The notes beneath the pieces are model-generated. The model was not told the DNA's origin. It saw only the letters and a program-made list of their open reading frames with translations, and searched no databases. A stretch of 64,000 nt of DNA, from contig NC_088711.1 of assembly GCF_963576615.1 (NCBI RefSeq), forward strand, positions 62,653,248-62,717,247, given 5' to 3'. This stretch comes from Watersipora subatra (lineage: Eukaryota; Bryozoa; Gymnolaemata; Cheilostomatida; Watersiporidae). Positions 1-64,000 of the stretch are shown here, in pieces; position 1 is the stretch's first letter, and every line of letters starts with the position of its first letter. A program made the translations under genes and the position numbers.

Positions 1-764
1 GTCAGAGAGAATTTATGGGGAAGGGGGAGGGATAGAGGTCTAACTTCTTTTTTATTGGTTTTCTGGCACATCAATTGATGTCTTTTTCGTCATGAATTAC
101 TTTCATCCACAGGAGGTTTTTAATTTGCTTTTAGATGAGTATATGATGACTGTCTTCATTTCTGGTCCTCTATGATGTATTTGGTGTCATGTTCATTCAA
201 ACTAGTTTATGTTAGAAAAACTATAAATGGAGTTGTCATTCAAAATATATTAAAATAAGCTGATAACTTTCATTCAAATATAATATAATAACTCTCAACC
301 TCTTCATTCTGTCGAACACGGTCAATGAATACAGTCCATGTAAGATGTCACATCACTTCTTTTTAAATACATTAAAGAACTATCTAGAATATAACACAGG
401 TCATGCATGCTAGCATTACCTAGCGCAACAAGATTGCGTGCCATAAAATGTATAGCGAGAAAGCTTGCTAATAAATATACCAAACTTGTGGTTGAAGGGT
501 CACACTCATTCATTGGCTAAAATATTTCACAAATATAAGTTTTCCTGAAATTGTTAAGTATGAAAATATTTATCGTCAAGGTTGGATAACTCTTTAGTGC
601 TGTGTATAAAACTGCTGCTCATTCTAATAACTGGATAAATGCTTGTCTTTTCTTTTGAATGCTTTTAATAGATGTAGCATTAGCAGAACGTAACTGCAGT
701 TTGATCTAGTAATCCAAAGCAGTAGGATGCCGCACTTCTCTCAGATATATAAACATCATTCTAG
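1..764. other. AT-rich non-coding stretch
   Basis: I see no convincing exon, repeat or RNA gene here. The sequence is AT-rich. The only feature of note is the pyrimidine-rich tract ending in CTAG just before 765, which could be a splice acceptor for the first tentative exon of the WD40 gene. Confidence 0.4.
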
Positions 765-1300
765 ATGCGGCGGCTGTCAGATAAAGAAAAAATGGATTTA
801 AAGAACACTCTGAATAGAATGAGAGACAAAGACAAAAAGGAGAAGACACTAAAAGATAGGGCAGGACAGAAATCTCCTTATCAAACGCCTGTTAATTCTG
901 CTACTAAGGCTAATGAGGTTCGGTTAATTATCTTAATAGCGTTCAAATTTTCCATAAGACTTGAAACACGTATTCATTTGTTATGGTCTCACACTTGGGT
1001 TAGATGTTTTACAATTTCAACGCTAAACTGAATATTATTGATTTGATTTTTTTCTAAACTGCTACATAATATTAATAGTAGATACATAAGCCTGAAAGTC
1101 CTGCTGGCTCAGAGACTTTAGAAGAAACAAGAAAAGCAATTCCAAAATTTATGGTCACTCTGCATCATCTGTTTTTGCTGAAAATTACAAACTCACCAGC
1201 CAACAGGTTCACTGAAATTGTTGCAAGTTTTAAATAGTTATATAGTTATGTTTGGAAGCAGAACATGAAGATATAGGGAACTAGTGAATCTGAAGAAGAG
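765..1300 (+). CDS. Tentative 5' exons of the WD40-repeat gene
   Basis: Three exon-like segments precede the solid WD40 exons, and their phases agree. The first is 765-917, starting at an ATG (MRRLSDKEK...), lysine-rich and charged, possibly coiled coil. The second is 1082-1153 (IHKPESPAGSETLEE...). The third is a 24-bp micro-exon at 1277-1300 (GTSESEEE) with a good GTAAGC donor. All begin and end in phase 0 and would join to the exon at 1335. The donors at 917 (GTTCGG) and 1153 (GTCACT) are weak, so the joins are provisional. The ATG at 765 directly follows CTAG, so 765 may be an internal exon with the true start upstream of the window. This would be a low-complexity charged linker before or between WD40 blades. 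Confidence 0.35.
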
Positions 1301-1334
1301 GTAAGCGTAGCTTCTGAATTATTTGGTGTCGCAG

Positions 1335-4300
1335 GCGGAAGAGAGCTTCAGTCATCAGAACAAGAGTATCCTCGCTACACTGTTTGTAGAAGAACTGGAC
1401 ATCATACTAGCTGCCAGCGAGGATAACAACATATGTAAGTTATGTCGGAACACCGCTGCCACGCTTAAGGTTGACCGGAAATACTTAAAGGTTTACTTGC
1501 GACAAAATTCACATTACAGTTATTTGGTATCAAACGATTCATCACGTTTTACTCTGCCGTGTTGTAAGTGCCAAATATGTGGCAATGTGATTACAAGCTT
1601 TTAAAAGCTCAAAAACGAACAGTTAATCGCGGCCATCTCGAAAACGCCTTTGATTAGAATCTTTTTCCAAACCGGCTCAAATGGGACATAGTTGAACAAG
1701 ATAAGATGGCTTCATTTGTCGAAATATTGTCACAAATATACTTCTCGCATTCAATAAAACCATGTCTATTGTCTTTATGCGTCTGTTTCATCATCATTGT
1801 AATGCTGTCATTTGAGCACTGATATCTCAAAACCTATCGTAAAAACTCATTCAATTTTTCAACCTTAGCTCAAAGAAGTGCATACCATCCTCTGATACAC
1901 ATGACAAGCCTGTTGGTCACCTAGGATAGTCGATAAATGCTGCATAAATTATTTGCGCTGTTTGGCAGGAAGTGTGGGTCACATGATCAGATAACAACTA
2001 GACGGTTAGACCAAGCCGAAACAAAATTGTAAAATAGTGAGCATTTATATTTGATACGGGCTTTTCGGTAAAACCCGAAGAGTTTGTCATAAACTACTGC
2101 TACAAAAAAGTTTTATATTGAGCCATTTATTGGCCTTTAATTTCATGTGATAACATCACGTGTCAAAACAATAACCAAATTGCTTGAGTACATTGTCGAA
2201 ATAAATCGATTCGAAACTATGGCATTTTCATGATGGCTGCGATTAACTGCTCGTTTTTTAGCCTTCAAGAGCTTGTAATCACATTTTTGTAATGTGAATT
2301 TTGTTACAAGTCAACTTTTAAATAAGGGTGCCTTTGGTTCTTTACATAGAGGTGATAACTTCAGGTTTATTGAAATGCATAGCACTAAATAGATGCTTAT
2401 CATTTACCTAATTTACAATAGATATCTTTGTTTTTTTCGGCATATGTGCCTCATGTCATCGACACAGTAATTACTCTTTCAATGATGCTTGAACGAATTC
2501 AATAAAAATATTTTTATAAAGCGTGTGTTCGGTCATCGTAGCTTATAAACATGAATCTATTTATAAAGGTCTCACGCACAATCTTTAGTAAAGCATCGGC
2601 ACTTGCCTGCTTCCCCAGGTGAAACATCGTTGCCGTTATTTAAGCAAAACATTGATATGATTCGGCTGCAATTGTGAAGGACATCCGAAAGCATTCTTAC
2701 TTGGTTGGGTTGCTGTAGACGTCTGGGGGTTTGATGACTCAGCAGTGGCTGTCCTACAGAACATGAAGCTCAGTTCAGAGCCAGAAGAAGCCATGGCCAA
2801 TGAGACTCCAGCATTGGCAAAATATGCGATCTTGTTAAAAGGAACCTTGAGCATGGGAGAGGGAACGACTACCATTGAACAGAAAAGTGACTCCAGCAAA
2901 TTTCTCAAGGTAGTTTGTGTGCATCAACTTATAGCTTGGTTGGCCAATCCTTTTACAAGAACTATCGATTAAATTCTTACCAGGTACAATACACAGACAC
3001 TGGGTTATTTTTGATAAAACTGTTTTTAGGATGAATACCCATGATTCATAGCTACCCATGATGCAGTGCTAGCCATCACATATAGCATCTTGTGATGCAG
3101 TACCAACTATGATGCTTAGCTGCTCATCATGTATTCCTACCCATGATGCATTGCTAGCCATATGTTGCTACCAATGATTCAATGCTAGCTAAGATACAGT
3201 CTCACATAGCATGTTGTTTTCTGTTTGACTATGTTGCTAGAGACAGGCTGAGCTTATGGATTACTAACCAGTGGTAAGGGTATTGGAACAAAGTTCCCGC
3301 TACATATTCGATTCACAATGTAGCTATTCCCTTTATCGTAATGCTTTATGTGTCACAGTGTCATTCACACCAAATTAACTCCAGATGAACTAGACCATCA
3401 ATTTCTTTTAAACTATATTAAGGTCTGTCTGGGCACAGGATGCGGGTCTCCCTGTTTCCATTAGCTGACAACTCCTTGTGGTTCAGAAGCCTCAAACCCT
3501 CCTTGTCATAACTCACAACTACCAGCTCATGAGTTCATAAGAAGTTGTTTTGGTGTGGGTTGAGCTATAGATTGTACAATGTAGGGCATATCCTGTCATC
3601 ATCACAGCTCGATGTTGTCAATTGCACTTGTTTTGGCAGTCGGGAGGCATACTTGAGCAGTTCCTACTACTGCTGTTTCATGCATGATTACTGGTGCTCT
3701 ATACGTACAAAACACTGGTACTCTTTATGTACAAAACACTGGTACTCTATGTGTACAAAACACTGGTGCTCTATACGTACAAAACACTGGTGCTTTATGT
3801 GTACAAAACACTGGTGTTCTATGTGTACAAAACACTGGTGCTCTATATGTGTACAAAACACTAGTGCTCTATGTGTACAAAACACTGGTGCTCTATGTGT
3901 ACAAGTAAGTGCAAGAAAATAATGTGCAGATAGCTGAAATACACTGGTATGTAAATAGAAGTACACTGTAATATTTCAGAATAGCAGCAAAAACATGTAA
4001 ATACTTCAAATGCTGTTACCTTTGGATACAACAAACTAAACTTACCTTGACAGCATTTCTTGTAGGCAACTGGTAAGCAAAAGCGCAGCGCAAAGTAACA
4101 CAAGACTAGCCGGAGGAAAATATGAATGTTGATAAACATTGATTGTGAGCTGATCGGCTAATCAGCCCCGCTATACCTGTTCACAATTTGAAATCAGTTT
4201 CTCAACTTCGGCATCAAAAAGTCTTCTTTTTTTCTAGCCATTTTATGAACTGGATGAGGAGTCATTTTATGAACAAAGATCCACATTCTGTCTTTTTCTA

Positions 4301-7300
4301 CTTGAATCCCACATGAGGCACGATATTCATGCTATAGATGAACCTAATCTGGTGAATCCAGTTGGAATACTGTTGAAAATATGGTGATACTAACAACTCA
4401 ACATTAATAATAGACCTCGCCATGAATATGATTAACCAATCAGAGAACTGAAAAATGTTTCTCGTTGTCTTCATTTTGTATAGCCATCACTTGCCATCCC
4501 TTGCCATCACTTGCCATCAGTTATCAGTATGACCATAGTGCGCTCCATAGATATAATAAAGGGTTTATTATATTGTACATTGTAGGGCATATCCTGTCAT
4601 CACCACAGCTCAATGTTGTCGATTGCACTTGTATTGGCCGTCGCGTAGCTTATATGAGCAGTTCTATAAAGGGTTTATTTTATCTGTGGTGTGCTCAGGC
4701 CTTCAGTATTATCCTACAGTGTTGCTTAAATTAGGAATAAGATTGTTGGTTCCTTAAATTTGTAAATACAAGATAGAGGAGCCCTTAATATTATGCAATA
4801 TTCTCTGAGCAGTTGGTGAGGAGGGCTGTAAAAACGGTAAGGCTACTTTGGCATACTTATACTTACACATACTTACATCTACGTACTATACCGCTCTCTT
4901 GAACTCACCATGCTTTGACCTTCAATGCTGCTTGCACATCCGCTCAATAATTGTTAACTGACACATGTCAGTCAGTGAGTGTAGAGATGGATAAAGGCTC
5001 ACAGCACTCATCAGCATGTGGTTGTTTGATAAAGCAAGCCTGAGTTTCTCAAGGTCCGAGTGGCTAATCCCCTTTAGATGGTTCTTTTTATATTTAGACA
5101 TTCAAATCAATTTAAATCAAATAATTTTTATCTCTTTTTCCATGTGAAATCAAAGCCAAATTTTATAAATGATTTTAGTCAGTAAACTATCTTTTCTAAA
5201 TACATGCAGTTAGCTTATTTTGTCAGGCTGCCCTTTTGTGCAGACAGTTCAGCGATTAGAAGTGTTGAGACCAGTATATACTTTAATTTTTATATATAAC
5301 TTTATTTCCGGGCGATTTACACTGTATCTTGCTTTAATGAAGTATGATAACATAAATTGATTTACTAGACCAAAGACAGAATTTTAACTTTCTGATTGCC
5401 AGCAAATGTTTATGTAGTGAACATGCTGCATCTGAGATTTGAAACAAAATTATTTTTGAATACCCATTGAAGTGGCTTGCTACTGCTAGAGCTTATCCTG
5501 ATTCAGTATTTTCTCTGTGAAGGTTGGTGCAGAAGTTTGTTAATAACACGCATGTCAGTTTGCAAGCTCTCAGGTGTGTCTCTAATCAAAACAGTTTTTA
5601 GAAGTTTTACTTTTTTTAGATGCCTTCTTTGAATTTTAGTAACAATTTGAAAAAAAATTCATACTGTAACTCTGAACATCAACAAGATATCGTCATGTAT
5701 TAAACTGTTTGATGAATGACACAACACAGATTTTTCTGGTCGGCTGATTGCTGTCATTCCATTGAACAACTTAGTTATTTTGAAACGTTTTTCATCACTA
5801 TGTAGAAGAAAACAGATCAGTGTTATGTATAAAAATATTAACTCTCAGATCCCTTTAGCAAGTCGAGATAAGTTTGAAAGAATTAAATCATTGTCTGAGA
5901 ATATTCTAAGAGATCATAGGGTGCCTATAACTGCAACCCTCTATTTTCTATCTTCCTTAAACAAGCTGACTAAGGTTATCTCGCGTTTGTAGGAGGAAGA
6001 ATCGGTCAGCAATAGAGTTGCGGGATTCATTTGCAAGTACATTTTAACTGAGCACAGAAGTTGTGTCACCTCTATGTGTGTTGTGCACAAAGCTTATGGC
6101 TTTGACAATACATTCCTAGTTAGTGGTGGATGAGATCACAGGCTATGCATCTGGAATTTGGATGATGGAAGGTAGGCTGAAGCTAGGTTTTAAATTTTTG
6201 ATGACCCTTGTTCTATTCAGGAGTTGTGTTCCCCTCCTTTACATCTGTAGGTTGTGCTACCAACCAAATTCCCAATGTTCAATAAGTTCAATAGAATTTG
6301 ATTTTTGTTGATGCTGGTAATAAGAAAAGGACAATATAGAAATAGTCTGTTTATACCACTTAGCCAGTGAGTATTGTTTTGACATATTCCCTTCTGTCAG
6401 CTGTAAAGTTGAATATAGGTACTGCTTGTTCGAGAGAACATTTCGTATATTTTTGTAAAGATAATTATTTGTACATCTACTAATGTACAACTGATTTTAG
6501 GGGTATGCCGAGGTAATATTGTTTATCTTCTCTTGTGTGTCACAATTTTCCTTTCCCATTTCTGCATGAAACTTATTAAACTGTAGTTTTAGTATTTTGT
6601 AAAATTGGCAAAATAATTAAGGTAGTCCTCTACAGTCTCCCCACTCTACCAGCTGTATAGTAGTAACTTGAGAGCTGGAAGAGTTCTATCATTATTAACA
6701 CCAATGTATTTTATATTTTAGTATTAATTTATCATTATATTATATTATTATGTATATTAATGTATATAATATAAGTTATCTATAAATGTTATAAATATAA
6801 TTATATATAATGATATAATATATACAAATATATAATAACTATAATGATATAAAATATTTATATATAAATAGAGCTAATATACAGTCAAACATGGATAACT
6901 CGCCCACGGATAGCTCGAACACATGGTTAATTCGAACGGTTTCTTTGGTCCGTTCCCACGTAATGATAAATTGCTATATATAACTCGAACTCAACACTGT
7001 TAATTCGAACTGTTTTTTTGCCCAACGGCTACCGAAACGGTTGTTATCGCTTTAGAAAATCACTTTATTCAAAGCCATAGAGCTAAACCTCATCTTTTCG
7101 TAATTCATAATCGTCGTTATTACCACCATCGGCAAAATATTTTTGTCAACGACTTTTCTAAAGGTTTGGTGAAATTTGATTTATACTGCTATACGATGAA
7201 TAGCACGGGCTAGCCGGGTCACGCGTGCAAGGATTTTCGCCACGCACATACAAAACAAAAATCGCATGTTGTTTTTGTTTTGTATGTGCGTGGCGAAAAT

Positions 7301-10300
7301 CCTTGAGTGTGTGGCGTAACCCAGCTAGCCCGTGATGAAGTTTTCCGACGTTGATTCCATGTTGAATCAACGTTGGAATATTAAATGTTTAAAACGTCTT
7401 AAAAATTGTTGTAATTAAATGTATACGTTGTCTTAGCTACAAAACACTATTCATCGTTTGACCTAAACACAGAATACGTGTGTACATTCAATAAGTATCT
7501 ATTAAAAAAGCGTGAGTGATATAGAATGTACGTAAAACCTCGTAAAACTTCTAATTGAACTGCCTCGGAGTGTTGCTCTTAACGAATCCCAGGTAAAGTA
7601 AGGTAATCTTTGCATAAACTTCAAGAAAAAACGGCAAAATTGATCGTGGGTAAACCCCCAAAAGAAAAAAATGTCTTTTCTTTTGAGCATTTCAACAACG
7701 ATCAAGTTTTGCCAATGTCAATCTAAAAAAACGTCCTGGCAATAACATCACCTCAAACAATGAACCAATCTCAAGTGATAGAAAAATCTCTATACTTTTT
7801 GATAAAAACGTTTTAAACTTTACATTAGAAGCATTTAATTCGAAACAAGCCATTTGTGCTTTTGATTTATATTATAGTTTGTATATGTACATGTATCTAC
7901 TAATAAATAAGTAAATACATGGACTTGTGACAGTGCTCTGATAACTTGAACGCTCTGATAATTCGAACACTTTTGCTCGGTCCCGTGAAGTTCGAGTTAT
8001 CCATGTTTGACTGTATATTATTTGTAACATCATAATATTATAGTATTAAAGTAATATTTATTTATAATTATTTATGTATTGCTATTTATTTATTACATTT
8101 CTTTTTGTTGTGCTGTCTATATTGTTGTTTTTATGCAGTCTTCAACAGCTGATCAGTTTGTCAATTTATCAGGTTTTCTTTTCGCAAATAAGTCTCTTTT
8201 TTTAAAAATTGACGCCAGAATTTAGGTTCATTTGTTTCATTTCCCATCTTGATACAATCCTAGCAAAACACAACCACAAATTGGGTAGCTTACATGAGCG
8301 ATGGCAGATTCACTCAATCTGTTCGTCAGGAAATATCTATCATATTTATTATTATTATAGCTTAACATTATCTTTCTCCAACCATTTCTCATGCCTCACA
8401 ACGTTCCCTTGGAACTTTCCTTTTTCACTATTTAGAAGTACGTTCTCTTACTTTTCTATCTAACCAGTAGTGGTTAACAAAAGATTCTAACAGAAGGTGG
8501 GGCGTATTACTTGCAAACTTTCTTGTACACTTTTGCATGCTCTACCAAATGAAGGCTATGCCAAGACCGCTAAGGAAAGATAACTTCCACAAACCTTTTG
8601 TAGATTGTTCAACTATTGTTCAAGATTGTTCAACTAAAAATGGAACTGATGAATGTGGTATTTAAAGTTCTGTTTTATATGATAAAACAGTTAGAGTAGC
8701 TCAGGCATATAACTTCTACAACTGTTATTGTTCTTTCTCTCTTCTATAGATACAGATAGTCTCACTGTGTAATATATTCAAGTTAATATAGTAACTGTAT
8801 ATTCTTGCTACAGCTTGTACAGCAGTTTTAGCCACTGTATATTCTTGTAAGGAGTGTATAGTATATTTTTACCAGGCATATTCTAAATTCCGAAAATTTG
8901 AAACCAAATTTTAAGCTTAAAATCCATCATCAACTTATAGGGCAGTCACATTTTTATGACACTAATTCTAGTGAAATTTGACTTGAAAAAATATAGCAAA
9001 TCAAAACTACATGATAAAACATATAGGGATTTATTTATAAAATAGTAAAATATTATTAATCTTACTCAATATGAGATAGATCAAACACAAAGTCCCAATC
9101 TTCACCATTCAAATTATTATCACTAGGATTCTCTCCTGGATGCGGCAAGGCTTTTCTATTAAAAAAAACATACAAATTATCAAAGGTGGCAGTTTCGTTC
9201 TATTGATGAGGCAGGCTAACACGATGGTGACGTATTGTTTTGGTGCCTTGTGATTTTTACTAGAACTGTCGTATTTCGTTCTTCTGGTAATTGTTGTACC
9301 TATTGCCGACGGAACAAAAAACATGAGCATTTTTGCTGATGGCAGTTTTAATACCATTTTCTCAGGTACGCATCGCCTGCCTCTAATGCTGACTGTACCA
9401 TTAGCAATCAAATGATTAAAGCCAGAGAAGGGGGTTGACTTGTAAGGCAGGTATATGTCAAAACCAGAATTTTTAAACCAAACTTCAGACCTCAACTTAT
9501 ACAATGGGTTGACTTGTATGCTGGAATTTACGGTATATATTGTGTGTTTCTGTTATACAGATATATACATAATTATATATAACATACATGGATAAAATGT
9601 ATTTCAATTGTAGCTTAAATAGTAAGTTTTAACACGGCATCTTTTAATTATAACTTGCACCAAAAGCATAAGGATTGCATGTTTCGATTACACATCACAC
9701 CGTAAGTATAGAGACTGTATGTTCCTGCCATAGCTTGCACCAAAAGCATAAGGATTGTATGTTTCGATTACACATCACACCGTAAGTATAGAGACTGTAC
9801 GTTCCTGCCATAGCTTGCACAGTATGTACAAAGACCGAACATCACTCATACCTGAAGCCAAGGCTGACGAAGAGACAAAGACCTCTGAATGGGCAGCTGA
9901 TGGTGTGATTACTTGCATGCAATACAACCCTGAGCAGTGAGTCAAACTAGACAGATTTTACGATTTTAATTAAAAGCTTCCTTTTAACATATTTCGTGTA
10001 AATGTTCATGTTAAAGTCATCATTCATAAATTATTACTGTTTGGTTGCTCAAGAACATACCTGCATCTTTCATTAATTTGAGCGCAACTATGTGTATCTT
10101 GTGGTATTATGTTGATATTATTTCACACTTGTAAGAGGGTTAATACTGGAAACAACTAGGCCACAAGCCGGTTAGAACCAGCTGAGGTATCAGTCATATA
10201 AGTATACAATATTTGCTGATAATTTTAGAAATGAGATTGCATATGGTTCAAGTGACCATATGGTCTATATTAGGACCTTTTCACCAGATGGTTCTCAGAT

Positions 10301-12076
10301 GCCTCTTCTAAACACCTTGCAGCATGATGGGGAGATAACTGCGCTCCGATGGAACCATGTTAAGAGGCATTGGGTTTCAGGTATATATGGTAGCTATATC
10401 AAACCAAGTTAATAGGTAGTGGGTTTCATTGAGATACGGTAGCTATATGGAACCAAGTTAAGAGGCAATGGGTTTCCGGTTTATATGGTAGCTATATGGA
10501 ACCATGTTAAGAGGCAGGGAGTTTCAGGTATATATGGTAGCTATATCAAACCAAGTTAAGAGGTAGTGGGTTTCATTTAGATACGGTAGCTATATGGAGC
10601 CAAGTTAAGGGGCAATGGGTTTCGGGTTTATATGGTAGCTATATGGCACCATGTTAAGAGGCAGGGGGTTTCAGGTATATATGGTAGCTATAACACACAT
10701 ATAGCTACAGAACCACCAAGGTTGTTGTATTCTCATATATGAACCTGTATTCAATCTAGACTGAGTGTACAATCAACAAATATTTAGCAAGTACTTTTTA
10801 TGCATGCTGAGTAAAACATATACCAGTAGCATACGTATAAGCTTCAGTTTTCAAGTGAAACATAGGATTACATAGAAAGCACATGTGTCCATTGTATGGG
10901 TAATATTATTAATAATCTAGTTTAATCTACTTTAATGTCCTAACAAATATGCAGGTATATATAAAAGTTGTAATATACAGGTATAAACACTAAAAAGCGG
11001 ATATAACTGTTGTCAAATAAAATGTTATTGCTTCTCAGACATGTAGACACATGTGGATGTTATTTTGAAGGCTCTGATGATGGAACAATAAAGGTTTGGT
11101 CTGGTCAAGGAATGAATGACCTCCTGCAGACTCTGTCAGAAAAGTCAGCGGTCACCTGTCTATGCATCGACTCAGCCAATGGCGCAATAATTGCTGGCCT
11201 TCAAAACATCATCAAGTATGTAGTTATTGAAATTCATCAGATGCATGCTGGGATACTATATTTATGCCATCATCACTACTTTACATCGCATTCCCTTGAT
11301 AGACCTGTTCTAGATCTACAGCTTGGACTTGATCTATTTTCAGGGTTTATGACAGCCAGAAGTTTCGGTTAATGCAGACCAATGTTGGGCACACAGACTC
11401 GGTGCGGGACGTAGTGCACATTCCCGAGCGTGGACAGTATGTCTCTTGCTCATGGGACAAAACTATCAGAATATGGAATGAATGGAAGCAAACTAAGAAA
11501 CGAGTGAGTCGATTGGTCAAAGTGTTCTTCATTTCAGCTAATCAGCTCCTATCATTTTTAGTATAGTTGATAGCACTAATCTTTCAAATAGCTAATCAGG
11601 AGACAGATGGGTTCTTTGTAAATCTAATTATAATGAATCATTAGACAAGCCCTCAAACTCCAATAGTTATTCTGACCACTAGTATTGTTATAACTGAGCT
11701 TGTTACCGAACAGTTTCAGGTTTTGATGAAAGTTAGGATGTTTTACTTATGGATAAAACCGCTACTGACATTTTAGTATAATGTCTATTACAAGGATTCA
11801 ATCAAGATTTATACAATATTTCAATAAACTTTTAACACAGCTGTGATGACCTGGGCTACTTGTCACAATAGCGTTCAAGGATAATTTGTTTATCGATACA
11901 TTCATATTTTCTGTGAGTAGAACTTACTCTAGCTGTAAGCATTTACTATATGTTCATCATCTATATGTAATATATGAGAGAACCTGCACATCTTAGTCAC
12001 ACTTTGTTGTAAACAGGAGCCCAAAGGGGAGGCAGAGACTGATAGGAGACGCAGGCGCTCTGAAGGCTATGAATGA
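1335..12076 (+). CDS. WD40-repeat protein, multi-exon (3' part of gene)
   Basis: Exons: 1335-1434, 2719-2909, about 9823-9936, 10229-10380, 11047-11215, 11344-11503 and 12017-12076 (TGA). Phases match at each adjacent join. For example, T at 1434 plus AC at 2719 makes the Tyr of NNIYVWGFDD, and the join at 9936/10229 gives NPEQNEIAYG. At least five WD40 blades are visible, including SEDNNIYVW, GSDDGTIKVW, NIIKVYD and SCSWDKTIRIW. The C-terminus is basic (RRRRRSEGYE). Between exons 2 and 3 the phases do not match (phase 0 end; exon 3 starts with 1 or 2 loose bases), so an exon is missing from my model in that 6.9-kb intron. WD40 propellers are protein-interaction scaffolds; I do not recognise the orthologue. 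Poly(A) signals follow at 12462. Confidence 0.75.
1483..2326. mobile_element. Non-autonomous DNA element with long terminal inverted repeats
   Basis: Sequence at 1483-1640 reappears inverted at about 2205-2326. The outer block shares CAAAATTCACATTAC and the inner block shares AAACGANCAGTTAATCGC, both at matching distances from the ends. This gives about 840 bp with imperfect arms of roughly 140 bp. There is no ORF. It lies wholly in the WD40-gene intron between 1434 and 2719. The superfamily is not identifiable because the exact ends and target duplication are unclear. Confidence 0.55.
2910..3560. repeat. Degenerate CCATGATGCA-type short repeats in intron
   Basis: Between about 3045 and 3200 the phrase CCATGATGCAGTGCTAGCCA recurs in degraded form four or five times (ACCCATGAT..., CTACCCATGATGCATTGCTAG, CTACCAATGATTCAATGCTAG). 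It looks like an eroded tandem repeat. The rest of this intronic stretch has no recognisable gene. Confidence 0.4.
3566..3672 (+). repeat. Dispersed repeat, copy 1
   Basis: This roughly 100-bp segment, with GTAGGGCATATCCTGTCATC near its start, recurs in the same orientation about 1 kb downstream at 4569-4669 with about 85-90% identity by eye. It abuts the 24-bp minisatellite at 3690, suggesting a composite repeat. Confidence 0.6.
3690..3905 (+). repeat. 24-bp minisatellite, about nine copies
   Basis: The unit is roughly CTGGTGCTCTATGTGTACAAAACA, repeated head to tail, with one 26-bp copy and T/C or G/A variants. It produces open frames on both strands (repeated KHWCS, NTGALYVQ and HQCFVHIE patterns), but these simply translate the repeat and are not genes. 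Confidence 0.85.
4569..4669 (+). repeat. Dispersed repeat, copy 2
   Basis: Second direct copy of the segment at 3566-3672, sharing GTAGGGCATATCCTGTCATC and the following TTGCACTTGT phrase. It lacks the adjacent minisatellite. Confidence 0.6.
4670..6881. other. Intronic AT-rich sequence without a clear gene
   Basis: There is no supported exon. An open stretch at 5762-5992 reads as a plausible peptide (SRDKFERIKSL...), but it lacks convincing flanking splice sites in a phase that fits the WD40 gene. A GTGGATGAG...GGAAG|GTAGGC segment near 6124-6166 looks exon-like but also fails the phase test. 6700-6880 is nearly pure A/T. Confidence 0.4.
6882..8013. mobile_element. Non-autonomous pogo/Tigger-like DNA transposon
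   Basis: The ends are perfect inverted repeats: CAGTCAAACATGGATAACTC at the left and its reverse complement at 7994-8013, each flanked by TA (6880-6881 and 8014-8015). TA target sites and CAGT termini are typical of the pogo/Tigger branch of Tc1/mariner. Subterminal copies of the 'aactcgaac/aattcgaac' motif occur near both ends (6901-6995 and 7935-7995). There is no transposase ORF, so any movement depended on a relative. A long palindrome sits inside at 7202-7336. It lies in the large WD40-gene intron. Confidence 0.85.
7202..7336. repeat. Long palindrome nested in the pogo-like element
   Basis: Two arms of about 60 bp containing GGATTTTCGCCACGCACATA and its reverse complement flank a 7-base loop (TCGCATG). 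The arms also share GGGCTAGC/GCTAGCCC at their outer ends. It is either a small fold-back element inserted in the MITE or an internal hairpin of that family. Confidence 0.75.
9060..9400 (-). pseudogene. Relic of pogo/CENP-B-type (DDE_1) transposase
   Basis: The minus-strand reading contains a GTTITRRT segment, then KQYVTIVLACLINRTKLPPL, which has the layout of the DDE_1 transposase core around its catalytic domain (hydrophobic strand, ...GTKLPPLII...). It continues past a stop into NGEDWDFVF-like sequence. Only a fragment of the 400-500-residue family is present. It sits 1 kb from the pogo-like MITE, but I cannot show that they belong to the same family. Identification rests on motif pattern alone. 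Confidence 0.5.
9654..9813 (+). repeat. 80-bp tandem duplication before a WD40 exon
   Basis: Two head-to-tail copies of an 80-bp unit that begins CTTGCACCAAAAGCATAAGG, nearly identical (C/T changes only). The start of a third copy (CTTGCAC at 9814) runs into the splice-acceptor region of the exon at about 9823. Confidence 0.85.
10351..10693 (+). repeat. 49-bp tandem repeat spanning an exon/intron boundary
   Basis: Seven copies of a 49-bp unit begin at 10351, 10400, 10449, 10498, 10547, 10596 and 10645. Copy 1 contains the last 30 coding bases of the WD40 exon ending at 10380 plus its 5' splice site (TTTCAG|GTATAT). Copies 4 and 7 keep an identical TTTCAGGTATAT. The pattern is a 147-bp trimer present twice (copies 2-4 and 5-7). 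Confidence 0.9.
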
Positions 12077-12461
12077 TAGCGGCTGAGGAGTCAGGCAGTG
12101 GTGACACAAAAACCTGTTTAACGTTTATTTACAGAGTGCAACTTTCTCTGAAACAATTGTTATTGTCCCCCTCCTCTATTTTACTCCAGCAGAGTTGTAT
12201 GTCCACCCCAAACAATCTGGAGTGAAAATACTGATGTATCTTACAAGAAATGCATTACTAGGTTGTAGCTGACCCAATTTTATTATGAAGTGTTGCTCAA
12301 TTTATCTTTTTTAGTTATATGTATTTATTTTATTTAACTATTACTTTTCTTTGGTTGATTGCGAGATTCTGTGATAAAGACACACCAACACTTGATGCAG
12401 TTAGTACTCATAGTATGCTATATTATTTGTTTGGTTTAATCTTATATATTATCATCAACTA

Positions 12462-12471
12462 AATAAATAAA
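12462..12471 (+). terminator. Polyadenylation signals of the WD40 gene
   Basis: Overlapping AATAAA hexamers (AAATAAATAAATAAA context) lie about 390 bp beyond the WD40 stop codon, in a T/A-rich stretch. This is the likely end of the last exon. Confidence 0.5.
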
Positions 12472-12479
12472 TTCACTGT

Positions 12480-13939
12480 CACCTTATAACTTTATGATTC
12501 TTTATGACTCCTTGAGGAAAAACAACAGGGCTAGTAACGCAGGGCATTAGGGTTTTTTCTTGTAGTGCAGATGCTAAAGACCATCTAACGACTTTAAAAA
12601 AGCTAAGGAATGCGCAACATTTTGTCTTACATTTATTTGTAAACACCAGGGATTTTGTTGGTGCAGCTCGAGGACCGGGTTTAGTGTTCCTGCTACTGTA
12701 TTTCTGCATCAAATGAAGCCTTCATTAATTTGCTGCAAGCCACAATTACATTGTGTAATAGTGTACAAATCGGTGGGTAGCTTCAAATAAGTGTTCAAGC
12801 TAGGGTTTTGGAATGTTAGAAGCTGCCAGCTCTAAGAGCACAGGCTCTGTGTTCTTAGAGCTGTTCTTGCTCTGTGAAACAGTTCTGTTTCTTTATAGAA
12901 TTGGTTAGAGAGGTCTGCATCATAATCACAGGATAAATATGCCAAATTAGCATATTTATTTTCACCATCAGTGAGACTACATCAAAATCTTTATTAACCC
13001 AGTTTTTGTGAGCAAGAGCAACTGTAACTGAATTCAGGTGATAAAAATCTGTGCGTATATATGTCAGTTTGACTAGTGCGGAAAGAAAAGGCAACTCTCA
13101 ATAACCAGCTCCTCCTACGCTATTGAGAGAAGGCACATTTGATGGCCCTTGGAATTGTGCAAGCAATTGTGTGTATTTATTTTATTGCATTGGAACTACA
13201 CGGCTCATTCTGTCTTGATTGCATGGGATGAGGAACAGCTTGTAGTATTAGGCTATTAGCTTTGAAGTTAAAGCATTCAAATTATTGCATAGAGCAGCGA
13301 GCAGCATGAAATTGCTTTGTTTGTTTAGTGTAAGCAGAGATTAAAATTCTCAATACGCTCCATTGTTAATGCATTCTAAAATTGGCTAATTCTATGTGTG
13401 TTTATGACACACATAGAATTAGCCAGTGATTCATATGTTCAATCTGTTCATACCTAACGAAGCTTGGGTGAAGATGATAACAGGTGCAAACAATAGAGTT
13501 GTCGCGGTTGCCTATACGAATGTCAAGTACGTATCTGGATCGGGATAGCTCGATCAAGTCCTAAATTTTATATAGTCGTGAATTTTTGCGTGTGATTCTC
13601 ACTAGCATAGCGGATTACTGCTATTGCAAACACTACTATGTGGGATATATTACAAGTCGGTTGATCTTACCAAGTTTGATTATTTACATATGGCTATATT
13701 CGTGTACTACGTATTTTAGTCAACGGCTTAGTAACACTTGTGATTAATTGTTGTAAATACAAGAGTAGCTTAGTAGGGATTGTGCAAGACGCGCGTCTTT
13801 GGAAGCTCTCTTATAACTCTTAGATATCTTTCTATACCTATCTTGTCTTGTTCTTACTGCATTGTTTCATGCTAACATAATATACTGACCTGATTTATCG
13901 GCGCTAAGGACATCGACCGCCTCAGGCGTTGCTGGGTAT
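12480..13939. other. Intergenic spacer with two short hairpins
   Basis: I found no gene. Two near-perfect inverted repeats stand out: 12828-12862 (AGCTCTAAGAGCACA...TTCTTAGAGCT) and 13383-13425 (GGCTAATTCTATGTGTG and its complement around a short loop). Neither is flanked by a T-run or gene that would suggest a terminator. Confidence 0.5.
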
Positions 13940-14098
13940 TGTTTTGGTTTCATATATTTAATAGGTCAGATGTCAGGTATTTATTAGGATTTATTGACAA
14001 GGTACAAGATACAATAAACAAGATACACATGCGCCATTGAGCTTGTGCTAACACGTGACCGGAAAACGGAAACTGCTTATATACTGCAATCTATAACA
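13940..14098 (-). repeat. 3' LTR of the degenerate Gypsy element
   Basis: Aligns with 18580-18729. On the minus strand it begins TGTTATAG and ends AACA. It has a TATATAAG box and AATAAA-like signals. It carries about 9 extra bases near its 3' end (AATAGGTCAGA region) and several substitutions relative to the other LTR. Confidence 0.85.
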
Positions 14099-14297
14099 TT
14101 TTCCTTCTAAACCCTACTGTTTAAACCATAAACGGTAGATCAAAACTTGTAACATGTGATTGTCTTCACCGCTCGAAAAACAAAAAATAAAAAACTACAA
14201 CAAACTTACACGCACTACTACTAAAATACTACAATATCTAAGTAAGACACGGGATCCCACCCAAGGCCCTGGACAAACCGCCCAAGAGCATGAGGTG

Positions 14298-17200
14298 TCA
14301 ACTCCACCACAACCCTAGGAGCTGCTCATGAACCTCATATTGATCTAAACACGCAGGCCTCTTTAATTCTCTGCCAAATCTAGACCGCGTTACCAACGGA
14401 CTCAAAGCGGGGACAGTTGGCGGTGCGCTCGCGACGTTAGCCCGCGGTTCATCAGAACCCCCTGGTACACTCGCCCAAACTCTGTTTTGATCCCCAGCAT
14501 TGGCATTTCTTACAATCTCAGACCCATTGTTGCCCATAGGAAATTCTCTAGGATGAATTGGCTTGTTGACTATACTACTTCGTATATCTACACCGTTACG
14601 TCTAAAGAACATGTTATCGTCTGTCTTTACTAAATAAGATCTATCACTATATGTACCCTCAATCTCACCTTGTATCCATTTATTTTTGGCAGTTCTGAAA
14701 TACACTTGTTCCTTTGATCTAAACCCTTCCTTCTCAGGGCCAGCCTTCCTATCATGGTAATACTTATCCTTTGCTTTACGTTCGCCCAGTGCTAATCCGA
14801 CATCACTTAACTGGTAGGTCTGAACTTGGTACCTAACTTCCTGGAGTGGCAGGCTGTCGCGTAAAGAGCACTCTTGCAACAATTGGGCAGGAGAAGGCAA
14901 GCCCTCTCCAATAGGGGCGTTGCGAAGCGTGGACAACCCAGCCCACCAGTCCGCACATCAGCCCATCATAGACTTTACCGTCCCAATAGTGCGCTCCACT
15001 TGGCCGTTTCCTAATGGGTGAAGCGGGGAACTAGTTACATGTGTGATACTTTTTGAATTACAATATTCTCTGAAATACAAAAATGAGAACTGAAGACCGT
15101 TATCCGATACCAGTACCTGTGCAGTCCCAAAATCAGAAAACACTTGTGATAGTGCTTGTGCCACAGTTTCAGCAGTGGTAGTTTCTAATTCTTTCACTGC
15201 AGGCCATTTAGAAAGATAATCTACTAACATAAGGTACTCCTTACTTTTGAAACTAAATAAATCTACACCCACTTTCTGAAATGGGAAATCCGAGATTGGT
15301 ACAGGAAGCAGTGGTTCCTTCCTACCTTTTCTTTCCACTGTACGACAAGGCTCACAAGCCAGGCATTTATCTTCTATACGTCTTAGGCTAGACCAAAAAA
15401 CAGCTGTCTGAACGCGTTGCATCGTTTTAGTTATACCCTGATGAACCGAATGCAATGCCTCTAAAACCTCATTTCTCAAGGTCACTGGAATTACGAGTCT
15501 ACTGCCGTGAAATACAATACCACCTACCTCAACTAGGTTATTTCTCAGACTCCAAAAGGGTAAAGCTCGACTTGGGCATGCTCGTCTAGCTGTTGGCCAC
15601 CCTTCCATGATGAACTGTAACACAACCGCCATCTCTTCATCATTACTCATAGCCTGGGCATACTTACCCATGGTTTCTTCCAATCTAATTACAACCTTGC
15701 ATACCTGCATCAGCGGATCTGGTCCCAGATCTTCTACCAGTCCCGTACCTGCAGTGCACGTTCTGAATAGAATATCAGATATCACCATATCCTTACCAGG
15801 AACATAAGTCAGCGTGAGTGAATAACTTAGCAGCTCTAGTCGCATTGCTGCCAGCCTAGGTGAAAGTGTAGCTATCTCTTTTTCCATGATACCCAACAGC
15901 GGTTTGTGGTCCGTGGCAATTGTGACATGTCTGCTCAAACAGTAATATCTGAATCGTTTGCATGCAAAAACTGTAGCCAACAGCTCTTTCTCGATTTGCG
16001 AGTACCTCTGTTGGGTTTCTGTAAAAGACTTGGCCACAAACTCAATGGGCCTACTACCCTGTAGAAGTACTGCCCCCCAAAGAATGAGAGCTAGCATCAG
16101 CCGAAAGGGTTACTGGAGCTTTAAGATCAAAATAGGAAAGAGTAGGAGCATCCAGCATACTCTTTTTAAGGCCTCAAAAACCTGTGCTTGCTGGATCTCC
16201 CATATAAATTCCTTCAACTTTTTGCACACCTCTCTCAAAGGGTAAGTCAATTTAGACAGTCCTGGAAGGAATTTGGACAAATAGTTAATAAACCCGAGTA
16301 CCCTCTCAACTGCTTTGCTATCATTGGGTATGACCATGTTCTTCACCGCACTTACTTTGTCGGCCCCAGGTCGAACGCTATGTTCAGACAAATCATGACC
16401 TAAAAAAGTCACCACTTGCTGTCCAAAAACACTTTTCTCCTTGTTCAGTGTGAGACCAGTGCTTTTACATCTCGCTAAAACCTGATGTAACCTATCATTG
16501 TGTTCTTCTAACATCTTAGCATGAATCAAAATATTGTCTATAATAATAGACTTCTATTCCCTCTATGCCTTGTAGCATATCTACCATTTTTGCATGAAAT
16601 AGCTCAAGTGCATTACAAATATCCATAGGGCATCTGAGATATCTAAACTTACCATATGGTGTGACGAAACAGGTGAGTCTCGAAGACGCATAAGTCAATG
16701 GCAGCTGGTGGAAGCCTTGTTTCCCGTCTAAACAACTGAAATACTTAGCCCCATGTAGACGAGCAAATACCTCTGTGCTAGTACTAATGAGACATTGTGT
16801 TCTTATCAACTGAGTGTTCAAGTACTGTGAATTTAAACATATTCTGATTTTATCATTTGGTTTTCTCACAGTTACTGTTGGGCTTAGCCACATATGATAC
16901 CCGCATTTTCCAATTTATACAACGCTTCTTTGAATTTCTGTCTTATATCCTGTGATGTTGTTCTAGGCGCCACAGCTTTGGGCACTGCTGTGGGTTTCAA
17001 CTGAAATTCGGTTTCTTTTTCAAGCTTACCCAAACCTTGGAAAACACTCTCATAGCTTTTGACTATGTCTTCACACAGTTTTGACACCGAGTTGCTATTT
17101 GACAGCTCTTTGACTACATTTACACCCAGTATAAGCTCCAAATCCTTGATTGTGGGTAATCCCAACAGAGTCCCTATATGCGCTGAACCACCGACTATAT

Positions 17201-17386
17201 AAAACATTGCTTCGCATGCTTTTTGATTGATTACCACCCGCAATGAGACTTTACCGATTGGTCAAATTTGTTGGCCCCCAAAACCCAGTAGTGAAGTCCT
17301 AGTGCTCTTGATGAGACTAATTCCCAAACCCTTCAAAGTAGACATGTCCATAACGCTTACCTGGGCCCCCGTGTCATCTTGACTTT
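14298..17386 (-). pseudogene. Broken Gypsy pol (protease, RT, RNase H, integrase)
   Basis: Read on the minus strand, a protease DTGAQVS motif lies near 17375. RT runs from about 16990 to 16110 in two frames. RNase H with DHKPLLG starts near 16030. Integrase has an H-X3-H...CX2C zinc finger near 15440-15360, then catalytic D (VDLF), D (SDNG) and E (GQVER). The tail at 14298-14936 is integrase C-terminus. At the RT active site (16525-16560) a frameshift falls inside the YIDD-type motif and the second Asp is Asn in the best frame. Stops or shifts separate 14936/14958, 16097/16110, 16516-16529 and 16884-16893. Confidence 0.85.
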
Positions 17387-18337
17387 TTACGATTTTTTTA
17401 CAATGGAAATATCTAGGAACCAACCCCCTTTACCCCCATCAAAACTAAATACTGAAAACTCAATGTCACTCTCCTCTTCAGAGTCTGGGATCCCTACAGA
17501 CACCGCCAGTGCCTGCTGCTTCCCATATGTATTACCCTCCCATTGAGAATCAACTTCTACAGACAGAGTTTTTAGAGAATTGTCACTTCTTTGCCCTTGG
17601 CCTTGTTTACAAGCTTTAGCAAAATGATTAAAGAGATAGCATGTGTTGCACCGCTTTTCGTACGCAGGACACCTGCCTTGAGCATGGCTCCCCCCACAGT
17701 ATTTACAGTAAGAAATCAGCTTTTTGTCAGTATGCGGTGCCGCTTCAATTCTGTATTTGTTTCGGTTTATTGCATTTACTGGCACCCTCCACCTTCAGCA
17801 CCTAGACCTACTGAATTTACTACTGAGCTGCTAGAGCTACCTAGCCCATCAACTTCCTCTCGCTGATGCTTAAGAATTATTTCTTTGGCCCTCATTTTTG
17901 ATTTGGTATTTATCTAGAGTCACCCGGTCATCCAATTGTAACTCCCTGGATAACTCTTTGTCTTTCATACCAGCCAAAATTCTTGTCCTCAACATTGACA
18001 CCCGTTGTTCATCCGCCCAACCACATTTCGTGACTAACTCATACAGTGCCCTAATGTACTCTTCATTGGATTCATGATTGCCTTGAACGCGATTAGAAAA
18101 CAGTATACTGTAATGTAGTGAGCAGTCTCGGGGTTGAAAATATGCAGCAAATGCAGCTAATGTTCCATCATATAAAGTATTCACAGGTGTACTACTAGTA
18201 TCAGCTGCTACGGTTAGCAAAGGGAATATTTTTTCAGCTTCTTCCCCCATTACAAAAATAAATATGTCAACTTGTTTTTGGGCAGTTTTGGCATCAATAT
18301 CAGCTGCACTCCTATATCTGGCAAAGCGCTTTTCCAC
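17387..18337 (-). pseudogene. Broken Gypsy gag
   Basis: Frame 18337-17870 is a Gag capsid-like segment starting MEKRFARYRSAADIDAKTAQ and including the conserved-style E-Y-I-R-A-L-Y-E-L region. A second frame, 17785-17387, has two zinc knuckles of the form CX2CX4HX4C (CKYCGGSHAQGRC and CNTCYLFNHFAKAC). The two halves are in different frames, so the product is interrupted. The start of Gag proper is not certain. Confidence 0.8.
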
Positions 18338-18579
18338 TCAGGCCACATTTCACTGGCATTAGTGAAATCCAGTTCACTGGGAGGTTTTACTGCAGGCATA
18401 ATTTTGGTAGATCCAAGTGATACTAGATGGTTGCTATACTGTACTTATCTGAGAAGTTTAAAGTCAAATCAATATTCCATTGATAGACTGATTTGCCTGT
18501 GGCATGCTTGGTTGAGACAATGTCTCACTTCTGACCGTTCATATCGATCATAGGGTGATTGCTGACCCTACTCGCATCC

Positions 18580-18729
18580 TGTTTTTGTTTCATATATTTA
18601 TTGTCAGGTATTTATTAGGATTTATTGGCAAGGTACAAGATACAATAAACAAGATACACATACGCCATTGAGCTTGCGCTAACACGTGACTGGAAAACGG
18701 AAACTGCTTATGTACTGCAATCTATAACA
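18580..18729 (-). repeat. 5' LTR of the degenerate Gypsy element
   Basis: Direct copy of 13940-14098. On the minus strand this is the upstream LTR, and transcription would run leftward from here. Confidence 0.85.
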
Positions 18730-18734
18730 GCTAT

Positions 18735-19335
18735 GTTTTTATAGATACCAAGTGGTAGATTTTATGGAAGTTTTTGGTTTAAAGTCCCTGCAGTTTCTTG
18801 CTGCAGTTTCAAAATAAATAGTTTAATTTTTCTGTGACTAGCTTTACAGAGAGTGAGTGGAACATATTTTTGTTTTATTTTGCCTTCAAAGTCCCTGCTT
18901 TTTTAAGTTTAGGTTTTTAGTTTTGAGTGGCTCAAAGGTATCTGACAACTTGTTTATTTTGTTCCAAATGGCAGGAGGCAACGATGGTAATTTAAACTCT
19001 GGCAGTATTAGTAGTGGTGAATAGGGAAGGCTGAGATCAGGTACACCTTCACAAACTGTCATGTCACTTTTTTCCTCTTTAGGCCTAATAATCAAGTAAA
19101 ATATTTCCGTGAAAAATGTATAGGTCAATTAAAGGACTGAGGGAATGGCTCAATATCATGTGACTTATTTCATTATTGGTTTCATCTAAAGTGTGTCGAG
19201 CTAAATAAGGAAGAAGCAGAGTTTGTCTCGTCTAGAGTCGAAGGGTGGTAGGTGGTTTTGCAAGACTTGTAGTGGGGTCCAGAGCTCTAGGATCGATCGG
19301 CAACTGGATCAAATTAAAAAAGTTTCAACAATTTA
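18735..19335. other. Spacer between retroelements
   Basis: No recognised gene. A minus-strand open stretch at 18886-19128 reads as protein-like sequence but matches nothing I know and lacks supporting signals. Confidence 0.35.
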
Positions 19336-19341
19336 GAAGCC

Positions 19342-21860
19342 ATGGTATCAACCAGTCTTGAACTTAAGTTGGAGGTTATAGAGCAATTAGCATTAGCATT
19401 AGTAAAGGCTGCTAAGAGGTCAGTGAAACAGACTGAACAAGAGCAAAGACAGATCAGAGAAAAAACAGTATTATACTTGGTATTTCTGAAGGTAAATCAA
19501 AATAGGATTCAGTTGAAAAACTGCAGGACATAATGAAGGACTGTCACATTGACATCGCCGTAAGCCAGAATGACATGCACAGGTTAGGTAGGGTAGAAAA
19601 CATGAAGGCTGATACTGAGGGGTGAGCAAAGCCTAGCCCGTTGAGATTAAGTACAGAATCCCGGCAGCAAAAGTGAAAGATTTTGAAACGTATAAACAGT
19701 CAAAAAATTTGGGGAGTTTTTGTTAAGCCTGACCTGATTAAAGTTGAGAGGCAGATTTTCAATTGCAAAAAGGTTGAAAAAGATGAGGGTAAAAAATCTA
19801 AACCGCAAATACAAGATCTTCAGGGGGAAAGTTGTGAATTCAATGTTCTATAATGATGAACTTCTTGGTGCATCTTATACAATATACAGAAATGAAAGTA
19901 AACAACATGGTAACGGTGTTTTTGCGGCTTTTTATAACTCATCGGTTAATTTTATAAAAAGCATCAAAGGCCTAGGGAATCACTCATATTAACAGTTTCT
20001 GTCTCTTCACTGGTGGCTTTTGACCTCATCACTTACTATAGAACACCCAGTGAGAATCCCTTAGATAATCTTTTGAGCTTCTTCCAAGTTAGAGACTCCA
20101 AGTTTCCCATCGTAACAGTTGGTGATTTTAATCTTCTTGATATTGACTGGTCCAGTGGGTCAGGGATGGTTAAGGGTTTTTCCAAAAGGCAACATGTGCG
20201 CCGGGAGGTCACCGATATTTTTTAGTCCTCTTGTCTGACTTGCCTGGTTCTTGGCCCTACTCGTGATAAAGGCAATACACTAAATTTAGTGTTCATGGGA
20301 TCAGAGCTTTTGAAAAAAATAAATTTCAAATACACTGCTACCAAATTTGTCAGACCATGATATGATCTTAATTGACATTGACCCAGTGTAGTTAAACCTA
20401 AAAAATATCTCAGATACTAGCAAGGTAAAATTCAATTTCAAAAAGGTGAGCAGATAAAAGACAAAAAGACCAATAGATAATACTTTTACAGAGGATACTG
20501 CTAATGCTTTTGCGACTTATTTCTCATCAGTGTATAATAAAGACATAAATCCAACTTAGTTTTTTTTTTACATATGCCTCCCTCGGGAAAAATGGACAAG
20601 ATAATAACAGAGGTAGGAATTGCCAACCTAATCAACTTATTAGACATCTAGAAGGCTCATGAGCCTTCTAGATGTCCCAACAACAGGCCCTAATAATACA
20701 TCGACGTACTGTCTGAAAGCATTCAGCGGTGAAATAACAGATTTCATACCTTGCCTTACACTTATAATGCAAGCCTGTTTAGACCAAGGACAAGTTTCTG
20801 ATGACTGGCAAACAGCTAATGTTGTTCCCATATTTAGAACGGGAGAAGAGATCTTCCTAATAACTGCAGACCTATTAGTCTCTTTTCTGTTATCTTCAAA
20901 ATGATTGAGCATGTCATAGTCGCATCTGGCAACATTTAGACTGTTGCAATCAGATAAATAATAACCAACTTGGTTTCCGTAAACGGTATAGCACCGCAAC
21001 TCAACTTCTTGATGTTATTCACCATGCAACATCTTTTTTACTTTGCCAAGGCCTTTGATAAGGTGCCTCATCATTTACTTGTCAGTAAAATAAAAGATTA
21101 GATGTTTATGTAGTACAGTGGCTTGAGATGTGGTTGAGGAACCTAACTTCATTTGTTAGGGTTAATGGCATGAGGTCAGAGTTGTTTGCCATCCCTTCTG
21201 GAGTTCAACAGGGATTGGATCTGACTCCGTTGTTTTTTATTTTTGTGAACGACACACCCCCTGGCTGTGAAGGGCACATCCTGCTAACTTTATGCAGATG
21301 ATTTTATCACAGAGATATCACAGAGATAACATAACGGCGCTGTTTGAATTGTCTGTCTAATTGAGGATGACTTTTAATCCTACTAAATGTGTTCATATGA
21401 AGGTTGGAAAGGATTTTCCCAGTTTTACTTCAGAGCTAAATAGCACTCCTATCCCTCAAGCCAACAGTGTAAGATACTTGGGCTTCTCTATAAAAAATAG
21501 TTTCAAATGGCAGGAACAAGTGTCAAAAGTTGCTAAGAAAGGTAATAAACCCTGGGCTTGATAGGAAGAAGTTGTTTTAGCACTTCCTGCCATACTAAAC
21601 TGATTGCTTAGAAAGCAGTTGTTGGGCCAATTCTTTAATACAACTGCCAAGTCTATATATTAAGTTGGCATATAATAAGTCCTTAATAGATATGCAAGAA
21701 GCTATCCAGAGACATGCCATTAGATGAATTTCCAAACTAGGGCAATCAAAAAGTGTCACCAGCTGTATGAGAGAGCATGCTATAGATACACTTGAGGCTC
21801 AGCAAAAGGAATTAAATAAAAAGTTGTATTGAAAAGCTGAGTCTGGTCCATAGATATAGT
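19342..21860 (+). pseudogene. Decayed CR1/Jockey-like LINE (ORF1, endonuclease, RT)
   Basis: The order matches a non-LTR retrotransposon. 19342-19533 has a coiled-coil ORF1 piece followed by an LGISEGK-like segment. 19744-20225 has an AP-endonuclease part with GDFNLLDIDW (20130 region), the conserved GDFN motif. RT pieces follow: ...GFRKRYSTATQLLDV near 20970, AFDKVPHHLL near 21050, SGVQQG near 21200, and a YADDF active-site pentapeptide near 21290. The thumb-side NPTKCVHMKV and VRYLG (21361-21561) come last. Many stops and shifts break it. A 34-bp perfect palindrome at 20643-20676 interrupts RT. Confidence 0.8.
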
Positions 21861-22090
21861 AAACCCTAGATTGGCGAATAGCTATCATTACAATGGAGCA
21901 AAAATGAGGCATATAATTGGCTGTTGTTTTCACAACGTTACGCCGTAGTGATGTGCATCACAGCATCAGAGCCTTCAATTGAGCAATAAGTTTAGTAGTG
22001 GAAGCACGCTTGTCATAGTAGTTTTCAAGTCAAACGTAACAATAAGACCAAATTCTTAGTGGAATGTCATCAGAGGAGACTACAACACCC

Positions 22091-22639
22091 TAGGTATATC
22101 CTGAATTGCCCATAACAAGACAGAACTTCAACTCAAAACAAGAAGTTTTCAACAGTATCATAAGCTATCTATGCCAATTAAAGACACCAAGCGGAAAGCT
22201 GCTAGTGGAAAATAATAGGAAAACCTTCATCATTGGTTTTGAGTCAGCAGCCAAATCTGTACATGGCATTGTTCAATATCTTTTCAGCAACCACCCTTAC
22301 ATCAACTACTTCCTAACCATTAAGATCAACCAGGATCGCATTGAGACTCTGTTTTCCACGATACGATCCAAGGGTGGCTATAACAATAACCCGGATGTGC
22401 AGTGCTTTAGATCTGCACTTCGAGCACTGTTCATAAAAGCAGATATCACACCAAGTCCCAATGCTAGCTGTACTGATCTGGATGTGATCACGGCTGAAAA
22501 AACTGGCCAACTCCTGCTACATTCTCTGGCTAGAAAGAAGAAGAAGGAAGAGACAAAAGCTGAGGAAGGTGAAGATGAGGAGTTCTGTGATGAGGAATTT
22601 TTTTCTAACTCAAATGTGATGACTGTATCAAGTTCTTGA
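22091..22639 (+). pseudogene. P-element / THAP9-like transposase, C-terminal part
   Basis: An open frame of 177 codons from 22106 carries the signature NYFLTIKINQDRIETLFSTI followed by R-S-K-G-G-Y-N-N-N-P. This matches the late catalytic and C-terminal region of P-element-family transposases (…Q-D…E…F…I-R…G-G…N-N-P). The acidic catalytic residue region is therefore present, but the N-terminal THAP zinc finger and most of the RNase H-like domain are not found upstream. The tail is lysine- and glutamate-rich. No terminal repeats were seen. It could be a truncated copy or a last exon. Confidence 0.7.
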
Positions 22640-23157
22640 CCAATGTAGAAATAGTGGGAAGTAAAAGTAGTGATGACATAACCCTAATCTCAGTTAAAAA
22701 CAGAGGATTGGTGACCCCATTGATAGGCCAAATATGTATTGCTGCAGAAAAGTGCTTACGTTCGCACATGGAGAGCTATGGTATCACATAGAGAGCTTTT
22801 AAACAAGTAACATCACAGACAATAACATATATGTCTTATTAAATTACCTCAATCAAGGTTTTACATGCACAATGCATGCCAACAATCTACTCAAAACTAT
22901 TGTAAATCGCTGTATTAAAATCAAAATACACTATGCCGCTTCAAAGCAGGAATCTAGTTCAACCAATCTTAAACAAAAACTATCTCGTTTAGTTATGTTC
23001 AGTCATGTCTAATGGGAGTTTAATACAGTGGTCCAGCTTAACTGCTTCTAAATCTCATTTGATTCATTAGTTTGTTATTAGTTTAATTTCTATTTAGTCG
23101 CTCTTTGTATTATCAATGGTATAGAAGCTTCTAAATCATTGGTATATATATATATAT
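22640..23157. other. AT-rich spacer ending in a TA microsatellite
   Basis: No gene seen. A short (TA)n run at 23143-23157 is the site into which the intact Gypsy element inserted; the same microsatellite resumes after the 3' LTR. Confidence 0.5.
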
Positions 23158-23422
23158 TGTCATGCAAGTGCCAAGTATTATTGGTACTTTGCAAACAAAC
23201 ATTATGCTTATTAGCTAAAGCTTTATACAAGCTAATATTATATAGTACTGTCTCATTATAGCTATTAATAATGCTTGTAGCTTTTTACAAAGCTTTTCTA
23301 TGACCAAACATATAAATACTTGGGTTTTCTGTTATCAAATCAGTTGTCTCTGAAGCGTGCAATAAACCACATTTCTCTAATTTAATACTCTATTTGATTG
23401 CTTCTGTGCAGAAAACATAACA
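23158..23422 (+). repeat. 5' LTR of intact Gypsy element
   Basis: Contains a TATAAATA promoter box at about 23311 and an AATAAA at 23361, giving a plausible U3-R-U5 order. Virtually identical to 27760-28024. Confidence 0.95.
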
Positions 23423-23423
23423 G

Positions 23424-23442
23424 AAGCTAATTGGCAACAAGG
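23424..23442 (+). promoter_or_regulatory. Putative primer-binding site
   Basis: Immediately inside the 5' LTR, after a short spacer, lies TTGGCAACAAGG, in the place and general form of a tRNA primer-binding site in Gypsy elements. I have not assigned the tRNA. Confidence 0.5.
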
Positions 23443-23471
23443 ATTTCTCTTTTGAACAGTTACAAAGAGTT

Positions 23472-26400
23472 TTGTTCAGATTTGCATTGCAAAATTGCAC
23501 CACTACAATGGCAGAAGTAGCAGACCGGATCAAGCTAATGCAGAAGCAGCAGGAGGACCAGAGACAGCAGCAAGAGGAATACAGACGTCAGCAAGAAGAG
23601 CATAGACAACAACAGCATGAGGAGTTCAAGCAGCAACAAGAGGAATACAGACGTCAGCAAGATGAAAGAATGGAGGAATACAGACGTCAGCAAGATGAAA
23701 GAATGGAGGAGAATAAGAAACTGATGGAGCTACTACTACAAAACCTACAACGGAAACAAGAAACAGCTGCAACCGCTGTTCCAGCCTTCCCAGGTTTTGA
23801 CCCAACAGCAGAGCTACTAACAGATTACATAGACAGATTCAACACCTTCATTGCAGCAAATTCTATTCATCAAGACAAGATTGCTGGCACTTTTCTCACC
23901 AACCAACAGCCTACACTCTACAAGCAGCTTAGTAATATGGCAGCTCAGCTTTCAACACCCAAGCAGATCAACGACCTCAACATGGATGAAATACTGGAAT
24001 TTCTCAAAGACCAGTATGACCTTAAGCGCTTCATTGTTAGAGAGCGTTACAAGTATTGGAGTGACATGCAGAGGAAACCTGGAGAAACTATTCAAGAGTT
24101 AGCTGCCAGAATTCGTCAAGATGCAACTACATGTGCCTTCATAGACATTACAGATCCATTAGATGAGGCTCTCAGAACAAGATTTATATGCTCTGTAAAC
24201 AATGAAGCAGTTCTCAAATCTCTCTTCAAGGTCAAGGACAATGAACTCAACTTCAACAAAGCTATACAGGTAGCACAGGAAACAGAAGAAGCAGCTAAAG
24301 TTGCCAAAGAGACAGTTTATGGAAACTCGTCTAAAGTCAACAAGGTTGCTCAACAGAAATCAAGATACAAACCACTCCAGAAAAACAACTCTACACCTGA
24401 CAAGCAGAAGGAAGGAAAGCTATGCTACAGATGTGACCGAACTAACCATACAGCGGATGACTGCAGATTCAAAGCAGCCACCTGCAACTTTTGTTCTAAA
24501 CAAGGTCACATAGAAAGAGCATGCAAGAAAAAGAAATCATCTGCAGCAGAAAAACCAGTAAAGATGATAGAATGCACATCAACCAAGATGGTGAAACTTG
24601 CTGAAAACATCAAACTGGAGGGAGACAACTTCACACTTGAACTGGACACTGGAGCTTGTGACAACTTCATCTGTAAATCAATATGGGAGAAGCTAGGAAA
24701 GCCAAACCTAAAACCTACTACAGTTAACTACAAATCAGCCTCAGGACATCTCATAGAGACGCTTGGCAGATGTGAGCTAACTGCCCAATTGGATGCACAG
24801 AAAGAAGTCAGACTACCATTTGTGATTAGTGCTGTACAAGATCTCAACCTACTAGGAAGAACTGCTATACAGCAACTAGGCATCTCTATTGATGACAAGC
24901 TACAACAGAACCTTGTATCAACAATCACAGAGAACCAGCCAGATGGGAGGTTACAAATCAAGTGTAAGGAGATGTGCAAAGAATTTCCAGAAATATTCAA
25001 AGACGAGCTAGAATGTCTCAAGAACTTTGAACTAGAGATAAACTTCAAACCTTCAACAAAGCCAGTCTTCTGCCGACCCAGACCAGTTCCTATCGCCTTG
25101 ACAGAAGAGCTCAACCAAGCATACGAAGCAGGTGTAGCTAAAGGCATATGGGAACCAACTCAATTCAACCAGTATGGAACACCAGTTGTACCTGTACGCA
25201 AATCTACAACAGGTCAAGCTGCAGGGAAGATCAGAGTATGTGGAGACTACTCCAAGACTATCAATAATCAGCTAGAAACACATAGGAAACCTATCCCACT
25301 ACCAGAAGATCTAATCAGAAAACTAGGTGGAGGCTATTGCTACACAAAGATTGATTTAGCAGATGCCTACAATCAAATATTGTTGGCACCAGAAAGTCAA
25401 CGACGACTAGCACTATCAACACACCGAGGAGTACTACTACAGAAGAGGTTGCCCTTTGGCATAAGCTCAGCACCAGGGTATTTTCAAGAAATCATGGAGC
25501 AACTGACACAAGACCTCCCAGGAGTAGCAGTATACCTAGATGATATACTAGTGAGTGGAGCCAATGCAGAGAGCCATCTACAAAACTTACGTCGACTTCT
25601 TCAAAGATTAGAAGAAAGAGGGCTCAGATGTAGAAAAGACAAGTGCTGTTTTGCTCAACCGACAGTAGAGTATCTGGGACACAAACTCACTTCAAAGGGA
25701 ATCACTAAAGGAAAGAAGGCAGATGCAGTACAACAGATGCCAGTCCCAACAGACTTAACTCAGCTAAGATCTTTCTTAGGAGCTACACAATTCTACAGCA
25801 AGTTCATACCCAATCTGTCACAACTCACAGGACCATTGCATAAACTGACACGCAAAGGAGAGACCTGGAAGTGGGGCACTGAACAAGAAAAGAGCTTCAA
25901 CAAACTGAAAGATATGCTATCAACTGATAGTGTCTTAGCACACTTCAACGCAGATCTTGACATTGGAATCTCATGTGATGCTTCAGAAACTGGACTGGGA
26001 GCTGTACTATTTCATCGTTATCCTGATGGAAGTGAGAGACCAATAGCCAATGTTTCAAAAACACTGACCAGCACACAGAGGAAATATGGACAAATACAAA
26101 AAGAAGCTCTCTCAATCATATTTGCTCTAAAGAAGTATCACCAGTACCTGTATGGTCGACGGTTTATCTTGGTAACTGACCACAGACCTCTTCTCACACT
26201 TCTAGGACCTACCAAAGGAGTTCCAGCTCTAGCAGCCAACAGACTAGCAAGATGGGCACTGGTACTAAATCAGTATGACTACACCATAGAATACAGATCT
26301 ACCCAGCATCATCAAAATGCAGATGTCCTCTCAAAACTGCCAGTTGGACCTGATAAAGAGTTTGATGCAAGAGAAGATGAGGATGATGTTGATACTGTAT

Positions 26401-27746
26401 GCACTATTCACACTATTGGACAACAGCTCAACGCTACAGACTACAATGTTCTAGCAAAGGAGACAAAGAAAGACCCAACACTAGCCACAGTAATGCGCTA
26501 CACAGCAGAAGGATGGCCTGGTAACAAAGAGATGAAGGAGACTCAGCTGTCACTCTTCCACAAGATCTCTGATTCACTTTCTATCACTGAAGGTTGTCTT
26601 CTATATGGCAACAGAGTAGTCATTCCTGTCAAGTTACAACAGGAAGTATTAAAGATCCTTCACCTTGGACACTTTGGAATGGAAAGAATGAAGAAGCTAG
26701 CTCGAACTGCTGTCTATTGGCCTCGCATTGACTCTGATATAGAGGAGACAAGCCGACAGTGCACTGCCTGTGCGGAACACCAGAAGCTTCCACAGAAGTA
26801 TCCTATACATCCCTGGATGCTACCTGAGAAGCCATGGAGTCGTCTTCACGTAGATCATGCAGTAAACTTCATGGGCAGCCAATGGCTAGTGATGATAGAT
26901 GCCTACTCAAAGTATCCATGCATACACAGGACTTCATCTACTTCTACCAGAGCTACCACAGACATCTTAGAGGAGATATTCGCACACTTTGGATACCCTC
27001 ACGCCATAGTCACTGACAATGCTACCAGCTTCACCTCAGGAGAGTTTCAGCAGTGGTGTCAAGAGAGAAGCATTGTTCACCTCACTGGAGCACCCTACCA
27101 TCCAGCTACAAATGGCGCAGCTGAAAGACTAGTACAATCCTTCAAACAAGCCATGAAGAAATCGTCACTCCCACCTAAATCTGCACTACAACAGTTCCTG
27201 ATGCACTATAGAAGGACACCACTTCCTACAGGATACTCTCCCAGTCAGCTGCTGAATGGAAGACAGATGAGATGCAAGATTGACACCCTATTGCCATCAC
27301 CCGCACACATAGCACAGTTTCATCAATCCAGAGAAGTCAACCGATCTGCAGAAAAGACAGTTAGCAAGATACACAGCTACAATCTTGGAGCACCATGCTA
27401 TGCCTTGTATCATGGACCTAGACGCAACAGACAACCTAGATGGGTTCCAGCCATTGTTACTAAGATATATGGAACTCGTAGTCTCAATGTCAAAGTGGTA
27501 CCAAAGGGACCTACTTGGAGAAGACATGTTGAACAACTCAGACCAAGATACTCAACAGAAGAAGATCAAGACCCTGGAGATAAACCTGATATAACAGAGG
27601 AGACAAAACTGCAACTACCAGCCCCTACAACTGTAACAGAGCAACCTCCGTCTAGAAGAAGACCACGCAACCCTCGTCTACCTGATGGAGATGAGTATAG
27701 CAGAGACAAACCCCGAAGGTCTAAGAGAACCAGAAAGAACCTTTAG
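23472..27746 (+). CDS. Gag-Pol polyprotein of Gypsy retrotransposon
   Basis: Residues 15-90 are a Gln/Glu/Arg-rich coiled coil with repeated EYRRQQ(E/D)E units. A capsid-like region covers about 100-290. Two CCHC zinc knuckles start at about residue 318 (CYRCDRTNHTADDC and CNFCSKQGHIERAC). The aspartic protease motif LDTGA has Asp 392. The RT active site YLDD has Asp 690/691. RNase H starts CDASETGLG (Asp 836) and contains TDHRPLL. The integrase zinc finger (H-X3-H, CX2C near 1080-1110) precedes catalytic Asp 1128, Asp 1182 and Glu 1218, the D,D(35)E spacing. The C-terminus is basic. The first Met (23472) precedes the TTMAEVADR segment; a start at that second Met (about residue 13) is equally possible. 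All catalytic residues checked are present. Confidence 0.95.
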   Translation: MFRFALQNCTTTMAEVADRIKLMQKQQEDQRQQQEEYRRQQEEHRQQQHEEFKQQQEEYRRQQDERMEEYRRQQDERMEENKKLMELLLQNLQRKQETAATAVPAFPGFDPTAELLTDYIDRFNTFIAANSIHQDKIAGTFLTNQQPTLYKQLSNMAAQLSTPKQINDLNMDEILEFLKDQYDLKRFIVRERYKYWSDMQRKPGETIQELAARIRQDATTCAFIDITDPLDEALRTRFICSVNNEAVLKSLFKVKDNELNFNKAIQVAQETEEAAKVAKETVYGNSSKVNKVAQQKSRYKPLQKNNSTPDKQKEGKLCYRCDRTNHTADDCRFKAATCNFCSKQGHIERACKKKKSSAAEKPVKMIECTSTKMVKLAENIKLEGDNFTLELDTGACDNFICKSIWEKLGKPNLKPTTVNYKSASGHLIETLGRCELTAQLDAQKEVRLPFVISAVQDLNLLGRTAIQQLGISIDDKLQQNLVSTITENQPDGRLQIKCKEMCKEFPEIFKDELECLKNFELEINFKPSTKPVFCRPRPVPIALTEELNQAYEAGVAKGIWEPTQFNQYGTPVVPVRKSTTGQAAGKIRVCGDYSKTINNQLETHRKPIPLPEDLIRKLGGGYCYTKIDLADAYNQILLAPESQRRLALSTHRGVLLQKRLPFGISSAPGYFQEIMEQLTQDLPGVAVYLDDILVSGANAESHLQNLRRLLQRLEERGLRCRKDKCCFAQPTVEYLGHKLTSKGITKGKKADAVQQMPVPTDLTQLRSFLGATQFYSKFIPNLSQLTGPLHKLTRKGETWKWGTEQEKSFNKLKDMLSTDSVLAHFNADLDIGISCDASETGLGAVLFHRYPDGSERPIANVSKTLTSTQRKYGQIQKEALSIIFALKKYHQYLYGRRFILVTDHRPLLTLLGPTKGVPALAANRLARWALVLNQYDYTIEYRSTQHHQNADVLSKLPVGPDKEFDAREDEDDVDTVCTIHTIGQQLNATDYNVLAKETKKDPTLATVMRYTAEGWPGNKEMKETQLSLFHKISDSLSITEGCLLYGNRVVIPVKLQQEVLKILHLGHFGMERMKKLARTAVYWPRIDSDIEETSRQCTACAEHQKLPQKYPIHPWMLPEKPWSRLHVDHAVNFMGSQWLVMIDAYSKYPCIHRTSSTSTRATTDILEEIFAHFGYPHAIVTDNATSFTSGEFQQWCQERSIVHLTGAPYHPATNGAAERLVQSFKQAMKKSSLPPKSALQQFLMHYRRTPLPTGYSPSQLLNGRQMRCKIDTLLPSPAHIAQFHQSREVNRSAEKTVSKIHSYNLGAPCYALYHGPRRNRQPRWVPAIVTKIYGTRSLNVKVVPKGPTWRRHVEQLRPRYSTEEDQDPGDKPDITEETKLQLPAPTTVTEQPPSRRRPRNPRLPDGDEYSRDKPRRSKRTRKNL

Positions 27747-27750
27747 CTTA

Positions 27751-27759
27751 GTGAGGAGG
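27751..27759 (+). promoter_or_regulatory. Polypurine tract
   Basis: GTGAGGAGG lies directly before the 3' LTR, five bases after the stop codon. It is the expected plus-strand primer site. Confidence 0.7.
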
Positions 27760-28020
27760 TGTCATGCAAGTGCCAAGTATTATTGGTACTTTGCAAACAA
27801 ACATTATGCTTATTAGCTAAAGCTTTATACAAGCTAATATTATATAGTACTGTCTCATTATAGCTATTAATAATGCTTGTAGCTTTTTACAAAGCTTTTC
27901 TATGACCAAACATATAAATACTTGGGTTTTCTGTTATCAAATCAGTTGTCTCTGGAGCGTGCAATAAACCACATTTCTCTAATTTAATACTCTATTTGAT
28001 TGCTTCTGTGCAGAAAACAT

Positions 28021-28024
<4 letters not shown>
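27760..28024 (+). repeat. 3' LTR of intact Gypsy element
   Basis: Differs from the 5' LTR at one of 265 positions, implying recent insertion. Confidence 0.95.

Positions 28025-28112
<88 letters not shown>
28025..28112. repeat. (TA)n microsatellite
   Basis: About 88 bp of uninterrupted TA dinucleotide directly after the 3' LTR, continuing the shorter TA tract left of the element. Confidence 0.95.
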
Positions 28113-28115
<3 letters not shown>

Positions 28116-28369
28116 CTCATTACCATGTGTGTAAGATTCTTGCCTTTCTCATCCAAAGTCATTATATAAGTTTTATATATTTTCAACAAATTCTGCAGTC
28201 TCAGATGCACAAACTATGGAATAATTGTGTAGTTTTCAGTGTTAAGTCAATAGGAGTTCATAGAGCAGCTGATTCACTATACACATCACCACGACAAGCA
28301 TCATGCTATTTATATGCCTCACTTATTTGGATTATTCGCATATCTAGGGTGTACTATCATATTTCAGGA

Positions 28370-28562
28370 TTTACTATTCATATATCTAGGGTTTATATAT
28401 ATATAAACCCTAGATATATGATATAGATATCTAGGGTTTATATATATATATATAAACCCTAGATATATGATATAGATATCTAGGGTTTATATATATATCT
28501 ATATAGAAACCCTATATATATATATCTATATATATAGATATATATATATCTATATATATATA

Positions 28563-28647
<85 letters not shown>

Positions 28648-28740
28648 ATATGTATATCTATATATATAGATGTATATATAGATATATATCTATATAGATA
28701 TATATCTATATAGATATATATATATATATATATATATATA
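28370..28740. repeat. Palindromic TAGGGTTTA units and complex TA/CTATAT repeat
   Basis: CTAGGGTTTATATATATATA and its complement alternate three times between 28388 and 28510, each unit itself palindromic. They are followed by about 230 bp of (TA)n interspersed with CTATAT/AGATAT. The region can fold on itself almost entirely. Confidence 0.85.
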
Positions 28741-28744
28741 GAAC

Positions 28745-29025
28745 TATATTTCCCAACTAGGAGGCTTCTATCAATATATAATCCATGTTAGGAGGCTCTG
28801 AAAAATTAGGAGGCGTCCAGGGAGCCTCCTAATTCTAGCAGTGTTTATAGTGCTTAACAACCCTATAGAAGTATTTTAAACATGTTTCCCATAATTGCCT
28901 TATATATCTATATTCATATATATGGAAAAGAGGAGACAACTCCAACAAAAATGTGTAATTTTCTATCAATAAATTATAAACTCTAGGAGGCTCTTATATA
29001 TGGAACTAGGAGGCATATATCAATT
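28745..29025. repeat. Cluster of TAGGAGGC motifs
   Basis: TAGGAGGC recurs about five times in 280 bp, plus one inverted copy (GCCTCCTAA) that pairs with a direct one to form a hairpin at about 28805-28834. No known element recognised. Confidence 0.6.
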
Positions 29026-29029
29026 TTAA

Positions 29030-29862
29030 AATATTCTTACTTTTAATTGTTTTGGTATCGTTTCAGTTAATAGCACAATCTATTTAAAAGCACATTGCAA
29101 TAAGCTTATGACTAAGCATCAACCAATACAAGGAATTAGCAGCTATGTCGGATACAGTCAGTTTTGCTAATATTCATGATAGCTTTATTAGATTTGAGAA
29201 ATAAAGTTGTATATTAACAAACTACAATACATTACAATTTATTTGCTGACCCTCTTTATGGTTTTCAAGACTTCCATTTAAGCACTCCCTTTTTTTTGCA
29301 AGGTTTCTCATTGATCTGCTCTTTTTTTGTGAAAATTCACAATAATTGCACATTATGGTTTCAACTGATGTTTTAGCATGGCTGTAGTAAAAGTTTAAAT
29401 AAGTCTATAATCAGTACAATTCATATTTTCGCTGCCGTTGCATCCAGCCACAAAATAAATCTTTTTTTGAAACTTTGCATCCGAACGCAATACCTGAGAG
29501 ATGGTTTTCTAGTCAAAGAATTGATTTTTTAAATTTATTGAAGTAAAGTGGCGAAAATATAACCACAGTATATAACAGCTAAAGAGATGTGGCTGTTATA
29601 ATGTTGCTGTGGCTGTTAGGACTATTAGCTCTTCACCCATGTAGTCTACTAGAGCTTGGTAGCAGCAGAATAACTACATGTAAGGGAGCACGTCACATTT
29701 GGTAAGTTGATAATGTTATTTTAATCAATTTACAGTTTATTTACTTGAAACATACAGTTGTAGAAAAACAGTATAAATTTTATTTAATATTGAAATAGGA
29801 CTAGCGTGAAAAAAGTATGTTTCAATTATTATAGCTTTTAAGGAATGTAGCATAGAACACGT
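29030..29862. other. AT-rich sequence, no gene seen
   Basis: No open frame of interest, repeat or RNA gene recognised. Confidence 0.4.
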
Positions 29863-30228
29863 TTGATATATATTTTTACACCTGTTTATGTCATCCAACT
29901 GCTGATATTGTTCTGCATAGAAAAGTCAAGAAAGGTCAGCATTATAATAAAAAAAAGTACAAGTACAAATAAGAGGCTCTCTACAATTTCATCCAATGCT
30001 GAGTGCCTCAATAAAACAGCAAATATCTACCAAGAAGCACTAACCAAGAGTGGATATAGCCACCAACTATCATACCAAGAACATCTATCTACATCTGAAA
30101 ACAGACTACGCAAACGGAGCAGGACGATTACATGGTACAACCCACCTTGAAGCAATAATGTCTATACTAACATCGGTAAACTCTTCATCCAACTAGTCGA
30201 GACGGAATTTACGACAAGGCACCTACTA
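29863..30228 (+). pseudogene. Reverse-transcriptase-like relic, left half (interrupted)
   Basis: The frame ends ...NRLRKRSRTITWYNPP, then a TGA, then continues in frame as ...NNVYTNIGKLFIQLVE...RHLL up to the transposon boundary at 30229. The phrase WFNPP(x)nTNIGKxFL followed by HKLHKIFN is a familiar conserved block in repetitive animal reverse transcriptases; I lean to a Penelope-like element but cannot confirm the clade. The in-frame stop and the insertion make it a dead copy. Its continuation is at 57459. Confidence 0.5.
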
Positions 30229-30990
30229 CACTGTAAAAACTGTCAGACTTAGTGCGTGTGAAAAGTGAGTGATTCAGTGCAGTGACTGCTTGAATAATGC
30301 ATAATATTAGGCATTGGATGAATATTTTTCTGCAGTCCGAAAAACAATGCACTTTGTTAAAATATCCCCTTCTTTAAAACGCACTGTGATGAACTAAATA
30401 TTGAATTAAATTCTCAGGCAATGCAATGAAATCGCATTCAGTGTGTATTTTGCCATTACCTATCAGTATATTACAATGCGCTTAATGCTTAAACATTGCA
30501 CTTTGTATATAAAGCTAATGCGTATGATGCGTTTGTGATCCGCTTAACAGCGCCGAGTGAATTAAATTAAGATAAACACAATGAGTGCATAGAGAGCATT
30601 GATAATTATGCATTAACTGTTTATAATTTTTATGCGGTGAGGGTGTAGGCTTCAGGCATTTATGCACTGCTTGTGTTAACTAAATAAAAACTTGATAAGC
30701 GATTAAAATTTTGAACAGTAATGCGTCAGCTGCATTAAACTTGCAACACAGCCATTGCATTATTAGCAAAAATTTATGCACTGGTTGAATTGTTTACAAA
30801 AAATACTCACTACATGCTTAATAGTTGACAAATAAATAAGATACAGTAAACAGTCAGCGCATTAAATTTCCACATTTATGCAATGGTTGTGTGATTTTGT
30901 ACTTGAACTCAATAGGCGTGTATAGTTGAGAATATTAATGCATTGACTAGTTTAAGTATCAAGGTAGTCAGCGTCGTTTGTTTTGAAAGC
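30229..30990 (+). repeat. Left terminus and subterminal repeat block
   Basis: After CACTGTAAAAA there is about 750 bp with many variants of a motif around ATGCANTGNNTGNNTT (for example TGCAGTGACTGCTTGAA, TGCACTGCTTGTGTTAA, TGCACTGGTTGAATTG, TGCAATGGTTGTGTGA, TGCATTGACTAGTTTAA), plus GTGCGTGTGAAAA close to the end. CACTA-type elements have such arrays as transposase or accessory-protein binding sites. Confidence 0.6.
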
Positions 30991-31144
30991 CTATGAGCTG
31001 AATGTATTATTTACACTAAACCTCAACAGATTACCAGATGTTCAAATTCTGACCTGTCAATGTAATAGCTCATCTTAATTTACAATGCGATCAATTCATT
31101 AGGTCTGCACTAGCTCAGGCCCTAATCACTTTATCTGAATTGGA

Positions 31145-31192
31145 GTTGTCCCAATTTGAAATGGTCACGTGACCATTTCGAGTGGGGACAAT
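31145..31192. repeat. Palindrome centred on CACGTG
   Basis: GAAATGGTCAC|GTGACCATTTC (31158-31179) is a perfect 22-bp palindrome, with outer arms extending imperfectly (TTGTCCC...GGGGACAA). The centre is an E-box-like CACGTG. It could be a remnant fold-back or a protein-binding site. Confidence 0.7.
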
Positions 31193-31930
31193 TCTATTGC
31201 GGAATCCTACCTTTTTTCAATTGCTGTTTGCTGGTAATATCTGATGAGCATAGGTCTACATCTAAAGGATTACCAAACTTTGTTTTCATAATTACCGGTT
31301 TTCAACATGTCAAAGGAAGACCTTGACAAGCAGACACCAAGTGGTTAAACTTTTAATATGGCCATCCTCTGATCTACAGGTCTGTGTTATTATAGTAAGT
31401 GATTATATCTCGTGTGTATAATCTCAATGGCTTTAAGAGTTGGTCATTTTGCGAGATGGTCAAGGGCAGGCAACATTTCCAGCTGAATTACATCCAACAT
31501 GGAGTAGTTTGAGACATGGAAAACAACACCAATATTTGAGGTGAACTCTGCATATGTGATTCCGTTTGCGACAAACCAAACCCTTGAAATTTTTTCCGCA
31601 AAAGAAAATTAACTATTTCCCAAAAAAAAAACCAAGGTATATTCAACTTTACAAAATAAGACTTGACAATTTCTACAGAAAAGTGATACGGTTGATAGGG
31701 ATGTGGAGAGCGGTAGACATAATTGGAATATTCCAATTGAATTGGAAGTTAATAAAACGGGTTAGTAATTCCTCCAACTATTATTAGTTTTTTAAGGCGA
31801 CAAAGTTTTTCATTTCCCTAACTCATAAAGCGAACCGATTGGTTGAATAATAAAACCGATCATGTAATGTTTTGGGGGAGTTGCCCCCTCTCGCCTTTCG
31901 AGTTTAACTTCCTCCATCGGGAGTTGTTAA
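31193..31930. other. Transposon interior, no gene recognised
   Basis: Open stretches on both strands around 31490-31790 overlap each other and show no domain or splice support. Confidence 0.3.
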
Positions 31931-31934
31931 CCCT

Positions 31935-32760
31935 TTGGCAGGTGAGCTCTGTTATCACCACCTACTAGTATTACTACCATTACCCTGTGTATACTTCTTC
32001 ACTATGAAAATCAATTTGGTATTTTCACCATAGCTCCACCATTCTTGAAAAACTTTTATTTAATTCAAAGATGTGAGCTGTGAGCGAACTACTATAAATA
32101 AATGCCCCGACTCACACGCCCCTCACAAGTGTTTTATGTCTGCTACGTTAAACAGTTGGTAATTATAAATTGTCACTGCTATTATTATTTTAGAGCCGCA
32201 AATTTTCTGCAACCTAAATATAGTATGCAACTATTGATAATTGAACAAAAATATTGTTCTCCTGCTTTGGCGGAATTGTCCTCTCTCGCTTTTGATACTA
32301 GTTTAGCGACAGCATGTTTAATATCATTGGCCACTGCAAACAAAGTTGGCCAACTCCCAAGCAGCTTAGCTTGCCCATCACCATCTGTTAGTATATTATT
32401 ATTACCATTAACACCCTGCGTATACCCAAACTATTCCCACTTCGCAGAGAATAGTGCATTTTACCCTAACTTCAACTTTCTCGCAAAAAATTATCTTCTT
32501 CTATTCAATAATGTGAATTGCAAGAAAATTACATACTCATAGTTTTCAATAGACCGCAAAACAGTAAACCAGCTGGTAATAAGTGTTATAGCATTTTAGA
32601 GTTGGAAATTTCACACCACTAACATAGAGTGCAGCTATTGATAATTGGTGGAATTGTCCTCTCTCGCTATTGCTACTAATTTAGCTAGTGTGGATCGTTC
32701 ATTTTAACTTAATTTCACAATTAAAATCTCATTTTTCATTTTATCGACAATGGCTCGGAA
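31935..32760 (+). repeat. Degenerate direct duplication (~400-bp unit)
   Basis: A segment starting near 31935 (CTACTAGTATTACTACCATT...CCTGTGTATAC) recurs at about 32385. A segment at about 32220-32300 (CTATTGATAATTG... GGAATTGTCCTCTCTCGCT) recurs at about 32630-32680. Order and orientation are the same, with indels between, so the two halves are an old tandem duplication. Confidence 0.6.
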
Positions 32761-35090
32761 AATATGCAATTGTGATAATCGACAAGTCGGCAGTGCAGTG
32801 CAGACCAGGACCATTGTGACTTCACCAGCCCATGTATCTTTTTTTCTTTGAAGCATCGTAAACCCGCTTCAATTCTTTTGAAACAATGTGAACAACAGGC
32901 ATACTGCTCTGCATTAAGATGTCCTAAGATTTTTGAGCCTATCTACTAGTAGAACTAATGTGAAAGTGCAATTATCTCTCGATTAGTGGCGATCATTAGT
33001 GGACCTACGTATTCTGCAAAAAGGATGGCTTGCTCCAAAGGTTTGCCATCTACAGAACTAAGTTTTATAGTTGTGCTCACCTGAGAGTGAAATTTTTTTG
33101 GCGTATGAGGAGTTCTTCTTGTAGTCTATTTCTGACATCAACTTGACACAACCGAGAACGCGTCTACTGTCTGAAAATACAAATAATATGTTGATTTAAT
33201 TGACTTATTTAGCCTATGCTACACTTTCACCACACAAGTCTTATTAACCATCAAACTGCCGGATACATTCTATAAAGTGGGTTAATTCAAAGTGCAGAGT
33301 AGATGTAGATATTATATTATAAATACTGCCCTGCTACCGCTACCGACATGCCAAGATAACTTCTGGTATATCTCTATTTCCTTGTTATGATTACCATGCT
33401 GATCCGAACACACGGGGTTGGGAATCCAAGCGGTGACCTGTCATATCATGAACAAAATTTCCATAACTGGCGTCAATTGATATATTTACGGGCAACGAAA
33501 ATGCGGCCTCCTTGCACAGAATTGGAGGTTCAATATTATCTACCCTTGTAAAAAGGGGTAAGATACAAGAATATCTAATAAAAATTAAGTTTTTTTTAAA
33601 GTTTTTAATCACAACTAGGATATTGCAATGGGAGTGGTCTGCCTAACCAAAGATATTGTTATTTTTAATTTTAAAATATGTCATGAAAATTCATACCGGT
33701 ATGCCATTTATTGCATTTATCACTAGCAAAGTAAATGTAAGAATTACCAACAATAATGACCCATGCTCATGATTGGATTGAAGAACATTGACTGCTGTGG
33801 AAATGTTTTTTTTTAATTTAAAAGTATATATTTGATGTGAGTAAAGATAGCTCAGAGTTTTCATGCAACTCTCATTGAATCGTGAGCGTCATTGAGTACT
33901 ATGATATTACAATAACGATTGATAAGCCTCAAAGTCAAATCCTAATATAAAGCTAAAATAAAGCTATGTCTTCCCAAACCACAGTTAGAAGCTCAAGTCG
34001 TTTCAGTTACATAAAAATATCAATGTAGGCCTAAAGATAATAAATCTATGTTCTTGAGTTAAAAAAAATAGGATTATCTAAGCGCTTACTGTCGGCATCA
34101 CAGGTTTTCTGTTGGTATCCTTGATCCTCCACTTAGCTTATCTGCCACACATTTCCTGGCGAAATCTGAAAAAATATCACGTCTCATACAATGTGGCTTT
34201 AACTAGTATACATATAGTACAGGGTAAATCTCATCGGAACTTCAAGTGAACACTGTGTTTTTTCATGTTCTTCAGAAAGATAGAAAATTTTTAGTCATTA
34301 TTCGTTTGGAAACAGCAAATAATTCTAAACGGTTGTCGCAGAGCATCTTAGAGAGGGTTATTATATTTGTGCAGTTTGGCGTTGGATTGGATGTTGACAG
34401 CTTTTTGCCACTAAGGCTAAATTTATTGCATAGCTTTCTCAACAAAATATTTAAATTATAAAAATCATAAAATTATAATAATAAAGCGGTGCTGTTCACA
34501 AACTAAGAGACGCAATGGTATATAGCTTTATCCTTAGTGAAATCAACCTCCATAGAAATTTGTATAATACTGAAAGTATGAAGGAGTTGTCAGCACAACC
34601 ACATTACTTTCTAGCTTGTAAGATCCAAATGGAGCCAAAACTGACGGTGGCAAGTCAGTCTGGTGAAAACACATTACATATTGCAGCCTTATATCTCTGA
34701 TGTTGGCATGCGATATTTTTTCTGATACTGTCAGCACCGCAACATTCCCATATTCTCAATGGCAATCAGCTGTCGGCTTACCTACCCAAACTGCAACACT
34801 GTTGGTAATGCAAGTCATTTGGAATTAATTAGCCTGGACAAAAATATCGAGTGGTAAATTTAGGCCTAACTTGGAGGCCTAAATTTGGAGCAAGCCTAAC
34901 TGCTTGCTCCAAAAATAGCTAGGTAACTCTGTTTAGAGGGATATAATATGGTTTATAATATAAATAATTAATAACAGAATTGCTATCCCATGAAGAATAA
35001 CCGGTTAACTGCAACGGGCGTGTAGGCTAACACAAAAGGTTTGTCAAAGTTTTTTGGATCCATCATACCTCCTAGCCTACACTGTGTTGC
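32761..35090. other. Transposon interior, no gene recognised
   Basis: A minus-strand piece at about 33545-33484 (..NIEPPILCKEAAFSLP followed by GTAAAT) looks exon-like but stands alone. Otherwise AT-rich without supported features. A short inverted repeat with the phrase GGCCTAAATTTGGAGCAAGC lies near 34860-34900. Confidence 0.3.
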
Positions 35091-35351
35091 TTATTCAATA
35101 GTACAGACACCTATAATCTTACTGGCCCTGACTATTGGTGTAAAACAAGCTAATACGTTTGTTAAGAAGGGACAAGTCATACCGTTACAAATAGACCCTT
35201 TCGCTCTTCGGCTCCATTGACTCTTTAGGGTTCTTGTAAAACTCTGTAGGCTTACGATGTCATAGACAGGTGTTATTTGCCCATTGATCATAAATTTGCT
35301 CTCTGATGGTTCACTGAAAAAGTTATAAAACCTGTATTTTTGATGTCTCAA
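35091..35351 (-). CDS. Exon-like ORF, unknown function
   Basis: On the minus strand an 86-codon open frame includes FFSEPSESKFMINGQITPVY and continues to CNGMTCPFLTN, followed by GTATTA. A TTTTTCAG acceptor precedes the GAACCATCAGAG part. Composition looks coding, but the phase does not link it to the neighbouring exon-like ORF at 35980, and I do not recognise a domain. Confidence 0.25.
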   Translation of the reverse strand: MRHQKYRFYNFFSEPSESKFMINGQITPVYDIVSLQSFTRTLKSQWSRRAKGSICNGMTCPFLTNVLACFTPIVRASKIIGVCTIE

Positions 35352-35715
35352 GATTATTTAGCCTTTATTACAGCCGCAGGGGAAAGCAGTTCAGATTAGA
35401 TTTTTAAAATTACTTAATATTTGGATTTTGGAGTATTACTTTTTAGAAAAATGTTATTTGAATTTCGGTTATATACAGCAGTTGCAGAGATTATTGAAGG
35501 CCATTAAATAAAAAGAAAAAATAAGGTGTTTTGGTATAATAAAATAAATTTTAGTGAGACACGATTAGCCAAAAGTGGAGGGTTTTAATGGTCGCCAAGT
35601 CTGATTTTTAATTTTCTCTTTGGAATGACGATGTTTAAAGAACACTCCTTCTGACATCAAACTGGCTTTTACCGATGAAAATTTTAATGCTTCTTTGACA
35701 ATCAACCACTTTCAA

Positions 35716-35995
35716 AGTGAGTTATTCGCGTCGTCGGGTATTCGAGAACTTCTGAGATTTAACTTTATTTGACGCCAAGGTTGGCTTTATGAACGAAGCT
35801 TTCTTAATGGATTTTATATAATGAAATGGTTTGGTGCCGTTTTGCTGAATAACAGTGGTCTGAGGAGATTTCAACTCATAGATCCCACCAAGGCTTATAT
35901 TAACCAACTCATAATCCTTTTATGGCCAAGCTAGGGTAACAATAGATATAATAACAGTTGAGGGAAATCATAAACTCACAAATGGCTGGGAAACT
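35716..35995 (-). repeat. Dispersed duplication, copy A
   Basis: About 280 bp that recurs in the same orientation at 37226-37485, sharing GTCGGGTATTCGAGAACTTC and AACAATAGATATAATAA among other blocks. In copy A the minus strand stays open for 61 codons; copy B is interrupted. Confidence 0.75.
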
Positions 35996-36204
35996 GTGGG
36001 AAACGCACATTGAATGAATGACCTTACAGTGTCAGTAAAGATATTGTCAACAAAATAGGAATGAGCGCCAACCATAGGTGCCAAGTAACCGTGATTTGAA
36101 AAAGTGAGGTTTTTAGCTTTTTTGGATTTAAACGACTGAGGTTCATACCCTACACCCTGTAAAACTTTGAATGTGTGTCTAAGGACTTCTCTCATGCCCT
36201 CTTT
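35980..36204 (-). CDS. Exon-like ORF, unknown function
   Basis: The minus-strand segment is bounded by an acceptor (CACTATCAG|AAAGAG) and a strong donor (CATTT|GTGAGT), exactly 75 codons in phase 0. The peptide starts KEGMREVLRHTFKVLQGVGY and contains NHGYLAPMVGAHSYF. Its length in whole codons, splice sites and composition argue for a real exon of a further gene in the giant transposon, but no partner exon with matching phase was found and no family is recognised. Confidence 0.35.
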
Positions 36205-36488
36205 CTGATAGTGTATGACACTCTGTTAATATTATTGAATAAAAAAATAGCTAATCGCGTGTGGAGAGGAAAATTTACCCAAAATATCAGAAATATCCTT
36301 CTCAAAAAGGGAGACTCGGCAGCTATGGCGCCAACCAAAGTCCAAAACTGAGTAACCAAAGTTGGGATAGATTATAATCATTAAAACTGCTCCCAACACT
36401 TTTCCCGTAATATAAAAAAGCTGCTATGTGGATTACCAATTGGCATAATTTAGAATTAGATGCATGATTAGGACTATTAATTAGTGGT

Positions 36489-36677
36489 TTAATCCCGCCT
36501 CATAATGAGCCTCATATTCTCTTCGATGCAAGATTGTAGAGCAGCTTCCTTGATGAGTCTACGGAGATTCGTTGAGGAAACGAGCAAAGTGATGGGTGCG
36601 ACAAATTTCATTTTTCGCTTTTCATTCCTCACCATCCACTTTGAGGAAAATTCTAAAGTAATATTTTGTCGAAACAA
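36489..36677 (-). CDS. Possible terminal exon, unknown function
   Basis: A minus-strand open frame ends in a stop at 36489, with the charged peptide WMVRNEKRKMKFVAPITLLV... and a C-terminus NMRLIMRRD. It is preceded by a pyrimidine-rich TTTTCCTCAAAG. It could be a last exon, or chance; nothing links it to a known family. Confidence 0.2.
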   Translation of the reverse strand: MFRQNITLEFSSKWMVRNEKRKMKFVAPITLLVSSTNLRRLIKEAALQSCIEENMRLIMRRD

Positions 36678-37225
36678 TTATTAATAGCAAAAAGCTGTTT
36701 ACATAATGCCCCACTTGATTATTGGGAAATATTTTTGTATTTTTCACGGTAGCCTTCATAAAAGCACTGAGACTGGAGTAGGTCTATTAGACTTTGAGCT
36801 TTCGGAGAGCCATTTGTGGTTATCAGTAAAATGTGTCTACCAATTGGTAAATTGACTATAATTACATGCGTAATCAGACCTATTAAAAAATAAAATTCAA
36901 GTAAAGCATAAATAGGCTACTTAGTTTTTGTGTAACCTGTGAAATTTAAACCTTTGCTCGAACTTCAAGGTGCTGGGTTAGCCTCTCAAACAAAACGGTG
37001 CAGCATTGGCATGCACAACTGATGTCACAACTTTCAAAGTTATTTTATTCAATTAAAAATCCTATTCATAAGTCTTCATTCAAAGGATTATTTTAATTGT
37101 CCTAAGCTAAGGTAGAGCTCTATACCTCCATCTCTTCTATTATACTAGCCATATTGAGTGGCAACAAAATTTAGAGTGAGTAATAGGATTATCATTATGG
37201 CTAACCTGGCACCACATTTAAAGTG

Positions 37226-37485
37226 AGTTATTTATGAGTTATTCGCGTTGTCGGGTATTCGAGAACTTCTGAGACATAACTTTATTTGAAGCCAAGGTTG
37301 GAGTTATTGACGAAGCTTTCTTAAAGGCGAGAGACATGGAAAGTATTTCGGCACGGTTTTGCTGAATAAATGGTCCACAAAACACTTAGCCTGTATTAAC
37401 CAACTAATAATTTGTTTATGGCCTAGCTAGGTTAACAATAGATATAATAATAACAGTTGAGAGAAATTATAAACTCTCCAATGGC
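37226..37485 (-). repeat. Dispersed duplication, copy B
   Basis: Second copy of 35716-35995, with indels (for example loss of the GAGGAGATTTCAACTC stretch) and stops in the minus-strand frame. It is directly followed by the fold-back at 37487. Confidence 0.75.
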
Positions 37486-37486
37486 T

Positions 37487-37657
37487 GTAGTTTAAGTGAC
37501 ATAAACTGTTGGCAGTTGGCTGTAGTGGCATTCCATTGGGTGGGTGGTTGATAATGGAATGCCACTACCACCAAGTGCCAACAGTTTATGTCACTTAAAG
37601 TTAAACTACAATGACTTAGCCTGGGTAGGCTCTTCTGTTGAAGAGCCTACCCAGGCT
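37487..37657. mobile_element. Two adjacent fold-back (hairpin) sequences
   Basis: 37487-37609: arms containing TAAGTGACATAAACTGTTGG and GTGGCATTCCATT pair with their complements around a GGGTGGGTGGTTG loop. 37618-37657: a perfect 17-bp hairpin (AGCCTGGGTAGGCTCTT, 6-base loop). Both look like fold-back MITEs. Confidence 0.8.
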
Positions 37658-37699
37658 AACAATGACTGGGAAACATATTGAATAGGATTTTGAGTTAGC

Positions 37700-39769
37700 T
37701 AAAAAGCCGCTAGTCTGTAAGGCATTGCTTTGCTGGAAAAGATATTTTCAACCAAATAGTAGTTGATGAATGTCATCCAAAAACGACTTAAATTTAAATA
37801 ATCAAGATTGGAATACATCAGTGATAAATATAATTATAACCAGTGTTAGAAACAGATTTACTTTTTTGGGGAAACACTGCGAGGCGGAGGGGTACACGTC
37901 CAACACTGTGGGAAAATCCACTTCGACACGCGTACAAAAAAGCTCAAATTACAATTTTTACAAGAATTTTTCAGCAAAATAATGAACTGTACATGTATAT
38001 CAATAAAAATAGATAGAAAACATCACTGTATGATCCAGATCTCTTTGTCGTAAAATGTTTTGTGAAAGATCTAATAGCAACAAAAAGGAACAACACAAAT
38101 AACTGATTACAAATCAGGGCCAGGGAATGCACCTATGCCGAGTTTATCTCCTTTGAAAATATCTCGGGGTATTGATGTTGCTGTGTATTGCTGTGTATTG
38201 CCTCATGCCTAACCCTGCTGATTAAACTATTAACCACTCAGTCATAACCCTTTCTAAAGGTATATATAAAAGACCATAAAATTATGTTAAACCAAAACAG
38301 TTCAATCTTGGTCATAGAATTTCCTTCACTCACAGCAGCCGCTGCTGACATTTTCCATTGCGGACATTTTCTACATAGCTTTGACACAATCGCAATATAG
38401 CTAGACCATCGGCTATTTCTTAGATACCTTTTAGGCCATGGGTCATAATACAAAAAGTATCATTCAAATATGGACAAGAAGTCGCCCATGAAAATAGGAA
38501 TCTAAAGCAGGCTGTGCTGTGAATCAACCATCAGGTCGTAATCGACTACTCTATATGATGGGTTGTTATTAGCACAGCAGTACGGATGATGGAAAAGTCA
38601 CACAGCTAGGGTGTTAGTAGGATAGGCTATAGTATGAAGCAAACTTGATTTGTTGACAGTGAATACAATAAGTTGCACAGAAGGGGTGGGTGGGGGGGGG
38701 AGAAAAATAAAAATGACTCATTTCGAATCGCTTGGTTGTGAAGTGAGAGTGTGTGATTTCACAATGGGCCAGAATGTTCACTAAGTCGGCATAAATACTT
38801 GTGACATGGGTATCCCACAGAAAGGGGTCTTACCCATTATCTACGAAATGACCATGCAAATTTTAGCCACACCACAGCCCAATTTAAAGAACCTTTCTTA
38901 AAATCTTCAATCCTCTGCTAATATAAAACAACTGCGGCCCGCTACAGCAGAGTAAGTGTACCGAATTTGATTCAGGATGTTTAGAAAAAAAGAGCGCCAA
39001 AAGTTTTGTGAACTCAATAGCAAGCTGAAAAGTAAAGGGCAAAATGTATTTTAGAGGGCATTAGGCAACATTGGCTAAGACCTAAGGGAGAAATATGCCT
39101 TGCCCTTGCCTTGCCTACTAAACAAAGAGGGTTCCTTTGTTCTCCCACAATGGGAATTTTGGAACTTATTGCGTTCATTGTTAGAAATTCAAATACCCTG
39201 TCCTGTTATGAGGTGCACACACTACATTCAGCCTACTTGCACTGCCCAATCATGTACCCTAGATAGTTACTTTTAAAGATGCCTCAAGATTGTTAAAACA
39301 GGGTCTGAAAATATGTAGTGTTTGAGCTGGTCTTTTGTTAGATCTTTTGTGGTCAGTATTTTTCGCTTCAACATGTTTCCTCAAGCATGGTGAGAGCGTC
39401 TTTCTTTGACAATAAGTATCAGAATGGGGTAGGCATACAAGTTTTCCGTACGTTGAACTGAACCTTTCAACATAGAAACATGAAAATCTCTGGGAAGTAA
39501 AGTGAATGACAAGGTCAATATAATATATTTCAAGCTGAACCAAAACCTAGACAATACTCTCATGCCCACTAGGTAAAATAAAAATATAAAGCTACGACAT
39601 CTGGCTTTAAAACAGTAGGCCTCCCTACCAGAATCGACGGAAATTAATTACAAAAGATTTTTATAACACTAATCAAAATGTATAAAAACTTAAAAGCATT
39701 CAACAAGACAATTTACCACAGCTCAAAGTATTATCCGTCTCTACAGGAAAAGGGGCGCTCAAAACCGGA
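37700..39769. other. Transposon interior downstream of transposase gene
   Basis: No supported gene. An oligo-G run lies near 38692-38700. Open stretches (37770-37982 plus, 38238-38453 minus, 39259-39569 minus) lack domain or splice support. The 3' untranslated region of the minus-strand transposase should lie in its right part. Confidence 0.3.
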
Positions 39770-42700
39770 TCATACGGTATCAACAAATTCAGGATCAGAA
39801 AAATACCTTGGCTGAATATAACAAGCGGGTTGAAATGGCGGCAGTTTATATACATATAATGGATGGTGGTGGGGTAGACTAGATACCAGCCGCCAAACAA
39901 AATTTCCGGTACATTGCAATTTGTGAGCGAAGAGCCGAGCTTCAAACCATTCTGCTTTATATTCTTCTAGTAGAAAGGCTGTAATATAGTCATTGTTAGC
40001 CACTATTTGCAGAATTACTCCATAGGTATCGCTAGCTAGACGAAAGGCGTCCCCAATGCTATATCTAAAACCTACAAAGCAAGACAGTGTAGAATAATCT
40101 TTGTGTTTTGAAGATTTGTTTATAAATAAGTGATTGAATAACAATAACAGTTCAATAGAGCTTACTTACAGCGTATCCCATTACTTACCAGATATTGTGA
40201 TGGTGTTGCAGCATTGTGTGCAATCTCCCAAACTCTCCTGGATGTGCTCAGGTGGTTCAGGACTGTCTTCAGCGGTGCCTATCAAGAAAAAATTATCTTA
40301 CTCAAAGCCTGTTCGATAAGTTAGAGCAGAAATTAGCCATAGCATTTAACAACAGCTATCTGTCTCAGGTGACAAAAACCAAGTGGATGATTCCTCAGAA
40401 CACGTTACTGTAAAGCAGCGATTTCAAAACTCGATGCATGAGAACTATCAGGAAAGCCTATGACTACTGCACATGGTGACCGAAAAGCCAGTACTCCGAT
40501 AGAGGAGTACTCTGATAACAAAATGACTCCAAAGTCTTCAGACAATACCTCAAAAGAGTACCCCAATTTCTAGAAATGTTCAGTAAACTAACATATTTCC
40601 ATGCACGCACCAACTCCGTTACTCGAACACTATTGAGATATCAGCCACTGCAATACTTACGTGCGCCCTTGGTTTTGGCATTGTTGTGATGCAATACGCC
40701 ATGCACATTGGCATCTGCCCAATCATGGCAAAACTCGAGTTGGTGTCTGTTACTTAGACTTAGCGGCACATTCTTAAAGTTTCTCATGCGTAATGATTTG
40801 AAGAACGCATGTTTAGCCTCCATCCTTAAGCACCAGGTTCCTCTTGGAAGACCAAATCTGGTAAACAGTTACATAAAGTTACATGAAGTTTAAAGTTTTT
40901 ATGTGACAACTGATAATTACATAGTAAAATAATGCTTGAGATTGAGACATACTTTTAAAAAAAACATCACTGTAAAGTGGGATGCTGAACCAACCGACAT
41001 ACCGCAGCCAGCGGACCGCTTGCCATTAAATTGGAATGACATGAATCATGCTATATATATTTATACTGGCCTGATAAAATTATAGAGTTTTTGCCTGAGA
41101 ACTCACTTCACTATGTAGTAGGGGATGTGTACCAAGTAATGCATCTTGGGAGTAATGGTGTGAGCTCCATATACGGTCACCCAGGTTTCTAGGTATAATT
41201 TTATTAGCGTTGCGGCGGTTGTAATCTGGTCTTTGTTGAACGAATATGCCAACAGAACGGAGGTAATTTCAACCATCATCAACAGCAGTCTGTATTCTGG
41301 AATCTCTTCAATATTGTGGCCAGCCAGTATTAAAGGTAGAAGAAAGCCCAAACAGATAGTTTGAGTTGCTGAAAAAAGAGTTATAGATTAGATCTACAAA
41401 AAGCATAAGTTGCGTGAAAAGGAAAAATATATCAAAATTTGAAAAACTATTTTACCTTATTTCTTACACGAAGCAACAAACATAATAGGACTTTAAAAAA
41501 ATGCTAAAATATTGTAGTGGTTTAGATTGGGAAAGTCGCTCCACAAATCACCAGTTTAGAATTTAGATCATTAGCATTCCTCATTGACTGTCGAAATCAA
41601 ACAAAAACGTATTCAACTGCAGTAGGCTGAATACGAACCAGATTGACCAATTTTTCCGGTGTCTAGTCCATTGAAGCAAGATCTTTCCAAGCTACTGGGT
41701 GCATTTTTCTTGTCGTCTCCTCTGTATGGAAAGTTTTTGATGTGTTCATTCAATGACGATATAGAAATTATTCGGTTTTCCAGTAGCCTAGATACGAACC
41801 CCTTTATGGCATAAGGAAGAGTTCCTTCGCACACAATATGCATAATGTCAACAGGAATGCATTGGCAAACATCAAATCCATCGATCTTATCTAATATGGA
41901 TAGCGAGTTGATTCCGTATCGCTTTGAGTATTCTACACGCTGCCGAGCAGGCATCTCTGGACCGAGAAGGAGACAGTGGCGACGGTGACTCTCTATGTCT
42001 CTCAGTCTAAACTCCGTGTGGTTAAACTGTAGCATGTTTAAAAGCAATAGAAAGCAATACAAAGTTTCGCATCACACTGACGAAAAGAACTAGAAATTCA
42101 GAAACTTAGCAACCACACACTAGTAGCGACGTGCGACAGCATTAACATAATCCCTGATTCAGCGCACGGAATAGCTTCTATTCAAGATAAAAGTCTTATG
42201 ATAAGTGCATAACTAAAAAAGTTAACACAACAAGCACACTTCTGCAATAAACTGTATACCATAACACACAAACCTGTTGGATAATCTCTTGTGAGCTACC
42301 ATAACACGTCCGACATTTCATGGCTGCCCCTCCCACTCCTTCTTTAAACCCTGCTACCATATTGGCTGCTGGAGTGTCGCCAATAAAAAAAAGCAAAGAT
42401 CCTTTATAGATGTCCTTTCCGTCCCGATTCACAACTTCAATACCATCCTGAATAAAAGACATAGAATCTTTACTGTTTTATCCTTTTCAAACAATGGAAT
42501 AAAATACATTTTCGATCATAGACTTTTCATAAAGAAACTCTTTCACTAGCCAGAAAAGAGGTCAAATAACTTGAAGTTTAGATTCATTGCCAGGCTCTAG
42601 CTCCGGTTTTCAAAGCTAACCTATTACTATAAGAATATTATGATTACCTTCTTGAGTACATTAATTTCCTCGGCAAACTTTAGAAGGATAGCTTGGACTC

Positions 42701-43437
42701 CATATTCCTTAACGTCAGCAGAGTATGCCACAGCAAACAGGTGTATGAATTTCAATTGGGATCTGTGCTGAGGCGGGACATTCAGTAACGTCCAATAGAA
42801 AAGAGCTAACCATGAAAAACACAACAGTGTGAGATATGCTGTTTAAAAAAAAACAAATATTGTAAAACCACGAAATTCTGTTCCTGAAAACATGCAGCAA
42901 AATTCCACTTTACCTATCTTGTGCTTTTTTCTTTTGGAGCCAATTGGATTCACCTAGAAAAATATGACGATTATCAAAAGAATATGACCTCAAACCAACG
43001 CATGTGATAAGGATCAACAAAAATGAAAACTATTGAGTATTTGAAAAGCCATGTACGACGGTCAGTGATGGGACCTGAACATCTGCATGTTGACACAACC
43101 GAAACATAAATGGTAAATTTATTTATAGGCCTACGCAGAATTATGCCCAATTCTTCTGTGTTAGATGAGCACTTAAATTTGAGAAGGCAGTAGTCGCCAA
43201 TAAGTTTTGTGTAGCATAGTTGAAGGGCTTTATGATCCTTAAATCAACACACTTTTATTTGAGCTGACATACCACTTCAATATCATCATAATAGGCTGCT
43301 ACCATTATCTTTTGCCCGTCAGCAAAAAAGTCAGAATTCTGTGCATAATCAGCATCTATGCAGTCTTTGATTGCCCCATCTGGAGAGAATATTGGAAACT
43401 GTACTACATTCCGGATTTCTGGACTATCTAACATTAT
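39770..43437 (-). CDS. CMC/EnSpm-type (Transposase_21-like) transposase, nine exons
   Basis: Minus-strand exons, 5' to 3': 43437-43273, 42953-42914, 42805-42648, 42447-42274, 42026-41648, 41368-41107, 40857-40661, 40278-40189 and 40071-39770 (TGA). Every junction has GT-AG and matching phase, giving about 588 residues without a stop; the N-terminus is missing. Recognisable blocks: YYDDIEVVNPIGSKRKKHKI (exons 1-2), FIGDTPAANMVAGFKEGVGG then CRTC (exon 4), YGINSLSILDKIDGF and PVDIMHIVCEG (exon 5), ITPKMHYLVHIP (exon 6), RMEAKHAFFKSL (exon 7). This succession is that of repetitive EnSpm-like transposases of animals. Candidate catalytic acids are the Asp of GDTPAAN, the Asp of DIMH and the Glu of MEAKH; that assignment is inference. 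An upstream exon is needed. Confidence 0.8.
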
Positions 43438-44350
43438 CTGCAAACAGATGAATGAATACATGAGAACATAGACTAAAGCTTTTTTGCATAATTTTGAAAG
43501 CAAAATGTTGGTTGTACTTTTAGCATTTAGTTAGGTTCCATGAGGTGATGATAGTTGGTCGACAATGTTGTGTTTCTAGTCAAAGATGACTCAATTTCCT
43601 CATGGAACCCTATTGTGTGATGTTTATATTTGTCTGATAAATTAGAGCAACTCTTCAGGGTGACAAGTGCTTTATTGTTCATTGCTATATTGTTGATGGG
43701 AACAGCTAAGGCGCTCTTTGTTTACATAATCATTAGCAAATTAGGTTTACAAATGGTCTGAAATAAAGATATGTTCAGTACAATGGGAACATGGCCAAGC
43801 CAATTAGCAAAATAAGTCACTATAAATAAACTCACTAACTGTAGACCAACTATCAACCTAGGGAACCTAACTTGTTACACTAACTTAGCTGTGTCACTGA
43901 AAAAAATTTAAAGAGCTAATCCTGAAAAAATTACTTGTCCATAGCCAGTTCACTAACGGTAATTAGCAGGAATCAATTCTTATTGAAATCGCAGAACTAT
44001 GACAAGCGCAGCACATTTGACAACCTTTTTCATATATTTTCTCTCAGAAGTTATCTTGCATGTTTGCAGTTATTAAGCGCACAAGTATTTACCTGGAGAG
44101 TTGATAGTACGGATACATAGTAAAATGGTCTTCTAGCGGTGTTGTTGTAGCGAATTGGAGTCGATTCCTACAAGCCACAACACGACATTTAGGTTAGGAT
44201 ACAATTAATTGGTTGGTGTACACTTTAAGGAAAATTCAAACGAAAGAGGCTTATTTCCAAACAGGCTTTTATCATATCTTTATTTCTCTAAACACCCCAA
44301 TGGTTCCAAGGCAAGTGATCTAATGTGAATATTGTCAATTGACTGCAATT
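43438..44350. other. Upstream region of transposase gene
   Basis: At least one 5' exon of the transposase should lie at higher coordinates, but I could not place it. A minus-strand VNTCALNNCKHAR segment near 44090-44050 has a CX4C-like look but is too short to call. An inverted repeat GGTTCCATGAGG...CCTCATGGAACC is at 43536-43608. Confidence 0.3.
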
Positions 44351-44640
44351 CAGGGGCGTATTTGACAGGGCACGAGTTACGAGTTTTCGTGAGTGAAAAT
44401 TTCACTAGTGGGTCAAATAACCAAAACTCATTAGTGAGATCATGTATTATTGCATAACATAACAGTACCTCTTTGTATTGCCTTAACATGATTAAATCTA
44501 GTAAAGATCACAAAGGAGATTATGAGATAACATGTTGCTGTCATTGAGCCAATCGACATTAGTTAGTTTTGTTTAAATCTCTAGCGCCATCATAATACAC
44601 TGACATATAGATATATAGTATATAGGTATTGGGAGCTAAA

Positions 44641-44800
44641 ATAATATAAAATCGTCAAAAGTTAAAAGCGAGTACATATACAACTACAAATCTGTTTTGT
44701 ATGGTTAAAAACTTGATATAAAATCTAGTTTTTGACCATACGAAATACATTTGTAGTTTTATACGTACTCGCTTTTAACTTTTGACTGTTTTATATTATA
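44641..44800. repeat. Fold-back sequence with ~70-bp arms
   Basis: AAAAGTTAAAAGCGAGTAC and ACAACTACAAAT in the left arm pair with GTACTCGCTTTTAACTTTTG and ATTTGTAGTTTT in the right arm around a TTAAAAACTTGATATAAAAT centre. Confidence 0.85.
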
Positions 44801-44884
44801 TATTATGTTCGAATTTTGGTTATTTGTGGACTCAGTAGAATCTTGCAAAACGCTCTGAAATGCTGTAAATGTTCACCATTTTAG

Positions 44885-44995
44885 AAAAAAATTTTCCGGG
44901 TGTGACCCCCGGACCCCCCACTGGAAGGGCGCTCGGGCACCCCTCCCGGACCCTCTCCGCCAGCGCGCTCCCTCAGCCGCTGCGCGGCCTCAATC
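44885..44995. other. GC-rich block within AT-rich DNA
   Basis: About 110 bp with long C runs and CG dinucleotides (GACCCCCGGACCCCCCACTG, CGCTGCGCGGCC) inside sequence that is otherwise strongly A/T. It is likely part of the nested element, with foreign composition. Confidence 0.6.
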
Positions 44996-45356
44996 ATTCA
45001 GGATAACTAGTGGGTCAAATATATTTTTTAATATGCCCCAGGACTGCATTGACTTTTTATATTACATATTTGCTATCACTCCGTGACAGGGGCTATATTC
45101 AGCAATTTTCAACACACTAGTTTGAAAAGATTGATCAAGAATGAGCCCTTATTCTCACTATTTTGCCATAATTAATATATATTATGGCATAAATATCATG
45201 CTAATTTTTAAATTCACTGCATAGATAACCCTTTATTACTATGATTATGATTCACAGTCACAGCATTGTTCTTTTGTTTACATTACAATTATCACACTAG
45301 AGATTTCAACACGAAAACTCGTAACTCATGGATGCTAATATACGTCCATGGACTCT

Positions 45357-46520
45357 GTGACACTAAAGCATTAACTAAAATGAAACACTGAGTGATCGTA
45401 ATCTTTTAAAAACTCCCAAGAGTTAACGCAAGAAGAATTATAGGCCTATATTATACTCTTTAGTTTAAAAATATTAAGGATTTGATCAGCATCTTTTCCG
45501 AATTTGCTTTGTATTCTTAGATTATAGGCAGCAAACAGCTAGATAATTTTTTTGATTCAGTGTGTCAACTAAAATTTGACTTTTTTTAGTACAAACACAT
45601 TAACCCTCTCACCCCTGATGCCAACTATTTCGGGAGAAGTTGTTCACACTTGGGCCTGAAGCCAACACTTTCGGGACACTTTCTGAGTAACTTTATTGAT
45701 ACTCCTTTTGTGTTTATCGTTTTTTATAGCTTTATTTCGAAAGATAACAGTCTGAGGATTGTTTTGATACCAGAAATGTGGTTGGATAAAAGCATTTTAC
45801 TAGGCAAATCCTGTGATAGATTTCAAACTTCAACTCTTGAGGTCGCCATATTGAATGCGTTTGCCGAAAGACAACGGCTAAATCTTACAATCTAACGTAA
45901 TAATTAGTTCAGGTGAAGAATTTAGCAGTGACAGTGATCTACAACAACACTATGACCGTTTATTAGTAGCACAAAGTGGGTTTCAATTGCACAACGTCAA
46001 AATTACTAAATTGTTATAACTTTTAAATTTTTCGAAGAAAAAAATTTTATTTGACAAATCTTTTCACAATTTTAGTTGATAAAAACGATACATTATATTA
46101 GTTTTGTACTCCAGTTGTTTGCATCTCGTGTTTATTATCATAACTGCAATAAATGTTGTCTTTATAGAATGTAAATATGATATATAGCCTTATATACCAA
46201 TTGATTGAACAATGGAACGGAAACTACATTATGCCGTAATATTGCGTATAGGCTCATAATTTCAGTTCTATTGGTTAGAACTCCAAATTTTTTTTTGCAA
46301 CTTGATGATAACACCTTTTCTTGTCATCCTAATATGTTACTGAAGTGTTATCAACCAAAAAGCTGACTGGTAGTAGCAGCCAAACTTTGACTTTTCGATT
46401 TCCAAAAAATGTATCGATTTGAATATTATCAATAACATCCTATATAGATTGTCTTTGTTTGGTCTGATAGACTACGCGATCATGGTATTCATGTCTATGT
46501 TATAACCTCCGCCAGTTGGT
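45357..46520. other. Spacer between the two transposon genes
   Basis: No gene recognised. TTAACCCTCTCACCCCTGATG at 45600 looks like a piggyBac-type terminus, followed 300 bp on by a short acidic SSGEEFSSDSD reading; no matching opposite end was found. Confidence 0.3.
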
Positions 46521-46521
46521 T

Positions 46522-46631
46522 GTTCAAATCACAGGCCGGCCAACGTGTTCGGTAGCGCTCGGGCGGTGGTGCTCGGGCGAGCACCACCGTCCGAGCGCTA
46601 CCAAACACCTTGGCCGGCCTGTGGTTCAAAT
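46522..46631. mobile_element. GC-rich fold-back MITE
   Basis: Arms of about 50 bp, beginning CACAGGCCGGCCAA and ending GCGGTGGTGCTCG, pair with three mismatches around a GG loop (centre about 46575). GTTCAAAT occurs at both outer edges. The GC content contrasts with the AT-rich surroundings. Confidence 0.85.
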
Positions 46632-47010
46632 AGAAATTAGGCCTACTTGCAACTCAGCTTCTTTTTGCCAAGGAGTTCTTATTGCCAAGGAGTACAAAAA
46701 TACTGTCTAGGCGAAGAACAAAGATCAACTATACATTACCTCCCCAAATGGATTAGTTGATAGCTAGGGTTTGCAATTTGTTTTAGGCTTTAGCAATGTC
46801 AATCATTTTTGTTCGCCATTTTAACTTGTATGACAGGAAGAATTAAGAATTGGCTAAGAATTGCTTATGATTGCATTGCGTTACGTTTTTATGTGGATCC
46901 AAAAAGACATTCTGAAATGGCCAGTTTTGGATTTACATTTACCTATGCTGTAAACTTTACTAGTAAGTATTACTATGGCATTATGTTAAGTATGTGAACT
47001 TTCCTTATAG

Positions 47011-50000
47011 CTCTCTGGGGAAATGTATGAAATACCTACGAAGACTCAAAGAGCTTGTCAAAAGTGTTCAAAAGGTAAATTTTACGTTCTTCTTTTAGCA
47101 AAATTTAGCTTGATTATTGTTGAGTATAATAGTTTTATGCATATCATTTATATCGGAGGCGCCTCTATTATTGGTCTTTGCATTTTCAGAATAACTTACC
47201 AAGTGCTGCCCCCTCTGTTGCGCTTACACTACCAACACCTAATGAAACTGCTTCAACACTCGGCGCTGCGGTCGCATCACCACCTGCTTCCATGCCGGCC
47301 ACACCTAGACCTGTGGTTACCACACCTAGACCTGTGGTTACCACACCTAGACCTGCGGTTTCAACACCTTCCTCTGCTGTTTCCGCTATTTCAGGATCAC
47401 CTGCCGCCGAACCTATTGCTTCAGCCTCTGCCACTGCTGAGGCGACTGTTTCAACACCCTCTAGCTCTCCATTGTTTATGCGAGTGAGTAACAGCAATAT
47501 ACTGTAAATTATGTTGTTGTTGTTGCTGTTGTTAATATTTATTGAGGTTAGCTAGAGAAAATAAATCCTGTCGACCTGTCTAAATTCGTTGGCTGTTCTT
47601 TGGCTGTCGATAATGTTGAATTGATTGCACAACTTAAATTTGTAATGTAAATTTTTACGTACATTAGACCTGCTAAGTATGGTGCTGTTTGAATTGTTGA
47701 ATCTTAGTAGGTTAGCCTTGATTGAAAGCGCTTGTAATGGGCAACTCTTGGTAGTCACACTTTATCGTTCGAGCAGACACTATGCATTTTACACTGCAGT
47801 ATTTTCTGTCTATGAGAAAAACTCCGCCTTAGGCAATTAATTAAGTAATTTGCCTTAAAAGTTAATATACACTATGGCTTTTCCCTATAGTAAGTAAGAA
47901 CTCAGTTTTATTGTTTTATAGGAGCTCAATGTACCTCAATTTACTGGACGAGAGACCAGGAAAATGGTTGTACAGGCGATTGGGGAAGCTAATTGGTCCC
48001 ATAGTCACAGCAGACCCAACTACGATAGTGTGGTACTAAAAGTCCTGAGGCAATTTCCAGATAAGAGTGACATCTTCAAAGACGCTAGCTATACCGAAGA
48101 TAAGGATTGCTACGTGAGTTTTTTTTATAATCGTGAATAGGTCTACTTACTACCGGGCATGTAGCCTACTGTCCTGCAGATTCATTTAGCAATACTTCGC
48201 ATTGGCGTGCAGCTTTCCACAATTTATTTTACAGAAACTTACATCATATCCGTTATCCATCAAGGGTTATTTCGTGTATGTAGAAATTTTCTAAGCATTT
48301 GACCCTCTCAGGGAGGGAGAGAGATACCTAATGCTTGTTAAATACCTGTCGGAGTTGTCTACTCTGTCATTTATTTTCATGCATTCACTATGAATGTTAA
48401 TATGGGCTATTGAGTGATATTTTCATATTTATTATGAGAAGTGTAATAAGTGATCCAGAAAATGTAAGCCCTTCCGTTGATATTTATGCAACTGAAACTG
48501 AAATGATTGAGCTTCTAATTGTTGTTTGGGGAGGCATAGCTTCATTTCAGCTTTATATTAGGAATGAAGGGTTAGCTTTATTTTTTTACTATCATAGTAA
48601 ACGCTATGAGCCAGTGTAATCTAGCGTTGATTTGCATAACCACCATTGCAAGAGTCCAAAGCTGGGTAAACTTTAAATTTGTTTCAAGATGATTGGAAAA
48701 TATTCTGTCTGATGGACTAGAACTGAGCAACTCTCTCTGGTTTTCATGCTAGCTAATCTATACACATATGATATTTTTATACTCCCTTTTTAGTTTTGTA
48801 ATCATACTATTTTTTTGCGCATCTATAGTTTATCAGGATCTACATTCTTTGCTTGTAGAAGGTTTTCAAAAGACAGTTATCTTGCAGCGTAAGAAACAAA
48901 AGAAGCTACTATGCGAAAAAACAAAAACTCGATCAAGAACCTGCTGCTTCGGTCACCGGGTTCGTATTTTACTTGTTAATTCTCCTCTTTATTGTTGACG
49001 TCATAAAAATAATTTAAAATTTACCGTTTGAGATGAATAGTCAATCAGAATCGCAATTTATATTGACGTCTTAGGTTTTGATGATAAGCATTATAATATT
49101 GTATGTTTATGTATGTTATAAGCATTATAATATGTTTTTTATGTATGTTATGCTTTTGATCTTTGTTTGAAGTGAATCATTGTAATCTATTATCCGCACA
49201 TCCCCCTCCCTTTGCAAGGACAAATAGACATCTCAATGTTTCATAAGATTTCTACTCATATAACTCATAAAAATGCGACAAACACTTTGTCTTCTGTAGC
49301 CATAATTTTCATCTTTTAATTTCTTACAGGGATATAGTGGTGAGGGCAGAGGCACTAGTGGTTTCTCCGAGCAAGGAAAAGAGGAATTTGCGGGTTCAAA
49401 ATCTTGACACAATTCCACAGGTAAGGTAGCATAGTTTACTCAATAAGAGTATCAGGGGCTAGCGGTAGATAAAAATTTGTGATCCTCATTGTCTGCGTTG
49501 GAGTTACCCCCACTATAAAATAAGATCGAAGTAGCCGCTTATAGTGGGTGCAACTCCAACGCAGACAATGAGGATCACAAATTTGATCTAGGCTAGTGGT
49601 ACTAATTTATAACCAACATCTTGTGTTGCTTTCAGTAGATCTCTTAGGTGTGTGCAGCTTGCTTTATTGTGTTTTTAAAATATATGAGGGAGTCTTGATT
49701 ATGCAACAGCCTTTCGAGCGCCTTTTGTTTCATCCGCTAAATGTTTCAAGTAATTTTTGTTGTGGTATTACCATTCTTGTTATACATCATTGTTGCTAAT
49801 GATCGGGCTCCACTTTGTCGCCGCCAAAATCGCTTCTAAATTAAAGATTTGCTTATATTTCTAATGGCAGCATTCACTGACAGTCGCGTTTCGAATAATA
49901 TTATAATGAGGCATGGAGTGTCAGTGTCACGGCTTTTAGGGTTCCACTTCTTTGAAAAGGTGGACATTTTTCTAACAATCTATTATGTAACCAGTTATAT

Positions 50001-53000
50001 ACTCCCTGATGGCACGGCTAAACTTGATTATTGTTGAAATTTTTATGGTAACTTTTCACCCTTTATAGCAAGTTGAATAAAATTTGTAGTTTTCGTTGAT
50101 GATGCCCTAACTTTAACCACAGTAAACTATAAGAACTCTATAATCAGTCTTCATATTGCAGAGTGCGGTAAAGGAGATGCTTCGTCCATCATTGTCTATT
50201 AGGAAAGAGGCTTTTAAGAACATGAAAGATGGTTGGAGTGGCATGGTTGTTGAGTGGCCAATTTATGGACAGGAGGCTTTTGTAAGTATTACTCTCCAAA
50301 ATAACATGAACTTTCAAAATTTTGCCCATTCTCCCAGTATCCTATTTTGAGCCCAGGTCTCACGTAGTGTTTTAGTGGATTGATATTAAAAAGCTACAAG
50401 CGAAGTCTTTGCAATACAACCTGCACCGAATACCAATTTGCATGAGCTGAAGATGGCTACCTACTTCCAAAGCACAATTTTAAATAAACTTGACTAGACT
50501 CGTCACTCTTTATAGTTTCTCAAAGAATAATGTCTTAGTCTTGGGATTAACTGAAACTTTAAATGTTATATATTATTGGAGACCGAGTTGAACTGAAATT
50601 CATTGCAAGGGGAAAATTCCAGTTAGTTTCTCTCTATGGAGGGAATTTATAATATGTGCACAGTAATTTATAGTTTAAACGATGGATGACTTGCCGGATT
50701 ATGGTCAATTTCGGCAGTTGCCTGTCCTATCTGGCCACTGGATTAAACGATTGCCAAGTTTTTATTTAGCACTATTCTGGCGCAGCATTGAACGTAATCC
50801 TACCACTGAGCAGACTTACTGCCTATCTATTAGGAGTTTTCTTCTCCATAATCAGAGGATAACTTTATGGTCTTCTAAAAAATCTTCAGCACTCTACTCC
50901 CAAATATGTCTTTGGCATAGACTTTGAACTATGTTTTCACTGAAAATGTATGGCATACCTTCTCTAAGTCAGAATTCCTAGCCTGTTTTCTTAGTAATAA
51001 GCAATTTCTGAAAATTTATGAGCAAAAAGTTATGAAGTCTAGATTTGTTGGCTATTTTTTAAAAATAAATATGTTTGGGCCCAAAATCAAAGGAATAAAT
51101 TTCAAGAAAGAGTAAGGTATTGTTTTACTATTATGTATTCCACTCCAACTTGCCCATGTGCATAAACCATTATTGTTAGTATGTGTTTTCTATAAAATTG
51201 TAGTTTGGGCTTGTAACATATTCCTGCTGGTAGGACAGTGTTTAATCTAAGGTGGAATAGGGAGAGGGTTAGCCGGAAAACACGACAGCCTTGCCGTGTT
51301 TTCCGGCAAAGAGATAATCCTGCACCTCTAGCATTATACAGGCAAATTATGGCAAATCACAGTCAGGGATGTGATTCATAAGCTAAAAAGTTTATTTTAA
51401 GCTATTTTGTATTAGCTCCGAACGCTGGCTTACTGTACGCTATTCATTGCCTTCACCATTTAAGTATACCTTAGGTGGTATTTTTATCTATCCACTTCAG
51501 TATATAAACACATTTATTTCATAATTTTATGATTGAAATGCTGCCTCGGGCTTTTGCTCAAAGTACTTTGTCAACGACTTCCGTCAGCAAGCTAAAATGA
51601 ATTTTGGAAATCACATGCCTGCTAGTTATCCATCGTTTAAACTACACATATAAGACAACTCACATTTCTAGCTTCGATTTCATTCATCTGACCCTATGCG
51701 TTTAGGTTTTTACATTGTAATTATTACTATCTAAGTAGGCTTCAGCATAATTGAATTTCTAAAAAAATTTCGGCGTTGTGGTCAGGTCAGATATGTGTTT
51801 CTGACTGGACATCTATCTGACCACAGCTTTTAAAAATTCACCACCAAAGTTTTTTGATTATATAAATAATATTGTCAACTCGTATTAAGTTTGTTAAAGG
51901 TCTATATCGTTGAGGGCTTAGAATTACTTCATGTAAGAGCAGTAAAGTGGTTCATTGAGGGTCATAACTAGTTTTTATTTACGGGCAAGTCGACTGAATG
52001 TCGATATTTCTTGAATTCTATAGATTTGCTACAGGAAGAATATTGAAGATAAATGTTTGTACTTTATTTCTCGCTTGCTAAAATGTCTTCTTCTTTCAAA
52101 TTAGCGTCGATATTTTGAAGTTGCTTATTTTTTTATTGCTTGTTAGCTTATACCTGAGCTTGAGCTCCTTCTGAATCGGGACTTGGATTTGGACGCGTTG
52201 GGAAAGCGAGCAGAGGATTTGTTCATGGCTGCATGTCCAAAAGAGACTAATCGTAAGTGTATTTATTATCTTCAAATTTACGTACTTTCTTTGCAGAACA
52301 ATATGTTACTTTATGCGCTAGCAACGGCTCAATTATCAAAATAATATCAACCGCCAAAATGATATAAGTCGGAGTCGGGTGCCCATGATTTTAGTCAGTA
52401 TTACTGGCTTTTTACCTCACGATAATAGTAATCTACGGAGTTTGTCTCACCCTATTTTCCATTCCAATGCTTTACATGTGCAGCAGCTTAAACAAGAACT
52501 AGTCTCTATTGTTGGAGGTCTTACCTGGTAGTGTGTAGTCAAAAAAAGTTTAAATATAACAAAAATACTTTGTTTGCAGCGAATGATTATGGATTTGAGA
52601 AACTGGTGATCGTGATTGGAAAGCGCCTTGGAGACAAAAAGATGCTGGCCGAAACACCCGAACACAAAGTGAGTGGATTTCTTAGTTCGGTAACTTATTA
52701 ACGTCATACATTAGGCTGACTATTGGTTCGCAACTCCAACTTAGCGTGTTAGAGGTTATTAGGATGTTTATACAGGAATGTTGTTAACGTCATAAATTAG
52801 GCTGACTATTGGTTCGCAACTCCAACTCAGCGTGTTAGAGGTTATTAGGATGTTTCTATAGGAATGTTGTTAACGTCATACATTAGCCCGTCTATTGGTT
52901 CGCAACTCCAACTTAGCGTGTTAGAGGTTATTAGGATGTTTCTATAGGAATGTTGTTAACGTCATACATTAGCCCGTCTATGGGTTCGCAACTCCAACTT

Positions 53001-56000
53001 AGCGTGTTAGAGGTTATTAGGATGTTTCTATAGGAATGTTGTTAACGTCATACATTAGCCCGTCTATTGGTTCGCAACTCCAACTTAGCGTGTTAGAGGT
53101 TATTAGGATGTTTCTATAGGAATGTTGTTAACGTCATACATTAGCCCGTCTATGGGTTCGCAACTCCAACTCAGCGTGTTAGAGGTTATTAGGATGTTTC
53201 TATAGGAATGTTGTTAACGTCATACATTAGCCCGTCTATGGGTTCGCAACTCCAACTTAGCGTGTTAGAGGTTATTAGGATGTTTCTATAGGAATGTTGT
53301 TAACGTCATACATTAGCCCGTCTATGGGTTCGCAACTCCAACTTAGCGTGTTAGAGGTTATTAGGATGTTTCTATAGGAATGTTGTTAACGTCATACATT
53401 AGCCCGTCTATGGGTTCGCAACTCCAACTCAGCGTGTTAGAGGTTATTAGGATGTTTCTATAGGAATGTTGTTAACGTCATACATTAGCCCGTCTATGGG
53501 TTCGCAACTCCAACTTAGCGTGTTAGAGGTTATTAGGATGTTTCTATAGGAATGTTGTTAACGTCATACATTAGCCCGTCTATTGGTTCGCAACTCCAAC
53601 TTAGCGTGTTAGAGGTTATTAGGATGTTTCTATAGGAATGTTGTTAACGTCATACATTAGCCCGTCTATGGGTTCGCAACTCCAACTCAGCGTGTTAGAG
53701 GTTATTAGGATGTTTCTATAGGAATGTTGTTAACGTCATACATTAGCCCGTCTATGGGTTCGCAACTCCAACTCAGCGTGTTAGAGGTTATTAGGATGTT
53801 TCTATAGGAATGTTGTTAACGTCATACATTAGCCCGTCTATGGGTTCGCAACTCCAACTTAGCGTGTTAGAGGTTATTAGGATGTTTCTATAGGAATGTT
53901 GTTAACGTCATACATTAGCCCGGCTATTGGTTCGCAACTCCAACTCAGCGTGTTAGAGGTTATTAGGATGTTTCTATAGGAATGTTGTTAACGTCATACA
54001 TTAGCCCGTCTATGGGTTCGCAACTCCAACTTAGCGTGTTAGAGGTTATTAGGATGTTTCTATAGGAATGTTGTTAACGTCATACATTAGCCCGTCTATG
54101 GGTTCGCAACTCCAACTTAGCGTGTTAGAGGTTATTAGGATGTTTCTATAGGAATGTTGTTAACGTCATACATTAGCCCGTCTATGGGTTCGCAACTCCA
54201 ACTTAGCGTGTTAGAGGTTATTAGGATGTTTCTATAGGAATGTTGTTAACGTCATACATTAGCCCGTCTATGGGTTCGCAACTCCAACTTAGCGTGTTAG
54301 AGGTTATTAGGATGTTTCTATAGGAATGTTGTTAACGTCATACATTAGCCCGTCTATTGGTTCGCAACTCCAACTTAGCGTGTTAGAGGTTATTAGGATG
54401 TTTCTATAGGAATGTTGTTAACGTCATACATTAGCCCGGCTATTGGTTCGCAACTCCAACTCAGCGTGTTAGAGGTTATTAGGATGTTTCTATAGGAATG
54501 TTGTTAACGTCATACATTAGCCCGTCTATGGGTTCGCAACTCCAACTTAGCGTGTTAGAGGTTATTAGGATGTTTCTATAGGAATGTTGTTAACGTCATA
54601 CATTAGCCCGTCTATGGGTTCGCAACTCCAACTTAGCGTGTTAGAGGTTATTAGGATGTTTCTATAGGAATGTTGTTAACGTCATACATTAGCCCGTCTA
54701 TGGGTTCGCAACTCCAACTTAGCGTGTTAGAGGTTATTAGGATGTTTCTATAGGAATGTTGTTAACGTCATACATTAGCCCGTCTATGGGTTCGCAACTC
54801 CAACTTAGCGTGTTAGAGGTTATTAGGATGTTTCTATAGGAATGTTGTTAACGTCATACATTAGCCCGTCTATTGGTTCGCAACTCCAACTTAGCGTGTT
54901 AGAGGTTATTAGGATGTTTCTATAGGAATGTTGTTAACGTCATACATTAGCCCGTCTATGGGTTCGCAACTCCAACTCAGCGTGTTAGAGGTTATTAGGA
55001 TGTTTCTATAGGAATGTTGTTAACGTCATACATTAGCCCGTCTATGGGTTCGCAACTCCAACTCAGCGTGTTAGAGGTTATTAGGATGTTTCTATAGGAA
55101 TGTTGTTAACGTCATACATTAGCCCGTCTATGGGTTCGCAACTCCAACTTAGCGTGTTAGAGGTTATTAGGATGTTTCTATAGGAATGTTGTTAACGTCA
55201 TACATTAGCCCGGCTATTGGTTCGCAACTCCAACTCAGCGTGTTAGAGGTTATTAGGATGTTTCTATAGGAATGTTGTTAACGTCATACATTAGCCTGAC
55301 TATTGGTTCGCAACTCCAACTTAGCGTGTTAGAGGTTATTAGGATGTTTCTATAGGAATGTTGTTAACGTCATACATTAGCCCGGCTATTGGTTCGCAAC
55401 TCCAACTCAGCGTGTTAGAGGTTATTAGGATGTTTCTATAGGAATGTTGTTAACGTCATACATTAGCCCGTCTATTGGTTCGCAACTCCAACTTAGCGTG
55501 TTAGAGGTTATTAGGATGTTTCTATAGGAATGTTGTTAACGTCATACATTAGCCCGTCTATGGGTTCGCAACTCCAACTCAGCGTGTTAGAGGTTATTAG
55601 GATGTTTCTATAGGAATGTTGTTAACGTCATACATTAGCCCGTCTATGGGTTCGCAACTCCAACTTAGCGTGTTAGAGGTTATTAGGATGTTTCTATAGG
55701 AATGTTGTTGACGTCATACATTAGCCCGTCTATTGGTTCGCAACTCCAACTTAGCGTGTTAGAGGTTATTAGGATGTTTCTATAGGAATGTTGTTAACGT
55801 CATACATTAGCCCGTCTATGGGTTCGCAACTCCAACTCAGCGTGTTAGAGGTTATTAGGATGTTTCTATAGGAATGTTGTTGACGTCATACATTAGCCCG
55901 GCTATGGGTTCGCAACTCCAACTCAGCGTGTTAGAGGTTATTAGGATGTTTCTATAGGCATGTTGTTGACGTCATAAATTGGCTGGACTGGTTTCGGCTC

Positions 56001-56600
56001 CAATCTGACTTACTTTTTACTGTTTTAGGTAAGCCATTCTCTTCCCCACCTCAAATTTGGGAAACTCTGTGTGGATGGGGAAAAGTTAAGCGTTAGTGAG
56101 GACCCTCTCGTCCTGCTAAAACTTCTGGCAGTATTTTACATTGGGGACATCGAGTTTGGCGACGCCAAGAAGTTTGGCCAGCTGCTGGAGTTTACCTTCT
56201 TGGGCTCCAGCACCGTGAGAAAGGGAAGCAAGTATTTGTCTGTCGACAAATTTATGGAAAAAATGAAGCGGGTGAGTACCTAATGACTCAGCTATGCTAG
56301 TTTTATATCTGTCGAAAAACTAAGTAGGATTCGAATGAATTTCTATGGTAGCAATTTATCATATAATTCATGAGAAGAGAACTCCAAAATGTAACTTTTG
56401 GCGCAAAAAACGATTTCAACCAGTTGTAAAATCATTGAAACTAAAATTTCCGAGAACACTCATATCCTAAACTCATTGGTCGAGCTTTTTGCCGTCTTCC
56501 TAGTCTTATTTTTAACGTTTATTTTTCATGTTGGAATTATCATAAATCATAGAAACATTTTTTTTCTCTTTTGCAGGAAAGCCGAGCCGACGATGAGTAG
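47011..56600 (+). CDS. Accessory transposon gene, SAMD3-like layout, about ten exons
   Basis: Exons: 47011-47074 (Met at 47027, MKYLRRLKELVKSVQK), 47190-47483, 47922-48113, about 48837-48951, 49330-49420, 50162-50281, 52147-52252, 52580-52668, 56029-56271 and 56577-56600 (TAG). Phases match at all joins except exon 4/5, where my donor is wrong or an exon is missed. Exon 2 is Pro/Thr/Ser/Ala-rich with three copies of TPRPVVT, a likely disordered linker. Exon 3 has ELNVPQFTGRETRKMVVQAI. Exon 4 is basic. Exon 9 holds a compact segment (VDGEKLSVSEDPLVLLKLLA...). This order resembles repetitive animal proteins annotated as SAMD3-like; the match is by pattern. It runs divergently from the transposase, and I infer an accessory DNA-binding or regulatory role. 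Intron 8 holds the satellite. Confidence 0.65.
47190..47483 (+). other. Pro/Thr/Ser/Ala-rich exon with internal 21-bp repeats
   Basis: Exon 2 of the accessory gene, 98 codons in phase 0 at both ends. A 21-bp repeat (CCTAGACCTGTGGTTACCACA) occurs three times at 47306-47366. All six frames are nearly open because of composition; the frame is fixed by phase agreement with exon 3 (..LFMR|ELNVPQ..). Confidence 0.75.
49474..49584. mobile_element. Fold-back MITE in intron of accessory gene
   Basis: Left arm AAATTTGTGATCCTCATTGTCTGCGTTGGAGTT and its complement at 49552-49584 are near perfect, with inner arms CCCACTATAA/TTATAGTGGG around a short loop. No coding potential. Confidence 0.85.
51273..51309. 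repeat. Short hairpin in intron
   Basis: GCCGGAAAACAC and its exact complement GTGTTTTCCGGC flank a 12-base spacer; this lies in the 1.9-kb intron between exons 6 and 7 of the accessory gene. Confidence 0.8.
52689..55978 (+). repeat. 86-bp satellite array, about 38 copies, in an intron
   Basis: Head-to-tail units of 86 bp (containing TTAACGTCATACATTAGCCC, GGTTCGCAACTCCAAC and GAGGTTATTAGGATGTTTCT) fill intron 8 (52669-56028) of the accessory gene. Copies are almost identical, differing mainly at CGTCTAT(T/G)GG and AACT(T/C)AG. The variant CGGCTATTGG occurs at 53921 and 54437, exactly six units apart (516 bp), and again at 55211 (nine units). Units between the first two repeat in the same order, showing a six-unit higher-order duplication. 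First and last copies are the most diverged, as expected for unequal exchange. Confidence 0.95.
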
Positions 56601-56858
56601 GCGAAGAAAAGCAAGTGCCGGCAAAGCCTGGAACGCTATAAGTCTAAAACATAACAACAAAATTCATAGAACACAATTCACACGAAATAGTAACCTTTCC
56701 AATCCAGTATGCCAAAGTGACACCACTTTTAGAGCGAATTATTTACGTGATTTGGGGTTTGGGCTTACTCAATGGATTTTATGGAATCGTGCTCTCTTTT
56801 ATATTATTGTAGATAGTTTTTTTTAATTATTATTCTAAATCGATCTTGATCAAACAGA

Positions 56859-56981
56859 TGCTGTGTGTTTTTCGAGTTATTTAGTGCTTTTATTAAATGG
56901 TGTGTGTGTTTTTCGAGTTATTTAGTGCTTTTATTAAATGCTGTGTGTGTTTTTCGAGTTATTTAGTGCTTTTATTAAATG
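56859..56981 (+). repeat. Three-copy 41-bp tandem repeat in 3' UTR
   Basis: Three copies of a ~41-bp unit containing TTTTTCGAGTTATTTAGTGC, downstream of the accessory-gene stop codon, with short TG-run differences. Confidence 0.9.
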
Positions 56982-56986
56982 TTAAT

Positions 56987-56992
56987 AATAAA
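56987..56992 (+). terminator. Polyadenylation signal of accessory gene
   Basis: AATAAA directly after the 3' UTR tandem repeat and 387 bp past the stop codon at 56598. Nearest plausible signal. Confidence 0.5.
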
Positions 56993-57034
56993 TTATATAT
57001 ACTCGCTGTTTAAAAATATCCTTGGCTGAAAAAA

Positions 57035-57458
57035 ACGCAGAGCTGTTTGTAAAGTGATTAAACTTGTAAACACTTGCTGCGTTCAAATTTGACCCTAAAA
57101 TATAATGCGCCAAGCGTGTAAAACCAGGTTGCAATGCTAAATGCACTCAGCGTGTGAAAATCGTCTTCGTATAGAAAACTCAGTCAATGTTTAAAAACTG
57201 CAATTTTTAAACGCTAAGTGCGTACATATTTTGGTTTTATGATTAATGCACAGTGTGAATAGAAATTGCCTTGAAAAATGACCATCAGCAGTGCGTTAAT
57301 TTTTAGTTGCACATCGCATAAAACGATGAATAGAAGTGTGTTTTTATTGAATGAATAGCGCATGGACATTGCATAATTTTCGAGTGTGTAGTTTTTCAGG
57401 TGCATTGAAAAATGACCATCTGAGGTGATTGAATACTGCATAGATTTTTTTTACAGTG
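57035..57458 (-). repeat. Right terminus and subterminal repeat block
   Basis: Short related motifs recur: TAATGCGCCAAGCGTGTAAAA, TGCACTCAGCGTGTGAAAAT, TAATGCACAGTGTGAATAGA, AGTGCGTTAATTTTTAG, TAGCGCATGGACATTGCATA, GTGCATTGAAAAATGACCAT (the last phrase AAAAATGACCATC occurs twice). GCGTGTGAAAA also occurs near the left terminus at 30249. The block ends with the inverted TTTTTACAGTG terminus. This echoes the left-end block. Confidence 0.6.
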
Positions 57459-57520
57459 TACATAAAATGTTCAACAGCAACAATAAAATCCTAATTTTGG
57501 ACTTTATTATTGTTACACAA
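57459..57520 (+). pseudogene. Reverse-transcriptase-like relic, right half
   Basis: Begins TACATAAAATGTTCAAC; read in the frame of the left half after removing the transposon and one TA it gives ...HLLHKMFNSNN, matching the H-x-L-H-K-I-F-N block expected after TNIGK. Beyond about ten residues the similarity fades. Confidence 0.45.
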
Positions 57521-58048
57521 ATGTTCAGTTTTGTAACATCAACACAGACACGCCAGCTGAAAATTAATAATTATTTTAGTGAATCAGTTAAGTCGCCAAC
57601 TTTAATCTATTTTCAGTTATTATTATATTAATTTTTGATGCTTTTTTATAATGATAAGTAAAGTTATTAATGTGGTTCTACCAACAGTCAAAACTGTTGT
57701 TAGAATAACATGATCATTATGTTATTGTATTATTGTTATCATGAATAGTGAGAGTTTGCGTATTTCAGTTATGATTTTGTAAGTAATAGTAGTACATGCA
57801 TAGGCATAAGCAAGTAAGTGGGGTATATGCAGCCTTTGAATTTTAAAACTTTTAGTATTTAGTTTGAATATTGTGTAGTAATTGGGTAGTAATTAGGAGC
57901 TTAGCTGTTTTATAGAGCTTCAGTAGTAGGATGCGGATATTCAAGTTTGCCAAAAAAACCTAACCAGTGAACTAAAATGTGTATTTTGCATTCATTTTGG
58001 TTTGTATATCTGTTTATGCTATTTGAATTATCTTTTCATTTTTTTTAG

Positions 58049-58534
58049 AAACTTGGTAAGCATTATTGCCAGTATATTCATCAGATGGCAGAGAGTATTA
58101 GACAAAGTTCGATGTTCTTTTCTAGAAAAGGTATGTTGCTAATTACACGTTGGTTTGCATAAAAAATATGTCAAAATAATCAAGGTCTCATCTACCAAAT
58201 TTTATAATATTTTTGAACATATACATAATTATAGATTAAAAACTATAAAACATTATATCAGTAAGGTTGTATTTTGAAATGTAGTAATGTTTGACGTTTT
58301 GGCAAAGTTACTATGATAAGCAAAACTTTAAATTCACCAACACAAAATATACTGTACAAAGTTTTACTGTAACTAGCAAATGTATACCTGACGTAAGAAT
58401 GTAACAGCATGCCCAAAAGTAGTTTTTCTTTGTATAGATGCAAATAATCAATGACGCTTTAGTTATAGATAACTGCTGGATGAGAAGCATTGATGGCCCA
58501 CACCAAAGACTTAGTTGCAGACATCAAATTAAAG
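58049..58534 (+). CDS. Two tentative exons, unknown function
   Basis: 58049-58130 (acceptor TTTTTTTTAG, donor AAAAG|GTATGT) and 58438-58534 (acceptor TTTGTATAG, donor TTAAAG|GTATGC) join in phase 0 to give RVLDKVRCSFLEKMQIINDA...IDGPHQRLSCRHQIK. No family recognised, and no further exons were found. They could equally be chance open frames with splice-like borders. Confidence 0.25.
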
Positions 58535-61335
58535 GTATGCAATATTGCAATAAGTTGCTGTAAAATAGCACATTATACATGCAAGCCAGAAATTAGTGTG
58601 ATATTTTGATATAGCCATAGCTTCAGTAAGAAAAGTTGTCAATTTTTATAGGCATTGTATTATTTCAAAAGATTACATAAACCATTATGCCACTTTTGTG
58701 TTCTATTCATCTATTATTGGCAGATTACATAATACAGATAGTGCAAACCAATCAAAGGAATGTAGCATAGCATAGAGATTTAGTATTACTCTTCTTAGTC
58801 TTTATGAGTCATGGTAGCAATTGCTTAGCAGTTGCATAATTATATAAAATGAATAGTTTCCTATGGTTACCCATTACCACTTTTAGTTACTCAGCCAACA
58901 CTGAGAGCAATTATCAGATTTGAGATATCATGTTTAGAGGCAGGAGATTGACAAATATTTTGTTTGTTTTTACTCTTACCCTACCGTATGCGAATTTGTG
59001 CTAAATCTATCAGCGACTGCCGTATGCACATTTATGCGAATTTTCCAACAATTGCGTGGTCACCTAATTTTATTATCCGTTGAAAACATAACCGATGATT
59101 TTAAATTTTTAAAATATTAAAATAAGCAGTTTCAAATTTTTTTTGGGGAATTTTCAAAATAGAAATGGACATTTTTTGTGTAAGTTTTGTTAAGTATCGC
59201 GCAAGTCAGAAAACAGATAATTACTTATGTTGATGACATTATAGCCAATTGAAATTCAGATTTTTGTGATTACACAGATAAATAAAGTAGCAGCAGTAAC
59301 TCTGATGATAGTGAAAGTAATAGTTTTGTAAGTGTAAGGGACATTGTAGAGGATCGTTTTAGCTTCGTAGCGATCGTAGCTTCACATAGCTTTAGCAATG
59401 CACAAAGTGAAGGTACATTGATTTTTGCATAGCACTATCATAGCTACTTGCATTGAAATATGTTAACATTTTAGCAAAATAAAATATATTACAAAAAGTT
59501 TCTAGATAAACTTTGAAGTTGAAACAAAATTGTATACATATCATGAAGCTAAAGTGGTAATTTTTGGTGAAATGGCTGGCGGTAGGCCGGTAGCTTAATT
59601 TGTACATGGGTGGCAGTAAAAGGGTAAAGCTATAGAAGAATTGGAGATACAAATGTATGTATTTCCTTTTGAATGATTTAGTGAACTTTGATGATTCAAG
59701 ACAATGAGTTTGGCGAATGATATATATATAAGATGCTGCTGAAGTTGCGCAATGACTTGCATTTAATAGTTTGTTAGAAATTCAACTCATGGCTTTTAAT
59801 TATTACCTCAAAATGTTGAAAACACGCGATAGGAAGGGTCAGAACACTACTAAAAGTCATAGTTGCTCAAACCTGAAATACAGTAGGTTTTATACAATTT
59901 GCTATACAATAACAAAACTGCAAAACTATTGGTAAAAATATAAATAGCAATATATATTATTATTTTTGGCCTTCGGTATCGGGCAGCATGTATGCAGTTT
60001 GTTTGCTGATGTTAACAAAAGTTTTACTAATAAGCTACATAATTTGCTCAATTATTGGTGTCAAATTGAAAATTTAAAACAAATGTAGTGTTAGCACTTT
60101 TAGAATATACTACAAACAACGCAGAGACATTTTTTGTGGCATATGACTTGAATTGAAGAGTTCTCTGAAAATGCAACTTGTATTTGCCCATTTTAATACT
60201 TTAAAATGTCAAAGGGAGCTCATAATGAAAGCAACTTTAATATAATTTCAAGATGCTCAAAGCGGTATGGATGTTATGTTGACAAACATTAAAAGGTCAC
60301 TCTGTACTATGGCTAGGAAGTATTTACATGTATTTAGATTTTGCATTGATGCTTTCAATTAGGTAGTGTAGGAAATCTATTTACATTAGCTAAACTACCA
60401 GCATGTGCAATACCCAGCTTTGTTTCCTATCCATCACAAACATTTTGCCAACGCTTATAATAATTCATTGCTCTTTTTAAATCTGATTTCTGAACCAAAG
60501 GTAGTTTCAGCGGTATAAGAACATATACTTCTCTTCCTATGGGTCTACTCACTGTTTTGTAGCAGCAAAGGCCATTGTTTTTAAAAAGGTCTGTAAGAAT
60601 TGTATTACTTATTTTGACTTCCATCGGTGCTCGTAGCAAATATAATTTCAGTACCACTTGCATCAACAAAGTTATTATTAATTGTTTCGTAAAGTATTTA
60701 GAGCAAAACAATATTTTATGTGCACAACAAACATTTTTGCTGCAAGCTTACCAAAACAAACTAAAACGTTTATTTTTATGTTACACTTTAATTAAAGAGC
60801 ATGTTCTATTCAGTTATTGCTGTCAGTACTATGCAGTTATTGCTGTCAATGTTCTTTGTGCATTCTTGGCACACTTTTATGTTAAACTGCCAATGCATTA
60901 AACACTTTAGAAATAAAGTGTCCAAACAAGGATGCATAACATGAAATTTGTCACTGGCTTGTTTTGACCTATATCTAGCACTTTTTAGCCAAAGGTGTCT
61001 AGCTTTACTAAAAAGTTTGGTAGTAAAATTGTACATAAATTCATTGCCTGCATACACGTCAATCATGATGCCTATGCTCTTATTATGTGTGTTCTACTAT
61101 TGCCAGCTTAGCTAATTCACTTTCTACTTCTCAATAGCCTCAGCCTCCGAATGAAAGCTATTGTTGTTATTCCTATTCTTTGTAACTTTATAATATATGA
61201 TTTTATGAAGGAGGTTGTGGTTGGGCAGCTCATCTGCTTTTCACTCTATTAGAAGTATTGCAGCACAAATATAACTGCAGTAATAAAATCTGCACAGAAT
61301 TGCATAATGTGGTCTTATTCTCCAAGGTCTTCTAA
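58535..61335. other. AT-rich intergenic region
   Basis: No supported gene. Opposed phrases TTACCCTACCGTATGCG (58977) and the inverse of TTACCCTTTTACTGCC (about 59605-59621), with a GATGATAGTGAAAGTAATAG acidic stretch between, could be a decayed piggyBac-like element. A minus-strand 94-codon frame (60427-60711) has no recognised domain. Confidence 0.3.
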
Positions 61336-61667
61336 AGGTGCGTTTACACCAGGCCGATTTGTCGGAGTTGTTTCAACTCCGACGAAATCTGAGTTGGAAC
61401 CGGTTCTAGTCTGTCTACGATTTGAAATACGTTTTTGCAGAGGCTTTTACACCGGACCAACTCCAACTCCGATTATACAAAATGGGTCACTATTTTAACC
61501 AATTAAATACAACATCGATACCTATTCCATTTTGAGCGCTTATCACCATAAACGGAAACGATAACCTTGCTATTGATTCATAGCACGCCCACACAGCTTC
61601 AACTTACCATAATTCTTATAGTAACAATAGTAATAATTTAGTTCGTCAAAAGTAATTATTTTCAAGG

Positions 61668-63795
61668 ATGGAACAAGACAACGACGATTTACTACTATGT
61701 TGTGCTGCAGTTGCAGCCGTTATAATTTTAGATGAAGTCGAAGAAAAACAGGTACGTGCGCATATTTTAATTTGGATATACATTGTATAGTCAATTATTT
61801 AAGCTATTCATATTGTTAACATTTAATTTAACAATATTGTTTACGGTTTTTCATCAATGTTTAAATTTACATAATTTTATTAATTGTCACTGTACCCGGT
61901 TAGACAAACCGTTAGAAAAAATATTGCTAATATTTATCGAAATATCACTATATCTTAGTAAATCCACCATTGCATTTCCCTCTGACAGTTTCTATATTCG
62001 ACAGTACCCTAACAAGGCAATCTACTTTTAAACTACTTGGCTTTGTCATCAACCAGACCACATCTCATTCATGTCAAATAACCTCATCTAACCTACGTTT
62101 ATTTTATAACATTCGTCATCTTATGAACTTTGATATTGCCAGACTATATTACTATAATTTTATCCATTCTTATCTTATATATGGCCTACATGTGTTCTAC
62201 CCTACAACACCTGTAAAATCTTTTAAAACCAAACTCAAACTACACCTACTATTCTCTGACCAATAATACCATTAACCATCTAGTCTTACCTATTTTAACA
62301 TTATACGTTGGTTGTTTTCATAACTAGAAATTTGTTGTCATAGATATGCATAACTATTTTCACGGAGTTTTTGTTTGTCCAATTTTTGTTTAAACAATAC
62401 TTTTTGTTGTACATTGCTTTTTAGTTAGTTTACTAGCTGTGGTACCTTGTGGAAAACATATTGTAAAATATGACTATTGATTATCACAATAAAGGTTGCT
62501 CATATATATATATATATTGCCTATTAATTTTCGGGAAAATCTTTCCTCGGTTTGTGACCCAAACCGACTTTTCACATGATTGTACTACTGCATGTTCTGT
62601 ATATTTGTAGGAAGATTTGAGAAAGGGTAAACCATGGGTCGGTCCAATTACTGGATCACGTACCATACATGGTGCTTTTTATTCAACTGTGCCCAAGCTA
62701 ATCGATGCTACTGGCGATGACAAGCTACCGTCCAACCGGGTTGGCACGTTCCAAAATTACTTCCGATTGTCTAAAGAAGAGTTTTGCTTAGTTTTATCGA
62801 AAGTGGAGCTAGAAATAAAGAAGCTAGATACCCACTATAGAGAAGCTATTACTGCCGAAGAAAGATTGATGGTAACACTGAGATATTTAGCTACCGGCTC
62901 TAGTTTAACTCAACTGCATTATGAATGGTATATCTCAGTTGCTAGCTTATCACAAATAATTTCCGAGACTTCAAGAGCAATATACAATTGTTTAAAAGAC
63001 GACTTTATTAAAACTCCGTCTAGTGTGCAAGAATGGCTCAACATCTCGACTGATTTGGAAGAGAAATGGAATTTCCCAAATGCCATTGGTGCCCTTGACG
63101 GCAAACATGTGATGATGAACAAGCCTTGGCGTGCTGGGTCTGAGTACCATAACTACAAGGGACAGGAATCAATTATCTTGCTGGCTATGTGTGACGCCAA
63201 TTACTCTTTTACGTATGTTGATGTTGGGGCACAAGGTCGAGCTTCAGATGGAGGTGTTTTTGAAGTCAGTACGCTGCAGGCATCATTGACCAGCAATAAT
63301 ATTAACGTACCGCCTGCCCGCTTGCTGCCAGGGTGTAAAGAACCTTTACCTTATGTAATACTAGCCGATGAGGCCTTTCCTTTAAAATCTCACTTGATGC
63401 GACCATACCCGAAAAGGGTTTTGACAGATGAGAGAAGAATTTTTAATTACCGGTTGTCACGGGTTAGAAGACTAATTGAAAACTCATTTGGAATTCTTTC
63501 TTCGACATGGCGAATTTTACTTCGTCGCATTGACCTTCAGCCAGATAAAACTAGATCCATTGTATTGGCTTGCTGCGCTCTGCACAATCTGATTCGTAGT
63601 TCTTGCCATCCTCCTGAAGGAACAGTGCCACCATTACCTCGAGAACCGTCTAATCTAGCAGACACTATACCTAGTGTTGAAGCTCGACCCGTTAGACCAA
63701 CTGAAGCTGCTAAGATGGTTCGGGAACAGTATTGTGATTATCTCAACAAAGATGGAGCAGTCTGGTGGCAGAGAGGGTACGCATTGTTACAATGA
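61668..63795 (+). CDS. HARBI1-like PIF/Harbinger transposase, two exons
   Basis: Exon 1 is 61668-61751 (MEQDNDDLLLCCAAVAAVII..., ending EEKQ|GTACGT). Exon 2 is 62611-63795, after TATATTTGTAG, continuing EDLRKGKPWVGP. Phase 0 joins give 422 residues, close to the usual HARBI1 length. The N-terminal K-x-x-W-V/I region and helical DNA-binding part precede the DDE_Tnp_4 domain. Catalytic residues are Asp 191 in GALDGKHV, Asp 281 in VILADEAFPL and Glu 318 in RRLIENSFGIL; GAQGRASDGGVF and the late CCALHNLIR motif are also typical. No stop or shift, so it is potentially functional. The intron carries a LINE fragment. A partner Myb/MADF gene, common in these elements, would lie beyond the window. Confidence 0.92.
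61940..62517 (+). pseudogene. LINE reverse-transcriptase fragment in Harbinger intron
   Basis: The reading at 61970-62266 contains FKLLGFVINQTTSHSCQ and, near its end, YYYNFIHSYLIYGLHVFYP, the layout of the thumb and C-terminal region of non-LTR reverse transcriptases (F-K-x-L-G ... Y-x-x-x-x-x-S-Y-L-x-Y-G). It is followed by about 240 bp of 3' sequence with AATAAA (about 62490) and ends in a (TA)n tail at 62503-62517, as 5'-truncated LINE insertions do. Confidence 0.65.
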
Positions 63796-64000
63796 TACAG
63801 GTGAGCTTGATTTTAAAGCATTTTATAACTAGGCTGCTTGAAATTCATCTCTTGTGTTCTGACATTTCTCATCAGCAATTTGTGTGCAGGGATACAAATA
63901 ATTGCAATAATTTCAAAATTTTTCACACGGTTCACCTGTAGTTTGGTGAGCATATCTAAGACTGTCTCTTGCAGTAGTGAATGAGAATTACCTATGTTTT

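Follow-up and report, generated by a model that had tools for sequence, protein, structure and literature searches.

A very large, recently mobile CMC/CACTA-type transposon with two divergent genes in the genome of the bryozoan Watersipora subatra

Introduction

CACTA/EnSpm transposons, which are found in plants, fungi, and some animals, are characterized by CACT(R) ends with CA..TG termini, subterminal motif regions, and a spliced DDE transposase with CxxC and HxxxH motifs, all of which recur in the element described here. They often carry a second gene, which is TnpA in plants, and their classical target duplication is 3 bp long. In other members of the CMCT clade (CACTA/EnSpm–Mirage–Chapaev–Transib) the duplication comprises 2 bp (Mirage) or 5 bp (Transib and RAG), and ProtoRAG has a two-gene layout, as has the bryozoan element. 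A CMCT-type transposase is common to Mirage, ESTA, and the bryozoan element. In PMC12730594, EnSpm families are given with 3-bp duplications and ESTA are EnSpm-like fungal elements with TA duplications, a feature shared with the bryozoan element; unlike the latter, the ESTA families of that paper contain a TET/JBP dioxygenase. Enlarged En/Spm elements of the red alga Chondrus crispus are likewise large and multi-gene, but according to PMC6431247 they are smaller (16-20 kb) and have more ORFs (4-5). In the open-licence literature, neither an account of a SAM or SAMD3 protein paired with a DNA transposon or EnSpm nor, among the titles listed, one on a Watersipora or bryozoan element of CACTA/EnSpm type was found.

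The locus in W. subatra has the 5'-CA..TG-3' termini (CACTG..CAGTG) and a duplication within the 2-5 bp of the CMCT clade. It differs from CACTA/EnSpm proper by a TA-preferring duplication, which in 26 of the 28 script-read pairs is 2 bp instead of 3 bp, by its size of about 28 kb, by a second protein for which a SAM fold is predicted and no relatives were detected, and by a transposase that itself reaches no Pfam transposase family. A TA on both sides, as in Mirage/ESTA-type 2-bp TA duplications, is present in 24 of 29 pairs. The predicted transposase fold matches RAG1 and HzTransib, but the 2-bp duplication and the divergent gene arrangement set the element apart from Transib, RAG1-RAG2, and ProtoRAG, and no RAG2-like protein came up in searches that were not specific for RAG2. 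As an example of a very large animal cut-and-paste transposon that moved very recently, the family is unusually clear, and a single assembly holds near-complete copies, moved deletion derivatives, and empty sites. It offers a test case for how a RAG1-fold transposase mobilises 28 kb and for whether a SAM-domain partner is workable, a question relevant to the origin of the partnership between RAG1 and RAG2. Insertion polymorphism between populations is open to direct study, since this fouling bryozoan is widely spread.

Ends, copies, and target sites

The transposon copy under study is an internally deleted derivative of 27,230 bp at positions 30229..57458 of the window, that is, of the whole stretch of 64,000 nucleotides that was analysed. 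Its left end at 30229 starts with CACTGTAAAAACTGTC, its right end at 57458 closes with ...TTTTTTTTACAGTG, and TA adjoins both:

30227..30228, no strand: target duplication TA, left copy (sequence; empty sites with a single TA)
30229..30239, plus strand: left terminal inverted repeat CACTGTAAAAA (sequence; 34 left ends in the genome)
57448..57458, minus strand: right terminal inverted repeat (TTTTTACAGTG) (sequence; 31 right ends in the genome)
57459..57460, no strand: target duplication TA, right copy (sequence; dinucleotide comparison of paired copies)

The inverted ends, which had been pointed out together with the TA flanks in an earlier note on this DNA, recur in the host genome, with 34 left and 31 right ends that form 29 pairs in the correct orientation and leave five left and two right ends unpaired. 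All 34 left ends match positions 1-572 of the query, 29 of them at the maximum score. The pairs span 11.6-30.3 kb apart from one of 53 kb, and four of them measure 27,975-27,984 bp.

The flanking dinucleotide is identical on both sides in 27 of the 29 pairs. Among the 28 pairs read by script, 26 have the same dinucleotide (23 TA, 1 TG, 1 AA, 1 CA) with a match not longer than 2 bp; the remaining pair, which was missed by the script pattern and read by eye, has TA on both sides with a match that extends to TATA/TATA. The copy at C4:50546111 has a 3-bp match (ATA/ATA) and no plain 2-bp duplication, and no matching flank dinucleotide was present at C4:64750649. Of the CACTA-type duplication of 2-3 bp that the note had invoked, the usual form in this family is 2 bp, not the 3 bp of classical CACTA.

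Empty sites were found for two of the three copies tested. When the joined flanks were searched in the genome, 38 of 40 listed matches for the window copy (two read by eye) and 8 of 10 for the copy at C9:51203612 (seven over 1-400, one over 2-400) crossed the junction, the other two in each search being the copy's own flanks. Since these paralogous empty sites exist, insertion of both copies was precise. For the C47 copy, which has TA on each side, no empty site was found; joining its flanks does not restore the repeat that holds the left flank, and in the three places read this repeat has different continuations. As had been proposed from the window, the element is a real mobile unit; it has defined ends and a mostly 2-bp duplication.

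Co-occurrence of the two genes and age of the family

Part of the second gene is present in all 29 paired copies and part of the transposase gene in 23 of them, in agreement with the suggestion that the two divergent genes travel together. The refuting cases named in the note, namely ends that never pair, a lack of empty sites, and regular occurrence of either gene outside such ends, did not arise. Among the matches listed, all 132 for the transposase and all 92 for the second gene are situated within element copies or next to them; the second-gene search scored 91 of its 672 first-look candidates. Given the genome copies, the empty sites, and this co-occurrence, the observation lies far beyond chance.

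About 41.6 kb of aligned sequence were compared between copies and differ by about 0.1%. Among all first-look candidates for the ends (34/34 left and 31/31 right ends scored) none was diverged, nor was any gene copy among the matches scored in the host genome. Because of this small difference and the lack of older copies in these searches, the family is concluded to have spread in a recent burst.

The transposase gene

The minus-strand gene is spliced at GT/AG sites into one open frame and consists of the following exons:

39770..40071, minus strand: last exon, stop at 39770-39772
40188..40277, minus strand: exon in NCBI model P0001, borders approximate
40661..40857, minus strand: exon with E408 of P0001, the third acidic residue
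41107..41368, minus strand: exon with HxxxH
41639..42026, minus strand: exon (PVDIMHIVCEG)
42274..42447, minus strand: exon with D144 and CxxC
42648..42805, minus strand: exon
42914..42953, minus strand: exon
43273..43437, minus strand: exon with D50
44093..44167, minus strand: exon upstream of the NCBI model start, exon 4 in the complete gene as inferred (by eye, it resembles P0004 and P0005)

Both genes of the element match NCBI proteins of W. subatra. The NCBI transposase model P0001 has nine exons here, the number given earlier, and the exon further upstream raises this to ten. P0001 contains D50, D144, C165-x2-C168, H384-x3-H388, and E408, which are invariant or conserved in at least 90% of 17 aligned proteins, and D50, D144, and E408 are the putative catalytic residues. 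This D..D..CxxC..HxxxH..E layout of the CMCT clade, together with the CA..TG ends, upholds the original classification as a CMC/CACTA-type transposase. The predicted structure (pLDDT 86.6) points to a RAG1/Transib-type fold: all 45 PDB matches with E<=0.001 are RAG1 (43) or Transib/HzTransib (2), with TM scores of 0.29-0.48 by query length for RAG1/HzTransib.

Protein searches returned 109 other matches for the transposase with 23-39% identity. An N-terminal region with C2H2-like residues is present in all of 16 aligned relatives except P0002 and P0074. Pfam searches with P0001 and with a 793-aa reading gave no transposase family, with neither Transposase_21 (PF02992) at E<=1 nor PF18759, and searches with single exons gave nothing useful. 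Over the 17 aligned proteins, at E<=0.01, PF02992 was found in three and the Plavaka family PF18759 in four, which the transposase of the bryozoan element does not match. A search of viral contigs for relatives gave 49 pattern matches, none of which was confirmed.

The second gene

The plus-strand gene is likewise spliced, as had been read from the window, with GT/AG sites, and its retained exons are:

47011..47074, plus strand: first retained exon, with which the SAM region closes
47190..47483, plus strand: exon, Ala/Pro/Thr-rich linker
47922..48113, plus strand: exon; acceptor placed further in by NCBI models P0111 and P0114
48837..48959, plus strand: exon; acceptor and frame differ in NCBI models P0111, P0112, and P0114
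49330..49420, plus strand: exon
50162..50281, plus strand: exon
52147..52252, plus strand: exon
52580..52668, plus strand: exon
56029..56271, plus strand: exon, C-terminal region
56577..56600, plus strand: last exon with stop

Exons 3-5 as first drawn contained one joint out of frame, which is resolved in P0111 by the use of other acceptors. The exons coding for residues 1-45 are absent from the window. Residues 2-67 are predicted to form five helical segments (pLDDT 80-85 for residues 1-60 and 68 for residues 61-70), and in a Foldseek search with this N-terminus the best 26 matches were SAM domains or complexes thereof, with a best probability of 0.98 and none at E<=0.001; three of these, whose titles do not say so, are presumably SAM domains. 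Pfam SAM_2 stayed below the cutoff (E=0.021). Taken together, a SAM fold is predicted for the N-terminus; beyond residues 1-67 the single-sequence model has a mean pLDDT of 37 and is not reliable. The former label 'SAMD3-like' finds no support as such: a predicted N-terminal SAM fold is shared with SAMD3-like proteins, and the protein searches, which returned W. subatra proteins only, gave no sequence relationship. No relatives outside W. subatra were found in 5.8 billion proteins, one of the searches having scored only the 7,999 candidates that shared most words.

The window copy as a deletion derivative

The window copy had been taken as the whole element, but a 3.65-kb segment is deleted from it:

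46449..46450, no strand: deletion junction; 3,651 bp of L044 (2029-5679) missing; same junction in L093

The missing segment holds transposase exons 1-3, exons 1-2 of the second gene, and the stretch that separates the starts of both genes; 1,635 bp of it are found complete at 14 places in the genome. The same junction occurs at a second site, C6:51225840, with 351/351 identical bases, and since it lies at two different sites the derivative has moved, presumably in trans by means of the family's transposase. The window copy itself probably makes neither full protein. Its length results from the deletion being partly offset by a longer 86-bp array (38 units rather than about 7), and the complete element would measure about 28.0 kb, consistent with the view that it is very large for an animal DNA transposon.

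The difference between the window copy and L044 goes beyond a simple deletion. Of the extra segment of L044, 239 bp (2219-2457) are present elsewhere in the window, at 45365-45603, and 11 of the 43 mismatches to L044 fall into one 855-bp stretch beside this piece. Two further copies of 12,790 bp contain no transposase match and are identical in 3,400 of 3,401 bases read, with different flanks and TA on both sides of each; both carry about 940 bp that are absent from the window copy and from L044. Hence two kinds of derivative are each found at two sites. Because derivatives that lack the 5' exons of the second gene have moved, the product of this gene, if needed, would act in trans. An intron loss considered for the copy at C8:18960532 was rejected in favour of a deletion with about 40 bp of filler.

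Proposed explanation and alternatives

It is quite probable that the family as a whole is a young, recently active cut-and-paste CMCT transposon with two genes, in which the SAM protein may serve as a helper. In the complete element, the two divergent genes would start about 660 bp apart near the middle, with a minus-strand gene for a RAG1/Transib-fold DDE transposase of about 793 aa with N-terminal C2H2-type fingers and a plus-strand gene for a protein of about 467 aa, whose N-terminal SAM fold is followed by a linker of low complexity and then by the C-terminal part. The transposase is suggested to cut at CACTG..CAGTG and to insert mainly at TA with duplication of 2 bp. Incomplete repair after excision may lead to internally deleted derivatives that keep both ends and that, the window copy included, could be moved by protein from complete copies. 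The SAM protein would most likely aid transposition by self-assembly on the motif-rich ends, bringing these together, and would resemble plant TnpA or RAG2 in role, not in descent. Rather unlikely in its full extent is the further proposal of a recent horizontal invader with a RAG1/Transib-fold transposase, whose SAM-domain protein polymerises on the subterminal arrays, pairs the ends of a 28-kb element, and has independently filled a TnpA/RAG2-like role.

The most serious alternative, although a doubtful one, is that the second gene is a passenger captured by a one-gene CMCT transposon, with no role in transposition or with one in regulation or host interaction. This would agree with the absence of relatives outside W. 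subatra as opposed to the 109 other matches for the transposase, with the mobility of derivatives that lack its 5' part, and with the extra DNA in the two 12,790-bp derivatives, by which the family may pick up DNA. However, the second-gene exon matches are nearly constant in identity across copies, the divergent 5' region is common to both genes, and no second-gene match lies outside element copies among the candidates scored. That the window copy is complete and autonomous is very improbable: both ends are intact and its retained transposase exons form one open frame with the three acidic residues, but transposase exons 1-3 with the C2H2 region, of a kind present in most of the aligned relatives, are missing along with second-gene exons 1-2 and the sequence between the starts.

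Two further readings concern the copies as such. An old resident family made uniform by gene conversion is improbable, since the copies differ by so little and neither diverged ends nor diverged gene copies appeared among those scored, even though the strongly varying length of the 86-bp array indicates some turnover. It is hardly conceivable that segmental duplication or dispersal of a host gene cluster gave rise to the copies; for an animal DNA transposon they are unusually large and unusual in gene content, yet flanks differ at the compared sites while exact ends are common, the same dinucleotide adjoins 27 of 29 pairs, and the precise empty sites of two copies refute this reading.

Subterminal regions and tandem repeats

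Both ends of the element contain motif-rich regions, and two tandem repeats lie in its right part:

30240..30950, no strand: left subterminal region, RTGCR-rich (AATGC, AGTGC, ATGCG) (motif count)
52698..55980, no strand: 86-bp tandem array, 38.2 units (repeat detection)
56862..56981, no strand: 41-bp tandem repeat, 2.9 units (repeat detection)
57035..57447, no strand: right subterminal region with RTGCR motifs (motif count)

The first 600 bp contain 25 RTGCR motifs, against a mean of 12.3 and a maximum of 28 in 300 Markov resamplings, and the last 460 bp contain 14, against a resampled mean of 7.7 and maximum of 17. The subterminal motif arrays reported earlier are therefore present at both ends, but with only mild enrichment against local shuffles. 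Four 500-bp bins of the window hold at least 10 RTGCR motifs, three of them at the ends of the element (30000, 30500, and 57000) and the fourth at 60500, outside the element. The 86-bp array comprises about 7.2 units in 13 of 22 other copies measured, and between copies it ranges from about 6 to 38 units.

Genome copies and mobility of the element

The element at 30229..57458 of the window (27,230 bp) is real and recently mobile. The earlier note had read it as one mobile unit, which is borne out by 29 paired genome copies, matching flanking dinucleotides in 27 of the 29 pairs, and two empty sites. Its ends and TA flanks also hold as described there: the left end, CACTGTAAAAACTGTCAG, starts at 30229 and the right end, ...GATTTTTTTTACAGTG, finishes at 57458, with TA adjoining each. 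The terminal repeat common to both ends comprises only 11 bp. Subterminal motif arrays are present in that RTGCR is dense at both ends, but the excess over resamplings is modest. At least 10 RTGCR motifs per 500-bp bin are found in four bins of the window, three of which lie at the element ends (30000, 30500, 57000) and the fourth at 60500. Compared with same-dinucleotide resamplings, the left end has 25 motifs (mean 12.3, maximum 28) and the right end 14 (mean 7.7, maximum 17). These statistics would not by themselves decide whether the element is mobile; the genome copies do.

All 34 genome matches of the left 572 bp span query positions 1-572, 29 of them at maximum score, and the right 469 bp occur at 31 places (32 rows, one place being split into two). 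Correctly oriented downstream right ends were found for 29 of the 34 left ends, leaving five left and two right ends without partner. The paired copies are 11,584 to 30,317 bp long, apart from one of 53,021 bp. Two right ends of the same orientation, C6:44561829 and C6:44575439 (C-numbers denote contigs of the W. subatra assembly, in which the window is C4:62653248-62717247), lie 13.6 kb apart with no left end found nearby. Flanks were read by script for 28 pairs and, as printed, differ among all of them. An identical dinucleotide on both sides, with no longer match, is present in 26 of these (23 TA, one TG, one AA, one CA); one of the TA pairs, C3:23399817, has an N in the left flank past three bases. 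The pair at C4:64750649 has no matching flank dinucleotide, and the sole flank match at C4:50546111 is the 3-bp ATA. In the 29th pair, C2:17244458, a base change in the left end escaped the script pattern; its flanks, taken from the sequence letters, both carry TA, which extends to TATA.

Empty sites, which the earlier note had proposed as a check, were searched with the joined flanks of three copies after removal of the element, and were found for the window copy and C9:51203612 but not for the C47 copy. The window flanks were joined with one TA, and 40 of 424 first-look candidates were scored. Of these, 38 cross the junction to base 225 with 92-99% identity, and the remaining two are the copy's own flanks; two of the 38 sites were inspected by eye and have a single TA. 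For C9:51203612, eight of ten matches cross the junction, seven of them covering 1-400 and the eighth 2-400; identity is 99% in four and 85-86% in the other four. The remaining two matches are its own flanks. For C47, 40 matches out of 3,699 candidates were scored, and 38 of them are paralogs with the left flank only. Different sequence follows in the three paralogs read, so the C47 insertion involved a rearrangement or a deletion. This copy sits at a high-copy repeat (3,699 first-look candidates; stretches L094-L096 and the left flank of L001). Those of the repeat copies that are listed on chromosomes occur mid-chromosome, perhaps in centromeric regions, on C1, C2, C3, C5, C9, and C11.

Association of the two genes

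Neither the minus-strand transposase gene nor the plus-strand second gene was found away from element copies among the matches listed. All 92 second-protein matches fall in or beside copies, 86 of them in the 29 paired copies with at least one in each, and six near the two unpaired C6 right ends. Likewise, 124 of the 132 transposase matches lie in 23 paired copies and eight near three unpaired ends. These counts rest on 91 of 672 first-look candidates scored for the second protein and 74 of 126 for the transposase, so that distant paralogs could be missed. The association is partly positional, since the last second-gene exons lie near the right end.

The complete element and its derivatives

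The 27-kb unit had been taken as the whole element, but the window copy is incomplete. The first 45 residues of the second-gene protein annotated by NCBI are absent from the window, even as a 7-mer. In the copy at C6:47658852 (stretch L044), 3,651 bp (L044:2029-5679) are present at the place equivalent to window 46449/46450. They hold the first two exons of the plus-strand second gene. Three minus-strand exons in the same segment extend the transposase, giving it an N-terminus with C2H2-type fingers that resembles the N-terminus of its relatives; the apparent start codons of the two genes are about 660 bp apart. The difference between the window and L044 is more than a deletion, because a 239-bp piece of the extra segment (L044:2219-2457) sits at 45365-45603 in the window; this piece may be a small mobile repeat. 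A part of the segment measuring 1,635 bp (L044:2466-4100) was found whole at 14 places, 13 of which belong to paired copies, and incompletely in another four copies. As four paired copies of 27,975-27,984 bp all carry this part complete, the complete element is probably near 27.98 kb, the window's being the sole copy read end to end; the other paired copies with the complete part measure 19,639 to 30,317 bp. In the C6:47658852 copy, second-gene exons are also partly duplicated internally and there is an N stretch, and in the NCBI second-gene protein P0113 the linker is repeated.

The window copy is almost full length only because its 86-bp array (52698-55980) reaches 38 units. Match positions gave the array size in 22 other copies. 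About 7.2 units, to within 2 bp, are present in 13 of them. The difference from the window array is an exact multiple of 86 in 18 of the 22, deviates from one by 2 bp in two, and by about 25 bp at C7:52292000; at C4:64750649 the array region is lost. This minisatellite ranges from about 6 to 38 units among otherwise near-identical copies; arrays of at least 18 units occur in six copies without the complete 5' segment and in one with it.

Derivatives carrying deletions have moved. The window copy's junction recurs unchanged (351/351 bases) in the copy at C6:51225840, which is at a different site with TA on both sides. Two 12,790-bp copies on C8 without transposase match are identical at 3,400 of 3,401 bases read and occupy different sites, each with TA on both sides. 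The bases read include about 940 bp (L091:1-941 and L092) that neither the window copy nor L044 has and that may be captured DNA. At C8:18960532 a deletion is sealed by about 40 bp of filler (L090:475-513). Incomplete gap repair after cut-and-paste transposition is known to leave such deletions in Ac/Ds, P, and En/Spm elements and would account for the internal deletions here.

Classification of the transposase

The earlier label of an EnSpm-type transposase stands as regards clade. Residues D50, D144, C165-x2-C168, H384-x3-H388, and E408 (numbering of the NCBI protein P0001) are invariant or at least 90% conserved in 17 aligned proteins. This D/D/CxxC/HxxxH/E layout is that of the CACTA/EnSpm-Mirage-Chapaev-Transib (CMCT) clade, according to PMC12730594. 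A structure model from 17 sequences (mean pLDDT 86.6, pTM 0.88) matched 43 RAG1 and two HzTransib chains and nothing else at E≤0.001 in Foldseek, the predicted fold being like theirs. DNMT1 chains also matched the model weakly (E 0.06-0.09, ranks 48-50); as a guess, its beta-rich C-terminus might contain a BAH-like domain. No Pfam transposase family matched P0001 or the 793-aa reading; among the 17 aligned proteins, four matched Plavaka and three Transposase_21 at E≤0.01. The transposon is filed in the CMCT clade, where it may belong with Mirage, ESTA, or Plavaka, and not as EnSpm proper, from which its 2-bp duplication sets it apart.

The second protein

Sequence searches with the second protein returned relatives in W. 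subatra only. Residues 1-67 are predicted with fair confidence to form five helical segments in a SAM-like bundle. In Foldseek the first 26 ranks are all taken by SAM domains or complexes thereof, none at E≤0.001 with a mostly low-confidence model, and phmmer and Pfam indicated SAM below threshold. Self-association is common among SAM domains, which suggests that the protein may assemble on the motif-rich ends; its putative helper role is an interesting question. No animal CMCT element of 28 kb that carries a SAM-domain partner turned up in the literature searched. Red-alga En/Spm families of 16-20 kb are called significantly enlarged in the giant-transposon review PMC6431247.

Age and origin

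Between copies, 43 mismatches and 10 gap openings were counted across 41,624 aligned bases (0.10%) in matches of at least 200 bp and >97% identity, some stretches being double-counted (e.g., L005/L032 and L027/L042); 11 of the mismatches are concentrated in a single stretch of 855 bp in L044. With every first-look candidate for the ends scored (34/34 left, 31/31 right), no diverged end was found, nor was a diverged copy of either gene among the candidates scored. The copies show a recent burst. The closest database proteins are from W. subatra (transposase 95%, second protein 80-99%), and the best transposase relatives outside this species reach at most 39% identity. Arrival by horizontal transfer is plausible.

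Neighboring features

The window contains further mobile-element sequences and repeats:

14298-18337, minus strand: second retroelement, broken and similar in kind to that at 23421-27746, with RT in one frame and RNase H and integrase in another
22094-22639: fragment matching TNP-like_RNaseH_C, presumably of a P-element-like family
23421-27746: long 1441-aa open frame of a retroelement, taken to be of Ty3 type, with protease, RT, RNase H, and integrase matches
62611-63795: 394-aa frame matching DDE_Tnp_4, presumably a Harbinger-like transposase
28024-28749: immediately left of the element, pure (AT)45 run and AT-rich inverted repeat with arms of 118 bp that are 87% complementary
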